Assembly (NCBI RefSeq): GCF_003323745.1 | Contig: NZ_QOIL01000035.1 | Location: forward strand, 1 to 64,000 | Origin: Sphaerisporangium album | GTDB taxonomy: Bacteria > Actinomycetota > Actinomycetes > Streptosporangiales > Streptosporangiaceae | Direction of reading: 5' to 3' | DNA length: 64,000 nt | In this document: positions 1 through 64,000 of the stretch, in pieces | Layout: every line of letters starts with the position of its first letter | Numbering within the stretch: the stretch's first letter is position 1 | Made by a program: the position numbers and the translations under genes | The notes under the pieces: generated by a model | The model's input: the letters and a program-made list of their open reading frames with translations, nothing else | Databases searched by the model: none | Told to the model about the DNA's origin: nothing

Positions 1-715
1 GCAGGCCGGAGAAGTCGACGTCCTCGACCGAGTCGGGACGGATGCGGCCCTGGTGGCCGAGCAGCACGGCGAGGCGGCGGGCGTGCAGCACGGCGTCGGT
101 GTCGGTCTTGGTGACGACGTGGACGACGCCGCTGCGCTTGCTGTGCGGCTCGGGGCCGCCGAGCCCGGCCATGTCGATCTTCTCGCCGGTGACGCTGCGG
201 ACGACGTCGGGGCCGGTGACGAAGATGCGGCCCTGGTCGGAGAGGATCACGAGGTCGGTCAGCGCGGGCCCGTACGCGGCGCCGCCGGCGGCCGGGCCGA
301 GGACCACGGAGATCTGCGGCACGATGCCGGAGGCCCGGGTCATCGCCGCGAAGACGAGTCCCACCGCGTGCAGGGACTCGGCGCCCTCGGCGAGGCGGGC
401 GCCGCCGGAGTGCCAGAGGCCGACGATCGGCACGCGCTCGCGGACGGCGACGTCGTAGGCGTGCACGATGTGCTCGCAGCCCTCGCTGCCCATCGCGCCC
501 CCCTGGACGCGGGCGTCGCTGGAGAAGCCCACCACCGGCACGCCCTCGACGCGCCCCATGGCGGCGAGGACGCCGCTGCGGTCTTCGGGGGAGATCAGGT
601 GGATCGAGCCCTCGTCGAACAGGGCCGACAGACGTATCAGCGGACCCCTGGGATCGGTCTGGGCGGGAGCGGATGGCGGGGGGTGCTGGCTGGACATCAT
701 GACCAGTCGCGTCAT
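1..715 (-). CDS. Acyl-CoA carboxylase carboxyltransferase (beta) subunit, 3' part missing
   Basis: Carboxyltransferase half of a biotin-dependent acyl-CoA carboxylase, which moves CO2 from carboxybiotin to acetyl- or propionyl-CoA. The 238 visible codons carry the crotonase-fold oxyanion signatures HSGGARLAEGAESL and GPAAGGAAYGPALTD, followed by SDQGRIFVTGPDVVRSVTGE, all typical of AccD/PccB chains. The family is about 500 residues, so roughly half lies beyond the left edge. The chosen ATG at 715 is 10 nt after the rppA stop; Met6 and Met7 (700 and 697) are alternative starts. Position in an operon with a malonyl-CoA-consuming type III PKS suggests acetyl-CoA is the substrate and that the gene supplies malonyl-CoA; that is inference, because substrate specificity cannot be read here. 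Confidence 0.9.
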   Translation of the reverse strand, partial: MTRLVMMSSQHPPPSAPAQTDPRGPLIRLSALFDEGSIHLISPEDRSGVLAAMGRVEGVPVVGFSSDARVQGGAMGSEGCEHIVHAYDVAVRERVPIVGLWHSGGARLAEGAESLHAVGLVFAAMTRASGIVPQISVVLGPAAGGAAYGPALTDLVILSDQGRIFVTGPDVVRSVTGEKIDMAGLGGPEPHSKRSGVVHVVTKTDTDAVLHARRLAVLLGHQGRIRPDSVEDVDFSGL

Positions 716-725
716 TGTCGGTGTC

Positions 726-1895
726 CTAGGCCAACAGGTCGCCGGTCAGCGGGGGCATGGCGGGCGCGGGGTCATGAGAGCCGTGGGAGAGGGACAGCGG
801 GCGGGTGTGGTGCTGATCGGCGAGGGCGTGCATGTCGGAGTGGGGGCTGTGCGTGACCCAGGTACCGATACAGGCCTCGGCGGTGATGCCGGGGCCGAAT
901 CCTGCCAGCAGGCATGTGTCGCCGTCGGTGACCGCCTGGTCGTCGAAGGCCCGGGCGAGCGCGTCCAAAACCACGGCGCTGGCGATGTTGCCGCAGTTGG
1001 CCAGGGTCTGACGGCTGTAGGTGAACGCCTCCGGCGGGACCTGCAGGTGTTTGGTGAGGTCGTCCAGGATCCGGGGTCCGCCCGCGTGGATGATGTACAG
1101 ATCGAGTTTGGAGGCGTCCCAGCCGTAGTCGGCGGCGAGTCGGTGAAGTGGCGGGGCGAGGCCTTCCATGGTGCGGGGGACGCGCTTGTCGAGCTGGAAG
1201 TGGAAGCCGGTGTCCTTGACCTGGTAGCTGATCCACGATTCGGTGCCGGGCATCAGGTAAGAGGCGCTTTGGTGGATGCGGATGCCGGTGCCGTCCTGGC
1301 CGCGGACCACGGCGGCGGCCACCGCGTCGCCGAAGAGCCCGTTGGACAGCAGGTTACCGATCGCGGTGTCGGTGGGTTGATAGCACAGGGAGCACAACTC
1401 GCAGGAGACGATCAGCACGTTGGCCAGCGGATGCGCGCGGCAGTAGTCGGCGGCGCGGTTGATGGCGGCTCCGCCTGCGGCGCAGCCCAGCTGGGCGATG
1501 GGTAGCTGGGTGGTGTTCAGGCGGAAGCCCAGGTTGTTGATCAGCCACGCGGTCAGCGAGGGCATCGAAAAGCCGGTGCAGGAGACATAGATGATCATGT
1601 CGATGTCGTCGGGGCCGAGGTGTGCGTTGGCGAGTGCCTGTAGGACGACACCGGGGACGCGTTGTTCGGCCTGTTGCTGGTGGATGCCGTTGCGTTGCTG
1701 AAAACCGGGATGGGTGAGGGTGTCGGGCAGGGGTTGGACCAGGTGACGGCGTTGGACTCCGGTGTTGGCGATCAGTCGAAGTGCCAGGGGCAGCTGCGGG
1801 TGGTCGGCGTGGAGGCGGCGGCACAGCTCGAGGGTCTGCTCTTGGGTGATCTGGTGTTCGGGGAGGTGGATGGCCGGTTTGCACAAGATCGCCAT
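726..1895 (-). CDS. rppA: 1,3,6,8-tetrahydroxynaphthalene synthase (type III PKS, RppA)
   Basis: A 389-residue type III polyketide synthase, normal for the family. RppA enzymes condense five malonyl-CoA into 1,3,6,8-tetrahydroxynaphthalene, precursor of flaviolin and melanin-like pigments. The catalytic triad is visible at the RppA positions: Cys138 in QLGCAAGGAAINRA, His270 in IIHAGGPRILDD and Asn303 in CGNIASAVV. Cys106 (YVSCTGF) and Tyr224 (WISYQV), reported as important for malonyl starter use, are also present. SCELCSLCYQPTD is very close to known RppA proteins. It is followed after 10 nt by a carboxyltransferase gene and preceded by an exporter gene. The C-terminal tail (after about residue 350) is hydrophilic and family-variable. 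Confidence 0.95.
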   Translation of the reverse strand: MAILCKPAIHLPEHQITQEQTLELCRRLHADHPQLPLALRLIANTGVQRRHLVQPLPDTLTHPGFQQRNGIHQQQAEQRVPGVVLQALANAHLGPDDIDMIIYVSCTGFSMPSLTAWLINNLGFRLNTTQLPIAQLGCAAGGAAINRAADYCRAHPLANVLIVSCELCSLCYQPTDTAIGNLLSNGLFGDAVAAAVVRGQDGTGIRIHQSASYLMPGTESWISYQVKDTGFHFQLDKRVPRTMEGLAPPLHRLAADYGWDASKLDLYIIHAGGPRILDDLTKHLQVPPEAFTYSRQTLANCGNIASAVVLDALARAFDDQAVTDGDTCLLAGFGPGITAEACIGTWVTHSPHSDMHALADQHHTRPLSLSHGSHDPAPAMPPLTGDLLA

Positions 1896-1977
1896 GGGAA
1901 ACCTGCTTCGATGAGGTGGCGGGCCGGGGGGGAGAGGGTGTCGGCGGGGGGCCGACTCGGGCTGTAGGGGGATGTGA

Positions 1978-3600
1978 TCACCCGGTGAGATCCGGTAGGG
2001 CTCGGCGGGCGGCCGCGGAGCTGGTTGCGGAGCTGGCGGGGATCGCGGGGGTCTGGGCGCGCGGGTGCGGCGGCGGTGTTTGGGTGAAGGCGGGTATCGC
2101 CGTCACCGAGCCGGTCGATCGTGGTCCTTGGGCTGGGCGTGACCGTGCGGGATGGGTTGCCGCTGGCTCGGCGCGGCGTACCAGCAGCAGGCCGCAGAAT
2201 CCGGCGAGTCCGGCACATGCCAGGCAGCCGAGGATGACGGAGGTGTAACCGGCGGCGGGGCCGGTGAGGACCGGGTGCTGCAGCACCGCTGCCATGCCGG
2301 CGAGGCCGAAGGCTCCGCCGAGCTGGCGGCCGGTCATCACGGCGCCGGTCGCGGCGGCGTAGCGTCCGGCACCGGCCGAGAGGGTTGCCGCGGCGGACAG
2401 GCTGGTGGCGATCGCGCCCATGCCGGCGCCGAGCGGGATGCTGGCCGGGATCCAGATCGCCGACAGGTGGGGGACAGGTCCAAGGGCGGTGGCCACCCAC
2501 AGATAGCAGGCCACGACCGCCACCGAGCCGATGTAGATCATCCATCCGGGGCGAAGGTGTTTGCCGGCTCGCCCGACGGCGATGCTGGTCAGCGCCATCG
2601 CGATCGACATCGGTGCCATCGCCAGGCCGTAGCCGGTAGGTGTGCGGTGAAGGGTGTGCTGCAGGTACATGGGGATGGCGGTCAGCATGGCGATGGACAT
2701 CGCGCCGTGCAGCAGCGCCACCAGAGCGGCCAGGGCGAACGCCGGCCGGGCGTACACGCCGGTCTCGATGGCCGGGGTGGGGTGGTGACGGGATCGCCAT
2801 GCCGTCGCCAGCAACCCGAGCCCTGAGGCGGCCAGGGCGGCTACCAGGATCGCGGTCGGTAGGCGGGAGGCCTGGCTGAGGGCGTATGTGGCTGTGAGGA
2901 AGACCGTGGCGAGCAGGGCCAGTCCGGCGAGGTCAGGCCGGTGCCACCGGGTGGCGTTGGACGCGGAGGATGTGGAGGTTGCGGTGGGCAGGCCGGTTAC
3001 GCCGAGGAGCAGCGTCATGCCGATGACGGCCTGGGGAAGCCACAGCGCTCGCCAGCTCAGTAGGTCGGCCAGCCATCCGCCGCCGGCGTGCATGGCGGCC
3101 GCGCCGATGCCTGACGCGGCGTTCCACAGGCCGATCGCGGCGGTGCGGCTGGCGGGCAGGGTGACCAGGATGAGGGCGAGGGAGGCGGGGATCATGGCGG
3201 CGGCGCCCAGCCCCTGGGTGGCGCGGGCCGCCAGCAGCCATCCCAGGTTTGGCGCCAGGCAGGTGACCGCGGCGCCGAAGGTGAACACGGCAAGCCCGGC
3301 GATGAGCACAAGACGTGGCCCGGCCAGGTCGGCCAGACGCCCGGCTGTGGTGAGTCCGGTGGCCACGGGCAGCGCGTAGGCGGTGATCAGCCATGTCAGA
3401 GCGGAGACGGGTGTGCCGGGAAGGCCGTGTGGACTCTGCAGGACGGGGATGGCCAGGGTGGCGGCGATGGTGTCGGCCATGGCGATGGCCGCCGTTGCAC
3501 ACCCGATTAGCAGGATCAGCCGGGCCGGGCGCGGTGAGGCGGACCGGCGGAGCGACGAGGGCCCATGCGGGTGCGGTGTGCGGTTGGGCAGGGCCGGGAT
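1978..3600 (-). CDS. MFS drug/metabolite exporter (probable non-ATG start)
   Basis: Major facilitator superfamily antiporter-type permease, probably exporting the product of the adjacent rppA operon. TM1 reads RLILLIGCATAAIAMADTIA, then a helix, then motif A (GRLADLAGPRLVLI). About 14 hydrophobic segments follow, with a proline-rich hydrophilic tail. The first in-frame ATG (3480) would cut TM1 in half, so the gene must start upstream. A perfect AGGAGG (complement of 3606-3611) sits 5 nt before an in-frame ATC at 3600, giving 540 residues. The alternative is the ATG at 3566 (MGPRRSA...) joined by a 1-nt frameshift. The stop is 82 nt before rppA, same strand, so this is the first gene of the operon. 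Confidence 0.8.
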   Translation of the reverse strand: MPALPNRTPHPHGPSSLRRSASPRPARLILLIGCATAAIAMADTIAATLAIPVLQSPHGLPGTPVSALTWLITAYALPVATGLTTAGRLADLAGPRLVLIAGLAVFTFGAAVTCLAPNLGWLLAARATQGLGAAAMIPASLALILVTLPASRTAAIGLWNAASGIGAAAMHAGGGWLADLLSWRALWLPQAVIGMTLLLGVTGLPTATSTSSASNATRWHRPDLAGLALLATVFLTATYALSQASRLPTAILVAALAASGLGLLATAWRSRHHPTPAIETGVYARPAFALAALVALLHGAMSIAMLTAIPMYLQHTLHRTPTGYGLAMAPMSIAMALTSIAVGRAGKHLRPGWMIYIGSVAVVACYLWVATALGPVPHLSAIWIPASIPLGAGMGAIATSLSAAATLSAGAGRYAAATGAVMTGRQLGGAFGLAGMAAVLQHPVLTGPAAGYTSVILGCLACAGLAGFCGLLLVRRAEPAATHPARSRPAQGPRSTGSVTAIPAFTQTPPPHPRAQTPAIPASSATSSAAARRALPDLTG

Positions 3601-3611
3601 GGCTGCCTCCT

Positions 3612-4242
3612 GAGGGTCGCTAAGGCCCGCCGCGATATGTCGATGAGGCGATTTCGCGGTACGGGCGCGGACGCCGGAAATGCGGGCGGTAATGCTGGGA
3701 GGGGAGCTTTGGTGTGGTGCACGGTCTCGGGCAACAAATACGGCAGCGTTGTAATCGATTCGTGATCTGACGCGGTGGCTGCGTGCGGACTCTCAAAGGG
3801 TGCGCGTTGATCAGGACGGCCGGGGCGGCGCGGGCTTTCCGGCAGGTACGGCCGTGCGGGCTCGGAGCGGATCGCCTGTGACTCGTTCTGACTGGCCGCC
3901 TTGACAGGCACGGAGGCCCCGACTGGTGGGCCCCGCAGCGGTGCGACCACCTGCGGGCCGCATTCGCAAGCAGGCGGCCGGGCCCGACTCTCGCAGTCGA
4001 TCTACTTAGAAGCCCATATTGGTGTGCATATCGGGCGACATTTGGTTACAGATTAGTCACGGACGTCGTGAAAGCGGGCGAGTGTAGTGACAGTGCGCAA
4101 GCCGGGTCTTAGCATCCATCACGTCTTGACAAGCTTGACGCGACACTTGTCAAGATGCTGGTGAGGCAAGTTGGGGCCTGCTGTCCGGGGCGGAATCCCC
4201 ACCCAGGCTCCCGGGCGGCAGGTCTCCTCTGGAGGGCGAGAC
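3612..4242. other. Intergenic region between divergent operons
   Basis: About 630 nt without a convincing gene, separating the leftward exporter-rppA operon from the rightward 4243 operon. It must hold both promoters. The only strong element I see is the inverted repeat at 4125-4154; an AT-richer patch lies near 3725-3765 and 4000-4060. Confidence 0.6.
4125..4154. promoter_or_regulatory. Inverted repeat, candidate operator
   Basis: CTTGACAAG (4125-4133) and its exact complement CTTGTCAAG (4146-4154) flank a 12-nt spacer that begins with another CTTGAC. It lies 89 nt upstream of the GTG start at 4243. The TTGTCA half-site resembles those in the palindromes at 12878 and 12947. A dimeric repressor site is the simplest reading; the regulator is unknown. 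Confidence 0.5.
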
Positions 4243-4974
4243 GTGAAACCGATCGACGTGATCACACGGGTCGTGACCCGCGCCGTGACCGATCCCGCAG
4301 CCAACCTGAGGGTCCGAGCGGACATGAGCGGAGTCACTGTGACCGTGGCCACCTGGCCCGCTCAGCAGCAGGCGCTGCGGGCGCTGATGCTGCAAGGCTG
4401 GGACGTCACCACCCGGACGCGGTCGGGCCCCTACCCGCTGAAGGTTCGTGGGTGGAGTGTGCGGCATCTGCAGCACCGGCGGGCGGCGCTGGCCTTGGCG
4501 CAGGAACGGCTATCGGGGGTACACGCCACCACGGCGCACCTGGCGATCCAGGCGGCAAGCCGGCACCTCGGCGAGGTGCCCGAGTCCACCTCTGCTCAGC
4601 TGACCTCCCATGCCCTGCTGGCCGTGGAGCGGCACCTGCGCTGGCCGCAGTTGCTCGCTGACATCTGCGGCTTGCGCCGGGAGTCAGAGGAACCGCACGT
4701 CGCGAACCTGCTGGCGACGATCAAGACCGCCGAGGGGGAGGTCTTGGCCTTGTGCCTGGAACATCAGCACGTCGCCGAGCGCGCGGTCGCCGTCTACCTG
4801 CGCTGCCTACGGCACTCCGGGCTCAGCACCGGCACCGCCGAGCAGACCGCCCTGGCAGAGGCCTTGCTGTATCACCAGGCGCTCCAGCGGCAGCCGCCCG
4901 CCGCCGCCGGAAGCCATCTCACCTTGATGAACGCGAACGAGCCTGCCCGCACGCTGCCGGCCGGGGCGGCGTAA
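4243..4974 (+). CDS. Hypothetical protein, 243 aa
   Basis: I do not recognise a family. The GTG at 4243 is preceded by GGAGGG (4231-4236) at good spacing, which decides it over the longer reading from 4171. The protein is soluble, largely alpha-helical and has no signal peptide. The N-terminal 60 residues (KPIDVITRVVTRAVTD...) look like a small alpha/beta domain and the rest is helical. The stop is 2 nt before the ATG of the next transporter gene, so they are co-transcribed and probably translationally coupled. Function is unknown. Confidence 0.75.
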   Translation: MKPIDVITRVVTRAVTDPAANLRVRADMSGVTVTVATWPAQQQALRALMLQGWDVTTRTRSGPYPLKVRGWSVRHLQHRRAALALAQERLSGVHATTAHLAIQAASRHLGEVPESTSAQLTSHALLAVERHLRWPQLLADICGLRRESEEPHVANLLATIKTAEGEVLALCLEHQHVAERAVAVYLRCLRHSGLSTGTAEQTALAEALLYHQALQRQPPAAAGSHLTLMNANEPARTLPAGAA

Positions 4975-4976
4975 CC

Positions 4977-6989
4977 ATGCCAGCCTCCGGCGCTCCCCCC
5001 GTCGCCCCTACCGTTGGCGACGATTCGCCGGCCCCCGGGCATCGGGGCATGCGACGATCGGGATCGCTGCGCCACCGCCGCTCGCGCCACCGGCGCATCG
5101 CGGTGGTCTGCGCCGGTGCCGTCGCCGCGGTCGCCTACGATGCCGCCGCGGTGTCGCGGTCGCTGCCCGCCGCAGGCAGGCTGGCCGATCCCTCCGTGCT
5201 GTCTGCCGTCTACCTCATCTCGGCGGCTGTCGTGCTCACCATCTCCGGGCGCCTTGCCGATCTCCTCGGGCGACGACGGGTTCTCCTCGCGGGTCTGGCA
5301 CTGTTCACTCTCTCCTCCGCCGTCATGATCCCTGCGGCGGACACGCCGATGGTGGTCCTGGCACGACTTGCCCAGAGCGTGGGCGCCGCGACGATCGCCC
5401 CAGCGACGCTCGGGCTGCTGGGCGTGGAGTTCCCCGCTGAGCGACACGCATCAGGGATCGGCATCTGGAGCGCGGCCGCCACGGCCGGGGCGGCGGTGGG
5501 CTATATCGCCGGTGACTGGGCTTGGCCGACGCAACCGGTGCTGAGCGCCGCCCTTGGAGGGATCGTGCTGGCGGGGGCCATCACGATCACGCCCACGCAC
5601 GCCGGTGGCAGCCTTCGCTGCGCGAATTGGCCAGGCACGGTGCTGGGTGCGGCGGGGCTTTCTATGCTGGCGCTGGGCTTGATGCGGGGGCCGTACTGGG
5701 GCTGGCTCTCCCCGCTCACGCTGGCCAGCCTCGGGGCCGGGGTCGCCGTCGCTGTGTTGGCCCTGCTGTTCGCCGTGCCGGGGTCGTCTCGACGCGGCAG
5801 ACCGGGCCACCGTACCTGGCGTGATCCGATGTGGCTGCGCCTTGGGGGGGCCTGCGTCTTGTCCGGTGCGGCGCTGTTCCCTGCGCTGGTCATCGCGACC
5901 CGATACGCCGCCGCGGTCCGAGCCGACGCCGAGCTCGGTGGCCCGGTGGCGATGACCCCGCTGTGGGTGGCTGTGCTGGCGGGCCTTGTTGCCGCTGCCC
6001 TGATCCGGCGCCAGGGGACCGGACCGGTGATGTACAGCGGGGCGCTGGCCGTGGTGAGCGCCTGCGTATGGCTGCTGGTCGCGGACATGCGGGCCGCCAC
6101 GGGCCTGTTATGGCTACCCGGAGCAGTCACGTTGGGTATCGGCGTGGGGGTCTTGGCCACCGGGCTGGTCCTGGCGGTCATCGCGTGGGCACCGCCCGGC
6201 CTGGTGGCGACCGCTGCAGGAGCCGGGCTGAGCTTGGTGGAGTTCGGGGCCGTGCTCGGCCTGGCCGTCGCCTCCCCGGTTCTTGAGCGGTCCTGGCAAG
6301 GCATGCCCCTTCCCGACGTTTCCTGGACATTGGTCTTGTGCCTGGTCGCAGCAGGGGCGGCAGGACTGATCGGCCTGGCCTGCCGGATCGGACCGGGCGG
6401 TGCGGCCGGAGTCGGCGACAACGCGGGCACCTTGGCCGACTCCGCTGCGGCTCCTGCCACAGCCCCGCAACTGTTGCGCGTTCCCGCCGAGGTACTGACA
6501 CAGCTGACAGTCATGGCCGAGGGGCTGATCGTGGCATCTGACGCCTTGCGACAGGAACGGCGGCAGCAGTGCCCATGCCACTCCCCGGCCACCTCGCAAC
6601 CGGCCGAGCATCGCTCGATCGGCGCTGCGGCGGGCCCACCGCCTCCCGAACCCGACCTCGATGCCACCACACCCTTTCCCCGCCCGCTTCCTCGACCCAG
6701 CACGATGACGGGTCCACAGGCTCAGGCGACGACGCGCCGCGTCGATCCCTACGCCACCCACCGGCATCGACAAGCCCGCCCCCTCTCCGCCTCACCCCCG
6801 CATCCGAGCCACACATCCCCACACGCCGGCGTGAGCACCGAACTCACCCCAGGGCACCAACGCTTCGAATCCGCCGCCCTGGCTCTGGTCTCAGCAGTTC
6901 AGTCCCTGCTCACCGCCCCTCTCGCCGACCAACCCCCCGTGAAGCCGCGCCGCCGGTCCGACCACAGCAAACCGGCGACCTCGCCATGA
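4977..6989 (+). CDS. MFS transporter with long hydrophilic C-terminus
   Basis: A 670-residue drug:H+ antiporter-2-like permease. After a basic N-terminus come hydrophobic helices; motif A reads GRLADLLGRRRVLLAGLALF, and the antiporter region reads AATAGAAVGYIAG. The last membrane segment ends near residue 475. The remaining roughly 190 residues are Pro/Ser/His-rich and end in a short helical stretch resembling a cytosolic tail. The ATG at 4977 follows the previous stop by 2 nt. The second putative exporter in the first 7 kb. The long tail is unusual for the family. Its 3' end overlaps an ATGA that could start a short frame (6986-7189), which I do not trust as a gene. Confidence 0.8.
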   Translation: MPASGAPPVAPTVGDDSPAPGHRGMRRSGSLRHRRSRHRRIAVVCAGAVAAVAYDAAAVSRSLPAAGRLADPSVLSAVYLISAAVVLTISGRLADLLGRRRVLLAGLALFTLSSAVMIPAADTPMVVLARLAQSVGAATIAPATLGLLGVEFPAERHASGIGIWSAAATAGAAVGYIAGDWAWPTQPVLSAALGGIVLAGAITITPTHAGGSLRCANWPGTVLGAAGLSMLALGLMRGPYWGWLSPLTLASLGAGVAVAVLALLFAVPGSSRRGRPGHRTWRDPMWLRLGGACVLSGAALFPALVIATRYAAAVRADAELGGPVAMTPLWVAVLAGLVAAALIRRQGTGPVMYSGALAVVSACVWLLVADMRAATGLLWLPGAVTLGIGVGVLATGLVLAVIAWAPPGLVATAAGAGLSLVEFGAVLGLAVASPVLERSWQGMPLPDVSWTLVLCLVAAGAAGLIGLACRIGPGGAAGVGDNAGTLADSAAAPATAPQLLRVPAEVLTQLTVMAEGLIVASDALRQERRQQCPCHSPATSQPAEHRSIGAAAGPPPPEPDLDATTPFPRPLPRPSTMTGPQAQATTRRVDPYATHRHRQARPLSASPPHPSHTSPHAGVSTELTPGHQRFESAALALVSAVQSLLTAPLADQPPVKPRRRSDHSKPATSP

Positions 6990-7178
6990 CCGCGGCCGCC
7001 ACCCCGGGGCAGCTCTGCGCCACGCCCTCTGCCCGCCACCTGGAGGCGGCAAGCACAGGGTCGCGGCGTAGGCGACCGGTGCCGCGCGGCACATCCGCCG
7101 ACATGGCATCAGCCACCCCACCAGCGCGGGGCACCGGCGGCCGCCGAGGTTGCTGCCATCGACCGGGCCGACGCCGCC

Positions 7179-8042
7179 ATGACCGATAACGCGTCCCTCC
7201 CCGCCCCGTACACGCTGGTGAGCAGGGAGAACCATCCGGAACGATCTACCGTGCGGGTGGCCGGGGTGCCGATCGGGCCCGACACCGTGACCCTGATCGC
7301 CGGCCCCTGCGCCGTGGAGACGCCCGAGCAGACCCTGGAGGCCGCGCTGATGGCGCGAGCCGCGGGCGCGACCCTGCTACGCGGCGGCGCGTACAAGCCG
7401 CGCACCTCGCCGCAGGCCTTCCAGGGGCTGGGCGAGCCGGGCCTGCGCATCCTCGCCGACGTCCGCGCCGAGACCGGGCTGCCGATCGTCACCGAGGTCG
7501 TCGACGCCCACGACGTCGAACTGGTCGCCTCCTACGCCGACATGCTTCAGGTCGGCACCCGCAACGCGCAGAACTTCGCGTTGCTGCAGGCCGTGGGCGC
7601 GGCCGGGATGCCGGTCATGCTCAAGCGCGGCATGAACGCCACCATCGAGGAGTGGCTCATGGCGGCCGAGTACATCGCGCAGCGCGGCAACCTCGACATC
7701 GTGCTGTGCGAGCGGGGCATCCGCACGTTCGAGACCGCCACCCGCAACACCCTGGACGTCTCGGCGGTCCCCATGGCGCAGCGCCTGTCGCACTTGCCGG
7801 TCATCGTCGACCCGTCCCACTCGGGCGGCCGCCGCGATCTGGTGCTCCCGCTCACCCGCGCGGCGATCGCCGTAGGCGCCGACGGCGTCATCATCGACGT
7901 CCACCCCCACCCCGAACAGGCCCTCTGCGACGGCCCGCAGTCGCTGGGCGAGCGGGATATCACCGAGCTCGGCCGCGTGATACGGCTCTGGCCGGCCATG
8001 ATCGGCCGAACCCGCGCCCAAGCGGCACACACGCCCGCCTGA
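7179..8042 (+). CDS. aroF: 3-deoxy-7-phosphoheptulonate (DAHP) synthase, type I-beta
   Basis: Condenses phosphoenolpyruvate and erythrose 4-phosphate, the first step of the shikimate pathway. The 287 residues show the type I-beta barrel signatures in order: AGPCAVE, LRGGAYKPRTSP-QAFQGLG, MLKRG, CERGIRTFE-TATRNTLD, PVIVDPSHSGGRRDLV and GADGVIIDVHPHPE. There is no fused chorismate mutase or regulatory domain. A stand-alone copy beside transporters and a PKS suggests a pathway-dedicated enzyme that feeds an aromatic precursor, which is inference. KDO8P synthase is related, but the motif set fits DAHP synthase better. Confidence 0.92.
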   Translation: MTDNASLPAPYTLVSRENHPERSTVRVAGVPIGPDTVTLIAGPCAVETPEQTLEAALMARAAGATLLRGGAYKPRTSPQAFQGLGEPGLRILADVRAETGLPIVTEVVDAHDVELVASYADMLQVGTRNAQNFALLQAVGAAGMPVMLKRGMNATIEEWLMAAEYIAQRGNLDIVLCERGIRTFETATRNTLDVSAVPMAQRLSHLPVIVDPSHSGGRRDLVLPLTRAAIAVGADGVIIDVHPHPEQALCDGPQSLGERDITELGRVIRLWPAMIGRTRAQAAHTPA

Positions 8043-9076
8043 ACCCCCGGCACAGGTCCCTATCGACCATGCCAAAAGCTGGCCCCCGAAGCCGACCACC
8101 AGCCCGCCGCGCTTCACAGCCTTGCTGGGTAGGCCTCGACACAAGCCTGACGCCTGTGCCCTCCATGCGCGCGGTCAGGGCACCGGCCGCCACACCTGAC
8201 AAGTGCTCCCCGTGCCCGGCCGTTCGGCAGGCATACCCCGGGTTCACAGACGATCCGCGCTCTGGGGGGTGCCAAGCATCACCCCAATCATCGCCACCAG
8301 CACAGCGGCCTGGTCACCGATTCTTGCCAGGGCAGCGTCCACAGGTCCGCGCGCGCAGCTGCAACGTGCACACCCCTCGGCGATCCCCGTCATAACCTGC
8401 GTGGGGGCGTCATCGATCGCCGAAACGCTCGGCGCCGTCAATGCAACCCCTTGGCTCGATGAGGTACCGGGCGAACCGGACTCCCGTCGACCACCGCAGT
8501 GCTGCGCAGGAACAGTCATCATCGCTCCAATGTGAGGGCCGACCACCACAGCCAGTCAGCAGACCCGGTACCTCTCGCCACCGGCCACGGCGCTGATCGC
8601 CGGGGGGCCGCACGACCGGCCCAGTGCCCTCCTGGCCTGCCCGCTCCTGCCGACCACGGGGCCGCGAGTCGCTTCTAACGTCGTAGCGGAGCGTAGACGA
8701 CCAAACCGCCGCAAACGCTCCCTACGGATCAGGGCGTTGCCGAACTGATATCGACCACTGCCACAAGGGCCCGATCAGATTCCGTAGGCCCGGCAGCGAG
8801 AAATCCCGGCATGGCAGACACGGGTCGTTCACCTCCCGGGTAGCTGTCCCACGCCTCTCTCAGTCGCGCCACTGCGCGCAGGTTCAATACTGGGCCCTCG
8901 TTCAAGCCGTGAACACCCTGTCTATCAAGGAAGGACGGTGCCTGAACCGATCAGGCTCACGCTTCTCATTCCCATCACGAGATACAAATATGGCTAATAT
9001 ATAGATACCGGTTTCTTGATGGCACTCGAGGTGCCGGTGCGTTTACAAATTCCGATCCGATTGGTCCGGCGAAAAC
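8043..9076. other. Long gene-poor stretch
   Basis: About 1 kb with no convincing gene. The best candidate is a leftward frame 8244-8549 with hydrophobic tail DAALARIGDQAAVLVAMIGV, but it has no clear ribosome binding site or family, so I leave it out. The sequence becomes AT-rich at 8965-9015 (run of ATATA around 8990-9005), a possible promoter for the 9077 gene or the left boundary of the element that follows. Confidence 0.5.
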
Positions 9077-9805
9077 ATGACCGTCACCCCCCAGCACCCG
9101 GGCCGGGCCACTCAATGGCCGCCCGCAAATCCGAGCCCATCACCCGTTTCCGTGGCGTCCACCAAGGGCGGGTGCCCCGCCCCCTTGTACCTCACGCCAC
9201 CCTCCACCGCCCTGATCAAGGACGCCATCGCACTCGGGCACCTTGGGATGATCACCACCCCCAAGCAGGGCAACCGCCTGCTCGCCGGTCATCCCTGGTG
9301 CGCCGACAACGGCGTCTACACCGGCAGATACCCAGGCGACGAGGCGTACCTGACCTGGTTGAGGCGACTGCGTCCCCTTGCCCACAACTGCCTATTCGCC
9401 GTCGCGCCCGATGTGGTTGGGGACCACTTGCGCACACTAACTCGTTCACGCAACATGCTCGTTAAAATCCGCGAACTAGGGTATCCTGCCGCCTTCGTCG
9501 CCCAGGACGGCATGCAATTTAGTTCATGGGATCCCTGGGACGAGATCGATTGCCTCTTCATCGGAGGCGGCGACGAGTTCAAACTCTCCCGCGACGCGGC
9601 CGAATTGGTGGACGTCGCCAACAGCCTCGGCAAATGGACGCACATGGGCCGAGTCAACTCGCTGCGCCGATACCGATACGCCGCCGCCATCGGCTGCGAC
9701 TCGGTCGATGGAACCCACCTGACCTTCGCTCCGGACCAGAACCTGCACGAGGTCCTCCAATGGCGGCAGATTGTTGCCGCCAAATCAGCGCAATGCCGCC
9801 CATAG
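9077..9805 (+). CDS. tRNA-guanine-transglycosylase-fold protein, DpdA-like
   Basis: A 242-residue protein resembling the small phage/actinobacterial DpdA-like members of the TGT superfamily, which exchange guanine for a 7-deazaguanine; in DpdA systems the target is DNA. Supporting features in order: CADNGVY (Asp77, in the position of the first TGT catalytic Asp), APDVVGD (110-116), FVAQDGM (141-147), FIGGGDEFK, GKWTHMGRVNS and GCDSVDGT (206-213). No zinc-ribbon is seen. No queC/D/E/F-type precursor gene is in the window, so it would depend on precursors made elsewhere. Family assignment is from remembered motifs; substrate is inferred. The ATG at 9077 gives a disordered 25-residue N-terminus, so a later start is possible. 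Confidence 0.6.
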   Translation: MTVTPQHPGRATQWPPANPSPSPVSVASTKGGCPAPLYLTPPSTALIKDAIALGHLGMITTPKQGNRLLAGHPWCADNGVYTGRYPGDEAYLTWLRRLRPLAHNCLFAVAPDVVGDHLRTLTRSRNMLVKIRELGYPAAFVAQDGMQFSSWDPWDEIDCLFIGGGDEFKLSRDAAELVDVANSLGKWTHMGRVNSLRRYRYAAAIGCDSVDGTHLTFAPDQNLHEVLQWRQIVAAKSAQCRP

Positions 9806-10009
9806 CGCTGCCACCTAGCGCCGCCACACCGATCCCGCTGTTCGCCCTCTAGTGATGCAGCCCTCAAAGCGGAGACACCGCACTGGATCGCCTACCCGTC
9901 CCGCCCCCAGAGAGCACGACGAACAGGCCCTCAGCGACCGCCCCCAGCGATGGCCGCGACCATCGTGAGCCCCCGGCAGCGGCGCATCGTCCTTTAGGGG
10001 CACAATGAC

Positions 10010-10804
10010 GTGGTGAAGATCGACCCAGCGTACGCGCGGCGCGTCGCCGAACGGAATGCCGGCAGAAGTCAGATCACCGAGGAGGAGATCACCACAGCGG
10101 GCGTGGCCGAACTCGCCCAGGTGAACTCCGGCACGGTTAGGCGATGGGCCAACAACCCTCACAACCAGTTTCCCGCCCGGCTTCGCCACGGCGTCTACCC
10201 TCTGCAGCCGGTACTTGAGTTTCTGAAACGGCGCCAGCTCCCCCAGGAGATCAGCGACCCGGAAACCACTGGTGAGGACGCCCTGCTTTCCCTGTACGAC
10301 TTCGCGCGGCTAAACGGCCTTGCACCCAAATCGGTGTACCAGTATGCCGACCACCCCTACCTCACCGGCCTGCGCGACCCTGACAACGTCGACCACAAGG
10401 GCGTGCAACGGTGGCGCAGGGCAGACCTCGACCACTTCTGGCACGAGGTACGCCCAAGCCCAGGCATGCCACGCGGCCGGCCTGATCCACTGCGGGGCGA
10501 GGTTCTGAAACTGGCACGCCAGGCCACCCCCGGTGAGCCGTTGACCGAGGTCACGGTAGCCAAGCTCCTGAAGGTTCCACTCGCTCGAGCTCGGCGCCTT
10601 TTGGCGGCCGCCAGCCTGGCTGACGCAGACCCCCACCTGGATCCGCTGCTCGATGAGGCAGCGCGGCTGGCGCTGCGTGTCGAGAAGAACAACGCCCCCC
10701 TGACCGCCGTCGTGGTCGCCGAGCGTTTGCAGATTCCGGTGGCGCGCGCACAACGTCTGCTGGCAGCGATCCGTGATCCTGCCTTCGGCAAAACGGCTGA
10801 ATAG
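10010..10804 (+). CDS. Multi-HTH DNA-binding protein
   Basis: A 264-residue probable DNA-binding protein. Residues about 28-75 look like an excisionase/MerR-type winged HTH (AGVAELAQVNSGTVRRWANN, then HGVYPLQPVLEFLKRR). A second similar unit (LYDFARLNGLAPKSVYQYAD ... WRRADLDHFW) spans about 95-150. The C-terminus holds two near-repeats, LTEVTVAKLLKVPLARARRL and LTAVVVAERLQIPVARAQRL, each a short HTH. Starts are GTG at 10010 or 10013; the nearby ATG at 10005 is out of frame. It fits an integrative element or phage-derived block. Its target is unknown. Confidence 0.7.
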   Translation: MVKIDPAYARRVAERNAGRSQITEEEITTAGVAELAQVNSGTVRRWANNPHNQFPARLRHGVYPLQPVLEFLKRRQLPQEISDPETTGEDALLSLYDFARLNGLAPKSVYQYADHPYLTGLRDPDNVDHKGVQRWRRADLDHFWHEVRPSPGMPRGRPDPLRGEVLKLARQATPGEPLTEVTVAKLLKVPLARARRLLAAASLADADPHLDPLLDEAARLALRVEKNNAPLTAVVVAERLQIPVARAQRLLAAIRDPAFGKTAE

Positions 10805-10828
10805 GAAAAGCCAGCCGCCGATCGGGCG

Positions 10829-11760
10829 GTGCGAAGCAAAGGCCAGACGCGGGACTCCTACCTCGATCAAGATCGCGAAACGGCCGGGTTGCTGCGCCGT
10901 ACGCAGGCTCACCGCCAAGCTCTCACGGGCGAACAGGTGGCGGCGCACTTCGTATCGGTCGGCGCACCGGCTTTCGCATGCTCGACCTGGCGCGGCGCGA
11001 ATTACCGAGGCAAGGGGCCAGCGTTGACCGGAAAGACGAGTTGTTGTCCCTATCATCGGCCGCGGCCGCGTACCGAGACCTGCTGACCCCCTCAGCGGCC
11101 AACCTGCACAAGATGTACCTCCTCGACAACCCGGCGCCCATCGTGGCCAGGACGTACAAGCGGATCACTCACCCTCGCCCAGGGGATCTCGTCGCGGTCC
11201 TGGACATCGGTCGATGCGCCACCCGGACCGGCGGATGCGTGATTTCGGCATCCTGTTGGAACACCGCACGGGCCCCCCAAGCCGCCGATGGTCTCACCGA
11301 CGCGGAGAGGGCCGATTTCGCGCACCGTCAGGCGCTGCGCGAGGTCCAGGGCGTCGGCCGCGAGGCGAACAGGCGCCGCGCCGTCTCTCCGGAGACAGCG
11401 AGCCCATACGACAAGGTCGCTGACGCCGTGCTGACCGCGATCGGTGACGTCCCGGTCCGGGCCCTCGGCTCTCCCGAGTTGGCCAACGAACTGCATCGGC
11501 GCGGCACGCGGGCCCGCGCTCCAGGACGACCCGCCGGTCGCGCCGCAGGAGTGGTCCAAGGACGCCATTGACCTGGTGCCACCGGAGTCCAAGCCCGTCG
11601 ACCCCGTTGAGTTCGTCGATGAGCTGTACGGCCGCGCGTGGCGGGCGGGATGGGAAGCCCGCGCCGCCACGACAACGGCTGAAGACAATGGAAAGGCCGC
11701 CACCCCTTGCGTTCCCGGGGTCGTCGCCGAGAGCCTGGAAGGCCCGGTGAAGAGAGAAGG
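10829..11760 (+). pseudogene. Frameshifted gene, product unknown
   Basis: One coding path of about 300 residues can be followed through several 1-nt shifts. From GTG 10829 it reads ...LTGEQVAAHFVSVGAPA, shifts near 10968 to FRMLDLARRELPRQG...SLSSAAAAYRDLL...KMYLLDN...HPRPGDLVAVLDIGR, shifts near 11213 to MRHPDRRMRDFGILLEHRTGP, shifts at the C6 run at 11274-11279 to QAADGLTDAERADF...LANELHRRG, then shifts near 11510 to ALQDDPPVAPQEWSKDAIDL...ELYGRAWRAGWEA. Each piece is soluble and typical actinobacterial coding sequence. Family unknown. Either a decayed gene or one carrying several sequencing indels. Confidence 0.5.
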
Positions 11761-11766
11761 AACGTC

Positions 11767-12042
11767 ATGGATTCTGAGGCCCGCCGTTTCGCGGCCGAGT
11801 TGCGCGCGCCCGCCCCGGAGGTCCCCGTGGGTCAGGCGGTGGTGCTGCTGACCAAGGGGGAGCAGGCCAAGCTCATCACCGCGATTCACCCGGTCACGGC
11901 GCCGCTGGTCATGCCGGCGGCGCGGATCGCCGGGCAGGCCGGCCTGCCCGCCGGGGAGTTGTCCGGCCGGAGGTTCGCCGTTGACGTCGTCAGTGAGGAA
12001 GACGCCAACGGTTTCACGCTCCTGGACGACCCGCGCCTGTGA
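11767..12042 (+). CDS. Small hypothetical protein, 91 aa
   Basis: The ATG at 11767 is preceded by AGAGAAGGA, a good ribosome binding site. The protein begins MDSEARRFAAELRAPAPEVP and contains VGQAVVLLTKGEQAKLITAI and RIAGQAGLPAGELSGRRFAV, a compact alpha/beta pattern with no signal peptide or membrane segment. I do not recognise a family. It lies tail-to-tail with the leftward gene ending at 12046, 3 nt apart. Confidence 0.65.
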   Translation: MDSEARRFAAELRAPAPEVPVGQAVVLLTKGEQAKLITAIHPVTAPLVMPAARIAGQAGLPAGELSGRRFAVDVVSEEDANGFTLLDDPRL

Positions 12043-12045
12043 CGG

Positions 12046-12540
12046 TCACCGGCCGATGCGTGGGCGTCCGGTCCTGGCCTCCCAGTTCCTGCCGAACTCC
12101 AGGACGCTGGCGAGGGTGAACACCGGCCCCATGCTCAGCCGGGCGACCGGCGCGGGGAAGTCGTCGTGTTCCTCGGCGAGCTCGCGGGCGCGTTGGCGGC
12201 TGAGGGGCTTGCCCTTCATGTGCCCGAGTAGCGCTGCGATCTCGGTGTATCCGACCAGTTCCGGACCGCGCGGCGCGGGATCGTTGTCGCCGCGTGCCAC
12301 GCGGATACCGACGTATGGCACCACCTCGCCGAGCGTCGTGCGCGCTACCTCGGCGAACCGCGCGGAGGCGGCGCGCACGGCCTCGGCCTGCGTCTTGGCG
12401 TTCACCGCGACGCGGACGCTCACGGTGCCGGTGTCCTGGTCGTAGGTGAACGCCGCGCCGACGAGGGCCTCGGCGAGCTGGCCTAGCTGCTGGTCGTCAA
12501 GGTGTCGGGGAGTAATGATGATTTCGACCTGCCAGGTCAT
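12046..12540 (-). CDS. HTH protein of an integrative element, 164 aa
   Basis: Starts at ATG 12540 behind the leader AAGGAAAGGA. The N-terminal about 95 residues (MTWQVEIIITPRHLDDQQLG...) form a beta-alpha-beta pattern. The C-terminal about 70 residues (ELVGYTEIAALLGHMKGKPL...FPAPVARLSMGPVFTLASVL) look like an AlpA/excisionase-type HTH, including the PAP turn and a C-terminal WEARTGRPR basic tail. It shares a 19-nt leader (12551-12569) with the next upstream gene (12837-12855), so both may be translated similarly. Probably transcribed leftward from the operator region near 12878. Confidence 0.7.
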   Translation of the reverse strand: MTWQVEIIITPRHLDDQQLGQLAEALVGAAFTYDQDTGTVSVRVAVNAKTQAEAVRAASARFAEVARTTLGEVVPYVGIRVARGDNDPAPRGPELVGYTEIAALLGHMKGKPLSRQRARELAEEHDDFPAPVARLSMGPVFTLASVLEFGRNWEARTGRPRIGR

Positions 12541-12620
12541 GATGGTTGTGTCCTTTCCTTGTCGCCGTCGTTGATGAGGTCGGATGGCCGGGGGCCGCGC
12601 CGTCACGCGGCCCCCGGTTT

Positions 12621-12824
12621 TCACTCCCCGCTGTCCGGGAAGTCCAGCCCGGCTCCTCGCAGAGCGCCGATGAGGGTGATCCACTCGCTCGCGTCCACGG
12701 GGGTGCGAGCGCTGGTCACCGTGATCGGGCCCCGGCGGAAAAACCACACGCCGCGCTCGTTCTGCCAGACCTTGAAGTGCTGGCGAACGGCCGCTGCGAT
12801 GAGCTGGTCCATCCTGTCTGCCAT
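12621..12824 (-). CDS. Small hypothetical protein, 67 aa
   Basis: ATG 12824 follows a near-perfect Shine-Dalgarno (AAAGGAGGTGAG, complement of 12831-12842), which selects it over the longer frame from 12857. Sequence begins MADRMDQLIAAAVRQHFKVW and ends GALRGAGLDFPDSGE; it has many aromatic and basic residues in the middle (WQNERGVWFFRRGPITVT), suggesting a small beta-rich fold. No family recognised. First gene of the leftward unit from the 12878 operator. Confidence 0.75.
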   Translation of the reverse strand: MADRMDQLIAAAVRQHFKVWQNERGVWFFRRGPITVTSARTPVDASEWITLIGALRGAGLDFPDSGE

Positions 12825-12877
12825 CTGATTCTCACCTCCTTTCCTTGTCGCCGTCAAGGATTATCCTCTCATAAATC

Positions 12878-12892
12878 CTTGTCAGTGACAAG
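12878..12892. promoter_or_regulatory. 15-bp palindromic operator, copy 1
   Basis: CTTGTCAGTGACAAG, a perfect palindrome around a central G. It lies 53 nt upstream of the leftward ATG at 12824, inside an AT-rich region. The identical sequence recurs at 12947, facing the rightward gene. Typical arrangement for a repressor controlling two divergent units. Confidence 0.75.
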
Positions 12893-12946
12893 ATTTTTTG
12901 GTGAGATGGACAGCCGGGCGGCTTGGGTAAGAAGAGTGAATAAAGT

Positions 12947-12977
12947 CTTGTCAGTGACAAGGATTATGCGTCATAAT
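12947..12977 (+). promoter_or_regulatory. 15-bp palindromic operator copy 2 with overlapping promoter
   Basis: CTTGTCAGTGACAAG at 12947-12961 repeats the 12878 site exactly. Its TTGTCA (12949-12954) is a good -35 box and, after exactly 17 nt, CATAAT (12972-12977) is a good -10 box, so the operator overlaps the -35 of a rightward promoter for the 13052 gene. A repressor bound here would block RNA polymerase. Confidence 0.75.
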
Positions 12978-13051
12978 AGACGTGTCGGGACGGGGGGTCG
13001 GATCCCCGGACCGACAGTCAGTTGACAACTCCAGAGCGAAAGGCAGGACCG

Positions 13052-13417
13052 ATGGAAGATCGGTTCGCGGAGCTGATCGGCCACTGGGTGCAAACCTATT
13101 GGCTGATCGCCAAACTCCTCCAGCGGTGCGGGATCACCATCCCGCAGGCAAACGCCCAGACTGCCCCCGGCGTCACCCGCGCGGCGGTCAAAGAGGCGGT
13201 CGAGGAGGTGAAGGGTGACCCTGCCATCCCCAAGGCCGCTCGGGCGGCAGTGACCTCGGCCACCGTCAAGTGGCTGGCAACGGCCGAGATCCTCGACAAC
13301 TTCGAGGACGACCCGGCGGGCTGGCGGGAGGAAGCCATCCGGCGATTCCTGGTCGAGATCCACCTGGGCAGCGAGTACGCCCACGAGGAGCTGAACAAGA
13401 GGGACCAGGTCAACTGA
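13052..13417 (+). CDS. Hypothetical protein, 121 aa
   Basis: ATG 13052 follows AAAGGCAGG. The protein is acidic and helical: MEDRFAELIGHWVQTYWLIA, then AAVKEAVEEVKGDPAIPKAA, then HLGSEYAHEELNKRDQVN. No membrane segment is certain. It is the sole gene between the regulated promoter at 12949-12977 and the terminator at 13423, so it is a monocistronic, tightly controlled product of the element. It could be a regulator, an immunity protein or an anti-restriction factor; the sequence does not decide. Confidence 0.75.
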   Translation: MEDRFAELIGHWVQTYWLIAKLLQRCGITIPQANAQTAPGVTRAAVKEAVEEVKGDPAIPKAARAAVTSATVKWLATAEILDNFEDDPAGWREEAIRRFLVEIHLGSEYAHEELNKRDQVN

Positions 13418-13422
13418 GCAGG

Positions 13423-13451
13423 AAGCCCCCCGGCACCCAGCCGGGGGGCTT
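13423..13451 (+). terminator. Strong intrinsic terminator
   Basis: AAGCCCCCCGGC (13423-13434) pairs perfectly with GCCGGGGGGCTT (13440-13451) across a 5-nt loop, followed by TCCCGCTTT. It begins 5 nt after the stop of the 13052 gene. Confidence 0.9.
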
Positions 13452-14031
13452 TCCCGCTTTACGAGACCGGCCGATGGGACGGGCGCGAACGCCTCAAGTC
13501 GGATGCCCCACCGGCCGCCAGTCGACAACCCCGCCATCGTACCCCGGCCCCGATCAGCCTCACATGGACGACAGTGACTAGTCCCCATGCGAACGTAGGG
13601 CAATGGTGCCGACGTCACGGTCCCCTTTCCCGCGGGGGGCTCCGACGTCACGGTCTGGTCGCTGGCGTGCGCCAGCGACCAGCACGACGCGTGCCCCGCG
13701 GATCAACGCCGATCGCGGCTGTTCCGGCGAACTGATCGCAGCCCGGGAGAAGGGCCCCGGCATGACCGGTACCGCCAAAATGTGCGGAATCGGCCGCCGA
13801 GGAAGCAGGAAACCCGCCTCATTGACCTTCAGCCGGGCTAAAGCATTCGCGCGCCCAGGCGGTGAAGTATCAGATCTTTCATCGGACATGGCGGCATCTC
13901 GCCCGTAGTGCATTAACCCGCGCGGGAAACAAGACACCACATTTCAAGCGTGCAATTAGTGGTTAAATAGATGTCAGAGGCCCGGTGGCACCCGAGCCTC
14001 ATGTCCCACCACCGATCCGAAGGACACGTCA
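13452..14031. other. Intergenic region with a 28-nt perfect hairpin
   Basis: About 580 nt without a convincing gene. GACGTCACGGT occurs twice (13610-13620 and 13644-13654), and the second copy runs directly into a near-continuous inverted repeat at 13655-13682 (13-bp arms around TG). The end of the region is AT-rich (13925-13975) and should carry the promoter of the 14032 gene. Confidence 0.55.
13655..13682. repeat. 28-nt perfect inverted repeat
   Basis: CTGGTCGCTGGCG (13655-13667), a TG spacer, then CGCCAGCGACCAG (13670-13682). No T-tract follows and no gene end is near, so it is not an obvious terminator; an operator or extrusion site is possible. Confidence 0.7.
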
Positions 14032-14565
14032 ATGCCAACGGAACACCTCACCGACGGATTCTCCGGCCACAGCCTCAGCCCTCAGCAGATCGCGGAGGAA
14101 CTCCTCCGCACCCTGCGGCTGATCCGCCAGGCTGAACACCCCTACTTGCGCAACAACACCGGACGTCTGGTCAGACTCGCCTATCTCGACGCCCTATCAC
14201 ACATTCCGGGCCTGCTTCTGGCCCGCGTCGCCGACGTCGCCGCGATGACCACAGTGGAGGGGATGAACCTCCCCCTCGCGCTCGCCCGCGCGGCCGAGAT
14301 ACCGACCACGCCCGCCATCACCACGGCCGAGGTCGAGGCGGCGCAACCCTTCACCCCGGCGCGCGGTCCTGCCTACAAGCCGGGGGACTTCCAGCCAGGA
14401 GACGTGGCACGATTCGCCTCCCATTGGTACCGGGTCACCGGAATCAGCAAGACAAAGGTCATCATCACCCCGGCGCAGCACGGAAGCGACGGAAGCTTCC
14501 CCGTGTTCGCGTCCGACATCACCGAGGCGCGGCGGCCCTCGCCGAGCGCTGAGCAATCCGACTAG
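14032..14565 (+). CDS. Hypothetical protein, 177 aa
   Basis: ATG 14032 follows the leader CCACCGATCCGAAGG, which also precedes the 14923 gene. Residues 1-70 are helical (LSPQQIAEELLRTLRLIRQA). A small beta domain with GDFQPGDVARFASHWYRVTG spans roughly 117-140, resembling an SH3-like or KOW-like barrel, followed by VIITPAQHGSDGSFPVFASD. No known family identified. A 16-bp hairpin terminator follows. Confidence 0.7.
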   Translation: MPTEHLTDGFSGHSLSPQQIAEELLRTLRLIRQAEHPYLRNNTGRLVRLAYLDALSHIPGLLLARVADVAAMTTVEGMNLPLALARAAEIPTTPAITTAEVEAAQPFTPARGPAYKPGDFQPGDVARFASHWYRVTGISKTKVIITPAQHGSDGSFPVFASDITEARRPSPSAEQSD

Positions 14566-14573
14566 CCGCTAGA

Positions 14574-14614
14574 TCTCGGCGGTGTGCCCGCACCTGGTGG
14601 GCACACCGCCGAGA
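14574..14614 (+). terminator. 16-bp hairpin terminator
   Basis: TCTCGGCGGTGTGCCC (14574-14589) and GGGCACACCGCCGAGA (14599-14614) pair perfectly around a 9-nt loop, 9 nt after the 14032 gene. There is no U-tract, as is common in actinomycete terminators. Confidence 0.8.
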
Positions 14615-14922
14615 CCCCCACCAGGGGACGCCGGTTCAGCACGGCAACCCATCGCGGCGGCTTCGGCGACTGATGGTGAGGCACCGCCGGACAACGCGGG
14701 CGTCCCCGTCCCCACCTACTCACTGAGCAAAGAGCAACTTGGGAACACCAAGACGCCTCCGCCGAGCGAATCACATGCAGGCCGCCGCCGTGCAAGCCAC
14801 TGAGGCCGGTCCTCCCTGCCCACCGCGACAACAGCGCACTTAGAGGTAAAGCGTAAGCGGGCAGCCGAAGCGGATGGCATTCCGTCTCGACAACCCGATC
14901 CACCGATCCGAAGGCATACCCA
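14615..14922. other. Intergenic region
   Basis: About 310 nt between two rightward small genes; I see no gene or conspicuous repeat apart from the shared CCACCGATCCGAAGG leader at 14897-14911. Confidence 0.5.
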
Positions 14923-15246
14923 ATGCAGCGTCCCCCCGTGGCCCGGCATCTGCGCCGTGCCCACCAGCGACTCGTCGAGGTCGCGAGTGCCTACCGTTTG
15001 CATTACCTGCGCCTGAGCGAGGAGTACGCGAAGGCCATTCCCCTCAGTCGCCGCCGCCGGCGGCTACGCCGAGAGCTGCACGCGGCGAAGATCCAGTGGC
15101 GCACAGCCAGGGAGATACTTGAGGCGGACATAGCCAGCAGCCTGCCCTATGCGACCGCGCCTCAAGTCGCCACCAGAGCTCGCCAGCAGGTCGACGCGAT
15201 GATCGCACGTCAGGCGGCGCCGATCGACCCGCGCAGGCAGCGCTAG
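14923..15246 (+). CDS. Small basic hypothetical protein, 107 aa
   Basis: ATG 14923 lies behind GAAGG in the leader repeated from the 14032 gene. Very arginine-rich and helical (ARHLRRAHQRLVEVASAYRL, SRRRRRLRRELHAAKIQWRT), with a predicted coiled coil; likely binds nucleic acid or a partner. No family recognised. A hairpin follows at 15254. Confidence 0.65.
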   Translation: MQRPPVARHLRRAHQRLVEVASAYRLHYLRLSEEYAKAIPLSRRRRRLRRELHAAKIQWRTAREILEADIASSLPYATAPQVATRARQQVDAMIARQAAPIDPRRQR

Positions 15247-15253
15247 CCCTCTC

Positions 15254-15293
15254 TGGGAGGGAACCGGAGCCCGTAGCCTCCGGCTCCCTCCCA
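15254..15293 (+). terminator. Hairpin terminator
   Basis: TGGGAGGG (15254-15261) with CCGGAG, and CTCCGG with CCCTCCCA (15286-15293), form a long stem with a small internal mismatch, 7 nt after the 14923 stop. It sits between convergent genes and may serve both. Confidence 0.75.
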
Positions 15294-15328
15294 GCCCACC
15301 ATCATCGTGCCTCAGCGCACGGAACGAC

Positions 15329-15862
15329 TCAGCCCCAGGCCCCTCCACCGGCCTGGGGCGGGTCGCTGTTGCCTGCCCCCTCCGGTCGCTTTGGGCCAGC
15401 ATCGGCGCCGGCCTCGCCGGAGCCGGGGGATTGGACGCCAGCCGGGTCCGGCACGGCTTGGCTCGGCTGGCTGGTACGACGCGGGCGGCGGCCTCGGCCC
15501 GCCCTGGACGGCTCGGTCAGGGCCTGTTCGGCCAGCACTCGCTCGGCTTCCTTGACCATGGCCCCGTCCGCTACCCGCAGAGCCTTGCTAATGACCGTCG
15601 CCGATTCTGCGGCCTCGCCGAGAATCTCCTGGAGAAAGGCGGCAGCAGCCTCGGCCGACCCCAGCACATTCGCCAGGGTCGCAAGGGCGACGTCGTAGTC
15701 GGTGGTAACGGACGCCAGTCGATCTCGCGCGTCGTCGAGCCGTTCTCTGCCGCTCAAGACGGCGGTTACGGCCAGTTCCTTATGCCGTGCCTCCCGTAGA
15801 GCCCGCTCTTGCAGCATCCTCCGCAACTGGAGTCCTGACATATGTCTCACAGATTCAGTCAT
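15329..15862 (-). CDS. Hypothetical coiled-coil protein, 177 aa
   Basis: Starts at ATG 15862 or at Met8 (15841). The first 110 residues are an amphipathic helix series (QLRRMLQERALREARHKELA, GRERLDDARDRLASVTTDYD, EAERVLAEQALTEP). The C-terminal 60 residues are low-complexity Pro/Gly/Ala. No transmembrane segment. Family unknown. Convergent with the 14923 gene and upstream of a decayed region. Confidence 0.6.
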   Translation of the reverse strand: MTESVRHMSGLQLRRMLQERALREARHKELAVTAVLSGRERLDDARDRLASVTTDYDVALATLANVLGSAEAAAAFLQEILGEAAESATVISKALRVADGAMVKEAERVLAEQALTEPSRAGRGRRPRRTSQPSQAVPDPAGVQSPGSGEAGADAGPKRPEGAGNSDPPQAGGGAWG

Positions 15863-16006
15863 GCAGTGATTTCAGACCATCAGCGACTCATTGAGCAAGG
15901 CATGGTCATGAGATCGAGACCTACAGCTGTCAGCGAGAGTCGAGCAGAGATGGACAGGGCAGCGATCCAAGAGCGATACGGAGCACAGCCACAAGTCAGT
16001 GCTAAG

Positions 16007-16029
16007 GTATCGTCACTTCGCGACGATAC
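16007..16029. repeat. Inverted repeat
   Basis: GTATCGTC (16007-16014) and GACGATAC (16022-16029) around a 7-nt spacer, about 145 nt upstream of the leftward 15862 start. Candidate operator for that gene. Confidence 0.45.
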
Positions 16030-16149
16030 GTCCACACCCGCGCACGCTCTGTAGAGCCGAAAGCGGACCGCGCCGTGACCCGACCGGCGCCCTCGTTCCG
16101 CAGCCCTTACGCCAGCCGTCGCCGACAGATTTCCCGGCAGCAAGATGAT

Positions 16150-16547
16150 GGATAAGCCGGTCTTCTCGGGGCCCCAGCGCCGACTGAGGCGCGGGAGCGG
16201 CACGGTCCACCCCCGTTTCCCCTCGCCCGTTTCGGCGCCGTCAGTGGCCACCAGCGCGACGCGCCCGCGCTCCTGGCGGCGGTTGTTGAGCGCCAGGAGA
16301 ACGCCAGCAGGTGCTGGACGGCGACGATGAGCGCCAGCTCGATCGTCTCCCACGCCACCACCGATTCCTGCGGGCCCTCCGGGAGCATCCGGTCCGGGTA
16401 GGGCTGCAGGTAGCGCACTTCCGAGCCCGCGCCCGGCAACTGGGCAGGCACGAGTGTGCGGTCGTTGCGTTTCTCCAGGAAGTCGAGGCAGGCGTTCGTC
16501 GCGATCCGGTACAGCAGCGAGGTGAAGCCGATGCCGCGCTCGCGCAT
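16150..16547 (-). pseudogene. Fragment of a sigma-70 (ECF-type) factor
   Basis: The frame from 16547 reads GFTSLLYRIATNACLDFLEK, RNDRTLVPAQLPGAGSEVRY, LQPYPDRMLPEGPQESVVAW and ETIELALIVAVQHL, which matches region 2 and linker of actinobacterial ECF sigma factors related to the SigJ/SnoaL type. The expected region 4 (PxRQRAVLxLRDVLG...) is absent: after VQHL the frame dissolves and a shifted frame carries LALNNRRQERGRVALVATDG. The N-terminal part of region 2 is missing too. This is a truncated relic. Confidence 0.65.
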
Positions 16548-16599
16548 CGTGCCGCTCGGCGTCGGCGGGGGTAACGCCGGTCATGTCGCGCTTGGGCAT

Positions 16600-17210
16600 G
16601 GCTAGGAGCTCTCCTGGTCTTCGTCGGGAATGGTGTCTCCAGGACTTCGAGCACCTGGAGGCAGCGGGCGGGAAGGATGTGGGAGGCGTCGATGTCGTAG
16701 CCGGTCCACCAGGCGTCCCGGTTGATCGGTCGTCTGGCCCGCCCCACTGGTGCAGTACGAGCTCCTCGCCGACCGTCCAGCGGTGGCCGCGGGCGGGCCA
16801 GGGTCGTCGGGGGCGCCGGTGGTGGTCTCGGCGATGACGCGCACCCGGGCGGTGATGTGCCATGCCAGTCCCGGGCGGCCTTGGGCTTGGCGTCCTCGGC
16901 GGCCTCGCACGCGGCGCGTTCGGCGTCCTGGCGGGCCTGGCGCTCAGCCTCGATGGCGACCAGCTGGATCGCCGAGACCCAGGCGGGCCGGTCGCTGTGG
17001 CCGTCCCGGCCGCCGGTGGCGGGGCTCAGCGTCTCAGCGGGCACCGGGAGCCTACTCCGCAGGCCATACCCGGCGGGCGGCACGAAGTAGGCGTCCGGCC
17101 GGTCCGAACCGGTGGCCCAGCCGGCGCCGACCACCACGGCGGTGCGGCCGTCGGGGAAGGTGACGACGTCGCCGGGCGCGGGCACTGTCAGTCCGCCGCG
17201 GTGAATCCAC
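16600..17210 (-). pseudogene. Decayed leftward gene, unknown product
   Basis: Coding character jumps between frames: VPAPGDVVTFPDGRTAVVVG ... LSPATGGRDGHSDRPAWVSA ... IEAERQARQDAERAACEAAE, then HITARVRVIAETTTGAPDDP, then GHRWTVGEELVLHQWGGPDD, then RDAWWTGYDIDASHILPARC-LQVLEVLE. Together they would form one protein of about 200 residues. No family recognised. Next to the sigma fragment, it marks a degraded stretch left of the replication genes. Confidence 0.5.
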
Positions 17211-17436
17211 CAGCTAGTAGTGCCCGAGGAAACGGGATGTGGTGTGGCTCTTCGGTCTCGGCCTGCCAAGCCAAGCTGACAGCTACTGAGGAAAATGTCG
17301 GTCGCTGTTGCTCGGTCGCTGGCAAACCCCCAGGTCTGAGGGGGGAGACAGGAAAGTCAGCGACCAAAGCGACTCCAGGATGAGACATATGACGAGCTCT
17401 CCCATGCGCACGGGCGCGTGATAAGTGGAACTCTTG

Positions 17437-17795
17437 AGTCGCTTCGGTAGCTGCTGGGTGCGGTGAACCGCCATGACCTGGGGTCCTTCAGGCGCATCGG
17501 TACGAGCGACCGAAGCGATTGCGCGCGGACATCCCGCCACGGACATGTGATCCCACGCCGTCCAGAGGATCTCCGCTAACCTGTCCTCGCCATGTTCCAA
17601 AGCACAGTCGCTTCGGTAGCTGCTGGGTGCGGTGAACCGCCATGACCTGGGGTCCTTCAGGCGCATCGGTACGAGCGACCGAAGCGATTGCGCGCGGACA
17701 TCCCGCCACGGACATGTGATCCCACGCCGTCCAGAGGATCTCCGCTAACCTGTCCTCGCCATGTTCCAAAGCACAGTCGCTTCGGTAGCTGCTGG
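17437..17795. repeat. 169-bp tandem repeat, two full copies plus a partial third
   Basis: Copies start at 17437, 17606 and 17775 (period 169); the third stops after about 20 nt. The two full copies appear identical. Each begins AGTCGCTTCGGTAGCTGCTG and contains, about 75 nt later, ACCGAAGCGATT, the complement of its start, so each unit is also a hairpin. Related GGTCGCT/AGCGACC words lie at 17290-17370. It ends just before the primase gene, as expected for an iteron-like origin. It also contains small ORF-like frames that are simply repeated. Confidence 0.85.
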
Positions 17796-17843
17796 CGGGA
17801 ATCGGCCTCTCGGCCCGGGGAGTTGGCAGAGGCTGAGTTCCGT

Positions 17844-18977
17844 ATGGCAGGCCCGCCCGGGACGAGAAGGGATGACGTGTCGCCGCCCCACGTTGAGGTT
17901 GACCGTCCCGCTACGCACGCCCCTGGGTCGCTGGCTATCGCCCGCTGGTGCGCTGCGCAGGGGTGGCCAGTCCATCCGCTCGCCCCACGGGGCAAGACTC
18001 CCGCGGGAAACTGCCGGGCATGTCGGAACGATCGTGACCATGTCCCGGCCGGCTGCCCGTGCCTGGCCGCTGGTCGCTGGTGCCATGGTTTCCACGCCGC
18101 CACTACCGACCCTCAGCTCATCGCCCGGTGGTGGAGTGCGCGGCCGGACTTCGGCGTCGGGATCGCTTGCGGCCCGGCCCGGCTTGTCGTCATCGACATC
18201 GACGCCCACCCTGGCCCCGTCCCCGCCCGGGATCGGATCCTGCCAGGCATCCCTGTCGACGACCGGGTCGACCTCAACGGGCTCGCCTCAGGGTTTCACA
18301 CCCTTGCGCTACTCTCTGCTTTGCGGGGCGCTCCTGACCCCGCCGGGGATGAGACGACCATGCGCGTGCGCACCCCTTCCGGCGGCCTGCACGTGTGGTA
18401 CCGCACCGGCGCTCCTACCTACCTGTGTTCCACCGGGTCGAGCTCCGGCCGGGCCCTGGCATGGCAAGTTGATGTCCGCGCCGCTGGCGGCTACATCATC
18501 GCCCCCGGTACCCAGACCAACGCGGGCACCTACAGCGTGCTCGGTAGCTGCCGTCACCCCGCGCCGTTGCCGGACTGGTTGGCGCAGGAGCTGACACGCA
18601 CGGGACACCTGGCCACCGCAGCGCCGGAGCAGGCCGCGGCGCACAACCTGGTGCCCCCCCGTGCCCGTCAGGCTGTCCTCAGCGTCGGTGGTGGCCGCAC
18701 TGCGGTCGCCCGAGCGCTCGACACCGTCCTTGCTGAGGTCCTGGCCTGTGCCAGCGTTCCCGAAGGCGCCGGCTTCACCGGCAAACTCAACCGCGCCGCC
18801 TACACCGCCGGCGGGCTTATCGCCTCCGGACACCTGCAGGAGGACCAAGCCGAGCAGCTTCTCACCCAAGCCGCCGCTCACGCCCGCCCCGGCCAGGACC
18901 GGCGCTGCGCTCAGATCATCCGCAACGGCCTGATCGCCGGTGCCCGGCGGCCACTCACCCCTCAGGGACGCACATGA
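17844..18977 (+). CDS. Primase-polymerase (Prim-Pol) replication protein
   Basis: Bifunctional DNA primase/polymerase N-domain protein, about 377 residues from ATG 17844 (GTG near 17877 is an alternative; the longer frame would read into the tandem repeat). Prim-Pol signatures: ARWCAAQGWPVHPLAPRGKT, a CxxC...CxC cluster (Cys57, 60, 71, 73), VGIACG, VVIDIDAHPG with the metal-binding Asp118 and Asp120, TPSGGLHVWYR and GGYIIAPG. It synthesises primers for replication of phages, plasmids and actinomycete integrative elements (RepPP type). Its stop overlaps the helicase start by ATGA, so the two act together. Confidence 0.85.
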   Translation: MAGPPGTRRDDVSPPHVEVDRPATHAPGSLAIARWCAAQGWPVHPLAPRGKTPAGNCRACRNDRDHVPAGCPCLAAGRWCHGFHAATTDPQLIARWWSARPDFGVGIACGPARLVVIDIDAHPGPVPARDRILPGIPVDDRVDLNGLASGFHTLALLSALRGAPDPAGDETTMRVRTPSGGLHVWYRTGAPTYLCSTGSSSGRALAWQVDVRAAGGYIIAPGTQTNAGTYSVLGSCRHPAPLPDWLAQELTRTGHLATAAPEQAAAHNLVPPRARQAVLSVGGGRTAVARALDTVLAEVLACASVPEGAGFTGKLNRAAYTAGGLIASGHLQEDQAEQLLTQAAAHARPGQDRRCAQIIRNGLIAGARRPLTPQGRT

Positions 18978-20485
18978 ACGTCCCAACGGGACACGGCGGC
19001 TTCGACGCCAGGGCGACCGCCCAGCAGATGCTCGACCTATCCCTCCCCACGGCCCAGCCGCAACCGCCACCGCCTCGCGCTTCCCTCGAGACCATCACCA
19101 GCCATGGCCTGCTGCCTGACTCGCTGTCCGACCGAGGTAACGCCAAGCTGTTCGTACGCCTCTACAGCAAGGACTTCCGGCACGTTCCGGGACTGGGCTG
19201 GTACCGCTGGGCTGACCACCGCTGGCAGCTCGACGACAGCGAGACCGTGGTGTGGTCAGCCGGGGAAATGGCCGAGAACCTCGCGCTCAAAGACCCCCGC
19301 GGTCACTACACCGACACAGACCTGCGCCGGCACCGCCGCCGCTCGTTGTCCACCTCGGGGATGAACGCGCTGTTGATGCAAGCCAAGGCCGCTCCTGGCA
19401 TGGCCCTCAACGCTGCGCAGCTGGACGCCGACCCTTATGCATTGTGTACCCCGGCCGGCGTCGTCGACCTGCGCACCGGTCTCCTCACCCCGCCGGATCC
19501 GACCCGGCATTTTCACTCACGCTCGACAACCGTCGCCCCGGCGCGCATGGACACCCCACGCTGGGAACGCTTCCTGGGCGACATCTTCGGCAGCGACCCC
19601 GAGGGCCGACAAACCCTGAACTTTTTGAACCTGCTGCTCGGCTACTCCATCACAGGTGACGTCGGCGCCCAGGTCCTGCCGTTCCTCTACGGAGAAGGGA
19701 AGAACGGCAAGTCGGTCCTGCTGGAGGTGATGCTCCAACTTCTGGGCGACTACGCAGACGCCGCTCCGCCGGGCTTCTTGATGGCCAAAACCTTCGACGG
19801 TCACCCGACTGATTTGGCAGAGCTCCACGGCAGGCGCATCATCGTCTGCTCGGAGCTCAAGCCCGGCGACAAGTTCGACGAGGCCCGGGTCAAACTACTG
19901 ACCGGCGGCGACAAGATCAAAGCGCGGCGAATGCGACAGGATTTCTTCTCCTTCGATCCGACGCACCACCTTTGGCTGCTCGGCAACCACCGGCCCGAGG
20001 TCACCAGCGGCGGGTTCGCCTTCTGGCGACGGATCCGGCTCATCCCATTCACGCGCGTCGTCCCAGAAGAACGCAAGATCGACAATCTGGCGCGTGTTCT
20101 GGTGAGCGAAGAAGGCCCGGGTATCCTCGCCTGGCTGGTCGACGGGGCCCGCCGCTATCTGGCAGGGGAGAAAGATCTGAGCGGACCAGAGAGGGTCCTG
20201 GTGGCCACCAACGCCTACGCCGAGACGGAGGATCACGTGGGACGGTTCATCGCCGAGGCATGCAAACTCGATCCTGCCCATCGAGAAGAGCAAGCGCACC
20301 TCTACACCGCCTACACCCGATGGTGCGGCTTTGAGGGGGCCAATCCCGTCTCCGCCCGAGCCTTCGCCGCTCGTATCCGTGAGGCGCTCGGATTGGCCTC
20401 ACCCAAGTCGATGGTGTTGTCCAACTCGCGTAAGTACTACCCAGGGATCGGCTTGATCCCTGGCCTCGACCCTCAGGAGCCGTAG
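18974..20485 (+). CDS. P4/D5-family phage-plasmid primase-helicase
   Basis: Superfamily 3 helicase of the phage P4 alpha C-terminal/D5 type, 503 residues. Residues about 50-230 carry the D5_N region (GLGWYRWADHRWQLDD, YALCTPAGVVDLRTG). The Walker A is GEGKNGKS (240-247), followed by TDLAELHGRRIIVCSELKPG (Walker B region), GGDKIKARRMRQDFFSF and HHLWLLGNHRPEV (sensor 1), then a winged-helix tail. Translationally coupled to the Prim-Pol gene. It would unwind the element's origin, plausibly the 169-bp repeats. Confidence 0.9.
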   Translation: MNVPTGHGGFDARATAQQMLDLSLPTAQPQPPPPRASLETITSHGLLPDSLSDRGNAKLFVRLYSKDFRHVPGLGWYRWADHRWQLDDSETVVWSAGEMAENLALKDPRGHYTDTDLRRHRRRSLSTSGMNALLMQAKAAPGMALNAAQLDADPYALCTPAGVVDLRTGLLTPPDPTRHFHSRSTTVAPARMDTPRWERFLGDIFGSDPEGRQTLNFLNLLLGYSITGDVGAQVLPFLYGEGKNGKSVLLEVMLQLLGDYADAAPPGFLMAKTFDGHPTDLAELHGRRIIVCSELKPGDKFDEARVKLLTGGDKIKARRMRQDFFSFDPTHHLWLLGNHRPEVTSGGFAFWRRIRLIPFTRVVPEERKIDNLARVLVSEEGPGILAWLVDGARRYLAGEKDLSGPERVLVATNAYAETEDHVGRFIAEACKLDPAHREEQAHLYTAYTRWCGFEGANPVSARAFAARIREALGLASPKSMVLSNSRKYYPGIGLIPGLDPQEP

Positions 20486-20487
20486 CA

Positions 20488-20889
20488 GTGAGCGCGTTGA
20501 TCGAACGGGCCGATCTCGTGCATGAGACTGAAATCGTCTGGCTGGAGGACATCGACTGCCTGGACTATGTGCGCCAGAGCTTGGATCGGCTGCCAAGCCG
20601 CCGCACCAGGCCGGCCTACCATCGTGACGGTCGCATGGTCGGTTATGCCATCTTGGGCAAGCAGGCCAAGGCCTCAGTCTCAGGTACCTTCCGTCGACGG
20701 GTGTTCTGGCTGCTGCCGCACGACCGAGATGAGCAGCCTGATGGTGTCTACGCGACCGGCGCTCCCTTGGAGGCCGTGGACCCCCGCACACTGGCCCCGA
20801 AGGTGGAAGGCCACAAGACCGAGCGTTCCCAAGGAGGGCCGCCGTCGCAGGCCATGGTCGAACTCGGGATGACGCTGCCTAAGTCGTGA
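20488..20889 (+). CDS. Hypothetical protein, 133 aa
   Basis: GTG 20488 lies 2 nt after the helicase stop, so it is the third gene of the replication operon. Sequence: VHETEIVWLEDIDCLDYVRQ, then HRDGRMVGYAILGKQAKASV, then FRRRVFWLLPHDRDEQPDGV. Small alpha/beta, no membrane segment, no recognised family. Position suggests a replication or excision accessory. Confidence 0.65.
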   Translation: MSALIERADLVHETEIVWLEDIDCLDYVRQSLDRLPSRRTRPAYHRDGRMVGYAILGKQAKASVSGTFRRRVFWLLPHDRDEQPDGVYATGAPLEAVDPRTLAPKVEGHKTERSQGGPPSQAMVELGMTLPKS

Positions 20890-21035
20890 CCCGGCTCGGC
20901 TACGGATGCCGGCGGGTTGTCGACTGAGCGTTGCACATCGTTGGAGCTACAGCGGGGGTCCCCCGGCGAGTGTCCATTGCTGTCGGGATGGCCTGAACCC
21001 GGTCCGTCTTATGCCAGGGCGACCGGTCCAAGCCG

Positions 21036-21584
21036 TCAGGTCCCGGCTACCAGCGGCCCCCATCTGGCGCCCTGCCACATCTGCCATTCCTGTCGTCCTG
21101 CGACGCGCTGGAGGTATCGCACGGTGGCCAGCCGTTCTTCGGGTGTTCTGGGACAAGTGCGAAGAGGGAAATAGAGGATCGTTCCCTCGTGACGCAGGCG
21201 TGCCAAGGCGCCGCCACGTGCCTGGCATTTGGACACCATGCGATTCACCAGGTGCTCCTCCATCAGATCGGCGAGCACCTGTTCGGGAGTCACGCGACCG
21301 CGTTGTGAACGGCAGCGGCCGGTGAATGTGTGTAAGTCTGCCCAACCGAATCGGTGTGAAATCGGCTCGAAGGACACATGGGATCGCGGTGGCGTGGCCT
21401 GCACGTTGCCGCTGTGGGGGTGAATCGGTAGAGCGTCGTTCACCGTTACCCGTCCCACCCGGCGGGTGTTCAATCGCAGCACGCCGATATACCTGTCACC
21501 GTCACTGCCGTGCACGTCAAAGCGATGGCTGGTGATCCGCAGCCGCGTGTGGGGCACTTCAAGGTCGGTGTGGGGGAGCTTCAT
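21036..21584 (-). CDS. Hypothetical protein, 182 aa
   Basis: ATG 21584 overlaps the stop of the preceding gene (ATGA), so the two form one unit. Sequence runs LEVPHTRLRITSHRFDVHGS, DRYIGVLRLNTRRVGRVTVN, TPEQVLADLMEEHLVNRMVS and RYLQRVAGRQEWQMWQGARW, a beta-rich first half and a helical second half. No family recognised; even base composition and codon usage support it as real. Confidence 0.55.
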   Translation of the reverse strand: MKLPHTDLEVPHTRLRITSHRFDVHGSDGDRYIGVLRLNTRRVGRVTVNDALPIHPHSGNVQATPPRSHVSFEPISHRFGWADLHTFTGRCRSQRGRVTPEQVLADLMEEHLVNRMVSKCQARGGALARLRHEGTILYFPLRTCPRTPEERLATVRYLQRVAGRQEWQMWQGARWGPLVAGT

Positions 21585-22249
21585 GGCGGCGGCGGCGGAA
21601 CGGATGGGCCGGTCTGCGGCGGCGCCGAGGATGAGGGCGGGGGCGGCGGCTCGGTAGGGCCGGTGCCCGGCGGAGTAGGTGAAGCCGTCTTGGGTCGCCG
21701 CCGCGGCTGCGGTGAGGGCTTATGCGAGGGCCTGGTCGATTTGCTGGTATATCGAGGTCGAGGGCTCATGCGGCGAGCTGGCGTCCGGAGCCGGATGCTG
21801 ACCTGGCTGCGGCTTACCTGCGGGCGCGGCGCGGGCGAGGAGGCCACGGGACTGGGCGAGGAGGGCGCAGGCAGGGGAGAAGCCGCTCGGGAAGGCTGTG
21901 GCGGTGGCACCTCCATCACCGGGCTTGGAGGCTCATCGACGGCTGCTGGGACCGCGGAGGACGGATCCCCGGCAGCGGATTTCGGTGCCGGGCCACCGGC
22001 CCAGCCGATCGCAGCCGCAATCGCAGAGGCGACACCCACGGTCGCGACGATGCCGATGGCCACCCGGCGAAACCCGCTTCGGTGTGCACCGGACGGGCCG
22101 CCTGCTCCGGTGGGCTTCGGAAGATCGCGAGCAGATTCGGCTGTCTTCGCAGGCGGGGAGTACGGTCTTTTCCGTATCGCGGCAGAGGACGGTTCGTTGG
22201 TCAAATCCAGCAGGTCGACTGCGTCTAGATCGTCGTCACGCCGATCCAT
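21581..22249 (-). CDS. Single-pass membrane protein with proline-rich tail
   Basis: Starts at ATG 22249 (MDRRDDDLDAVDLLDL) behind GGGAGGG. Residues 1-60 are acidic-to-basic cytosolic, one membrane helix (RVAIGIVATVGVASAIAAAI) spans about 61-85, and the remaining 135 residues are Pro/Ser-rich with basic clusters, likely outside the membrane. Architecture (short cytosolic part, one helix, Pro-rich exterior) resembles the C-terminal half of the sigma-factor fusion at 22584. Its function is unknown. Confidence 0.65.
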   Translation of the reverse strand: MDRRDDDLDAVDLLDLTNEPSSAAIRKRPYSPPAKTAESARDLPKPTGAGGPSGAHRSGFRRVAIGIVATVGVASAIAAAIGWAGGPAPKSAAGDPSSAVPAAVDEPPSPVMEVPPPQPSRAASPLPAPSSPSPVASSPAPRPQVSRSQVSIRLRTPARRMSPRPRYTSKSTRPSHKPSPQPRRRPKTASPTPPGTGPTEPPPPPSSSAPPQTGPSVPPPPP

Positions 22250-22583
22250 GATCAGGGCCCTCCCCGGGGTGGAAGCGGTGCGGCGTGACCGGGGTCGGCT
22301 CGCTCGCGGCACCGCACTGTCGCCGCGCACCTTTCATGCCATTTCCCTTTGAGATCGGCGGGACAGAACCGCTAGGAGAGTGATCTACACTGTAAAGTAC
22401 TGCGATTTGGTGCCAGAAATTTTTAAGGGCTGGTACACGCGGATCAGCCACTGATGTATGAGTCCCCGTAGCCAAAACCGTCCCTTGTGATGCGCCCATG
22501 ACGTCCTCCCTTGCTTGTTTAGCGCGAGAAACACGGCCCATTCGCGTTTGTGAAGTCGGCCCAAACGTGATGTCTCCTCGCTG
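22250..22583. other. Intergenic region, probable leftward promoter
   Basis: Contains an unusually AT-rich stretch (22380-22435) about 130-190 nt upstream of the 22249 ATG, the likely promoter. No gene seen. Confidence 0.45.
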
Positions 22584-24374
22584 CTAGAGGGGATTGGGAC
22601 AGTGCTTCATGTAGGTGATGGTCACGCCGACGGCTCCAGAGCCCTTGGTGCCTTTGTTGTCACCGGACCATGAGATCGACATATAGGTGCTTAAGGGCTT
22701 GCCGCAGTCGCCCACGTCCCCCGGGCTCACCTGAAGCGAGAAATCGATGGTCGAGCTCTGGCCGCTGTCGAGGGTTCCGCTACTGGGTGACGCGCTGACA
22801 CCCGAGCCGCCGACACGCCAGGTGATCGACCCGGTCTGGCTGCTCACGGTCACCGAACCCTGCCGGCCGGTCCCCAGGTCGACCGAGGCGGTGGACGCAG
22901 AGAACGAGGGAGGCGGAGGGGGGGAGGTACTGGTCGGCTTGGACTGCGACTTCGAGGTGTGCTCGGGCGAAGGCTTCGGCGGCGAGGTGTTAGGCGGAGG
23001 AGGAGGGGTGTTCGGGCCGTTGTCGGCCGCTGGCGGGCCGGAGCGCTTCGGCTTGGCGACTGGTCTGCTGGAGGGCTGGGAACGGTGGGGCCGCGGCGAC
23101 GCGAGCGGCACGGAGTCGCGGGGCCGGATGGCCGCACGCTGGGTATCGTTGGGTGCGGCGGCGTCGACGGGACCACGAGCGCCCGCTGGGCTGTCGGTGC
23201 GCGGGGGAGGCGGAGGGGGTGGCGAGTCGACCAGGGGCGGCAGCGAGTCATCGGCCGTGAGGCCGACGATCGTGTCTCCGGCCGCCTTCATGTCGATCGG
23301 CTGTTTGCTGCTGGAGTTGAACAGCAGTGACCAGATCACGGCCGCCGAAGCCACCGACACCATGGTGACCAGGCCAACGCGCCCCCAGCGGATGCGGCTC
23401 TCGGGATCGGCGGCCTCCGGGTCGGGCGCCCAGAAGTCCGTGGGCGGCTTTTGCCCCTCGGCTCGATCGGGCGCGAAGCCCTCCTCCACCGTCAACGGCG
23501 ACTGTGGGGGCGGAGGGTCCTCCAGCGCGTCGGGTTGCACGGGGAAACCGTCCGGGTGCCAGCCCTCACTGCGGGTCTCCGCGGCAGTGACCGAGGCATC
23601 CAGGCCAGCGGAAAGCCGTTCCGACGGAGCGGGGCTCGCCAGGATGGGCATGCGTGACAGCAGGGTGGTGATGGATCGCTTCGGTGGGGCGTCCTGGCAG
23701 TCCTTGCAGGCGCGCACGTGTCGGCTGATGTGCGCGCGTAGCAACCGGGTCGGCGATTCCACCCAAGACTTCACCAGGTCGGCCAGCACCGAGCACCTTG
23801 GGGTAGCGCTTCTGGCGCCCATGACGGCGGCCAGCCACTGCTCAGCGTTGTGCCTGCCCAAACGCGCTGCTGACTCCACTGCGTGCACCGGGATATCGAG
23901 TACCCGGGCCATTTCATCCGGCGAGAGGCCGTGGCGCAGGGCCAAATCGAGAATCTCGCGCTCACGCGGCTCTAGGCAGGCCAGCACCTCGACCGCCAGC
24001 TCCGGGCGTCCGCCGCGTCCCTGCCGGGCATAGGAACCAGTGCGCGTGACGCTGGCCAGCCTGGCCTGACACTCGGCGCGGGCCAGGGAGTACAACCAGG
24101 CACGTAGACGCCTGGCGTCGTACAACCGGTTGGCGTGGGTCACCGCCCCGTAGATGGCGCCCACCGTAGCCGACAGTGCATCGTCGTCGTCCAGCAGGGA
24201 ACGACAGTAGTCGTAGAGACGATCGCCATAGTCGCGGCACAGACGCTCCAGGGCGGCGGGATCACCCCTCAACACACAGATCAGCGCTCCTGCCGTAGGT
24301 CGGTCGGACGACAAAATCGGGAAAGCGGCTTGAGCCGTACGGGTTGGCCCCAAATACGGCGACGAGCCGTCCAC
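22584..24374 (-). CDS. ECF-like sigma factor fused to a membrane anchor and BACON-like domain
   Basis: A 596-residue fusion. Residues about 30-105 match sigma region 2 (ALERLCRDYGDRLYDYCRSL, ARRLRAWLYSLARAECQARL). About 128-185 match region 4 (LACLEPREREILDLALRHGL, SPDEMARVLDIPVHAVESAA). His219-x3-Cys223-x2-Cys226 recalls an anti-sigma zinc motif. A membrane helix (VGLVTMVSVASAAVIWSLLF) lies at about 333-352. A long Pro-rich linker leads to a BACON-like beta domain (GSITWRVGGSGVSASPSSGT) at about 485-575. Sigma and anti-sigma-like parts joined to an outside domain suggest a membrane-tethered transcription factor sensing an envelope ligand, possibly by proteolytic release. The GTG start lacks a strong Shine-Dalgarno. 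Confidence 0.8.
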   Translation of the reverse strand: MDGSSPYLGPTRTAQAAFPILSSDRPTAGALICVLRGDPAALERLCRDYGDRLYDYCRSLLDDDDALSATVGAIYGAVTHANRLYDARRLRAWLYSLARAECQARLASVTRTGSYARQGRGGRPELAVEVLACLEPREREILDLALRHGLSPDEMARVLDIPVHAVESAARLGRHNAEQWLAAVMGARSATPRCSVLADLVKSWVESPTRLLRAHISRHVRACKDCQDAPPKRSITTLLSRMPILASPAPSERLSAGLDASVTAAETRSEGWHPDGFPVQPDALEDPPPPQSPLTVEEGFAPDRAEGQKPPTDFWAPDPEAADPESRIRWGRVGLVTMVSVASAAVIWSLLFNSSSKQPIDMKAAGDTIVGLTADDSLPPLVDSPPPPPPPRTDSPAGARGPVDAAAPNDTQRAAIRPRDSVPLASPRPHRSQPSSRPVAKPKRSGPPAADNGPNTPPPPPNTSPPKPSPEHTSKSQSKPTSTSPPPPPSFSASTASVDLGTGRQGSVTVSSQTGSITWRVGGSGVSASPSSGTLDSGQSSTIDFSLQVSPGDVGDCGKPLSTYMSISWSGDNKGTKGSGAVGVTITYMKHCPNPL

Positions 24375-24432
24375 ATTGCAACAGAGCGGTGGGCACGGCG
24401 CGTCGTGCCTTGAGGGATCGGCGCCGACGGAC

Positions 24433-24816
24433 TCACGACAAGGCGATCACCTTGGTCGCCGGGACCGCGACCGGTGATGCGGGCGCCGTCTGCGCCAGCG
24501 AGCGCTGCAGTCGCGGCGATCGCGGGGCCGCATATTTCCACCTGAGTGCCCTCACGGACGGTCCCATCGGCGGCGGCCGAGAGCCGGCCTGATGGTCGAG
24601 CCAGTTCCTACGGCGCCGATGACCGCCGACTACCGGGTGCGGGGAGCAGCAGCCTCCATCCAGACTGCAAGTGGCTCCCAGACCCGTGAGGCAAGGCATC
24701 GTGATGACCGCGCCCTGCGCGTCACGAAGGATCACCCTCAAGTACAGCTGCCGTGCGGAGCTGGCCGAGTCCGTAACGCTGAGCGCAGTCGGCTGCCACA
24801 TTGTCACGGTGATCAC
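24433..24816 (-). CDS. Possible hypothetical protein, frame may be broken
   Basis: GTG 24816 overlaps the stop of the upstream gene (GTGA). The first 50 residues (MITVTMWQPTALSVTDSASS, ARQLYLRVILRDAQGAVITM) look coding and beta-rich. Then coding character moves to another frame, with EICGPAIAATAALAGADGAR upstream of the 24374 gene. Probably one protein interrupted by an indel near 24610. Confidence 0.35.
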   Translation of the reverse strand: MITVTMWQPTALSVTDSASSARQLYLRVILRDAQGAVITMPCLTGLGATCSLDGGCCSPHPVVGGHRRRRNWLDHQAGSRPPPMGPSVRALRWKYAAPRSPRLQRSLAQTAPASPVAVPATKVIALS

Positions 24817-25211
24817 GGGCGGGGCGCCCCTTCGGGAACCCATAGCGCGCCGTCCAGACTGCTCCAACAGGCCAGCCCATCAGGATGCTCGGCGTTGTAT
24901 GCGGGGGTCCACCAGCGGCCTTTGACACCGACCTTCTCCCGGAACTGCCGGATGTGCTCCTCCCAGTCGCCGCCTGGGACGACATGGTGGTAGTACTCCT
25001 TCACTTCCATCTGCCGTCGCAGCATGGTCGCGGCGTCGGGCCCGGGCTCATACCAGCAAGGCCGGGGGCGGTTCTGGTCCCGTTTGCTGTCGCGGTTGTC
25101 AGCGATCTTGCCGACCGGGGGCGCTGATGCCTGGTCCCGGGGGATCGGGACGGCAGCGCTGGTTGAAGTGGCCAGGAGCGAGAAGATCACGATCGCCGTG
25201 AGAGCTCTCAT
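24813..25211 (-). CDS. Secreted hypothetical protein, 132 aa
   Basis: ATG 25211 begins with a signal peptide (MRALTAIVIFSLLATSTSAA, cleavage probably after SAA). The mature part contains CWYEPGPDAATMLRRQMEVK, YYHHVVPGGDWEEHIRQFRE and GRWWTPAYNAEHPDGLACWS, with a Cys pair that may form a disulfide. No known family identified. First gene of the leftward unit that leads into the sigma-factor fusion, so possibly an envelope ligand or partner. Confidence 0.7.
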   Translation of the reverse strand: MRALTAIVIFSLLATSTSAAVPIPRDQASAPPVGKIADNRDSKRDQNRPRPCWYEPGPDAATMLRRQMEVKEYYHHVVPGGDWEEHIRQFREKVGVKGRWWTPAYNAEHPDGLACWSSLDGALWVPEGAPRP

Positions 25212-25618
25212 CAGATTCCTTCGCAGAGGACGGCAGCAGGGGGTGAGGGCTAGCGTTCACCCCATGGAGGTCAGAGGCCTGCGAACCTAGGACAACGGTG
25301 ACGAGCTGCGCCCAGGGGCGGTGTAGTTCTGTCATCGAGTTGTGATCGAAGGTAGCCGGCGAGTTCATCTACCAGCGGCGACGCGGATAGCCCGCCCTAT
25401 TTTGGTGGGCCGTAGTGGGAGTAATAGGTGGTACCTAAATGGTCGCCCGTTGCTGTGAGGCCAACCGGTGTTGGCCGCTGCCACGGGAGGAGCGCCGCTG
25501 GCGCATCCTCGCACTGGATGGTTGCCGACCGACCGTGCTGTCGCCCGGCGGTCCCCAGCCATGGCGGACCGGTGAGTGCTCAGCTCTGACCGCCACGGAA
25601 AGCCTTAGGTCGAGCAGG
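25212..25618. other. Intergenic region
   Basis: About 400 nt; should contain the promoter for the leftward 25211 gene. Nothing else recognised. Confidence 0.5.
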
Positions 25619-26629
25619 TCAGGCCGGGGATAGTTCCTCCAGCAGCATCTGGACCTCGTCAGCCTGAGGAGAGCCCATCTTCGTCAGCAACTGGCAGGCG
25701 TGGGATAGATGGCGCTGCGCCTCGGCCCCCTCGTCCAAAGCGATGGCGATCTTGCCCAGCCACGCCGAAGCGGTTGCTTCCATTGCGCGGGCGCCGACCA
25801 GATAGGCGTATTTCGCCGCGGTCTCCAGTTGGATCTTTGCCCGCTGAGACTTGCCCTGCACCGCAGAAACCTTGGCCCACTCGAGCAGCACACCCGCCTG
25901 ATTGAACAGGTCGTTGTCCTGCGCGAAGCTCTGGAATGCTTCGAGCAACATGGTGGTGGCCTGCTGGTAGCGACCCGCATCGCCCAGCGCCGCGCCGATC
26001 CGCCGCGTGATCAACGCTTCACCCTGGGGGTGGCCTAAGTAAGCGAACATGGCGTGCGCCCGCTTAAACACCTCCAGCGCCTCATTCACCCGTCCGAGTT
26101 CCACAAGGGCGGCACCCAGGCCCTCCAGCGCCAAGGCTTCGCCGCGCAGATAGCCGGCGTCGTGCTCCAGGCACGCGGCCTGCTCGTACAACGCCGCCGC
26201 GTCGGTGAAGCGGGCCACCCCCTGGTAGGCCGCAGCCAGTGCCCGCATCATCTGCGCCAACGCTCGCGCGGACGTGGACAGATGGGCCGACTCCAAGGCG
26301 AGTTCATGGGTGCTCACCCAGACGCCGTAAGCGGGGCGGTAGAGCAGAAGTGCGCCCAGAGTCTCGCACAGTTGCCAGGGCAGGTGATGCATGCCTTGCT
26401 GATGGGTGAGGTTGATCATGTGCTGGATCGTGGGCAGGTGCTGTTCGAGCCAGTCAAGAGCCGCTGTCGCGCGGTCGAAGGCTGGCCGCTGGGTGTGCAA
26501 TGCCGCGTAGGCAGGACCGAGGTGCTGGCGGTGGGGCATGACCACCAGGTCCGCGCGTGCCGCGTCACGTATTAGGTCCTGCGCTTGCACGGGGAGCGGA
26601 CGGGCGTCGGCCTGGGGTGCGTCGTTCAT
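25619..26629 (-). CDS. TPR-repeat protein, regulator-like
   Basis: Starts at ATG 26629 (MNDAPQADARPLPVQAQDLI) with AAGGGA upstream; the longer reading from 26842 has no support. The 336 residues are almost all tetratricopeptide helices, e.g. RALAAAYQGVARFTDAAALY, EALALEGLGAALVELGRVNE and ITRRIGAALGDAGRYQQATT, as in the C-terminal parts of SARP/AfsR or XRE-TPR regulators, but there is no HTH or ATPase here. It may be a stand-alone peptide- or partner-sensing module. Its 5' end and upstream region recur at 41094. Confidence 0.75.
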   Translation of the reverse strand: MNDAPQADARPLPVQAQDLIRDAARADLVVMPHRQHLGPAYAALHTQRPAFDRATAALDWLEQHLPTIQHMINLTHQQGMHHLPWQLCETLGALLLYRPAYGVWVSTHELALESAHLSTSARALAQMMRALAAAYQGVARFTDAAALYEQAACLEHDAGYLRGEALALEGLGAALVELGRVNEALEVFKRAHAMFAYLGHPQGEALITRRIGAALGDAGRYQQATTMLLEAFQSFAQDNDLFNQAGVLLEWAKVSAVQGKSQRAKIQLETAAKYAYLVGARAMEATASAWLGKIAIALDEGAEAQRHLSHACQLLTKMGSPQADEVQMLLEELSPA

Positions 26630-26683
26630 TTGCTCGTTCCCTTGTGGTCGTCGCGGCGTAAGTAGGTGGCGGCAGGGGTAATG
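26574..26683. repeat. 110-bp sequence shared with 41094-41203
   Basis: Covers the first 19 codons and upstream region of the TPR gene. The two copies agree at all but roughly ten positions and lie in the same orientation. See the entry at 41094. Confidence 0.85.
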
Positions 26684-27237
26684 ACCCGTGGCTATGCAGG
26701 CGAGATCGAGCACCGGATGTTGCCCACTTCCGGCACCGCTCCGCGATCTCGCAGCAAGATCAATGTTGGCGAGCTTGGGCACCACCGCGTCACCCAGCTT
26801 CAAGCGGCAGCGACGAGAAGCGTAGAAACGCGCCGCGACCATCGGCCGGCCGAGTGGTGCTCGAACTCATCGACACCACCTCGCGGCCGGGCAGGGTGGT
26901 GTCGGCACTCACCAACATCTGGTGCCCGCACTCGGCGACGAAGCCAGACCCGTCAGTGTGGCGTGTCGACGAACAGGCGCGCATCCTGCTGCTTGCGGAT
27001 CGACAAGACGGACGCTGGCGCCTGTCTAGGACGAATCAGTGATCGAGAGAGGACAGGTCAGGCGCCTTCTCGCCACTACCTGCCCGGCCGGTTGATCCTG
27101 ACCCGCTACATCGGCAGTCGTCGTCGGGCGGCGGACGACTCTGTCGCGGGAATCGGCAAAGCCAGCAACAGAGGGGTCACGGTGTGTGACATCGGTCGGG
27201 GATCCGCGACTCACCGGGTGACCATCCTGCGGGTATC
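26684..27237. other. Gene-poor stretch
   Basis: About 550 nt. A leftward frame at 26790-26984 (GFVAECGHQMLVSADTTLPG, REVVSMSSSTTRPADG) has some coding character but no clear start signal. Otherwise I see nothing. Confidence 0.4.
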
Positions 27238-28383
27238 TCATAGGGTCATCGTGATCAGCTGCAGGCCGGTGCGGTCACCAACATCGGTGATCTGCACCGT
27301 CGCACCCACGCGTTGTGCCAGGGCCATGTAATCGCTGTGAGTACGCTCCTGTCCGCCCCATAACATGACCGCGCCTTGCATGTCCGTGGCCAGGACCCCC
27401 TCGGGTATGAGCCGGTCGACCAGTACCGCGATGGCGCCCGTACCACGAAGGTGTCCCAGCAAACGCAGCACAGCGGCGCCGCCCGCGTGGCTACGGATGG
27501 CGCTGCCCAGCAGATAGACCCCCGCGCCGCGAGGGCTGAGGGCCATCAGGTCACCGCCGGCCACCCGCACGCGATGGGCCAGCTTGCGGTACCAACGGCG
27601 CGTGGAGAGCATCTCCGGCCGATCGACCAGCACTGCGCTAAGGGACTGCTGAACCTGCAGGATGTCGGCCAGCAGTAGGCCACCGCCGCCGGTGACATCC
27701 ACCACGGTGGTGGCGGCCGCGAACAGCGATGACTGTCCAGCAAGGCGAGAGGCCCCCCGTTGTGCCCACCTGGCCATGTAGTGACCGGCCAGCACTCTGA
27801 TCACAGGGTTTCGCAGCAGGTCCTCGTAGGCGAGGCCGTAGCAGCCGCCCAGCGGGCAGACCCGGATACCCGTCGCTGGGGGAAGTCCCCTCACGGCCTG
27901 CTCCCATCCCGGTGCACCAGCGACCAGCACGGCCGGGCGCATCCGATGCCCGCCTGAACTGGCTGACGTGCTCGCCTGTCCCAGCGGGCCCAGCGTGTAC
28001 CGCTGCCTGATACGGATGAGGACGCCCTCCGGCAGTTGCCTGAGTGTCCGGGTCAGGGACGACTCGGTTACATCGCACCGGTGGGCCAGTTCCGACGCTG
28101 TCAGCGGACCTGCGGCCAAGTGGTCGAACAGGCCGACATGCGTGCAGGCCAGCGCCGCAGCGAACTGGTCGACGATGGTGGCCCGCTGCGTCGTCAGCTC
28201 ACTGGCCGTCGTCAGCGTGAGGCGCGAAGGCGACCACGGTCGCACCATGGTCGTCGCGCCCGCAGTGCCTGCGACGGCACCACCTACTGCGGGGGAGGGC
28301 CTCAGGGGCGTCGCGCCCTTCCCGCAGCCACGTGCGAGCGTTGACAGCTCATCGTTGAGCTCCATGCAATCTGCGCCTTTCAT
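27238..28383 (-). CDS. SAM-dependent O-methyltransferase
   Basis: A 381-residue class I methyltransferase of the hydroxyindole/caffeic-acid O-methyltransferase type. After a disordered 60-residue N-terminus comes the winged-helix dimerisation domain (ACTHVGLFDHLAAGPLTASE, LAHRCDVTESSLTRTLRQL). Then the SAM fold: TTVVDVTGGGGLLLADILQ is motif I, AVLVDRPEML motif II, VAGGDLMALSPRGAGVYLLG and AIAVLVDRLIPEG follow. It methylates a hydroxyl on an unknown, probably aromatic, small molecule. Its ATG overlaps (ATGA) the end of the broken methyltransferase frame upstream. Confidence 0.85.
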   Translation of the reverse strand: MKGADCMELNDELSTLARGCGKGATPLRPSPAVGGAVAGTAGATTMVRPWSPSRLTLTTASELTTQRATIVDQFAAALACTHVGLFDHLAAGPLTASELAHRCDVTESSLTRTLRQLPEGVLIRIRQRYTLGPLGQASTSASSGGHRMRPAVLVAGAPGWEQAVRGLPPATGIRVCPLGGCYGLAYEDLLRNPVIRVLAGHYMARWAQRGASRLAGQSSLFAAATTVVDVTGGGGLLLADILQVQQSLSAVLVDRPEMLSTRRWYRKLAHRVRVAGGDLMALSPRGAGVYLLGSAIRSHAGGAAVLRLLGHLRGTGAIAVLVDRLIPEGVLATDMQGAVMLWGGQERTHSDYMALAQRVGATVQITDVGDRTGLQLITMTL

Positions 28384-28800
28384 TTTCCGGCAATTGGCGT
28401 CAATATCGCGGCGGCAGAGCGGCCCAATACCAGACCAGTGCAGCTGTCTACCGGGCCGGTGTCAGGCGATGACCGGGGGGAGCGATACGGCAGCAGATCA
28501 GCGACAGGCCCCAGGGCAGTGGCTGGATCGCCAAGTCGAACCGATAAGCCGGCGGACTTTAGCAGCGCCGTGTACTCGTCGGTGGTCTTTGCCCTGGCAT
28601 CGAACACGGCGAGCATGCACAGGGCTACATCGCGGGGGGATGGAGCTGGTCGCCGCTCGGCAGCAGCGAGTCGCCCAGCCACAGGCGGCCGTGCGGTGCC
28701 CGCATCGGGAACGGGAGGTTCTGCGCCTCTTCTCTTGCCGGTTTGACCGCGGCTCCGTCGAGTAGTGGCACGTCCTCAGTGCTCTCTGCTGCTTGTGACC
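28380..28800 (-). pseudogene. C-terminal remnant of a second O-methyltransferase
   Basis: The frame from 28682 (PSPRDVALCMLAVFDARAKT, TDEYTALLKSAGLSVRLGDP) is the typical C-terminus of an O-methyltransferase. Its upstream partner, GRLWLGDSLLPSGDQLHPP, is in a different frame. Adding one base to the G6 run at 28634-28639 joins them as HPPRDVALCML. Even joined, only about 130 residues remain and the SAM-binding core is absent. Relic of a duplicated methyltransferase, or a very short co-factor-less protein. Confidence 0.6.
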
Positions 28801-28802
28801 CA

Positions 28803-29609
28803 TCACGCGGCCGGCCTGATCTCCGCGACACCGCCCAGCAGATGCCACCGGCCCGAACTCTCATCCCCCTGGCGAGCGCGGTGCGGATGCCACGATGACA
28901 CCTCCACCACTCCAGGCCCGAGCAACCTTGTGCCGCCGAACAGATGGCGGATCTGCTCGGCGGACCTGAGATAGAGGGGACTCGACGTCTTGGCGTACAC
29001 GGCTGCGGCCGCGGAGGCGTCCTTGGGGTGTAAGCCATCACCACACAGATGAGAGATCACCAGGAAACTCCCGTCGGGCATCGCCGCACACAACTGCTCG
29101 ACGATCGCGCCAGGATCCTCCTGGTCGGACAGGTGGTGCAAGACCGAGGTCATCACGAGACCGACACCAGAGCCTGGTATCCACTCGGACAGCAGACGCG
29201 CCGCCACCGAGGTAGGCTGACGAAGATCAGCCTCAACGATCACAGCCGAAGGCTCTCTGAGGAGCGCACGGCCGTGCACCAGCACTATGGGGTCGTTGTC
29301 GACGTACACCGTGTGAGCGGACGAATCAACTCGCACGGCGACCTCATGGGTGTTGGTCCCATCGGGCCCGGGCAATCCCGAGCCGAGATCGGCTATCAAA
29401 GCGGTGCCACACGCGACAACATGCCTTACCGCGGCGATGACAAAGGCTCGACCGGCCAGCGCGACCTCTGCCGCGTTCGGGGCGATTCGCAGCAGTCCAG
29501 CCGCTGCGGCTCGATCAACGGGGAAGTGCTTCTTACCCCCTTGCAACACTTCGCACAGTCGGGCGCTGTGCGACCGATCCACCTGGAGCAATGGCCCTGT
29601 CGCCCTCAT
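28803..29609 (-). CDS. DUF574-like SAM-dependent methyltransferase
   Basis: A 268-residue member of the actinobacterial DUF574/Methyltransf_19 family. It contains VLQGGKKHFPVDRAAAAGLL (equivalent of the family's LLGGKDNYxADR), AFVIAAVRHVV, ALIADLGSGLPGPDGTNTHE (SAM motif I), VYVDNDPIVLVHGRALL (motif II), VGLVMTSVLHHLSDQEDPGA and GSFLVISHL. Substrate unknown; relatives often sit beside XRE regulators, as here with the divergent 29920 gene. The bipartite TGTTAACC motif is 158 nt upstream. Compare with the paralogue at 54330. Confidence 0.85.
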   Translation of the reverse strand: MRATGPLLQVDRSHSARLCEVLQGGKKHFPVDRAAAAGLLRIAPNAAEVALAGRAFVIAAVRHVVACGTALIADLGSGLPGPDGTNTHEVAVRVDSSAHTVYVDNDPIVLVHGRALLREPSAVIVEADLRQPTSVAARLLSEWIPGSGVGLVMTSVLHHLSDQEDPGAIVEQLCAAMPDGSFLVISHLCGDGLHPKDASAAAAVYAKTSSPLYLRSAEQIRHLFGGTRLLGPGVVEVSSWHPHRARQGDESSGRWHLLGGVAEIRPAA

Positions 29610-29919
29610 ATCACCTCAGCCCCTGCCTGCTCTGCGACCAGTGACCGCGAGCAACCGGGACTGGGTCACGAGTCGCAGCTCCATGCCTTCAAAACCGGCC
29701 ATGCGTTGCATCGCTCGGCGGATTCCGTTCTCTGACCTTGACAGCATCGCCGGAGGCGAGGACAGAGGCGACTCCCAATTCGGTTAACATCAGGGATCGT
29801 CACTGACCTGGATCAATACTGAGGAGATCGTGCTCAAGTGACCTGTTAGGGTCTACTACACCAGGCGGAGCAACAGGCATGGATCGCCGCACCGATGGGC
29901 AGGAGGTTGAATCGCGCTG
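29610..29919. other. Divergent intergenic region holding the shared promoter motif
   Basis: About 310 nt between the leftward DUF574-like gene and the rightward XRE gene. The only distinctive element is the 44-nt bipartite motif at 29768-29811. Confidence 0.6.
29768..29811 (-). promoter_or_regulatory. Bipartite shared upstream motif, copy 1
   Basis: On the minus strand: CCAGGTCAG (29811-29803), 13 nt, TGTTAACC (29789-29782), four variable nt, TGGGAGTCGC (29777-29768). It lies upstream of the DUF574-like methyltransferase start at 29609. Three further copies are at 48757, 54140 and 58703 with identical spacing. Confidence 0.85.
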
Positions 29920-31479
29920 ATGTCGGTTAATTCACGCGATCGTGGCCGTCGCTCTCAAGAGCTCATCAGCCGGGGCTTTACCCGGGAGCAGGTTGCCGCG
30001 ATCTGGGAGGCACAACACCCGAACATCTCCCCTCGTGTTGCTTTCCGCTGGGCGCACAACCTCACCCAGGAGCAAGTGGCAGACCGGTGGAATGCGCTCG
30101 ACCCTGGCACTGTGACGATGACCAAGGCCCGGATCAGCCACTTTGAATGCTGGCCGGAGACCAGCACTGGCCGCCGCCCGGCCGTCGCCCAGCTGGACAT
30201 GCTCGCCCGCATCTACCAGACGACAGCTCGGCAGTTACTCACCAGCAAGGAGTATGACCTTTACGGCGCCAAGAGCCAGGCGGCGATCAACCGGATTGAC
30301 CATCGGCCGCTCGGCGATGGCCGAAGATCCCATAATCCGCAAATCGAGCCGAACAACGTCCCACCCAGCGAGCCGGTATCCGAGCTGTGCGATTTGGCAG
30401 GGGATGGAATCCTCGCCGCCGTGAGACTCTCTGCTGAGGGAGAATCCCCGAGACTAGAAGAAATCCTCAGGACCTGGGATGAGACTATGCGGCGACGCGA
30501 CCTTTTCACACTTACCGGAGGCATGGCGGCGACGTTCCTGACCCCGGCCGCACCGGCAACGTTCTCGTTGCCGGAATTCGGTCCGCAGCTATACGCGATG
30601 TGCGCGCAGTTGACGGCAACCTACCGTCAGATGGACAACATGCTGGGGCCCCACGCCGTGTACGGACAGGCCGTAGATCATCACAAACAGCTGATCAGGT
30701 GGCTCCGGTACGCCGAAAGCATCAAGGTGCGGAAGCATCTCAGCGCGTTGGCCGTCGATGCCGGCGGCTTGGCCTCGTGGCTGTGCCTTGATCTGGAGCA
30801 ATACGACCAGGCGTTCCACCTGGCCCGTCAGTCTGCCGCCATCGCGCAGGAGCACGATCATGATGTTGGCCGGCAGGCTTACATGGTCGGACGGATGAGT
30901 CGCATCCTGTCCGAGTGCGCTCGCTTCGAGCAGGCGTTGCAACTGGCTGACGAGGCGATGCGGCTTGCCGGCAGCAAATCGGCCGCGGTACTGATCTCAT
31001 GGCTCGCAGTCACTCGCGCGTTCATCCACGCGTGTCTGGGGGATGATCGGTCATGCCGAAAAGACCTGGATACGGCTGCTCAGTTTCTGGAGCGCGCGGA
31101 AGGGCAACCTGCGGAGAACTACCTCGCGTTCCATGATCAAGCCCATCTCCTCAAGATGCAGGGACTCTGTCTTCTCAAACTCGGCGAGCACTCATCGTCG
31201 ATGGTGACGGAGGGGCGGCTGGCGATTGATCGGGCGTTTGCCACATGGCCGGCAACGGCCGTTCGCGCCTCAGCGGAGGTGTTGGCCGCTCGAGCCTCAG
31301 CGCGTATAGCGCAACGCGAGATACCGGAGGCCGCATCCTTGACCGGCCAGGCCTACAGAATCGCCATGCGAACGCAATCACCTCGCAACCTGCGCGCCGT
31401 CGCTCATCTGCGCCTTCGACTGCGTCCCTACCGGCATACCGATGCGGTCAGGGACCTGGACGACCAGCTCGCTCTGTGA
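29920..31479 (+). CDS. XRE-family transcriptional regulator with TPR tail
   Basis: A 519-residue regulator. The N-terminal about 115 residues contain an extended HTH (RVAFRWAHNLTQEQVADRWN, TKARISHFECWP, LDMLARIYQTTARQLL), typical of actinobacterial Scr1/XRE-TPR proteins. The middle RRRDLFTLTGGMAATFL is a family hallmark. From about residue 230 the protein is TPR-like helices (HLSALAVDAGGLASWLCLDL, RQAYMVGRMSRILSECARFE). Its stop overlaps the EamA transporter start (GTGA), so they are coupled. Divergent from the methyltransferase at 28803. Confidence 0.85.
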   Translation: MSVNSRDRGRRSQELISRGFTREQVAAIWEAQHPNISPRVAFRWAHNLTQEQVADRWNALDPGTVTMTKARISHFECWPETSTGRRPAVAQLDMLARIYQTTARQLLTSKEYDLYGAKSQAAINRIDHRPLGDGRRSHNPQIEPNNVPPSEPVSELCDLAGDGILAAVRLSAEGESPRLEEILRTWDETMRRRDLFTLTGGMAATFLTPAAPATFSLPEFGPQLYAMCAQLTATYRQMDNMLGPHAVYGQAVDHHKQLIRWLRYAESIKVRKHLSALAVDAGGLASWLCLDLEQYDQAFHLARQSAAIAQEHDHDVGRQAYMVGRMSRILSECARFEQALQLADEAMRLAGSKSAAVLISWLAVTRAFIHACLGDDRSCRKDLDTAAQFLERAEGQPAENYLAFHDQAHLLKMQGLCLLKLGEHSSSMVTEGRLAIDRAFATWPATAVRASAEVLAARASARIAQREIPEAASLTGQAYRIAMRTQSPRNLRAVAHLRLRLRPYRHTDAVRDLDDQLAL

Positions 31480-32324
31480 GTAGGCGAGATGGGGTCTTAC
31501 TGGTTCTGCTCGGCGCCATATGGGGGGCTATCTACCCGCTGACCGCTGTCGTGCTTCGCGACCTACCCGTTTCGGTGGTCGTCATCGCTCGTACTGGTTT
31601 GGCCGCGATAGTGCTGACTCCGTTGGCCCTCCGCAGCGGGGCGCTGAAGGCCGTGCGGGGCCGCTGGAGGGCAGTGTTGGTCGCAGCACTGGTACAGGTC
31701 GCCATCCCGTTGGCCTTACTGACTGGCGCGCAGCAGTACGTGTCCGCCGGGCTGGCCGCGATTCTCGTCGCCACCCAACCGGTTTGGGCAGCAGTATTGA
31801 GCGCCACTTTCAATAACGCTGTACGAGTACGGCAGATGACCGGTGTGCTGATCGGGTTGAGCGGGGTGATCGTGCTCTTCCTTGGCGACATCGACATTGG
31901 CAGCAGCAGTGGGTGGGCGGCAGTTGCACTTGTGGCCGCAGCAGTTTTCATCGCCGCAGGCGCGCTCTGGGTTGAAAGAACCCTTTCTGATGTCCCTGCG
32001 CTAGGAATCGCCACAGCTGCCATGGCAATCAGTACCGTGGTGATAGCACCATTTGCGGCCGTGGTGACAATCTCGCCGCCACCGCCATCCACGCTCGGAT
32101 TACTGCTGATTCTTAGTGTGGTGTCCACCGCTGGAGCGCTGGTGCTCTTCTACACTTTGATCCGTCGCATCGGCGCTGTACGTGCGAACCTCGCCGGATA
32201 TTTAGATCCGGGATTCGCGATCGGCTACAGCATAATCTTTCTTGGCGACCGTGCCACCCCGACCGCACTCATCGGCTTGTTCTTCATCCTTGCGGGCTCC
32301 TACATCGGTGCCATGAGCCGCTGA
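31476..32324 (+). CDS. EamA/DMT-family transporter
   Basis: A 282-residue drug/metabolite transporter with ten membrane helices in two EamA repeats. It begins SRRDGVLLVLLGAIWGAIYP, then VVVIARTGLAAIVLTPLALR, GAQQYVSAGLAAILVATQPV (end of first EamA unit), and the second repeat from GVLIGLSGVIVLFLGD to YLDPGFAIGYSIIFLGDRAT. The GTG at 31476 overlaps the previous stop by four bases. It probably exports a small metabolite under control of the coupled regulator. Confidence 0.9.
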   Translation: MSRRDGVLLVLLGAIWGAIYPLTAVVLRDLPVSVVVIARTGLAAIVLTPLALRSGALKAVRGRWRAVLVAALVQVAIPLALLTGAQQYVSAGLAAILVATQPVWAAVLSATFNNAVRVRQMTGVLIGLSGVIVLFLGDIDIGSSSGWAAVALVAAAVFIAAGALWVERTLSDVPALGIATAAMAISTVVIAPFAAVVTISPPPPSTLGLLLILSVVSTAGALVLFYTLIRRIGAVRANLAGYLDPGFAIGYSIIFLGDRATPTALIGLFFILAGSYIGAMSR

Positions 32325-32394
32325 CCTCCAGGAGCAGATGAGTGCACATGCTGGCGCGCCCCATAGACCCCACCGTCCATACTCTGCTGGGCGG

Positions 32395-32720
32395 CCCACG
32401 CGGCAACGGCGTGCTCAAGGTGGCGGGCTGGACGCGGGCAAGGTGACCGCGTTCATGGTGGAGCATTACCGGGACCGCAACAGCTGGTCGGCGAAGGCGA
32501 TGGTGACGTCGCTGCGGGCGTTCCTGCGGTTCGCTCACGCGACCGGGCGGACGGCCCCGTCCCGCTGGCGGGCGCGGTCCCGGCGGTGGCGTCCTGGCGG
32601 CTGGCGTCGCTGCCGCGCGGCCTGTCGGGGGCCGAGGTGGACGGGCTCGTGGCGGCGACCGACCGCCAGGCTGAGGTGGGCGGTGCAGTGGGCCACGGAG
32701 GCGAGGTCCGCGGATAGAGC
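32395..32720 (+). pseudogene. N-terminal fragment of a tyrosine recombinase/integrase
   Basis: KVTAFMVEHYRDRNSWSAKA and MVTSLRAFLRFAHATGRTA match the SAM-like core-binding domain of tyrosine integrases. Restoring one base at the C4 run (32555-32558) continues into PVPLAGAVPAVASWRLASLP and RGLSGAEVDGLVAATDR, which is the normal continuation. The catalytic domain with the R-HxxR-Y residues is absent. A relic of an integrated element. Confidence 0.7.
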
Positions 32721-32837
32721 ATGGGTTGAAGCCGTTCTGTACGCCTCGTCCGCATACTGGGCATGAACGGGCACGCGCCTTCTGGACAGGGCGAGCGCCG
32801 ACTACGCCGGGCATCCGGCGGGAGAGAGGGCCGAGCA

Positions 32838-34040
32838 ATGACCCGGTGGAGCGACTATACGACTGGCGAGCGGATCAAAATTCTGCGCGCGGGGATGACC
32901 CAGGAACAGCTCGCCGAGGCGACTGAGCTGTCGGTCGCGACGATCCGCAAGGTTGAGCGAGACCTGGGGGGTGGGTTGCCGTCGCTCTTGAGGATCTCGG
33001 CCGCGCTGCACACAGACGTGTCGGTGGTGCTCGGCCAGCAGGAGCCCCGTCGAGCGATGCGCCGCGACGACCGGGCAATGTTGCGAGAGCTGTCGCGGGC
33101 TGTCCACGACACCGCGGCCGGGGTTGGCGGCGACCTTGAGCCCGTGTCCGCCGGCGAGGTGACGGCCGGGCTCGCGGCGGCATGGGACCGATACCGCGCC
33201 GGGCAGTACGCCACGGCGGGCGCGTTGGTGGCCATCGCCGTCCGGCAGGCCGCGGCCGTCGCCCATACGATGCCTGTGGGCAGGGAAGGAGCAGCCGCGT
33301 CGGTGATGGCCGACGCCTTCCGGCTGGCGTCCTACGTCGCCAATCAATTCGGCGCCCGCGACCTGGCCTACGCCGGAATCGGGCATGCCGCCGTACAGGC
33401 TGAGCTCGCGGGCGATGAGGTGCGGTCGGCGATGGTTGCTTCGGGAAGGTCGTGGATCTACCTGCGGGACGCCCGCCTCGACCAGGCGTCGGTCACGGCC
33501 GAACGTTCCTATCTGATGATCGAGCCCCGCTACAGCGACAACGATCCCGAACTTTTGGCCACCTACGGGTGGCACGTGACGTTCGCGGCGGTCGTGGCGG
33601 CCCGCGATGGGGACGTGACGCGGGCCGACGACCTGCTCTCCCAGGGGCACGCGGTCGCGGCGAGAATCGGCCGGGACGTGTCGGTCAACGGGACAGCGTT
33701 CGGCCCGGCGACCGTCCAAGCCCAAGCCGTCGGCCTCCAGGTGTCGACCGGACGGCCCGGCAAGGCCCTGGAAACCTACGCCACGATGGGCGACACCTCC
33801 GCCCTCACCCCCGCCGCCCGCAACCGGCTCCACCTCGACGTCGCCCTCGCCCTCGCCGAGACCCGCCAATGGGACGCCTCCCTCGACACCCTGCTGGATG
33901 TATGCACCGCCAGCCCCGACTGGGCCCGCCACCAGGCACTCCCCGACGTCATAGCCCGCCGCGCCCAGCACGCCAACCCCACCGCCTCCCGCTACCGCAA
34001 ACTCGCCGCGATCCTTGGCACCTCGCACACCGGCCACTGA
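32838..34040 (+). CDS. XRE-family regulator of the lanthipeptide region
   Basis: Starts at ATG 32838 with GGAGAGAGGG upstream. The 400 residues begin with a cro/C1-type HTH (TGERIKILRAGMTQEQLAEA, TELSVATIRKVERDLGGGLP, SLLRISAALHTDVSVVLG) and continue with a helical sensing domain containing TPR-like units (WDRYRAGQYATAGALVAIAV, ATYGWHVTFAAVVAARDGDV). It lies 238 nt upstream of the FxLD methyltransferase and is the likely regulator of that cluster, an inference from position. The interval contains a GATACG-ccc-CGTATC palindrome (34056-34070). Confidence 0.85.
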   Translation: MTRWSDYTTGERIKILRAGMTQEQLAEATELSVATIRKVERDLGGGLPSLLRISAALHTDVSVVLGQQEPRRAMRRDDRAMLRELSRAVHDTAAGVGGDLEPVSAGEVTAGLAAAWDRYRAGQYATAGALVAIAVRQAAAVAHTMPVGREGAAASVMADAFRLASYVANQFGARDLAYAGIGHAAVQAELAGDEVRSAMVASGRSWIYLRDARLDQASVTAERSYLMIEPRYSDNDPELLATYGWHVTFAAVVAARDGDVTRADDLLSQGHAVAARIGRDVSVNGTAFGPATVQAQAVGLQVSTGRPGKALETYATMGDTSALTPAARNRLHLDVALALAETRQWDASLDTLLDVCTASPDWARHQALPDVIARRAQHANPTASRYRKLAAILGTSHTGH

Positions 34041-34055
34041 CAACGGTCTCCGGTT

Positions 34056-34070
34056 GATACGCCCCGTATC
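34056..34070. promoter_or_regulatory. Palindrome downstream of the XRE gene
   Basis: GATACG and CGTATC around CCC, 15 nt after the regulator's stop and about 210 nt before the lanthipeptide methyltransferase. A possible operator for the XRE protein or a weak terminator. Confidence 0.4.
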
Positions 34071-34278
34071 ACTTTCACCCAGCGTGATCACATCAGTGAC
34101 ACATGGCGTGCCTTCACGCTCGCGACCGGCCGGCTCATCGTGGGGTCAGGCCGAGTCGTTCGGCTGAAAGCGGTTCGCCGGTCGGGCAGCATGAGAGCCC
34201 GCCACCGGGATGACTCCCGGGGCATCCGGGGGCCGCCTGCGCCACGGCGGCCCGTACGCATCGTGAGAGGGCATCCTT

Positions 34279-35526
34279 ATGAGCGTTGGCACGATCGCTA
34301 GCGAGAGTCTCCGCAACGAGATGGTCGACCGCCTGGCAGCCGATCATCATGCGAAGGGTCTGGCCCTGCGCCCCGAGGTGGAGGCCGCGATGCGGACCGT
34401 CCCCCGCGAGCTGTACACGCCGGGTATCCCTCTGGAGGAGGCGTACGAGAACACCGCGATCATCACCAAGCGGGTCGGTGAGGAGAACATCAGCTCGGTG
34501 TCGGCTCCGTTCCTGATCGCGGAGATGCTCGGTCAGGCGGCGGACGCGCTTGGCCGCATGGAGGGCCGGCATGTGCTTGAGGTTGGCAGTGGTGGTTACA
34601 ACGCGTCGCTGCTGCGTGAACTCGTCGGCCCCGCCGGGTCGGTCACGACCGTCGACATCGACCCCGACGTGACCGACCGGGCCGCCGCCTGCCTGGAGGC
34701 GGCGGGCTACAACGACGTCATCGTGGTGTGTGCGGACGCCGAACAGCCGATCGAGCCGGGCCGCCGCTACGACCTGATCATCGTCACGGCCGGGGCGTGG
34801 GACGTGGCGCCCGCGTGGCGCGACCAGCTTGCCGAAGACGGTGTGCTCGTCGTGCCGCTGCGTACGTTCGGGATGACCCGATCATGGGCGCTGCGACGCT
34901 CAGGGGACCATCTGGTCAGTGAGAGCCACCGCCAGTGCGGGTTCGTCTCCGTACAGGGTGCCGGAGCCCACGAGGTGCGATACGTCGACATCGCCGACGG
35001 TGTCCACCTGCGGCTGGATGAGGGCCAGCAGATCGACCCCGCCGTTGTCGCTGACATCCTCACCAAGCCCCGGGAGGAGGCGTGGGCCGGACTGAGCCTG
35101 CCGCCCCGCACCGTCCTGGCCGACCTGAACTTGTGGCTGGCGACCCACCTCATATGCGAGGTGCAGGAGTTCGTGGTGCTGTCGGCGCAAGAAGGGGCCG
35201 TCAGTTCCGGCATCGTCGCCCCCTCGTGGCGGTTCGGCACCCCTGCCACCCTCCACGACGGCACGTTCGCCTACCGGTCGGCCCTGCGCTGGACCGGCAG
35301 GCTTTTCGATCTCGGCGCATACGCCCACGGGCCCGAGGCCGCCCTGGCGGCCGGGCGGATGGTCGAGCACATGCGCGCGTGGGTGGACGCGGGCAGCCCG
35401 TCTCCGGTGCTGCATGTCCTTCCCGCGCCTGCCCCCGACGGCGACTTGCCGGACGGGGTGGTTCTGGACAAGCGGCACAGCCGCCTCGTCCTCGCCTTCA
35501 CCCCCGATGAGAAGGGAACCCGCTGA
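34279..35526 (+). CDS. FxLD-type lanthipeptide methyltransferase (PIMT-like)
   Basis: A 415-residue protein with an N-terminal protein-L-isoaspartate methyltransferase fold (residues about 30-210: VEAAMRTVPRELYTPGIPLE, ISSVSAPFLIAEMLGQ, HVLEVGSGGYNASLLRELVG as SAM motif I, SVTTVDIDPDV as motif II). The C-terminal half, ending VLAFTPDEKGTR, resembles the companion domain of the 'methyltransferase, FxLD system' family. Such enzymes methylate an Asp side chain of a modified peptide, leading through succinimide to isoaspartate; that chemistry is known for LanS-type homologues and inferred here. The stop overlaps the precursor start (TGATG). Confidence 0.85.
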   Translation: MSVGTIASESLRNEMVDRLAADHHAKGLALRPEVEAAMRTVPRELYTPGIPLEEAYENTAIITKRVGEENISSVSAPFLIAEMLGQAADALGRMEGRHVLEVGSGGYNASLLRELVGPAGSVTTVDIDPDVTDRAAACLEAAGYNDVIVVCADAEQPIEPGRRYDLIIVTAGAWDVAPAWRDQLAEDGVLVVPLRTFGMTRSWALRRSGDHLVSESHRQCGFVSVQGAGAHEVRYVDIADGVHLRLDEGQQIDPAVVADILTKPREEAWAGLSLPPRTVLADLNLWLATHLICEVQEFVVLSAQEGAVSSGIVAPSWRFGTPATLHDGTFAYRSALRWTGRLFDLGAYAHGPEAALAAGRMVEHMRAWVDAGSPSPVLHVLPAPAPDGDLPDGVVLDKRHSRLVLAFTPDEKGTR

Positions 35527-35657
35527 TGGAGTATGAACTGAACCTCCGCCTGGTCGACGCCGGGCCCGCCGCGAGCGGTTACGCCACCAGCACCGACGAC
35601 AACTGCGGCTCGGGCGACACGGGCTCGGACGCCTGCTCGGGCGACGGCTCCAGCTGA
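35526..35657 (+). CDS. FxLD-family lanthipeptide precursor, 43 aa
   Basis: Too short for ordinary gene calling. Reads MEYELNLRLVDAGPAASGYA, then TSTDDNCGSGDTGSDACSGD-GSS. YELNLRLVD corresponds to the F-x-L-D leader motif. The core has Cys27 and Cys37, Ser/Thr residues for dehydration on both sides, and Asp24, Asp25, Asp31, Asp35 and Asp40 as candidate targets of the PIMT-like enzyme. The ATG overlaps the methyltransferase stop. A strong hairpin 15 nt downstream separates it from the dehydratase. Two Cys would allow at most two (methyl)lanthionine rings. Leader is unusually short. Confidence 0.8.
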   Translation: MEYELNLRLVDAGPAASGYATSTDDNCGSGDTGSDACSGDGSS

Positions 35658-35671
35658 CCCGCCCACCCATC

Positions 35672-35697
35672 GGGCCCGGCCTTCAGAGGCCGGGCCC
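35672..35697 (+). terminator. Hairpin between precursor and dehydratase genes
   Basis: GGGCCCGGCCT (35672-35682), loop TCAG, AGGCCGGGCCC (35687-35697), a perfect 11-bp stem. Position between a precursor and its synthetase genes fits a partial terminator or mRNA-stabilising hairpin that yields more precursor than enzyme. Confidence 0.8.
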
Positions 35698-35727
35698 TCC
35701 CCTTCCTTCTGCTAACCCCGGAACGCG

Positions 35728-38499
35728 GTGCGAGAGATGTTCCAAGCGGCGGAGGCGGCGTTGATCAGGGCCGCCTCCTACCCTCGAGATCTGACGCTGC
35801 CCGCCTGGCCCGACCTGACCACCGACCAGCCCAAGGAATGGCTGGAGTGGCTGCGGAAGGCGTGGGCGCTGCCGGAGTTCGCTGCCGCCGTCGTGCAGGC
35901 CGCGCCGCAGCTGGCCGCCCAGATCACCCGCGCCTTGGCCCACGAGCCGATTCAGACGCGCAGGCTACGGCGCCTGGTGGAGGCGACGGTCCGGTATCTG
36001 CTGAGGTGGACGACCCGCGCGACCCCATTTGGCAGGTTCGCCGGCGTGGCTCCGGTCGAGCTCGGCCCCCGCGCGGTGGTCCGTTGGGGGGAGCGGCACC
36101 ACGACGTGGCCCGCCCCGACGACCACTACATCGCCGAGTACACGGCTGCGGCCGAGCGGGACCTGCCGACGCTCCGCACGGTCGCGGTGGTAACGAACGC
36201 GCTGGGGTACGCCCGGGGCGGGATGTGGGTGCTGCCCTGCGCCCGCGCCAGCGACGAACGGATATGGGATGTCGAGATCGACCTGACCAGCCCGGTGCGG
36301 TTGGCGGTCGAGACGGCCAGCGCCCCGATCGCGTTCGGGGACCTGGCGGCCAAGGTGGCCGAGGAACTGGCCACCGACACCTCGGCCGACACCCCGGCGG
36401 CCGAGGGGCTGCTGGTCGCGCTGGTGAACGCGGGGGTGCTGCTGTCGGCGGTCCGGCCGCCGATGACTGTGACCGACCCGGCCGCGCACCTCGCCCGCAA
36501 CATCGACCTCCCCGATCCCGGCAACAGGATCGCGGTGGATCTGCGGGTCGACTGCTCGGTGACGCTGCCCCCTACGGTGATCCGCGAGGCTCGGGCGGCC
36601 GCCTCCGCGCTTGCCGCCGTCGCATCGCACCTGCCCGGCTGGGCCGCCTACCATCGCGCGTTCATCGAACGGTGGGGCCCGGGCGCGGCCGTACCGCTGC
36701 GCGACGTCTTGCGCATTCTCGGGTTCCCCGCCGGGTACCGGGGCTCCCCCCGCCGTGACCCGGCAGCGTTCACCGCCCGCGACACTGTTCTCGCGACGCT
36801 CGCCCAGCAGTCGGCCGTGGACGGCTGCGCCGAAGTGGTACTCGATGACGACCTGATCGAATCGCTGCGCGGCGACGACGACCGTCCGCCGATCCCGCAC
36901 ACCGAACTGCGGTTCACCCTCGCCGCCGGAACACCACGAGACCTCGATCGAGGCGCGTTCATGCTGACGGTGGTGAGCGGGGCCCGCCACGCGGGCGTCG
37001 CAGCCACACGGTTCCTGCACCTGCTCACCCCACCCGAACTGGAGCGTTTCCGCCGCGTCTACGCGAGCCTGCCAACCGCCATGCCCGGCGCGGACACGGT
37101 GCAGTTGTCCGGGCCCCCACTCGACACTCGCCTGGCCACCGTCGCCCGCACGCCCGAACTACTGCCTGTCCTGCCCGTCGGCGACTTCCACCCCGATCCG
37201 TCGTGGACGCTGGAGGACCTGGCGGTGGCCGGCGATGGTCAGCGGCTGTGGCTGATGTCACGCACCACCGGGCGGCCGGTCGAGCCGTTGCTGGTCAACT
37301 GCGTGCTCCTGCCGACCGGCCAGCAGCCGCTCATCCGGTTCCTGACGGAGATCTGGACAGCGTGGACGGCTCCGTGCAGTCGGTTCGACTGGGGGCACGC
37401 CCGCGGTCTGCCGTTCCTGCCACGGATCCGGCGGGGCCGCTCCATCCTGCACCCGGCCCGCTGGACCATCCCCGCGACCGCGCTCCCCGCCCGCACCGCG
37501 ACGTGGCCGCAGTGGCGGGCCGCCTGGCAGCGGCACCGCGAACGGCAACGGCTGCCGCGGGTGGTGCTGATCGGCGAGAACGATGTGCGGCTGCGCCTCG
37601 ACCTGGACGAGAACGCCCACCTGGCGGTGCTGCGGAGCCACCTCGACCGGCACGCGAGCGCCGTCCTCGTCGAGGCCGGCGGGCCGTCAGACTGGATTGA
37701 CGGCAGACCAGCCGAACTCCTGCTCACCCTCACCCGCACCCCACCGCGCCACCGGCCGCCGACCCGACTGGTCCATCCCGCCAGCACCCTTCAGCATCGG
37801 CCCGCCCTGTCGCAGTGGCTGGACGCCCGCCTTTACGGCCGATCCGACGACGTCCTCGCCCGGCTTGCCGACCGGCCCGCGACCGAACTGCCAGAGGGCT
37901 GGTGGTTCCTGCGCTACCCCGACCCCGAACCCCATCTGCGGCTACGGATCCCGCTGCGCGCCACCCGGTTCGGGGACGCGGCTCACGACCTCGCTATGTG
38001 GGCGGAGCGGCTACATGACGACGGACTGCTGCGCGACTACACCTTGCACACCTATCGGCCCGAGACCCGCCACGGGACCGGGCCAACCCTTGCCGCGGCC
38101 GAGGCGGTGTTCGCCGCCAACTCCCGCGCCGCCCTTCAGCGGCTGTCCGGCGACCGGCAAGCCGCCACGGCCGCAGGGATGATCGCTATCGCCGACGCCT
38201 TCACCGGCGATGGCCTGCGCTGGCTCTCCGAGCGCGCCCCCCGCCGCAGCGGCCCGCGCCTGAAAGCCACCCAACTCGCCGCCGCCCGCCACCCTTACGG
38301 AGACGACGATCTGCGCACGGCGCTGGCCGCCTACCGGGCACTCGCCGACCGCGACGGCCTGGACACCGACCAGGTGCTGGCCGACCTGCTGCACCTGCAC
38401 CACGCCCGCATGATCGGCGTCGACACCGCGTCCGAGCGGCACTGCCTGCGCCTGGCCCGTGCTATCGCCCGCGCCGACATCGTTCGGGGGACGTCATGA
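35728..38499 (+). CDS. LanB-type lanthipeptide dehydratase
   Basis: A 923-residue class I dehydratase with both usual parts: an N-terminal glutamylation domain (Lant_dehydr_N; hallmark RATPFGRFAGV at about 95-105, later VLRILGFPAGYRGSPRRDPA) and a C-terminal elimination domain (SpaB_C; WWFLRYPDPEPHLRLRIPLR, DYTLHTYRPETRHG). It uses glutamyl-tRNA to dehydrate Ser/Thr of the precursor. Starts GTG 35728 or ATG 35737; neither has a strong Shine-Dalgarno, as expected if it depends on read-through from the precursor message. Stop overlaps the LanC start (ATGA). Confidence 0.9.
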   Translation: MREMFQAAEAALIRAASYPRDLTLPAWPDLTTDQPKEWLEWLRKAWALPEFAAAVVQAAPQLAAQITRALAHEPIQTRRLRRLVEATVRYLLRWTTRATPFGRFAGVAPVELGPRAVVRWGERHHDVARPDDHYIAEYTAAAERDLPTLRTVAVVTNALGYARGGMWVLPCARASDERIWDVEIDLTSPVRLAVETASAPIAFGDLAAKVAEELATDTSADTPAAEGLLVALVNAGVLLSAVRPPMTVTDPAAHLARNIDLPDPGNRIAVDLRVDCSVTLPPTVIREARAAASALAAVASHLPGWAAYHRAFIERWGPGAAVPLRDVLRILGFPAGYRGSPRRDPAAFTARDTVLATLAQQSAVDGCAEVVLDDDLIESLRGDDDRPPIPHTELRFTLAAGTPRDLDRGAFMLTVVSGARHAGVAATRFLHLLTPPELERFRRVYASLPTAMPGADTVQLSGPPLDTRLATVARTPELLPVLPVGDFHPDPSWTLEDLAVAGDGQRLWLMSRTTGRPVEPLLVNCVLLPTGQQPLIRFLTEIWTAWTAPCSRFDWGHARGLPFLPRIRRGRSILHPARWTIPATALPARTATWPQWRAAWQRHRERQRLPRVVLIGENDVRLRLDLDENAHLAVLRSHLDRHASAVLVEAGGPSDWIDGRPAELLLTLTRTPPRHRPPTRLVHPASTLQHRPALSQWLDARLYGRSDDVLARLADRPATELPEGWWFLRYPDPEPHLRLRIPLRATRFGDAAHDLAMWAERLHDDGLLRDYTLHTYRPETRHGTGPTLAAAEAVFAANSRAALQRLSGDRQAATAAGMIAIADAFTGDGLRWLSERAPRRSGPRLKATQLAAARHPYGDDDLRTALAAYRALADRDGLDTDQVLADLLHLHHARMIGVDTASERHCLRLARAIARADIVRGTS

Positions 38500-39569
38500 C
38501 GGCAGGCCAGTCCCTCGCCGACGGGGCGGCGGGAATCGCCCTCCTCCACCTGGCAACCGACAGTTGGGAGGCGACGTACGCGGCGCTGGAAGAAGCAGTC
38601 GCCGGCGGTGTCAGCGTCGCCGGCGGCGCCAGCCTCTACTACGGCGCTCCTGCCCTCGCGTTCGTCCTCGCCTCTTCCGACCAGCCCAGTCTCGCCCGAG
38701 CGCGAGCGACCGCAGCCGTCGGCCTCAAGGCGGTGACGCGCCATCGCCTTGAGGCCGCCCACCGCCGCATCGACCAGCACCGGCAGCCGGAGTACGCCGA
38801 GTACGATCTGATCCGCGGTCTGACCGGACTAGGCGTCGCCCTGCGCCGGGCCGGCGATCTCGATCTGCTCCGCGAGGTGCTGACCTACCTGGTACGCCTC
38901 ACCGAGCCGATCGGGCCGCTGCCCGGCTGGTGGTGCCGCCACGGACCCCACCGCGAGGACGTGCCCGGCGGCCACGGAAACTTCGGGATATCTCACGGCA
39001 TCTCGGGCCCTCTCGCCCTCTTAGCCCTCAGTCACCTTGATGGCGTCCACGTCGACGGCCACGCCGAGGCGATCGGACGGATACTCCGATGGCTGGACTC
39101 CTGGCAGCGCCAAACCGACAACGGCGCCGCGTGGTGGCCGCAGACCATCACCCTCACCGACCTCGAACGCGCAGAGTCCGCCCAGGCCGGCCCGCTACGC
39201 CCATGCTGGTGCTACGGCACCCCAGGCATCGCCCGCGCTTGCCAACTCGCCGCCCGCGCCATCACCGACCCCGCACGCCAGGAAACCGCTGAAGCCGCAT
39301 TCGGCGCGTGCGTGAGCGACCCCCATCAACTGGCCCGCCTCACCGACCGGGGCCTGTGCCACGGGACCGCGGGACTCCTAGCCACCGCCCGTCGCATCGC
39401 CGCCGACGCCCGTACCCAGATCCCCCTCACCCTGATCGAGAAAAACCACCAGCACACGCCGGCGGCCTCCGACGAACCCGCCGGACTCCTGAACGGAACA
39501 GCAGGCATCGCGCTGGCCGAGACCGCAGAAGCCGCCACCGGCTGGGACGCCTGCCTCCTTCTCATCTGA
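38496..39569 (+). CDS. LanC-type lanthionine cyclase
   Basis: A 357-residue LanC-like zinc enzyme that adds Cys thiols to dehydroamino acids. The alpha-toroid repeats carry their glycine motifs: VAGGASLYYGAPALAFVLA, GLTGLGVALRR, GGHGNFGISHGISGPLALLA, and the zinc ligands in CWCYGTPG (Cys239) and LCHGTAG (Cys288, His289). Coupled to the dehydratase by a 4-base overlap. Shorter than NisC but normal for actinobacterial LanCs. Confidence 0.9.
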   Translation: MTAGQSLADGAAGIALLHLATDSWEATYAALEEAVAGGVSVAGGASLYYGAPALAFVLASSDQPSLARARATAAVGLKAVTRHRLEAAHRRIDQHRQPEYAEYDLIRGLTGLGVALRRAGDLDLLREVLTYLVRLTEPIGPLPGWWCRHGPHREDVPGGHGNFGISHGISGPLALLALSHLDGVHVDGHAEAIGRILRWLDSWQRQTDNGAAWWPQTITLTDLERAESAQAGPLRPCWCYGTPGIARACQLAARAITDPARQETAEAAFGACVSDPHQLARLTDRGLCHGTAGLLATARRIAADARTQIPLTLIEKNHQHTPAASDEPAGLLNGTAGIALAETAEAATGWDACLLLI

Positions 39570-39579
39570 AAGGCCGACC

Positions 39580-40380
39580 ATGGACGACGCCACGGACGGC
39601 ACCGGCACCCGGTGGCGGCAGATCAACATCACCTACCCCGGCAACGGCCGCGACCGCGAACAGCACGCCTCCACCCACCTGACCCGCATCCTCCCCACCG
39701 CCGAAACCGCCGGAACGATCACCGCATGGTGGTTCATCCGCAAAGGCCCGTGGCGCATCCGCTACCAGCTCCCCGACCCGACACGGCCCGACCCAGTGCG
39801 CGGCCTACTCGCCGACGGCATGCGGTGGACGAGCGATATCTACGAGCCGGAGACCCACGCCTTCGGTGGCCCCGACAGCATGAACACGGCTCACGCCCTG
39901 TTCCATGGCGACAGCCGCCACCTGATCGACTTCCTCTCCGGCGACGCGCCCGACCGGCGGGAACGCTCCCTCATCCTGCTCACCACGCTCATGCGAGCCG
40001 CAGGTCTGGACTGGACCGAACAGGGCGGCGTGTGGGCACAGGTCGCCGAGCAGCGAGCGCCCCTCCTCAGCCAACCACCCGACCCCACCACATGGGCGCA
40101 GTTCACCAGCGGCGTCCGCCGACTCCTGCTCGGCACTGCCCACCCGGGCGCTCTCCCCGACAGCTGGCTGGCCGCGTTCCAGGAAGCGGGCGGCGCGCTA
40201 CGGCAGATCAGAGAACGCGGTGATCTCACCCGAGGGATCCGCGCGGTGACCGCCCTGCACGTGATCCACCACTGGAACCGGATCGGGCTCCCCGCGAGGG
40301 GTCAAGCCATGTTCGCACAAGCCGCGAAAGAAGCAGTGTTCAGCGCTGCACGTCGGCCGGAAGGTGTGACAGACAGCTGA
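39580..40380 (+). CDS. Stand-alone thiopeptide/lanthipeptide-type SpaB-C protein
   Basis: A 266-residue protein of the 'thiopeptide-type bacteriocin biosynthesis' (SpaB_C) family: RWRQINITYPGNGRDREQHA, AWWFIRKGPWRIRYQLPD, YEPETHAFGGPDSMNTAHAL-FHGDS, ALHVIHHWNRIGLPARGQAM. Such proteins act as the glutamate-elimination partner of split LanB systems. Here the LanB already has such a domain, so this is a second copy with an unclear role; it may act on a different residue set. Last gene of the operon, 10 nt after LanC. Confidence 0.85.
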   Translation: MDDATDGTGTRWRQINITYPGNGRDREQHASTHLTRILPTAETAGTITAWWFIRKGPWRIRYQLPDPTRPDPVRGLLADGMRWTSDIYEPETHAFGGPDSMNTAHALFHGDSRHLIDFLSGDAPDRRERSLILLTTLMRAAGLDWTEQGGVWAQVAEQRAPLLSQPPDPTTWAQFTSGVRRLLLGTAHPGALPDSWLAAFQEAGGALRQIRERGDLTRGIRAVTALHVIHHWNRIGLPARGQAMFAQAAKEAVFSAARRPEGVTDS

Positions 40381-40566
40381 CCCGATAACCTTTCAAGATC
40401 ACCGCTGCCGCCAATTTCTGCATTGAGAATCCGGTCTTGAAGGCCGAAGGCATTCCGCAGGTTCTGATAGCCGGGACTACCAGTAACCTCGCGCTCCATC
40501 GTACCTGCAACGGCCGCGAGACCTTCCTCCTACAGCGGCTGCAGAACAGGACAACCGCGCACTGAG

Positions 40567-41093
40567 GTGCCCCGGGTCGATTGGAGTCTCCCAAGACTGG
40601 AAGGATGGGAGCCGTGCCCGCAGTGCCCCCAAGAGCTTCGTGATCGTGCCGTCAAGATGGTGTTCGAGCTGCGCCAGGAAACCGGTGAGAAGACCGGGGC
40701 GATCGCGCGGGTGGCCGATCGGCTCGGCATTCATCGTGAGGCGCTTCGCACCTGGATACGGCAGGCGGCAGTCGACAGCGGGCAGCGGCCGGGCACGACG
40801 ACGAGCGAGGCACAGTGAATTGCCGAGCTGGAGCGGGAAGTTCGTGAGCTGCGCCGGGCCAACGAGATTCTGAAGGCGGCCTCCGCGTATTTCGCCCGCG
40901 AACTCGGCCCGAGGCTACCGCGCTAGTCGAGTTCATCGACCTGCATCGGGATCGGTTCGGTGTCGATCTGATCCGCGCGGTCCTGGATTTTGCTCCATCC
41001 ACCTACCACGAGAGAAAACGACGCGAACGTGAGCCGTCCGCCCGCGAGCTTCGCGACGAGGAATTGAGAGCCGAGATCATGCGGGTGTGGGAT
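40567..41093 (+). mobile_element. Truncated IS3-family insertion sequence
   Basis: OrfA: ELRDRAVKMVFELRQETGEK, TGAIARVADRLGIHREALRT-WIRQA (HTH), then an in-frame TGA at 40816, then IAELEREVRELRRANEILKA-ASAYFARELG (leucine-zipper end) to the stop at 40924. OrfB begins in the usual shifted frame (VEFIDLHRDRFGVDLIRAVL, APSTYHERKRREREPSAREL, LRAEIMRVWDR) and stops abruptly at about 41093, before the DDE residues. Nonfunctional: it has a nonsense codon and lacks the catalytic domain and right end. I could not define terminal repeats. Confidence 0.8.
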
Positions 41094-41203
41094 AGGTCAT
41101 GCGCTTGCACGGGGAGCGGACGGGCGTCGGCCTGGGGTGCGTCGTTCATTTGCTCGTTCCCTTGTGGTCGTCGCGGCGTAGGTGGGTGGTGGCAGGGGAA
41201 ATG
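41094..41203. repeat. Second copy of the TPR-gene 5' region
   Basis: Near-identical to 26574-26683, starting exactly where the IS3 orfB homology ends. On the minus strand it encodes the N-terminus MNDAPQADARPLPVQAHDL and upstream region of a TPR-protein paralogue. So it is the surviving 5' stub of a second TPR gene cut by the IS3 element, or a rearrangement junction. Confidence 0.8.
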
Positions 41204-41555
41204 CGGCGGGGGAAACCTTAATCGGCTCAGTCGAAGAGCCCCTTAATCAGGAAGAGCTGCGCTTCGTCCGGGCGACCGCCCGCCACCGGCGCGCACTGCT
41301 CCCGCGCCTACGTGGAAAGGACGGGCGCGCGTGCGTCGCCCGACTCGTCCGCATCACGATCTGATCCTTGAGGGACAATCTCGGTCGGCTAATGCCGCCG
41401 GTCGTATCTCTGGTACTCGGTGAGCACAACGAGGCGGGTACCGCGCGGCAACAGCATGCTCAAGGTGGCGGGATGGGCGCCTCGCTGCCGCTCGTCGTGA
41501 ACGGCGTTGCGTGGGGCGGGGAATTGCGTAATCACGAATGACACTTAGCCCGACG
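41204..41555. other. Degraded intergenic region
   Basis: About 350 nt without a gene. On the minus strand, HPATLSMLLPRGTRLVVLTE-YQRYDRRH then stop (about 41391-41480) looks like the end of a lost gene; the same words in DNA (41441-41480) resemble 32396-32436. Confidence 0.4.
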
Positions 41556-42459
41556 GTATTTAACAGACCCCTGGTTCCGCTCATCGGAAATATGTACTGG
41601 CTACGCGACATTACCTTTTCCCTATTGAAAGGGCGGCAATATCCGGAGCGGACTCGGCATCTCTATGTGATCGCCGGTCAGTTGTGCGGGCTACTCGCCA
41701 GTGTGCAGTGATCTTGGACATTACGAGGCGGCTGACACCCATGCCCGTGCGGCGTGGCTGTCTGCGGAATTATCTGGGCATGACAAATTGCGTGCCTGGA
41801 TACTTTCCACCCGTAGTCTGATCGCGTTCTGGGATGGCCGTATTCGCGATGCCGCCCGGTACGCTGAGCAAGGAATTAGTTTCACTGCATTTGGTGTGGA
41901 ATTAGTGCGACTTCGAAGTCTGCAAGCGCGGGCCTATGCCAAACTCGGAGATGAGGCTCGTGCTCGATGCTTTTTCCAGGGAGCCGAAGAAGCGCGGCAG
42001 CATGTGCAGGACGAGCACCAGTACGAAGGTATGTTCGATTTCTCGTTGGGAAATCAGGAGCGGTGCGCAGGGAGCTCGTATCTATGGTTAGGCGTTCCCG
42101 CCCTGAGCGTGGCCTCTCTGGAGCGGGCTTTGAAGTTTTTTGAGCATGAAGCCCCTGCCACGGGAAAGGTACCGTCATACGCCCACACCATCGTGACTCG
42201 GCTGGACTTGACATTGGCTCACCTGCACAATGGTGACTTGGATGGTGCGCTGGAGGTCGTCCGGCCAGTTATCGGGCTGCCCCCTGACCTGCGGCTGGCT
42301 GGCGTGGTGCGTCGCACGCATGCCCTCAGCCGGGTTTTGGCCGCGCCGGCGCTGAGGTCGACCCCTCGAGCTCAGGAGTTCGCTGAACAGATGGAGGATT
42401 TCAACGTCCACAACGCGGCCCGTCAGCTAACCAACAGCAAGCGGGAAGAAGTCTCTTGA
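41556..42459 (+). pseudogene. Truncated, frameshifted XRE-TPR-type regulator (C-terminal part)
   Basis: The frame from about 41580 reads LIGNMYWLRDITFSLLKGRQ, YPERTRHLYVIAGQLCGLLA-S and is cut by a stop at 41710; the frame from 41701 continues VCSDLGHYEAADTHARAAWL, HDKLRAWILSTRSLIAFWDG, ERALKFFEHEAPATGK. Joined by one base they give the familiar TPR region of actinobacterial XRE regulators. The HTH half is missing. Its stop overlaps the MBL-fold gene start, so translation of the fragment could still couple to that gene. Confidence 0.65.
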
Positions 42460-43205
42460 GCGTTCGCCCTCATATGTCCATGTCGTTGACTGTACTGGGG
42501 TGTCAGACTCCCTATCCGAAGCCCGATCAACCCTGTTCGGGATATCTCTTGCGGATGGGGCCGAGCATCGTATGGGTCGATGCCGGGCCCGGGACCTTTG
42601 CTGAGCTCCAGCGGCATGTGGGGCTCGCCGATATCGACGCCATCTGGATCAGCCACCTTCACCCTGATCATTGTGCAGATCTGCTGTCCGCCTGGAATGC
42701 CTTCGTCAATACGCCCTCTCTCTCAAGGCCTGTGGTATTCGGGCCGCCAGGATGGGTTGAAAGGGTGGACGCGATGCTGGGTCAAGACGGAGCGGTCGGC
42801 AGCGTCTTCATTACTCAGGAAGTGTGCGACGGAGACGCGTTACGGATCGGATCTGTCGACGTCTCCGCCTGGCAGGTCGAGCATAGCGTCCCGGCTTTCG
42901 GGCTTCGAGCCCAATATCGTGACCGGGTCTTCGCTTACTCGGCCGACTCAGGTCCTTGCCCGCAGCTGGCCGACCTGGCGCGGAGCGCACATGTGCTCGT
43001 GATTGAGGCAGGTGCGGATACACCTCAGCCGCACCATTGCACACCCGAGGAGGCTGGTGATGTCGCCACCGCTTCGCAGGTGTCGCGCGTCATCTTGACC
43101 CATGTCTCACCTGGGGTGGCGCCCGAGCACGCTCTCTGGCGTTTGCAAACCCGGTTCGCCGGATCCGCTGACCTTGGCCGGTCAGGACTGACCGTCCCGG
43201 TGTGA
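42456..43205 (+). CDS. MBL-fold metallo-hydrolase
   Basis: A 249-residue metallo-beta-lactamase-fold hydrolase. Metal ligands: ISHLHPDHCADLL (HxHxDH), then HSVPAFGLRAQYRDRVFAYS-ADSGP (His and Asp), and ILTHVSPG near the C-terminus. Closest to ribonuclease Z/beta-CASP-like small hydrolases found beside XRE regulators. TTG 42456 overlaps the previous stop (TTGA) and has GGGAAGAAG at proper distance; ATG 42474 is the alternative. Substrate unknown. Confidence 0.8.
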   Translation: MSVRPHMSMSLTVLGCQTPYPKPDQPCSGYLLRMGPSIVWVDAGPGTFAELQRHVGLADIDAIWISHLHPDHCADLLSAWNAFVNTPSLSRPVVFGPPGWVERVDAMLGQDGAVGSVFITQEVCDGDALRIGSVDVSAWQVEHSVPAFGLRAQYRDRVFAYSADSGPCPQLADLARSAHVLVIEAGADTPQPHHCTPEEAGDVATASQVSRVILTHVSPGVAPEHALWRLQTRFAGSADLGRSGLTVPV

Positions 43206-43226
43206 CCGTCGCATTCGGAAAGAGGA

Positions 43227-43259
43227 AGGTCACGTTGCCGCACTGCGGCAACGTGACCT
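43227..43259. terminator. Bidirectional terminator
   Basis: AGGTCACGTTGCCG (43227-43240) and CGGCAACGTGACCT (43246-43259) pair perfectly around CACTG, between convergent genes ending at 43205 and 43298. Confidence 0.9.
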
Positions 43260-43297
43260 GTTTCGCGGCGTCCTTCCGGCCAGGGACGGCCTGTGGG

Positions 43298-44554
43298 TCA
43301 GTTGGCGGAATGACCGAGAAGGACCGGCAGGGCGCGGTGTCCGTTGGAGATGAAGGACTCGAGTGGCGGGAGCCGGTCTGCGGGCTCGGCGAGAGCGAGG
43401 CCGGGGAAACGGTCGAACAACGCGGGAAGAGCGATCTGCGCTTCCAGGCGGGCCAGGGGAGCGCCGAGGCAAAAATGCGGACCGTGCCCGAACGACAGAT
43501 GCTTGTGCCGGGTCGGGCGGCCGATGTCGAACCGGTCGGCGTCCAGGCCGTGCAGCTCAGGGTCACGGCCGGCGGCGGCGTAGCCGATCATGATGGCGTC
43601 TCCGGTTCGGAACACCAGTCCGCTGGCTGTGTCGACGATGTCCTCGATGGCGAAGCGCATGATCAGGTTGGCGACCGGTGCCTCCTTGCGGAGGGTCTCA
43701 TCGATCACATCTTGCCAGGAGGCTTGGCCCGCGTGGACGAGGGCGAGCTGGTCGGGGTGGGCGAGCAGGTTCACGATGGCGTGGTCAAGGAGGTTGACGG
43801 TCGTTTCGTGTCCGGCGCCGATGAAGAGCAGAAGCGTGTCCAGGAGCTCCTGCTCCGAAAGCTCGGAGTTGTCGCGGTCGTCGCGAGCGGAGATCAGGGC
43901 GCTGGAGAGGTCGTCGCCGGGGTAACGGCGTTTGGTGGCGATGAGGTCGGTGAGCATTGCGTAGATCTCATGGGCGTTGGCGGTGGCCTGTTCTTCGGTG
44001 AGGTTGGTGGCGAACAGGCCGCCGACGGTCCGGCGGAACCCCTCGTGGGACTGTTCGGGAACGCCGAATAGCTCACTGATCACCTGCAGGGGCAGCAGGT
44101 AGGCGAACCGAGCCCGCAGATCGACGGTGCTTGCGGCCGGGACGGTGGCCAGGTGATCGAGGAGATCGCTAGTGATCTTTTCGATCTTCGGGGTGAGTGC
44201 TGTGGTCCGGCGCGCGGTGAACGCTGCGGACAGCAGGCGGCGTAGCCGGGTGTGCTCATCACCGTAGGCGGTCAGCGCATTGTGGACTTGTACCCAGGGT
44301 CGCAGGGGCCAGCTCTGCGGTATGTCCCCGTTGACGAACGCCGGCCAGTGCTGGTGGGCGTCTTTGGACACGCGGGAGTCGCTGAGCAGTCTCTTGATCA
44401 GGCCAGGGTCGGTTACTGCCCACGCCACCACGCCACCAGGGAGCTCAACCAGCGCCGCGGGCCCTTGGGAGCGGAGGGCGCGGGCTTCGGCGTGGATGTC
44501 GCGACCGGTGGCGTCGAGGCGGTACGGAGGGGCGGGGGAGTGCTGGGGGTCCAT
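43298..44554 (-). CDS. Cytochrome P450, CYP154-like
   Basis: A 418-residue bacterial class I P450. It has the I-helix [13 protein letters not shown] (246-254), K-helix ETLR (286-289) and heme loop [17 protein letters not shown] with Cys362 as thiolate. CYP154 enzymes in Streptomyces conservons sit after a CYP157; assignment here is by context and general similarity, not by alignment. Its ATG at 44554 lies 142 nt inside the preceding P450 frame, an unusually long overlap. Needs a ferredoxin partner, not seen here. Confidence 0.85.
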
Positions 44555-45873
44555 GAGTCTCCTGACATCGCGACGGGCGGGAAGACGACAGGCAGTGCGG
44601 TCCAGCCGCTGTGGAAGGTGCCGGGCCGGCGGCCGAGCTGCTGGGCGGGACAGGCGAGCTCCAGGCCGGGCAGCCGGTCCAGGATGCGTTCGACCGCGAC
44701 CTCAGCGATCACGCGGGCGAGGTCGGGCGCGGGGCAGCGGTGAGCGCCGGCGGAGAAGGCCAGGTGTGCCTCGTTGCCGGCCCAGTGAGCGTCGTTCAGG
44801 CGCAGCGAGGGGTCGGTATTGGCCGCCGCGAAGGAGATGAGGATGGGGACGCCCGCGGGAATCAAGATGCCCTCGTAGATGGTGTCCTGGCGCGCGTAGA
44901 GGGGGCTGTAGTTGGCCATCGGCGGGTCGTTCCACAGCACGTAGTCCAGTGCCCCGCCGACGGACTGGGCCCCGTCCAGAACCGACCCGGCGAAACGGTC
45001 ATCGGTCAGCATGAGTGTGAGGGCGTTGCCGATGAGATTGGTGCTCGGCACGGTACCGGCGCCGATCAGGAGCAGGATCTGCTGGATCATCTCCGCATCG
45101 GTGAGCTGCGCCGGATGTGCCAGCAACCAGGAGGTCATATCGGCGCCCGGGGTCTGGCGTTTCAGCTGCGTCAGCTCCAGGCATGCGCCTTCCAGTTCGG
45201 CGTTGGCGGCCGCCGCGTCCTGCGCGGTGTCGAAGAGCTTGTCCAGGCTGGTGACGATCCGATGCCCGATCGGCCCGGGACAGCCGAATAGATCGAACAG
45301 GATCGCCATCGGCAGGCGGGCCGCGTAGTCGCCCACCAGGTCGGCGCTGCCACGGGGGGCGATGACGTCGATCAGGCGGTCGGCGGAGCCGGTGGCGAGC
45401 CCTCGCAGGGCGTGCAGGTCGACGCCGAGCAGGGTGTCGCTGATCGCGCCACGTAGCCGGGTGTGCTCCCAACCGTCCTTCCACAAGGCGTTGTTGCGTT
45501 CCATCATCATCATCCGGGCGGGGCTGTCGGCGGGTACCTCGCCGGCGGCAAGCGCTCGCCAGTGCTGGGGGCTTTTGGCGAACTGGCCCGAAGTGTTGCG
45601 CAGCAGGTGCAGCGCCGCGGCGTACGTCGTGGTGATCAGCCCCTGTACGCCGGGTGCGATTTCCACGGGCGCGATGCCCCCTATGGAGCGCAGACGCCGG
45701 TACACCGCCTGCGGGTCGGCCGAGAAGGCCTCCCCGTACAGCCGCACCACAGATCCGGCGTCCTCGGAGGCCTCCCGCGCCGATCGGGTCCCGTGCTCTG
45801 CCCCGGGGGTGACGGGGCAGCCGGGCGGCGGCGCGGAGCCAGTGGCAGGAGGGGGCGTGGGGGGGTGGGTCAT
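44413..45873 (-). CDS. cvnE: Cytochrome P450-like, CYP157-like, lacking ExxR
   Basis: A 486-residue P450 family protein. Heme loop [16 protein letters not shown] with Cys380; I-helix [13 protein letters not shown]. At the K-helix, where ExxR is otherwise nearly invariant, it reads DYVLW (310-314), similar to the EQSLW-type replacement known in CYP157 members of conservons. The last about 48 residues (from AMSGDSW) form a low-complexity extension that overlaps the next P450 gene. It lies 15 nt after the GTPase gene. May be a regulatory or haem-binding partner rather than a monooxygenase. Confidence 0.8.
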
Positions 45874-45888
45874 GCGCTTTCCAATGCA

Positions 45889-46464
45889 TCAGAGGGTCAT
45901 CAGGTACTGCAGCAGGGCGGTCAGGGCCTGGGCCGCCGACCGCTGGCTCAGGGCATTGCAGGTGACCAACGGCGTGGTGGCCGGCAGGTCCAGTGCCTGG
46001 CGCAGGTCGGCCTCGAGATAGGAAGGGGAGTCGGGAAAGTCGTTGATGGCGACCGCGTAGGGCAGTTCCATCTCTTCCACCAGTCCCAGAGAGTCGAACG
46101 ATTGCTCCAGGTGACGGGTGTCGGCCAGGATCAGCGCGCCCCAGGCCCCGCGGGCGGTCTCCTGCCAGATGTGCTGGAAGCGTGCCTGCCCCGGGGCGCC
46201 GAACAAGAACAGCACCAGGTCGTCATCGATGGTCAGCCGGCCCCAGTCCAGTCCGACGGTGGTCGTGGACTTGTCCGGCCGGCCGCGCAGATCGTCCACT
46301 CCGATGCTGGCCTGAGTCATCGGTTCCTCCGTCCGCAGCGGGCGGACCTCAGACAATGTGGCGACGAATGTGGTCTTTCCGACACCGAACGCCCCGCCGA
46401 TCACGATCTTCGCCAACTGGGCGCCGCCGGCCAGGTAGTCGCGGTCAGAGGGCTCTGAGCGCAT
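45889..46464 (-). CDS. cvnD: Conservon GTPase, CvnD-like
   Basis: A 191-residue Ras-like small GTPase. P-loop GGAFGVGKTT (Lys30, Thr31), then TTTVGLDWGRLTIDDDLVLF, LFGAPGQARFQHIW (switch II, with GxPGQxR in place of DxxG), and VAINDFPD (NKxD variant). In conservons it partners the roadblock protein and the membrane kinase-like protein to relay signals. Overlaps the upstream DUF742 gene by 20 nt. Confidence 0.92.
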   Translation of the reverse strand: MRSEPSDRDYLAGGAQLAKIVIGGAFGVGKTTFVATLSEVRPLRTEEPMTQASIGVDDLRGRPDKSTTTVGLDWGRLTIDDDLVLFLFGAPGQARFQHIWQETARGAWGALILADTRHLEQSFDSLGLVEEMELPYAVAINDFPDSPSYLEADLRQALDLPATTPLVTCNALSQRSAAQALTALLQYLMTL

Positions 46465-46801
46465 CGATCACTCTTTCCAGCAGCTCTCGTTTAGGGACGT
46501 TGGCCCTGGCTGCGGGCGCGCGGATCAGCAGGTGGCCGCTGTCGACCAGATCGCAGACCAGCACCTTGGTGAGGCCGATCGGCAGTCTCATGGCACCGGC
46601 CACTTCGAACAGCGGCATCAGTCGCTGCTCGCACAGCTGTACCAGCTGCCGGTGCTCCGGTCCCAGCCCTTCGACCGACAGTTTTCCCGGCGCGTGGAGC
46701 ACCGTCAGCACATCGAACATCGGGCGGCTGGGACGGGTGCGGCCTCCGGTCGCCAGATAGGACCGCACCAGCGGCGACCGGCTGCGCCGGGGCACCGTCA
46801 C
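46445..46801 (-). CDS. cvnC: Conservon DUF742 protein, CvnC-like
   Basis: A 118-residue DUF742 winged-helix-like protein: PLVRSYLATGGRTRPSRPMF, GPEHRQLVQLCEQRLMPLFE, LPIGLTKVLVCDLVDSGHL. Start ATG 46801 overlaps the roadblock gene stop. Third component of the conservon; exact role unknown. Confidence 0.92.
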   Translation of the reverse strand: MTVPRRSRSPLVRSYLATGGRTRPSRPMFDVLTVLHAPGKLSVEGLGPEHRQLVQLCEQRLMPLFEVAGAMRLPIGLTKVLVCDLVDSGHLLIRAPAARANVPKRELLERVIDALRAL

Positions 46802-47253
46802 GACCCGCTACCGACGTCCTGACGTGCCGGGCTGTTCAGCACGTGACCCACCGACTGCACCAGCTCCTGCGCCCACTGACCCACCCGCCCAAGGTCGGCC
46901 CCCTCTCCGGTGGCAATCCCCAGGTAGGTGCCCTGACCCGCGGAGACGACCAGGACATACCCGTCATCGAACTCCACCATCGTCTGACGCCAGCCACCGG
47001 CCACGTCCTGCTCGGTGGTGATGAGCTCACCCATTCCCCTGCTGGTCGCCTGTAGCCCCGTGCACGCGGCGGCCATTCGCTGCGCGGTGTCCAGTTCGGG
47101 GGCGTGTCTGGTCTGGGCACGCAACAGCCCGTCGGAGGTCAGCAGGATCACTGCGCGGACATGCGGAATGCGCTGCACCGCCTGGTCGAGCAAGAAGTCG
47201 ACGCTCCCGAAGTTGAACGTATCGGGGTCGAACACGTCGTTCATGTCCTTCAC
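46798..47253 (-). CDS. cvnB: Conservon roadblock/LC7 protein, CvnB-like
   Basis: A 151-residue Roadblock/LC7 protein. FLLDQAVQRIPHVRAVILLT, SDGLLRAQTRHAPELDTAQR, TSRGMGELITTEQ, GYVLVVSAGQGTYLGIATGE follow the MglB/LC7 fold. It acts as GTPase regulator for CvnD. ATG 47253 overlaps the kinase stop (ATGA); Met4 is an alternative start. Confidence 0.92.
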   Translation of the reverse strand: MKDMNDVFDPDTFNFGSVDFLLDQAVQRIPHVRAVILLTSDGLLRAQTRHAPELDTAQRMAAACTGLQATSRGMGELITTEQDVAGGWRQTMVEFDDGYVLVVSAGQGTYLGIATGEGADLGRVGQWAQELVQSVGHVLNSPARQDVGSGS

Positions 47254-48500
47254 CTGTCGTAGCTGTCGGAGGATTCATCGCCAGCCCGGCGCCCGGCGCG
47301 GGTACCTCTTTGAAACGCGCCCAGACGATCGCCCATCTCTTCGGGCGCCCGACGCGGAGGATCCTGCAGATCGTCTAGCTGTGCGGCAGCCGGCAATGGG
47401 CTGGCCCTGCGGCGGCGCTGCGGCAATCCCGACGAGCCGTTCACTACCGCAGGGGTCACCGCCGCTGCGCGGGAGGCGTCTGGCCGGGTGCGCTCGATGG
47501 GGGTGGTCAGCAACGAGGAAGGAACAAAGATCGTCGCGCGCAGGCCTCCGGAGGAGGATCGCCCGTCCAGGTGAGCGGAGAACTTGTACATGCGCGTCAA
47601 CGCGGCGATGGCCGGGAACCCGATCCGTGGTGGATCCCCCAACCGCGTGATGTCAACCGGCCGCACCCCTGCGACCAGCTCACGCGCCACAAGCAGCTCT
47701 TCATCGGTCATGCCGATCCCCGCATCCTCGACAGTGATCGACAAGCCGTTGTAGGCCCCCAACAAGCTCACCCGCACCGGCGCATTCGGCTCAGACCTGC
47801 GCGTGGCATTCTCCAGCAGTTCCGCCAGAGACAGGACAACCGCCTCCACCACCGGCGCGGCCACGGCCACATCGTCGTTCTCGGTGTACTGCACCCGCGA
47901 GTAGTCACCGATCGTGGAAATCGCACCGCGCACCACATCGGTCAAGCTCGAGGCGTCCCGCTGCCGGCCCACCCACTTACCGCACAACACGGCCACGACC
48001 TGAGCCTTCCGGCCCATCCGCGCGTTGAGGTGGTCCAAGGTGAGTAAGTCATGCAGCACATCGGGGTTCTCGTGCCGATGCTGCATCGCCCTCAGCGCGA
48101 CCTCCTGCTCGCCGACCAGGGCCTGCACCTGCCCCATGATGCCCCCCAAGGCATCGCGGACCGCGTGGTCGGCCTGCTGGCGGAACCTGCCCGCCGCGGA
48201 CGCGTACACGCTCATGACCTCTTCGATGTCCCCGGCGAACCGGGTACCCAGCAAACGTTGATCACGCAGGCCTGGTACCGGTTCCCGCCGCGCCGGCTCC
48301 GGGGTGCTCATGAGCCGCGGCAGGCGATCGGAAACCAGGTATCTCAGCTCATTGTCCCGGGCATGCAGACCGGCCTCCAGTAATGCCGCCCGTCGGCGGA
48401 CCCGTTTGCTGATCTGCCACTGTCGCACCAAAAGCATGAACAGTAGCAGGCATACAACAATCAAGAGGCTTATCACGACGGCGGATGCCTGTTGTGTCAT
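47250..48500 (-). CDS. cvnA: Conservon sensor histidine kinase-like protein, CvnA-like
   Basis: A 416-residue membrane kinase-like protein from ATG 48500 (GAAGG 6 nt upstream; the frame can extend to 48512 or TTG 48527). One membrane helix near the N-terminus (VVISLLIVVCLLLFMLLVRQ), a coiled-coil signalling region, then an HATPase domain with LAELLENATRRSEPNAPV (N box), VEDAGIGMTDEEL (G1) and SGGLRATIFVPSS (G2). No canonical phospho-acceptor H-box is evident. The C-terminal 85 residues are low-complexity. First gene of the conservon; the bipartite motif is 256 nt upstream. Confidence 0.9.
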   Translation of the reverse strand: MTQQASAVVISLLIVVCLLLFMLLVRQWQISKRVRRRAALLEAGLHARDNELRYLVSDRLPRLMSTPEPARREPVPGLRDQRLLGTRFAGDIEEVMSVYASAAGRFRQQADHAVRDALGGIMGQVQALVGEQEVALRAMQHRHENPDVLHDLLTLDHLNARMGRKAQVVAVLCGKWVGRQRDASSLTDVVRGAISTIGDYSRVQYTENDDVAVAAPVVEAVVLSLAELLENATRRSEPNAPVRVSLLGAYNGLSITVEDAGIGMTDEELLVARELVAGVRPVDITRLGDPPRIGFPAIAALTRMYKFSAHLDGRSSSGGLRATIFVPSSLLTTPIERTRPDASRAAAVTPAVVNGSSGLPQRRRRASPLPAAAQLDDLQDPPRRAPEEMGDRLGAFQRGTRAGRRAGDESSDSYDR

Positions 48501-49226
48501 ATCAACCTTCATGTGGAGCGACGGCAATCAGGAAGACCACCCCAGGGGCGCCGCCTTCTTCGTGCGGCACACCTCGGACCTGACCTACGAGGAAGCCGGC
48601 GACCTAGCTGCAAGGACATTCCCTTTGCGCTGGAACGAACACCTGAAATCGTGTCGCCTTGCAGATCAACCGACTTGTCGGATCGGACAGCTCCTCGCCA
48701 GATACCGCTTTTGACCTTGACGACCCTCACAAGGGTGACCACATCCGAAGCTGATGGCGACTCCCATCTTGGTTAACACTTCGCGCTGGCTCTGAGCTGC
48801 CCGGACATCGCTGACCGCCTCGGCTAGTCACCGGGTACGGTATACAACATGAGTAGCCCGAAAGCGCCTAAGGAATGCCACGGAGGTCATAATATAGACA
48901 AACCATGACAAGTGACTGATAATCGGTACGGCAGTGGATGTCGGGGACGTATCTGTCTTCGCGGGCAATGGAGTGGCATCCTGCGAGAGAAGTCCAGCAC
49001 GGTTTTACTGCCGGGCTCGGCACAACACTGCGTGGCCGGGAACCCGACCAGGCAGTGGGGGGAGTTTTCTGAATTGTTCACTTTCCGGGCCACGGTTGAT
49101 CTGGCGACGGGCAAGGAGCTGCCGACAGCAACGAGCATGGTGTGCGGATCAGCCAGAGGTATCGGCGCGTCCGCCAATTACCGAAACTGCCATGGCAGAC
49201 GACGACCAAACGATTAATCTGGCACG
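48501..49226. other. Long intergenic region upstream of the conservon
   Basis: About 725 nt. Holds copy 2 of the bipartite motif (48757-48800). The 48540-48720 and 48930-49190 stretches contain ORF-like frames in several phases, none with a start signal or family. I consider it non-coding or decayed. Confidence 0.5.
48757..48800 (-). promoter_or_regulatory. Bipartite shared upstream motif, copy 2
   Basis: On the minus strand: GCAGCTCAG (48800-48792, 7 of 9 matches to the other copies), 13 nt, TGTTAACC (48778-48771), four nt, TGGGAGTCGC (48766-48757). Same orientation as the conservon genes. Confidence 0.8.
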
Positions 49227-49862
49227 ATGACTGACCCAAACAACCCGGCAGTAGGCCAGCGAACGGCGTTAGACCTCGATGCCATCCTCGCCGCGAGATG
49301 GGCCGATCCCGAGCAGTTCCCTGCCGATGAGTGGATCCGGGCCGAGCGGTTCTGGCACGCGCGCCGGGCCGACGACGAGCGGCTGTTCGAGATCCGCGCG
49401 CAGGCAGCCGGGCTTCTCGCCTCGTGGAGCGGGCGTGAGGCGCGCGATGTCGGTTCCTTTGGCATCCAGGTGAACCTGGAGACCAGCGACCTGGACCTCG
49501 GGATCGGCTACCCGGTCGATGACCATGACCGGCTGATCGCCGCCATGAAGCCGTACACCGAGTACGTCGGCGAGCGGTACACCCGGTTCGACACCACCCG
49601 ACTGATCTTCGTGTTCGATCACCGGGACGTCAGGATCGAGGTCTCGGCGCTGACGGAGGCGGACTTCGTCGTGGCGTGCCGCATGCTGGACGAGATCGGC
49701 ACCGGGATGACCGAGCAGGAGCGGATCGCCCACACCTGGGTCAAAGAACTGCTTCGCGTGGCAGGCCGGATGGAGGAGTACTCGGCCTGGAAGCTCGTCA
49801 CCTACGCCCGGTACTGCCAGGAGTTCAACTGGGTGCCGATCCCGGAGCGGTCCGCCGACTAA
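49227..49862 (+). CDS. Nucleotidyltransferase-like protein, 211 aa
   Basis: Soluble alpha/beta protein. REARDVGSFGIQVNLETSDL-DLGIGYP resembles the GS-x(n)-SDxDL signature of polymerase-beta-type nucleotidyltransferases, and FDHRDVRIEVSALTEADF could carry a further acidic residue. The C-terminal half is helical (EQERIAHTWVKELLRVAGRM). Family assignment is tentative. It converges with the radical SAM gene: the two stops overlap by 3 nt. ATG 49227 has no strong Shine-Dalgarno. Confidence 0.6.
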   Translation: MTDPNNPAVGQRTALDLDAILAARWADPEQFPADEWIRAERFWHARRADDERLFEIRAQAAGLLASWSGREARDVGSFGIQVNLETSDLDLGIGYPVDDHDRLIAAMKPYTEYVGERYTRFDTTRLIFVFDHRDVRIEVSALTEADFVVACRMLDEIGTGMTEQERIAHTWVKELLRVAGRMEEYSAWKLVTYARYCQEFNWVPIPERSAD

Positions 49863-51991
49863 GTGCCGCAGGGATCGGCGGCGTTGATCAGCTGCCAGCC
49901 TGCCGAGGCCGCCCACCGGCCGTGCTCGTAGCGCAACCGGTGGGCGGCCTGCGGCGGCAGCACCGCCAGCACCTGCGGGACGTTGTCGCCGATACGGGCG
50001 CGGAGCTGCTGAAACGCCTCCTCCAGCATCGCGTCCAGTTCCGCGGTCAGGTGGGGGCCCGCGGCCGGGGCCGTGCCCCGGCCGATGATGCCGATCATGC
50101 GAGTGAGTACCGCGAACGCGGCGTCCTTGATGACCACACGGGCCGCGCGTACGCGGCGGCGGGGCTCGCCGTCGAGGATCTTCTCCAGCGACTTCAGGGT
50201 GTAGTCCAGCGCGAAGTTGCGGTCGACCCACAGTTGCGCCCGCTCCGAGCAGGCGCCGATGCGCAGGTCTGCGAACGTGGCGTCGACGCGGCCCATCGAC
50301 GGACGCACCGTACCGGTAAGGCCGGCGGCGTGCACTTTGCGGGTGTAGGCGGCGCCGATCAGGCATTCCATGCTGACCAGCATGTAGGAGACGCCGGTGT
50401 AGAACGGGCGGCCTGTGCTGTGCTCGGCGACGAAGCGCGGGTCGCGGACGCCGTCGACGATCTGCTCGGCGGTGAGGTGCGGGAGTGGGCGCAGCAGCAG
50501 ATCAGTGCGGCCGAGGAAGGCGTGCGTGGCCCGCAGTTCCCCCAGGGGCATCAGGTGGTCGAAGGTGATGTAGGTGTACCGGGTCGGCACACCGAGCGCA
50601 GACAGGGTCTGGATGCCGAGGGCGTTCTGGTCGGCGTCGGTCTCCTTGTTGAAACGTTCCAGAATGCCTTGAACTCCGGATTCCACGCCGAACAGGCAGC
50701 TGCGTAGCCCGTCGCGGACCGGCCTTCGCCACATGTGAGCGCGCTCGATGTGCCAGTCGCGGTCGTGGCCGGGGTGCGCGACCTGGTCGATCCGGCAGGA
50801 GGTCTCCCACTGAAAGCTGGCCTTGGCCATCTCCGCGGCGATCGCCAAAACGCGTGGTACGGCGTCGTGGTCGCGTCCGATGGCCTCCTCGTCCACCAGG
50901 TACACGGTGCGGGAGATCTCCGGATGGCGCCGAAACTCCTCGTCCAAGGCCGCCAGCATCCACGGGAGCTGGGCGGGCGCCCCGCCCGCCCAGGTGCCCT
51001 TGTGTCCGCGAGGGCAGAACGAGCAGTTGCTGGTGCAGCCTCGTGTCGTCTCCAGCTGCGCCACGCCCTGGTGTTCGAACGTCGAGCCGAGCAGGTCCAG
51101 TTCGGGGAAGAAGTCGTCGGCGTCGCGGTTGGGCAGCGTCGCGGTGCGGCGCCGGGTCAGCACGACGGCGCCGCCGCGGGGGGCGCCCACATATCCGATG
51201 CCCCGGATTTGCTCACGCTCCAGGTCGCCGTGCCAGTGCGCGATGACGTCGCGGATGGTGGGCTCGCCGGCGCCGCGGGCGATGAGCAGCCGCGGATAGC
51301 GCTCCAGCAGCAGCGCCTCGTTGCGGACGGTCAGGCTGCCGCCGGCTAGGACCAGCGGCACCCGATGTTGGACCTGGTCGAGCAGGCGGGTCATCAGCTC
51401 ATGCTGGCCGAAGGTCGCCGAGACGCCGAGAATGTCGGGGGCCTGCTCTCCTACGGTCTCAAGGATGGTGTCGAGGGTGACGCCGAGCTGCATGTCCATC
51501 AGCGTGACCTCGCCCGACAGGGTGGAGCGGGCCGCCCGGGCCAGGTCAGAGATGGCCAACGGAAACCGCGGCAGCGGGAAGTACTCGGGCCGGTACAGCG
51601 CCACCAGCAGGACTCGCGGGCGCGTCAGCCGCGTGACCGCCTCCGGGGTCAGGTCGGCGTAGCTGATGAAGGTGTCCCCGGTGTGCAGCCGCAGGTGGGT
51701 GGCGGCCCAGTCGGGCCAGGTGCGCGTGCTGTGCGGCTGCCCGGACAGATCGGCCAGCAGCCAGGTGCCAGGCTGCTGGCCGGTAGTGATCGCGAGCAGC
51801 CGCCGCTCCAGGGTGCCGGTGATGACGACATCGTGGCCGGGAAGGACGCCGGCTATGGCGTCGCGCAGCGCGGCGGGCCGGGTGCGCGGGACCGCGCGCA
51901 CCGCCTGCTGCTGGTCGGGGTGGAGTGTGGCCAGGCGGCCGATGGCGTGCAGGAGCAGGTCGTGGCTGGTGGGCACGTCGCTGGTGAGCAT
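49859..51991 (-). CDS. Radical SAM protein with B12-binding-like N-terminal domain
   Basis: About 710 residues. The iron-sulfur motif CTSNCSFC (Cys329, 333, 336 counted from the ATG at 52021) follows LETTRG. Residues about 130-280 (PRVLLVALYRPEYFPLPRFP, PDILGVSATFGQHELMTRLL, VPLVLAGGSLTVRNEALLLE) resemble the Rossmann-like cobalamin-binding domain of class B/E enzymes. HDRDWHIERAHMW and CLFGVESGVQGILERFNKET fit the radical SAM barrel. I favour ATG 51991 (CGGAG upstream) over 52021. Lies 85 nt downstream of the EEP gene in a leftward operon. Substrate unknown; methylation or rearrangement of a secondary metabolite is plausible. Confidence 0.85.
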   Translation of the reverse strand: MLTSDVPTSHDLLLHAIGRLATLHPDQQQAVRAVPRTRPAALRDAIAGVLPGHDVVITGTLERRLLAITTGQQPGTWLLADLSGQPHSTRTWPDWAATHLRLHTGDTFISYADLTPEAVTRLTRPRVLLVALYRPEYFPLPRFPLAISDLARAARSTLSGEVTLMDMQLGVTLDTILETVGEQAPDILGVSATFGQHELMTRLLDQVQHRVPLVLAGGSLTVRNEALLLERYPRLLIARGAGEPTIRDVIAHWHGDLEREQIRGIGYVGAPRGGAVVLTRRRTATLPNRDADDFFPELDLLGSTFEHQGVAQLETTRGCTSNCSFCPRGHKGTWAGGAPAQLPWMLAALDEEFRRHPEISRTVYLVDEEAIGRDHDAVPRVLAIAAEMAKASFQWETSCRIDQVAHPGHDRDWHIERAHMWRRPVRDGLRSCLFGVESGVQGILERFNKETDADQNALGIQTLSALGVPTRYTYITFDHLMPLGELRATHAFLGRTDLLLRPLPHLTAEQIVDGVRDPRFVAEHSTGRPFYTGVSYMLVSMECLIGAAYTRKVHAAGLTGTVRPSMGRVDATFADLRIGACSERAQLWVDRNFALDYTLKSLEKILDGEPRRRVRAARVVIKDAAFAVLTRMIGIIGRGTAPAAGPHLTAELDAMLEEAFQQLRARIGDNVPQVLAVLPPQAAHRLRYEHGRWAASAGWQLINAADPCGT

Positions 51992-52076
51992 GCGGATCTC
52001 CGTGTGGACGAAAGACGGCATGGCGACATCGCCCCGGGGCGCCGTTGAGGCGCGCAGGGGCGGGTGAGCGGCGGTG

Positions 52077-52913
52077 CTAGCTGGCGCTGGAAGTGACGGC
52101 GATGGTGGCGGTCATCGCGGCGTGATCGCTGAGCCCGATAGTGCGGGGTTCGTGGTCGTAGCCGCAGTCCAGGGCCGCCTCGACGGGCCTACAGAAAATG
52201 TGGTCGAAGCGGTACCCTTGACCGCTGCGCCGGCCGTACCAGGAGTGGTCGGCCAGGTCGAGGTTGCAGTGGCGGAACGCGTCGCCGTACCCGGCCGCGG
52301 CGAACGCTCGGTAGAAGTCGTACTCCCAGCGGCCGAACACCGCGTGGTGCGGCTGATGGCCCGGTTCGACGACGTTGAGGTCCCCGGCGATGGCGACGGG
52401 GCCGGTTACGGCGAGCGCGCCGGCGAGCGCAGGCAGCTGCGCCGTCACCGCGTCCTGGAACAGCCGCTTGTCGACGTTGCGGCGTGCGTTCGGGCCCCGG
52501 GAGGGCACGTACAGGCCGACCACCCCGACGCTGAACCCGTCGTCCAGATGCAGTCGGACGGCGGCGCAGCGGTGGGGGAGGTGCGGCCAGCGGATTTCGA
52601 CGGGTTCCGCCTGGCCGATCCTGGTGGCGATGAGGGTGAGGTAGTCGGCGCCCCTCCCGGCGCCTCGGTCGTCGGTGCAGTGCACGGCGAAGCCGTGTTC
52701 GCTGAGCGCCTGAGTCAAAGCAGCCCCGCCTGCGGCGACTTCGGTCAGCACGGCCACGTCGGCGTCTTGACCGGCCAGCCAGGCGGCTTGCTTGTAGGAC
52801 CGCGCGGGGCTGGCGTGCTGGGCGTTGAGGGTCATCAGCCGCACCCGGCCCGGCTGGGCCTGGTGCTCGCCGGCGCCGAGGAAGCTGAGCTGGCGCGCAT
52901 CAGAGCTGGTCAT
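52077..52913 (-). CDS. Endonuclease/exonuclease/phosphatase (EEP) family protein 1
   Basis: A 278-residue EEP-fold metallohydrolase. Motifs: LMTLNAQHASPARSYKQAAW (Asn), ADVAVLTEV (Glu), VGLYVPSRGPNARRN, AIAGDLNVVEPGHQPHH (Asp, Asn), RFDHIFC and LSDHAAM (catalytic His). ATG 52913 behind AGGGAAACCG; it overlaps the end of the aldo-keto reductase frame. The family cleaves phosphodiesters or phosphomonoesters; the natural substrate here is unknown. Two paralogous EEP genes lie at 58958 and 60451. Confidence 0.88.
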   Translation of the reverse strand: MTSSDARQLSFLGAGEHQAQPGRVRLMTLNAQHASPARSYKQAAWLAGQDADVAVLTEVAAGGAALTQALSEHGFAVHCTDDRGAGRGADYLTLIATRIGQAEPVEIRWPHLPHRCAAVRLHLDDGFSVGVVGLYVPSRGPNARRNVDKRLFQDAVTAQLPALAGALAVTGPVAIAGDLNVVEPGHQPHHAVFGRWEYDFYRAFAAAGYGDAFRHCNLDLADHSWYGRRSGQGYRFDHIFCRPVEAALDCGYDHEPRTIGLSDHAAMTATIAVTSSAS

Positions 52914-53774
52914 CGGTTTCCCTGAGGGTTTCGTCGACGAGCACCTCCCCTTGCTCATCCAGCCGGGCCTGCACCTGCCCCATGATCAGGCGAGCCTGTT
53001 CGATCACCTGCGGTTGCGGCGGCGCCCCGAGCGCGGACAGGTTCCTTTCCACCTGACGGGAGTTGGTGAACCCGACCAGGACGGCGGCTTGAGAATAGCG
53101 ATCCAGGCACGCCCACAGGGCCAGCCTGATGAGATCCTCCGGGCGCCACCCGACCAGCTGCTGGAGCTCCTTCAGTCCCTCGTCGATGATCCCGATCGCG
53201 GGTGGGGTGAACCACCGCTTACGCAGCCGGTGATCCCCCCTCCCCGAAGGCGGGCATCCCGGCCGGGTCGTAGGTGCCGGTCAGCAGGCCCTGCGCGAGC
53301 GGCTTGTTGATCAGCACGCCGACGTTGTGCTGCTCGGCGAACGCGAAGATGCCTTGGGAGCTGGCCGCGGGGGACAGCAGATTGTCCCGGACCGCGAGCA
53401 CGTCAGGGTCGACGGCCTCGAACACCGCGCGGAATCGGGCGGTCTTGTCGCCGCGCTGGCCGGGCGCGACGGCGAGACGGTCGAGTGCGAACCGGTGCGG
53501 GCCGCGCATGCCGATCGCACCGATCAGCCCTTCCCCCTGGAAGCCGCGCATCGCCTCCACGGCCGGGCCCAACCATCGGTCACCATCGCCGAAATTGGAG
53601 TGGTGCAGGAAGTACACATCCAGCCGGTCGGTCCCCGCGAATACGTCGAACCCTGGGCGCAGGCACCCGGCTGAGGCCACGGTTGAAGACGGTGACCTCC
53701 CATCCACGCCGTGCCGCCTCCACCACGACAGCGCTGCCAACGAACCACGAGCCACCAATGACCAATATCCGCAC
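52900..53774 (-). pseudogene. Aldo-keto reductase remnant fused to an epimerase N-terminus
   Basis: From GTG 53774 the frame reads VRILVIGGSWFVGSAVVVEA-ARRGWEVTVFNRG, the Rossmann start of an NAD-dependent epimerase. In another frame follows DVFAGTDRLDVYFLHHSNFG and LLTGTYDPAGMPAFGEG, the middle of an aldo-keto reductase. Removing one base from the C6 run at 53235-53240 continues as HRLRKRWFTPPAIGIIDEGL ... AAVLVGFTNSRQVERNLSAL ... ETDDQL to the stop at 52900. So the C-terminal half may be intact; the N-terminal half (with the catalytic Tyr) is lost and replaced by a few dozen epimerase residues. Confidence 0.65.
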
Positions 53775-54329
53775 CTCAACATCATCCCCCTGATACTGAG
53801 GGGGTGGCGAGCCCCAATCAGACCAGTGGCAGATCACGCGACATCAGGGCAACGGTTACCGCTGACCCCGGTAGTAGCCCACTGCCGCCAGTAGCACATG
53901 AACAGCCAATCAGCATCTGCCAATACCGCGAACACCGAATCCTGCAATTACACGAGGACGCGCATCAGAGAACGGTGTCATCTCAGAGAAAACGATCCAC
54001 TCAGGGAAAAACGCGAGCATTGAAATCTGGCACGACACCGGCCCCGCATCCTGGACCTACTCCAAGGCGTCGGATGTCACAGTAACGAGAACATGTAGAC
54101 CACGGCCGGTGACCAGACGACGACACCGGCGACATCGTCCCAGGTCAGCCTGGCTGCGCCTTGTTAACCCAACTGGGAGTCGCATCCAACCTCAGATGTC
54201 GCAATGATCATCAGACGTTGTCGAGGTCGAAAAGCGGAACCCGCCGAGGCGAGGCATCACCTGGCGGGCTCCTTGGTCGCAATGGAGGTTACGACCCATG
54301 GGGCACATTACATTGGCTGGTGCGCCGTG
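53775..54329. other. Intergenic region with shared motif
   Basis: About 555 nt between divergent genes. Holds copy 3 of the bipartite motif (54140-54183). No gene seen; the longest frames are out of codon bias. Confidence 0.6.
54140..54183 (+). promoter_or_regulatory. Bipartite shared upstream motif, copy 3
   Basis: CCAGGTCAG (54140-54148), 13 nt, TGTTAACC (54162-54169), four nt, TGGGAGTCGC (54174-54183). It lies 146 nt upstream of the DUF574-like methyltransferase ATG. The following 25 nt, including ATGATCAT, also resemble copy 4. Confidence 0.88.
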
Positions 54330-55196
54330 ATGAAGGGCGAGCAGACGCCGCCATCGGTCAGGGTTCCCTTGGATCAGGGGAGGTCAGGAAGCAACAGGGC
54401 CGACGGCCGTCGTCCAAAGATCGACATCACCACGCCACACGTGGCGCGGATGTACGACTACTACCTGGGCGGCAAGGACAACTACCGCTCCGACCGCGAC
54501 GCGGCCGAAGAAGTGATCGCCAAGTTCCCCGAGGCGCGTCAGCTCGCTCTGGTGAACCGGCATTTCCTGCGCCGCGCCGTCGCGACCCTGGCCGGACAGA
54601 TGGGCATCGCTCAGTTCCTGGATCTCGGGTCGGGCTTTCCCACACAGGAGAACGTTCACCAAGTCGCCCAGCGCATCAACCCGGCCGCGCGGGTGGCGTA
54701 CGTCGATCTGGAAGATGTCGTGCTGGCCCACGGCCAAGCGCTCCTGGCCACCGACGAGCGCACGATCATGGTGCAGGGAGACATCCGGGAGCCGCGGACC
54801 ATCCTCTCGAGCCGTGACCTGCAAGCCCATCTGAACTTCGACGAGCCCATCGCCGTGCTGCTGATCTTCGTGCTGCATTTCATCAAAGACGAGGAACAGC
54901 CACAGGAAATCATCAGAGACCTGATGCAGGAGATGCCTCCAGGGTCATGCCTCGTCATCTCCCACGCAACACCCCGTGATGACCTGATGCAAGGCGTCAA
55001 GGCGTACGACAACGCCAGCTCCCCGGTTTCACTGCGCACCGAGCCGGTCATCCGAGCATTCTTCGACGGGTTGGAGCTCGTAGAGCCGGGCCTGGTCCCC
55101 TTGGCCCTATGGAGGCCTGGATGGCCTCAGTCAGAACTCCCCTCTAAGGACCTCAAACTGCCGGCCCTGTGTGGCCTGGGGCGGAAGCCTGCATGA
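54330..55196 (+). CDS. DUF574-like SAM-dependent methyltransferase, second copy
   Basis: A 288-residue paralogue of the 28803 protein with the complete family N-terminus: VARMYDYYLGGKDNYRSDRD, FPEARQLALVNRHFLRRAVA, IAQFLDLGSGFPTQENVHQV (motif I), ARVAYVDLEDVVLAHGQALL, IAVLLIFVLHFIKDEEQPQE, PPGSCLVISHATPRDDLMQG. ATG 54330 is favoured because the family starts shortly before this region; the frame extends to 54204. Substrate unknown. Followed by the APH-like gene after 122 nt. Confidence 0.88.
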   Translation: MKGEQTPPSVRVPLDQGRSGSNRADGRRPKIDITTPHVARMYDYYLGGKDNYRSDRDAAEEVIAKFPEARQLALVNRHFLRRAVATLAGQMGIAQFLDLGSGFPTQENVHQVAQRINPAARVAYVDLEDVVLAHGQALLATDERTIMVQGDIREPRTILSSRDLQAHLNFDEPIAVLLIFVLHFIKDEEQPQEIIRDLMQEMPPGSCLVISHATPRDDLMQGVKAYDNASSPVSLRTEPVIRAFFDGLELVEPGLVPLALWRPGWPQSELPSKDLKLPALCGLGRKPA

Positions 55197-55318
55197 GCGC
55201 GTCGATGTCCGGTTGTACCTACCGAGCCGCAAGCTGGCCTCCACAAACGAGCACAGGAGCAGGCACCGCAGGAGAGACCACTTCACAGTGCTGCGCCGTA
55301 TCTGGAGAGTCTGTCGCT

Positions 55319-56119
55319 ATGGCTACGAACGTCTCGTTCGACGAGTTGCCGGTCATGGTGAAAGCTGCCGTTGAAGCACGTATCGGGCTGATCATCGCAA
55401 CACGGCCGATCCCCGGGGGGCCCAACAGCGTGGTTTCCGCGTACGTGAAAACCAGCGGAGGGGACTACTACGTGAAAGGGCGCCCTGACGACCATCGGCG
55501 AGTTTGGACGCACTCCACCGAGTGGAACATCAACCCGTTCGTCGTTTCCGTATCGCCACGTCTGGCATGGCGCATCCGGATCGATGACTGGGACCTTCTG
55601 GTCTTCGCATTCCAGGATGGCCGTCATGCGGACTATTCACGGCCCGCCGATCAGGCCATGGTCACTGATCTCCTGCGGCAGCTCGGACGACTTCCTCTTC
55701 CTCGTGACGCGTCGGCGAGACGGGCAGAGGAGCGATGGGCGATGCACACCGAGACGCCGGAGGTGCTGGCAGGAGATCATCTGCTGCACACGGACTGGAA
55801 CCCCCGACACGTCCTGATCGATGAGAAAAGGGCACACCTGGTCGGCTGGAGCTACCCCACTCTGGGAGCGGCGTGGATCGACCCCGCGTGCTGGCTTGTC
55901 TGGCTGATCCAGGCCGGCCACAACCCGTCCGCCGCCGAGCGCGCCGCCGCACGCGCACCGTCCTGGGACACCGCCTCCCGCGACGCCTTGGATTCCTTCT
56001 CCGCGACGCAGGTCAGCTTCTGGACCTCGCTCGCCCATGAAAAATCTGACCCACGAGCGAACCAGCTCGCCGCGGCCGCCCGGCGCTGGGCGTCGCACCG
56101 GCAGCAGCTCAAGCGCTGA
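55319..56119 (+). CDS. Aminoglycoside-phosphotransferase-fold protein, probable pseudokinase
   Basis: A 266-residue APH-like protein. LLHTDWNPRHVLI (His157-x-Asp159-x4) is the Brenner-type catalytic loop, but the metal-binding Asn position is His164, and the second metal-binding Asp is replaced: LVGWSYPTLGAAWIDP has Gly176 where relatives have VDW. The fold-level match is otherwise clear (DYYVKG with a possible ATP-lysine, Lys53). Loss of both metal ligands argues against ATP transfer; it may be a binding protein. Its C-terminal tail and following hairpin region are duplicated twice nearby. Confidence 0.75.
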   Translation: MATNVSFDELPVMVKAAVEARIGLIIATRPIPGGPNSVVSAYVKTSGGDYYVKGRPDDHRRVWTHSTEWNINPFVVSVSPRLAWRIRIDDWDLLVFAFQDGRHADYSRPADQAMVTDLLRQLGRLPLPRDASARRAEERWAMHTETPEVLAGDHLLHTDWNPRHVLIDEKRAHLVGWSYPTLGAAWIDPACWLVWLIQAGHNPSAAERAAARAPSWDTASRDALDSFSATQVSFWTSLAHEKSDPRANQLAAAARRWASHRQQLKR

Positions 56120-56560
56120 TAGATCGCGCGGCAGCGTAGTGATTCCCCACATCATGCGCTGCCGCGTCAAGCCGTCCCGCTCCGTGGGAAGCGGGACGGA
56201 CCCGGCCGCGTGGCTCGTCATGCTCCTGGCTGAGCCCGGCCAGCGCGGTGGCTCTAAGGTCTGCCGAACTGCGGAGCCACCGCACGCGCGTTCCGGTTGA
56301 CCAGCGACCGACAGCGGAGACCCCCTTTCCCGCCGTTTACTTCAATCCACTCAAAGACCAATACATGCAGGAAAAGGTGTATTGAATCCGTAGAGGGGAC
56401 CTTCCATGATTGGCGCGCGGCCGTCCGGCGCTGGGCGTCTCACCGGGCAGCTATTTCGCGCGCTGATAGATTGTGTGGCAGCGTGGTGATTCCCATATTC
56501 TGCGCTGTCGCGTCAAGCGTCCCGCTTAGCGCGGAGCGGGATGGACTCGGCCGCGTAACG
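56078..56560 (+). repeat. Direct duplication of the APH 3' end
   Basis: 56078-56215 and 56425-56560 share the coding tail (RRWASH...), then GGCAGCG...CGCTG[C/T]CGCGTCAAG hairpins and the GTCCCGC...GCGGGA hairpin, at roughly 75-80% identity. A third, more diverged tail (KLAEAAQRWASHWRSMR) is at 61328-61380. Confidence 0.75.
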
Positions 56561-56606
56561 CACGGCTATCTGACCTTGCCGGGATATGGCTAGCTGAGTT
56601 CTGACG
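56120..56606. other. Intergenic region with duplicated APH tail
   Basis: Contains element a (56178-56283) and, at 56425-56560, a second copy of the 3' end of the APH-like gene plus its downstream hairpin (originals at 56078-56215). No intact gene seen. Confidence 0.7.
56178..56283 (+). ncRNA. Structured element, copy a
   Basis: Shares GGACCCGGCCGCGTGGCTCG-type sequence and a closing stem with copies b and c. Closing stem GCGGTGGCTC (56245-56254) with GAGCCACCGC (56274-56283). The CTC/GAG pairs correspond to CCC/GGG in the other copies, so the pairing is conserved while the bases differ. May be a 3'-UTR terminator or a structured RNA. Confidence 0.55.
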
Positions 56607-56807
56607 ATGCCGTTTAACGTACTAGGAAGGGTGATCAGGAAAAGTGGTCATCACAGGCGAGACAAGTATTTCTGTGCGAACAACAGCCATCACAACTGTG
56701 CGGGGAGGGAGTGTACGTGCCCGTGTCACACGGCTAAGCAGAATAGGGGTAATGAGCTGGCCGGGCAGGTCCGAGTTCTTGAGGCGCTGACAATGGCCTT
56801 CGCCTAA
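56607..56807 (+). CDS. Small Cys/His-rich protein, 66 aa
   Basis: RRDKYFCANNSHHNCAGREC-TCPCHTAKQN contains five Cys and several His spaced C-x7-C-x4-C-x-C-x-C-H, a likely zinc-binding knuckle, followed by a short helix (ELAGQVRVLEALTMAF). ATG 56607 or GTG 56631 (both in frame). A hairpin terminator lies 8 nt downstream. No family recognised; possibly DNA-binding. Confidence 0.55.
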   Translation: MPFNVLGRVIRKSGHHRRDKYFCANNSHHNCAGRECTCPCHTAKQNRGNELAGQVRVLEALTMAFA

Positions 56808-56814
56808 AGATCGT

Positions 56815-56848
56815 GACGCCGGGCTTCTCATGGAGGAAACCCGGCGTC
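56815..56848 (+). terminator. Hairpin terminator
   Basis: GACGCCGGG (56815-56823) pairs with CCCGGCGTC (56840-56848), 8 nt after the small Cys-rich gene. Confidence 0.75.
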
Positions 56849-56920
56849 GTTACCCATGAGCTGGGCGGCGGCGCGGTGACCACTCCCATCCGCGCTGCCG
56901 CCCCCTTGAAAGAATCATTC

Positions 56921-57841
56921 ATGTCTGCTTCTGCTGACACCGGCATGGGCGTGTCGCCGGGTATATCTCCGGCTGGCTCTGCTGGTTCGGTTCGTGCTCG
57001 GTATCCGCTGTCTGCGTATGCCGTGGTGTTTGTGGTGCTGTTTTGCCGGGGACGGTCCGCGCGGTCGTGGACTGGGCGGGCGGGGGCCTGCCGGGGCCTT
57101 CGTGGGTGGTGCAACTACTGGAGACGCTGGCGTTACTGGCGGTGGCGCTGTGGTGGGCGTCGGAGGCCGAGGGGCGCTGGGTGGTCCGGGGTGTCGTCGT
57201 GCTGGCGGCGTTCGGGGGTGACCTGGCTGCACACGCGGGTTCCGGGGGTGTGGGTGTATGCGCTGTTCATGCTCTCGACGTGCGCTGTGGTCGCGTTGCT
57301 GGTGCATCAGCAGATGGGCTGGAGACGGGTCCGGGGTCCGGCGGTGGGCCGGGGGCTGGTGCTGGTACTGGCGGCGGTTCGGGCTCTGTTCGTGGCGAGC
57401 AAGGTCATGGGGGTGATCCTGTCGGTTGCGCCGCTGGCCGGTGGCCGGACCCAGTTGGAGGCGTTGGGGGTCACCAGTGTCGGGGTGTTCGTCGTCAGGG
57501 CGGTGCATGCGGGGATCGTTGAGGAGGCGGCGGGGGCGTTGCTGGTGCGGGGGCTGGCTGGCCGGGGTGTGCCGGTGTGGGGGATCTATCTGGTGGGGGC
57601 GGGTCTGCGGTGCGTCTATCACCTGTATCTGGGCTGGGGTGCGCTGTCGGTGGCCATTATGACGGCGGGGATGATTTTTCTGTACCGGCGGTATGGCCGG
57701 GTGGTGCCGTTGATGGTGGCGCACGCGGGATTTGATCTGGGGCAGGTTTTGTTCCCGGGCGTGGTGGTGATGGCGTTCCTGGCCGGGAGTGTCGCGGTGG
57801 TGATGTTGTGGATGCATGAGCAGGTGCTCTGCAAACGCTGA
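56921..57841 (+). pseudogene. CPBP-family membrane protease-like protein, internally frameshifted
   Basis: Reads MSASADTGMGVSPG then PLSAYAVVFVVLF in one frame; from about 57043 to 57217 the coding frame is PGTVRAVVDWAGGGLPGPSW and VVQLLETLALLAVALWWASE; then the first frame resumes with VTWLHTRVPGVWVYALFMLS. Two opposite 1-nt shifts at 57041-57051 and at the G5 run 57214-57218 explain this. The C-terminal CPBP (CAAX protease/bacteriocin-processing) motifs are intact: HAGIVEEAAGALLVRGLAGR (EE-x-R), CVYHLYLGWG and VPLMVAHAGFDL. Likely a working multi-pass protein if the shifts are artefacts. Confidence 0.65.
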
Positions 57842-57947
57842 CACGTCACCCGGATTGTTCGCGGCTCGGGTGCTGGTGAGGCCCTGTCTGGTTGTGGACC
57901 GGTGATGTTTCCTGTAGGTCCCCGGCTGATGTTACGGAGAGTTTGAC

Positions 57948-58441
57948 GTGGCCCCTACCTACATGTTTTCCAGTGACTCCGCTAGGCGTGAGGTGCTGGA
58001 TCGGCTGGAACAAGGCAAGAGTCTCCGGGAGATCGCAGCGGAGCTGCGTTTCAGTCGGAGTGCGCTGCTTCGCGCTCGTACGGTGTACCCGGGGTTTGAT
58101 GCTGAGGTTGTCGCGGCATCGGGTGGGCGGTTGCTCCCGATTGCTGTGTCTCCGGTCGAGCCCGAGAGTATCTTCTCCGGCTTGAAGATAGACATTCTCA
58201 GGGCTGTATGGGTGAATCAGGCCTTCACTAATGACGCGCTGAACGAGATAGCCACCGATCGCGGCCTGACCACAAGGACCTTATGGTCATGGGGCTACGG
58301 GATAAGCGGTGGGGCTTGCTCATGGATGAGTCTCTTAGATGCGTTCGTGATCCGCTCTGGAAGCATGGTATTACGACTACGTATGTGCGCCGGTCGTGCC
58401 GGTGTCCGGACTGCCGGGTGGCGGCTCGGGGCGGTCGTTAG
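57948..58441 (+). pseudogene. HTH protein with C-terminal zinc-like domain, frameshifted
   Basis: GTG 57948: LDRLEQGKSLREIAAELRFS, RSALLRARTVYPGFDAEVVA form an HTH. The coding frame continues to TRTLWSWG; adding one base at the G4 run 58291-58294 gives GLRDKRWGLLMDESLRCVRD, PLWKHGITTTYVRRSCRCPD-CRVAARGGR and a stop at 58441. HGxxxxYxxGCRCxxC-like endings are common in small actinobacterial/phage proteins. Without the correction the frame runs to 58466 with unlikely sequence. Confidence 0.6.
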
Positions 58442-58702
58442 GCATAGACGAACTTGGCCGGGTTGACGGAGATGCTGTGCCTGGGCGACGTCGGCTGCGG
58501 AGCGATGATGTCCACGTCGATCATCAGCATGTTGCCAGCGCGGCCGGCCTGCTGGCAGGCGATCTGCCAAGAGCATTCGAGGTCATATCGGGACGGTGCG
58601 CTCACTCTTGAACCTGTAGTCCAGTCGTGGGATCGAGGTGTCAGAGATCTTGCGCTCTGTAGACCATAACCGGTGACCCCTGTGGATCCCTTCGGAAGTG
58701 TT

Positions 58703-58746
58703 CCAGGTCAGCGACGGTCTGCGTTGTTAACCAAACTGGGAGTCGC
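58703..58746 (+). promoter_or_regulatory. Bipartite shared upstream motif, copy 4
   Basis: CCAGGTCAG (58703-58711), 13 nt, TGTTAACC (58725-58732), four nt, TGGGAGTCGC (58737-58746). 211 nt upstream of the EEP gene start, with element b in between. Flanks align with copy 3 for another 25 nt. Confidence 0.88.
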
Positions 58747-58777
58747 ACCCAGCTCCTAAGGCCGCGATGATCATTAC

Positions 58778-58896
58778 GTCCCGCTGTTCGGGGCAAGGGG
58801 GGCGGGTCCGGCTGCGCGGCTCGTCCACCGCCTTGGACTTGAGCCCGGCCGGACCGCGGTGGCCCCGGCAGCCCTGGACATCCGCCGGGGCCACCG
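58778..58896 (+). ncRNA. Structured element, copy b
   Basis: GTTCGGGGCAAGG...GGCTGCGCGGCTCGTCC resembles copy c closely and a partly. Closing stem CGGTGGCCCCGG (58857-58868) with CCGGGGCCACCG (58885-58896), 16-nt loop. It lies 62 nt upstream of the EEP start, so it is in that gene's 5' leader if transcription starts near the bipartite motif. Confidence 0.6.
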
Positions 58897-58957
58897 ACTC
58901 CCTTGCCAGGCGGCTGGCGGTTGAGTTACCGAAGCGCGATTAGGAAGGCATCATTTC

Positions 58958-59779
58958 GTGCTGTTGAAGATCATGAGCCAGAACATCCGGCATGGTGCGC
59001 ACCTGGACGGCCGGTGGCCGCGCCTAGCCGAGATCATTCGTGGCCAGAAGCCGTCGATCCTGCTGCTCCAGGAGTGCCAGGGATGGCTGGACAACGACAT
59101 GCGGCAGGTGATCGCGGCCGAGCGGGATCTGGGTATGCGGGTGTGGGTCGGCTACTCGCGGACCCGGGCGTATACAGTGGTCGCGCATGTGCCTGTGCCG
59201 GTGGTGGCCTTCGAGAGCAACCCCTACACGCTGATGCAGGGCTATGGCGCGGCCCGTTTCGCCTTCCCCGGCCTGCCGGTGCCGCTGGTGGTGATCAGCA
59301 CGCACCTGACGGCCTACTCGGTGGAGGCGGCTGCCGCGGAGGCGCAGCTGCTTGCCGCGCGGGCCTACCGGTATGACGGGCTGGGCGTGCTGGGCGGGGA
59401 TTTGAACTGCTGCCCGGTGGGTGACCCGGAACCTGACTGGGAGCTGGTCCAGCCCTACAACCGGATGAACCGCTGCCTTCCGCGTGCCTCTGCGAAGGAG
59501 CCGTGGCGGGCCAACACGATCGTCGGGGACAAGCTGGCCGCCGCCGAGATGATCGACGTCGCCGCTCACCTGGCCGATCTACGGGGCGATGCGTCCTTGC
59601 GGGCGGCCACGGGAACGGGCCTGGTCCGCGTCGACCAGTTCCACGTCACCCCCGCCCTGAAGGACGCGATCGTCGACTACTACCCGGTGGATCCCGACGG
59701 TGCCAGCGACCATTCGGGCATCGTGACCGTGCTTGATACCGACCGCATCGACACATCGCGGATACGACCTTTCACCTGA
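58958..59779 (+). CDS. Endonuclease/exonuclease/phosphatase family protein 2
   Basis: A 273-residue EEP protein. KIMSQNIRHGAHLDGRWPRL (Asn), SILLLQECQGWLDND (Glu), VISTHLTAYSVEAAAAEAQL, LGVLGGDLNCCPVGDPEPDW (Asp/Asn), VRVDQFHV and DGASDHSGIVTVL (Asp/His). GTG 58958 with GGAAGG upstream. Likely metal-dependent phosphatase or nuclease; its neighbour list (HAD phosphatase, another EEP) suggests a small-molecule phosphate-processing role, inferred. Confidence 0.88.
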   Translation: MLLKIMSQNIRHGAHLDGRWPRLAEIIRGQKPSILLLQECQGWLDNDMRQVIAAERDLGMRVWVGYSRTRAYTVVAHVPVPVVAFESNPYTLMQGYGAARFAFPGLPVPLVVISTHLTAYSVEAAAAEAQLLAARAYRYDGLGVLGGDLNCCPVGDPEPDWELVQPYNRMNRCLPRASAKEPWRANTIVGDKLAAAEMIDVAAHLADLRGDASLRAATGTGLVRVDQFHVTPALKDAIVDYYPVDPDGASDHSGIVTVLDTDRIDTSRIRPFT

Positions 59780-59983
59780 ACACCGCACATCCAGGCCCAC
59801 CCCGCGTCGGCGGCGTACTCATCGAGGACTGGCCTTCAGAACGCATGGCCCGGCGGCTGTGACGTGCCGCCCGCTCTGCTCAGGAGGTGAGCGGGATGGT
59901 CCGACGTTCGGCCGTGTGCTCTCGCCACGTAGGAGCGCGTGGCTGGAACCCGGCGGACCGCGATGTCACAAGGAGGATGGCAC

Positions 59984-60457
59984 GTGATCAGATGCATCGC
60001 CTTCGATTTCGGCGGCACGCTGGCCCCGAGGCACTCTAAAGCGGTAGACCCGGATGCGATCGTCGTCTTGAGCTTGCTTCGCTCCCGTGGCTATCGGCTG
60101 GTGTTGGCCAGTAACACCCTGCCGCACCAGGATCGTCGTGCGGCCCTCGTGCAGGCCGGCGCCGACCGATTCTTCGCCGCACTGATCCAGTCGCATCAAT
60201 TGGGGTTCGCCAAACCTCAGCCGCAGTTCTACGAGGCCGTGGAAGAGGCTGCCACCGTGGATAGCCCGGGTCAGATCCTTTTCGTGGGAAACAACATCAC
60301 CAAGGACGTCGCCATGCCCATCGAATACGGGATGCGCGCCGTACTGCTCCGATCTGAACCGCCGGCGCCTTGCGAGCGACTTCCCGCCGGAGCGCTGCTG
60401 CTCTCAACTTTGCATGAATTGCCCGGACTGCTGGACCATTTGGAGACCGGATGCTGA
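59984..60457 (+). CDS. HAD-superfamily hydrolase-like protein, 157 aa
   Basis: Starts GTG 59984 with a strong AAGGAGGA. Motif I is FDFGGTLAPRH: the nucleophile Asp is present, but the second Asp of DxDGT is Gly, so the acid/base residue is missing. Motif II is LASNTLPHQDRR, motif III Lys in GFAKPQPQFYE, motif IV FVGNNITKDV. There is no cap domain. Stop overlaps the next gene start. It may be a weak phosphatase or a non-catalytic homologue. Confidence 0.8.
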   Translation: MIRCIAFDFGGTLAPRHSKAVDPDAIVVLSLLRSRGYRLVLASNTLPHQDRRAALVQAGADRFFAALIQSHQLGFAKPQPQFYEAVEEAATVDSPGQILFVGNNITKDVAMPIEYGMRAVLLRSEPPAPCERLPAGALLLSTLHELPGLLDHLETGC

Positions 60458-61251
60458 TCGCCTCGTGGAACCTGCGGAACGGCGGAATCGATGCCGGCGA
60501 CACTGGCCGACTGACCCGCCAGCTCGGCCTTCTGGCCGGCCTGGTGGCCGATGTCATCCTGATCCAGGAGGCCAAGCACTGGCTGCTCAATGGCGCCCAC
60601 GGCCTGCACCTGGCCGAGCGAACGCTGGACATGCGCGGGTATGTGGCCCGGGCCGACCGACATGACTGCCACCTGGTGGTGCTCATCCGCCCTGGCCGCC
60701 GCTTGGAGGTGTTGCGGGAACGTCATGAACGGCACCCGCCGTTCTGGCATGCCCAAGCGCGAGTCGAATGCCGCATGGCAGGACTCGACCGCCCGCTGAT
60801 AATCGCCTCTGCGCACTTCGCGCCCTTCAACCCGGCCATCCGGGAGGAGGAGGCGCGTGCCAGCAGTGATCTGGCGAAAGGCTGGGCGGTGCTGGGCGGT
60901 GACTTCAATGACCCTGGCCTGGGTGACCCCGCCGTGGACTGGCGAGCACTGCCGGGATACAAGCAGGTGAGGCACGGCCCCGACGACCGGGCCGCCGCTC
61001 GCTCGCTGCAACAGGCCGGATTCGTGGACGTCGCCGGTTTCCTATCCGACCAGCGGAACATTCCGGGCCTGCGCGCCCCCACCGCGGGGTTCGGGCAGGA
61101 TTCGACTCCCATCCGCTGCGACCGGATATACGTCTCAAAACCACTGGAACCGGCCATCACCGACTACCTAATGGTCGAACAAAACGACTCCGATCATCAC
61201 CTGATAACCGCCCACCTCGATCTGGGAGAGGCCAGGGCTATTGGTAGATGA
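60451..61251 (+). CDS. Endonuclease/exonuclease/phosphatase family protein 3
   Basis: A 266-residue EEP protein coupled to the HAD gene by a 7-nt overlap. LIASWNLRNGGIDAGDTGRL (Asn), ADVILIQEAKHWLLNG (Glu), LIIASAHFAPFNPAIREEEA, WAVLGGDFNDPGLGDPAVDW (Asp/Asn), PIRCDRIYVSKPLEPAIT and NDSDHHLITAHLDLG (Asp/His) are all present. Substrate unknown. Confidence 0.88.
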   Translation: MLIASWNLRNGGIDAGDTGRLTRQLGLLAGLVADVILIQEAKHWLLNGAHGLHLAERTLDMRGYVARADRHDCHLVVLIRPGRRLEVLRERHERHPPFWHAQARVECRMAGLDRPLIIASAHFAPFNPAIREEEARASSDLAKGWAVLGGDFNDPGLGDPAVDWRALPGYKQVRHGPDDRAAARSLQQAGFVDVAGFLSDQRNIPGLRAPTAGFGQDSTPIRCDRIYVSKPLEPAITDYLMVEQNDSDHHLITAHLDLGEARAIGR

Positions 61252-61626
61252 TCACCCGGCACACTACTGACCGCCTCCCCCATCTGGCCGCGGCCGCCCA
61301 CGCCAAACCTGACCCATGGACCTACAAGCTCGCCGAGGCGGCTCAGCGCTGGGCATCGCACTGGCGATCCATGCGCTGACAGACTGCGTCACGACGTGGT
61401 CGAATTCCCCACGTCGCACGTCGTCACGTCTTCAACCGCCCTGATGTTCGGGTCAAGGGGCGGGCCCGGCTGCGCGGCTCATCCACCGCCGTCGACTGAG
61501 CCCTGCCGGATCGCGGTGGCCCCGAAGGGGCCCAATACCTTACGGGGCCACCGCCTCTGGTTTGCCCATAAAACGACGAAGACGAATAAAGCGCTGCCTG
61601 GCAGCGGGTCGGCGCAGAAAGGCGAA
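61252..61626. other. Intergenic region with APH tail relic and element c
   Basis: 61275-61380 encodes a relic of the APH-like C-terminus (KPDPWTYKLAEAAQRWASHW, RSMR, stop). It is followed by a hairpin (CGACGTGG/CCACGTCG region near 61395-61420) and structured element c. Confidence 0.65.
61438..61554 (+). ncRNA. Structured element, copy c
   Basis: Aligns with copy b over about 100 nt (GGGTCAAGGGGCGGGCCCGG, CTGCGCGGCTC, CCACCGCC). Closing stem GCGGTGGCCCC (61513-61523) with GGGGCCACCGC (61544-61554). 72 nt upstream of the helicase gene. Confidence 0.6.
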
Positions 61627-64000
61627 ATGAACACCACGACGTTGTGGCCGCACCAGCAGGACGCGGTCGATGCGGTACTCAACGAGATCGCACCAGGCGG
61701 CCGGGCGTTGGCCGTCTTGGCGTGCGGCACCGGCAAAACCCGGATCGGCGCCGAGGTCTCCCGGCGGATCGGAACGCGCCGGGCGCTGGTCCTGGTGCCC
61801 ACCCTGGAGCTGCTCGCGCAGACCGCGCGGGCTTATGTGGCGCATCTGGGCGCGGAGACGGGAATGATCGTCGCGGTGTGCTCGGACCCCGGGGTGATGG
61901 TCCACACCACGCGCATCAACGCCAGCCTCGGGTCGTTGACGGCCGGAATCACGACTGATCCGGTGGTGCTGGCGGACATGATGTCACGCTGGCACCACAT
62001 GACGGTGTTCTGCACCTTCCAGAGCCAGGGCGTGATAGCCGAAGCGCACACCCGGGGTGCTCCCGCCTGGGATTTGATCGTCGTTGACGAGGCGCACCTG
62101 AGTGCGGGCCGCGCGGGGAAGAAATGGTCTGACGTTACCCGGGACGATGCGATCCCGGGTTCGCGGCGTGCTTTTCTCACCGCTACTCCGCGGATCATGG
62201 ACGTCGACGATGACGACGCCGTCAGCATGGACAACCCGCAGATTTTCGGCCGCGAGGTGTACCGGCTTCCCTTTGGGCAGGCGATGCACAAAGGTCTGCT
62301 GGCCGACTATCAGGTGGTGGTCCCTCTCGTTCATACCGACGAGGTGCGCCAGGTCCTGCGCGGGGATCGGGTCCTCGCCATCGGGTCCAAAAGCGTGCCG
62401 GCGGAAATGGTCGCCGGTCAGATCGCGCTGCTCAAGGCGGCTCGCCGATACAGGCTCAGCCGGGTGATCACCTACCATAGCCGGGTCGCGGGAGCGGTGA
62501 AGTTCGCCACCACCCTCCCGGATGTGGCCCGCCTGCTGCCAGAGGACGACCGGCCGGCGGCGGTCCAGGCGGCTTTCGTGTCCGGGGCGATGTCCCTGGA
62601 CACCCGTCACCGAGTGCTGGAGCAGCTTGTCCACCCCGGGGACACGACCATGGTCGTGGCGAATGCCCGAGTCCTGGGGCTGGGCGTCGATGTTCCAGAA
62701 CTCGACGCGATCATGTTCGCGGATACGCGCAGCAGCACGGTCGACATCGTGCAGGCCATCGGCCGCGTGGTCCGTCTGGGCAAGAACCCCGGGAAGACCG
62801 GCACGATCATCGTGCCGATCATCCTCTCCGACGGCGAAACCCCCCAAGCCGCGCTGGAGGGCTCGGCCTTCCAGCCGGTATGGCAGGTCCTTCGCGCCCT
62901 GCGCGCGCATGACGAGCGTGTGACGGACTGGCTCGACTCCACGCGCAGCGACCTCATCAACGGGTCATCCGAACAGCAGGAGGCATCGCAGCGGCCGCCC
63001 GCATGGCTGCACGTGATCGGCACCGACATAGGCAGCGACTTCGGTGAGGCGATCACCGTACGGACCGTTGAGGCCGTCTCCTCATCCTGGGAGATCGGCC
63101 TGGCCGCGGCGCGCGGCTACTACGAACAGAACAAGCATCTGCTGGTACACCCCGACTATGTCGCCCCAAGCGGGGTGCGCCTGGGCGCGTGGGTGAAGAA
63201 CATGCGCGCGGCACGTCGGCGTTGGCATATGTCCGCCCAGCGGGTGAAAGCGCTGGACGAGATCGGCATGGTGTGGTCACCCAACCAGGAACACAGGGCG
63301 CGCTTGTTCGCGATGTTGAGGCAATTCACGGAGAAGAACGGACACTGCGACGTCCCTGAAGCCTGTGTCGTGGACGGCGTGAGACTCGGATCTCAAGTCC
63401 GGGCACTGCGGCGTGTCTGGAAGAACGGATCGCTGTCGGCGGAAGAGATAGCCGAATTGCAGAAGATCGGGTTCCGTAAGGAGGTAAGGCCTCCGTCCGG
63501 CTGGGACCGCGGATTGAACGCCTGCCAGGAGTACTACAACGCGAATGGGAACCTTCGAGTACCCGAGGGATACCGGGCGTCAGACGGTATGAAGCTCGAC
63601 GCATGGCTGACAAAGCAGCGCAGGCACAGGCGTGAGGGCCGCCTTACCGACGCACAGTCCACGGCACTCAACGAGCTGGGCATGGTCTGGGAGAACTCCT
63701 GGGAGCGTGGGGTCAATGCCTGCCGCGCCTTCTACAAAGCAAACGGCCACCTGCGCATGCCTGTTAAACAGATGACGCCGGATGGATTTGGACTGGGCCA
63801 ATGGGTCATGAACAGGCGCAAGGACAAGCGTGACGGCCGCCTCACCGGCGAGCAGATCGAGACCCTCAGCAAGCTGGGCATGGTCTGGGAGAACTCCTGG
63901 GAGCGCGGCGTGAACGCCTGCCGCACGTTCTACGAGGCAAACGGCCACCTTCGCATCCCTCCTCGCTACCGATCGCCGGATAATCTAAGGCTGGACAGAT
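61627..64000 (+). CDS. DEAD-type helicase with helicase-associated repeats, partial
   Basis: Open to the right edge (791 codons seen). N-terminal superfamily 2 helicase core: LAVLACGTGKTRIGAEVSRR (Walker A), LVLVPTLELLAQTARAYV (Ia), DLIVVDEAHLSAG (DEAH), FLTATPRIM (III), then VVANARVLGLGVDVPELDAI and QAIGRVVRLGKN (VI). From about residue 475 there are five helicase-associated (HA) repeats of about 65-75 residues such as WERGVNACRAFYKANGHLRM and GLGQWVMNRRKDKRDGRLTG, the last cut off. ATG 61627 behind AAAGG. Such HA-repeat helicases occur in actinomycete accessory regions; role unknown. Confidence 0.9.
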   Translation, partial: MNTTTLWPHQQDAVDAVLNEIAPGGRALAVLACGTGKTRIGAEVSRRIGTRRALVLVPTLELLAQTARAYVAHLGAETGMIVAVCSDPGVMVHTTRINASLGSLTAGITTDPVVLADMMSRWHHMTVFCTFQSQGVIAEAHTRGAPAWDLIVVDEAHLSAGRAGKKWSDVTRDDAIPGSRRAFLTATPRIMDVDDDDAVSMDNPQIFGREVYRLPFGQAMHKGLLADYQVVVPLVHTDEVRQVLRGDRVLAIGSKSVPAEMVAGQIALLKAARRYRLSRVITYHSRVAGAVKFATTLPDVARLLPEDDRPAAVQAAFVSGAMSLDTRHRVLEQLVHPGDTTMVVANARVLGLGVDVPELDAIMFADTRSSTVDIVQAIGRVVRLGKNPGKTGTIIVPIILSDGETPQAALEGSAFQPVWQVLRALRAHDERVTDWLDSTRSDLINGSSEQQEASQRPPAWLHVIGTDIGSDFGEAITVRTVEAVSSSWEIGLAAARGYYEQNKHLLVHPDYVAPSGVRLGAWVKNMRAARRRWHMSAQRVKALDEIGMVWSPNQEHRARLFAMLRQFTEKNGHCDVPEACVVDGVRLGSQVRALRRVWKNGSLSAEEIAELQKIGFRKEVRPPSGWDRGLNACQEYYNANGNLRVPEGYRASDGMKLDAWLTKQRRHRREGRLTDAQSTALNELGMVWENSWERGVNACRAFYKANGHLRMPVKQMTPDGFGLGQWVMNRRKDKRDGRLTGEQIETLSKLGMVWENSWERGVNACRTFYEANGHLRIPPRYRSPDNLRLDR

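Follow-up and report, generated by a model that had tools for sequence, protein, structure and literature searches.

Genes and repeated elements at the locus

The window analysed here is a 64,000-nt stretch of the Sphaerisporangium album genome, in which a gene for an NsdA-family regulator is surrounded by methyltransferase, conservon, P450, EEP and lanthipeptide genes (Table 1). The conservon shows the cvnA-D gene order (HATPase sensor-like, Roadblock/LC7, DUF742, ATP_bind_1) by the definition in the accessible part of PMC8510531, with an HATPase_c match of 23.4 bits, under Pfam's 26.4. The two EEP genes are 32% identical to each other.

Four copies (c1 to c4) of a bipartite 44-nt element had been described in the initial annotation, and all of them were recovered at the same coordinates (four sites against 0.03 expected). 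The second half, TGTTAACCN4TGGGAGTCGC, lies at 29768-29789(-), 48757-48778(-), 54162-54183(+) and 58725-58746(+); with up to three mismatches permitted (0.03 expected), these were still the only matches in the window, every one exact, and none of 100 shuffled controls reached four. A weight matrix of the 44-mer scored the four sites at 54-65 and the next best window position at 4.6. The upstream half, nCAGnTCAG followed by exactly 13 nt, was seen in four of four copies; the second half is indeed conserved in all copies, with 19 invariant columns out of 22 rather than the 18 counted before. The distance to the start codon, given earlier as 146-256 nt, was also reproduced. Counted from TGGGAGTCGC, the gap is 158 nt for c1, 229-256 nt for c2 (varying with the start chosen), 146 nt for c3 (assuming the in-frame ATG at 54330; the longest ORF begins 20 nt after TGGGAGTCGC) and 211 nt for c4.

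Table 1 Module copies, their boxes and neighbouring genes in the window
Feature	Position	Strand	Remarks
c1	29768-29856	-	Divergent region between DUF574 gene and NsdA-family regulator; U1 GTAGACC 29850-29856; U2 GGTCAC 29838-29843; M CAGGTCAG 29803-29810; P TGTTAACC 29782-29789; T TGGGAGTCGC 29768-29777
c2	48757-48845	-	Conservon downstream; U1 GTATACC 48839-48845; U2 GGTGAC 48827-48832; M CAGCTCAG 48792-48799; P TGTTAACC 48771-48778; T 48757-48766
c3	54095-54183	+	Second DUF574 gene downstream; U1 GTAGACC 54095-54101; U2 GGTGAC 54108-54113; M 54141-54148; P 54162-54169; T 54174-54183
c4	58659-58746	+	EEP gene downstream; U1 GTAGACC 58659-58665; U2 GGTGAC 58672-58677; M 58704-58711; P 58725-58732; T 58737-58746
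O-methyltransferase (Methyltransf_2)	27238-28383	-	Possible second gene of c1 unit; putative operon
DUF574 (Methyltransf_19) methyltransferase	28803-29609	-	Proposed c1 target; PF04672, E=1.9e-61
NsdA-family HTH + TPR regulator	29920-31479	+	519 aa; divergent from c1
EamA transporter	31245-32324	+	3' of regulator
FxLD lanthipeptide cluster	34279-40380		Precursor 35526-35657; neighbour of regulator
Conservon, then two P450s	43298-48527	-	Proposed c2 target; putative operon
DUF574 methyltransferase and following gene	54204-56119	+	Proposed c3 target
EEP, HAD hydrolase, second EEP	58958-61251	+	Proposed c4 target; putative operon

Architecture of the module

The 44-nt element is part of a larger module of 88-89 bp, in which two further boxes, GTAGACC (U1) and GGTGAC (U2), begin 46 and 33 nt ahead of CAGnTCAG, respectively (45 and 32 nt in c4). 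Measured from TGTTAACC, they read GTA[GT]ACC at -67/-66 and GGT[GC]AC at -54/-53. Pairwise identity among the four window copies was 92-100% for U2, M, P and T and 33-46% for the three spacers (26% for random sequence). Downstream, conservation continues partially for ~80 nt, mainly in c1-c3, plus a short piece in c3-c4. Between AGGTCA of M and TAACC of P lie ~17 bp. In the window copies, U2 (GGTGAC) and P (GTTAACC) disagree at box position 2, whereas U2 and P letters agree at five of six loci (all but the window), with a permutation p of only 0.033. It should be noted that CAGGTCAG alone occurs 10 times in the window (2.3 expected), and 7 of these 10 occurrences fall outside the four operators.

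Distribution in the genome and the family

Across the genome, the motif showed no enrichment in front of DUF574, conservon and XRE genes of the kind initially anticipated. The whole genome contains four full copies, all within the window, and one diverged fifth on another contig (five significant sites in total); the module was found at 2 of 24 DUF574-family loci, and the other conservons and XRE genes were covered through the whole-genome searches. Such confinement to the targets of one cluster is what a cluster-specific operator would show. A genome-wide regulon was rejected, as one extra match at three mismatches compares with three for the reversed control. In the 340 other genomes of the family, no core with at most one mismatch was found. 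We also built a profile from nine sites (c1-c4, the additional site of this genome (C4), and one site each from genomes G220, G306, G153 and G313), which at E<1e-6 returned just those nine from 341 family genomes, a search that is circular for the nine and informative on absence elsewhere. Six further matches (E 0.002-0.019) are at about chance level (341 x 0.02 = 6.8); no regulator homologue turned up in the surrounding 3-kb loci (best tblastn E 0.30). Two lone matches in an exact scan of GTDB (Spirulina and Neobacillus) were read as chance, and four weak matches of the c3 region in a plasmid collection (13-18% coverage) were disregarded. With five genome sites, 2 of 24 DUF574 loci and no core in 340 family genomes, the proposed regulon amounts to one gene island, perhaps plus one divergon elsewhere. 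Among the literature matches listed, no title or abstract start describes the motif.

The module beside homologous regulators

For each of the six closest regulators found (five genomes), the divergent intergenic region contained a copy of the module at near-constant spacing. U2 and M are 33 nt apart in seven of the nine sites and 32 and 34 nt in the other two; 15 of 78 alignment columns are invariant, and conservation of the T box past two G's is limited to the window copies. A profile from the window copies alone (R1) gave its best other match in the 9.3-Mb genome at E=0.0034, in the divergent region beside the regulator of this genome with the closest N-domain (50%), and picked the G220 site across 30 regulator loci (E=0.0038). 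A looser pattern derived solely from the window and C4 sites matched beside the G220 and G306 regulators and gave no match in L077, L079 and L081; the G153 and G313 variants, which carry GCTAACT boxes, were recognised by eye. In leave-one-locus-out scans of 15-20 kb each, the expected site ranked top at all five loci (expected versus next: G306 33.9 versus 14.6 for the next non-overlapping place, G220 32.3 versus 9.1, G153 27.8 versus 13.0, C4 26.3 versus 12.5, G313 21.0 versus 16.7), with spacings taken from the same sites and a narrow margin for G313. A pattern loosened after G153 and G313 had been seen matched four of the five closest fetched loci strictly and all five loosely (one being the window's own), none of 25 more distant regulator loci, and, among 30 own NsdA-family loci, only the two known ones in forward orientation, with one loose reverse match elsewhere.

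A class-level regulator search (a sample of 394 genomes out of a larger group) gave E<=1e-20 in six genomes and no new member of the module-bearing subgroup; two loci from this search (G347 and G327) had no match to profile R2. In L094 and L098, R2 matched weakly (E 0.005 and 0.01) ahead of regulators that are more distant, which prompted a test of a second regulator subgroup. Five patterns were tried in it, and the common features were just M and, at position -33, a GGG box. Thus, M might belong to RNA polymerase and not to the regulator. In the four relatives the module is single-copy (next matches at E of at least 0.49), so that several targets per regulon are observed only in the present genome.

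The candidate regulator

The regulator gene beside c1, left unnamed in the initial annotation, encodes a protein that belongs to the family of NCBIfam model NF053720 (E=1.4e-46; 160 bits, cut-off 75), like the NsdA/NsdB TPR-like regulators (Streptomyces NsdA and NsdAsr), but falls far below both equivalog cut-offs (NsdA 32 versus 830 bits, NsdB 38 versus 700). According to the accessible part of PMC12243394, one member of the NsdA/NsdB family regulates antibiotic biosynthesis negatively; with respect to an operator for an NsdA-type regulator, the main text of that paper uses none of the words motif, consensus, palindrom and footprint. The genome has 27 NF053720 matches above the cut-off. No Pfam match was obtained at E<=0.001, and no HTH Pfam match even at E<=1. 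AlphaFold2 predicted a helical N-domain (1-127) and a helical-repeat half (222-518), with a mean pLDDT of 77.9 (89 for the N-domain modelled alone). The N-domain fold search gave weak Cro/CI-type matches (best E 0.51), and a PDB sequence search with its profile a single match (E=0.085). The predicted domain order resembles that of RRNPP proteins (Rap/Rgg/NprR/PlcR/PrgX; XRE HTH plus TPR peptide sensors), and RapF/RapH are among the Foldseek matches (E about 6e-3), but generic TPR proteins (LGN) outscore them.

Four of the five regulators from the relatives pass NF053720, and that of G153 (67.5 bits) is below the cut-off. Their N-domains are 46-58% identical to that of the window regulator, whereas over the full length four of the five reach just 27-30%; thus, the operator appears to track the HTH half. 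The neighbouring NsdA-family regulator is most likely the reader of the four copies.

Proposed function and alternative explanations

The idea of a dedicated operator or promoter is well supported by boxes kept amid diverged spacers, near-fixed spacing and the same module beside homologous regulators in other genera. We suggest that the module is probably a multi-box operator-promoter of a cluster-situated NsdA-family regulator, with the 44-nt element as its promoter-proximal portion, duplicated to hold split units under common control. U1 and U2 would lie upstream, M and P at the presumed -35 and -10 positions and T near the transcription start. The agreement of U2 and P letters at five of six loci suggests that the boxes are read by the N-terminal HTH domain, and a ligand or partner would presumably be sensed by the diverged TPR half. 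Because P and M overlap the predicted promoter hexamers, repression with release on a signal appears slightly more likely than activation. By copying of the promoter inside the island, the DUF574, conservon/P450, DUF574/APH-like and EEP/HAD units would obey one regulator, and judging from the shared sites the conservon, methyltransferases and EEP gene are probably co-expressed.

Alternatively, M and P could be the -35 and -10 elements of an ECF-type sigma factor, with the NsdA-family gene merely another member of its regulon. The M-P spacing suits a promoter, a sigma-70 consensus is absent from 53700-54500 around c3, M recurs in the second regulator subgroup with a different downstream box, and the gene at 22584-24374 encodes a protein in which sigma-70 region 4 is present. 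However, just five significant sites in the genome, limited to the loci of one regulator subgroup and the island, and U1/U2 at near-fixed distance, which is foreign to sigma promoters, make this reading unlikely; moreover, an ECF-like gene was recognised by eye at only one of five other loci (G220; 15-20 kb each). A site of a global OmpR-type regulator is very improbable. Boxes like GGTAACC and GGTGACC look like the GTnAC half-sites of MtrA/GlnR/AfsQ1-like regulators, but numerous sites per genome would be expected for a global regulator and each relative genome has one significant site, beside the same regulator subgroup. A GGTTAAC string does occur in one oligonucleotide in the accessible part of an MtrA paper (PMC9045223). 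The extra leader stretches, one common to c1-c3 and another to c3-c4, suggest that the copies probably owe their homology to duplication; that they are only a non-functional relic of repeated segmental duplication is nevertheless highly unlikely, as the boxes are intact while the spacers are near random and the same boxes recur at near-same spacing in other genera. Equally doubtful is an RNA-level leader element (riboregulator) beginning at TGGGAGTCGC: a leader block, TCnAGGTC...AGCGGaAtCcGCCGAGG, is conserved in c1-c3 and pairs with GGGAnTCGC in a consensus fold (of the 19 predicted pairs, 5 have both partners altered in some sequence), but the block is unrecognisable in c4, the window has no Rfam match at gathering score, folding z-scores are -0.86, -1.24, -1.98 and -1.73, and the covariation term is just -0.06.

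Cluster-situated regulators with repeated operators inside one biosynthetic cluster are a known general kind. The operator-promoter proposed here agrees with them in having one regulator and several near-identical sites in one island, but differs in regulator class and four-box architecture. A bolder and quite unlikely extension is an RRNPP-like actinobacterial module, in which the TPR half would sense a peptide of the FxLD system, the duplicated operator would wire conservon, P450s and methyltransferases into the peptide circuit, and the box letters (GnTnAC versus GGGG) would drift jointly as the specificity of the regulator subgroups shifts. The FxLD genes of the window are headed by none of the four copies, and in G153 one copy precedes an FxLD lanthipeptide cluster. 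To our knowledge, conservon inputs are mostly unknown, and the present analysis places a conservon within a proposed local regulon. As far as the accessible text of PMC8510531 tells, the cvn8 conservon of S. coelicolor, which likewise adjoins a lanthipeptide cluster, affects lanthipeptide genes; unlike cvn8 as described there, the window conservon is itself a proposed operator target and no copy heads the lanthipeptide genes.

Our results also provide a concrete candidate operator for a subgroup of NsdA-like HTH-TPR regulators. In G313, the operator locus contains an APH-fold gene to which the gene after the c3 DUF574 methyltransferase, itself without a Pfam match, is 26% similar. In G306, whose regulator is 54% identical to that of the window and is followed by a homologue of the EamA transporter (63%), a single copy heads a cluster, and its homologues here sit behind three copies: the P450s (47% and 36%), the c3 DUF574 methyltransferase (47%, compared with one G306 copy) and the O-methyltransferase (31%). 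This comparison suggests that a cluster behind one operator can split into units that keep common control via operator copying.

A putative multi-box operator and its copies

The element is real and local, and has the layout of a putative multi-box operator. The initial annotation had placed a bipartite 44-nt element at four sites, and all four were recovered (four matches with three or fewer mismatches vs 0.03 expected; none of 100 shuffles reached four); a 44-nt weight matrix scored them at 54-65 and the rest of the window at 4.6 or less. The module is longer than the proposed 44 nt: two boxes lie upstream in 4/4 copies, U1 (GTAGACC/GTATACC) and U2 (GGT[GC]AC), starting 67/66 and 54/53 nt before TGTTAACC, respectively. 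Pairwise identity among the window copies was 0.92 for U2, 0.94 for the following box M (CAGnTCAG) and 1.0 for both P and T, the last two boxes; the three spacers gave 0.40, 0.33 and 0.46 (random expectation 0.26). Downstream of the element, one block is common to c1-c3 and another to c3-c4. Hence the copies probably arose by old duplication, with the boxes preserved since.

Main features of the island and adjoining sequence
Feature	Position (strand)	Details
Operator copy c1	29768-29856 (-)	DUF574 unit downstream
Operator copy c2	48757-48845 (-)	conservon/P450s downstream
Operator copy c3	54095-54183 (+)	DUF574 unit downstream
Operator copy c4	58659-58746 (+)	EEP/HAD unit downstream
NsdA-family regulator (predicted HTH-TPR)	29920-31479 (+)
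EamA transporter gene	31245-32324
Class I FxLD lanthipeptide cluster	34279-40380	methyltransferase (TIGR04364), precursor (TIGR04363), LanB, LanC-like, Lant_dehydr_C
C-terminal NsdA-family fragment	41701-42459	67 bits, below cut-off
720-aa protein	49859-52021	between conservon and c3; B12-binding domain, below Pfam cut-off
596-aa protein	22584-24374	sigma-70 region 4 domain at residues 129-174; long C-terminal extension
P4-family phage/plasmid primase (D5_N)	18974-20485
Perfect tandem duplication, 169 nt	17437-17774
Direct repeat, 111 nt	26573-26683 and 41093-41203	95% identical
Direct repeat, 41 nt	58799-58839 and 61457-61497	90% identical

Distribution and link to NsdA-family regulators

The core (the 22-nt second half of the 44-nt element) occurred four times in the genome (9.3 Mb in 62 contigs), plus one match with three mismatches vs three for the reversed control. 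At one mismatch or less it was found in none of the 10 other genomes of the genus and none of the 340 others of the family. The proposed enrichment upstream of DUF574 genes did not hold: 24 loci of this family were fetched, 23 of them scoring above the Pfam cut-off, and only two, both in the window, carried the module. A profile built from the window copies recovered these at 95-112 bits, together with a fifth, diverged site on another contig, C4 (20.4 bits, E=0.0034; next match E=0.335).

The module accompanies a regulator. Copy c1 lies between a DUF574 gene and the divergent NsdA-family regulator, and the C4 site likewise has a divergent NsdA-family gene beside it; the N-terminal domain encoded there shares 50% identity with that of the window regulator, the closest found within the genome. 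A search with the N-terminal 180 residues matched 50 of the 341 family genomes. Among the loci examined (30 listed by this search and the C4 locus), the module was present at the window's own locus, at C4 and at the four closest regulators listed (60% identity in G313, 51% in G220, 51% in G153 and 44% in G306). The G220 and G306 modules were found with a pattern loosened from the window and C4 sites alone, and those of G153 and G313, with GCTAACT boxes, were spotted by eye. When each locus was left out in turn, the regulator-adjacent site ranked first at 5/5 loci (G313 narrowly); the spacings used in these scans derived from the sites themselves.

The nine-site alignment has 15 invariant columns (GnTnAC, 27 nt, CnGnTnA, 15 nt, GnTAAC, 6 nt, GG), and its profile gave one significant site per relative genome; across the 341 genomes, under stricter filters, nothing beyond the nine sites fell below E=1e-6. 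At C4, G220, G306, G153 and G313, unlike the window copies, U2 and P share their second letter (permutation p=0.033). G220 and G306 have U1-U2 distances of 23 and 22 nt vs 13, approximately one extra helical turn.

At 25 more distant NsdA-like loci the full module was absent (0/25). Five shorter patterns were tried there; GCAG[GCT]TC[AG] gave the most contrast, occurring in the same orientation at 12/25 loci vs 2/25 reversed (shuffle mean 1.14, maximum 4 in 300 shuffles), and in 11 of the 12 aligned loci GGG precedes it by exactly 33 nt. Exact CAGGTCAG occurred at seven of the 25 vs two reversed. With GC-rich genomes and several closely related loci in the set, this recurrence is only suggestive of a wider class. 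The gene divergent from these regulators often resembled, by eye, an RsbW-type ATPase, as does that at C4 (PF13581). The regulators beside the L081-L105 intergenic regions form a second NsdA-like subgroup, often divergent to RsbW-like ATPase genes, and several of these regions contain GGGGAT, 27 nt, CAGGTCAG; they possibly have the same operator architecture in other letters.

Putative targets

In G306, one operator precedes a same-strand gene run (one reverse ORF called inside): DUF574-like, glycosyltransferase-like, DUF574, NMT1-like, O-methyltransferase and two P450s. Its window homologues are split among c1 (O-methyltransferase, 31%), c2 (P450s, 47% and 36%) and c3 (DUF574, 47%); identity is 54% for the regulator and 63% for the EamA protein. 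Over the 40 kb of G306 read, nothing homologous to the conservon turned up. After the operator in G153, the nearest called genes encode an FxLD methyltransferase (TIGR04364), an FxLD precursor (TIGR04363) and a lantibiotic dehydratase homologue. The window's own FxLD cluster (precursor at 35526-35657, 47 bits vs cut-off 30) sits beyond the regulator and is preceded by 0/4 operator copies.

Regulator and proposed mechanism

Identity to the window regulator among the relatives is 46-58% over the N-domain and 27-30% over the full length, save for G306 (55% full-length). In the AlphaFold2 model (mean pLDDT 77.9), a low-confidence linker (130-217) joins a helical N-domain at residues 1-127 to a helical-repeat half at 222-518. 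Whole-model Foldseek matches were among TPR proteins, with LGN best and RapF and RapH lower. Modelled alone, the N-domain (pLDDT 89) had no strong fold match (0 at E<=0.001), though many of the top weak ones were Cro/CI-type repressors.

The putative operator most likely belongs to a cluster-situated regulator, whose N-domain would bind U1/U2 and P, perhaps also M, on one helical face. Repression appears slightly more likely than activation because M and P overlap the inferred -35 and -10; this agrees with NsdAsr, which is reported to be a negative regulator (PMC12243394). The kind of system is ordinary and the regulator subgroup uncharacterised; the interest lies in the multiplied operator, which brings in a conservon.

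Other features of the island

The NsdA-family fragment is possibly a truncated second regulator of the island, and the P4-family primase suggests an adjoining mobile element. One copy of the 111-nt repeat is within a TPR gene and the other upstream of the NsdA-family fragment. The 720-aa protein is weakly similar to B12-dependent radical SAM models. The 41-nt repeat occurs in the c4 leader and again in the 61396 helicase-like ORF, just past its start.
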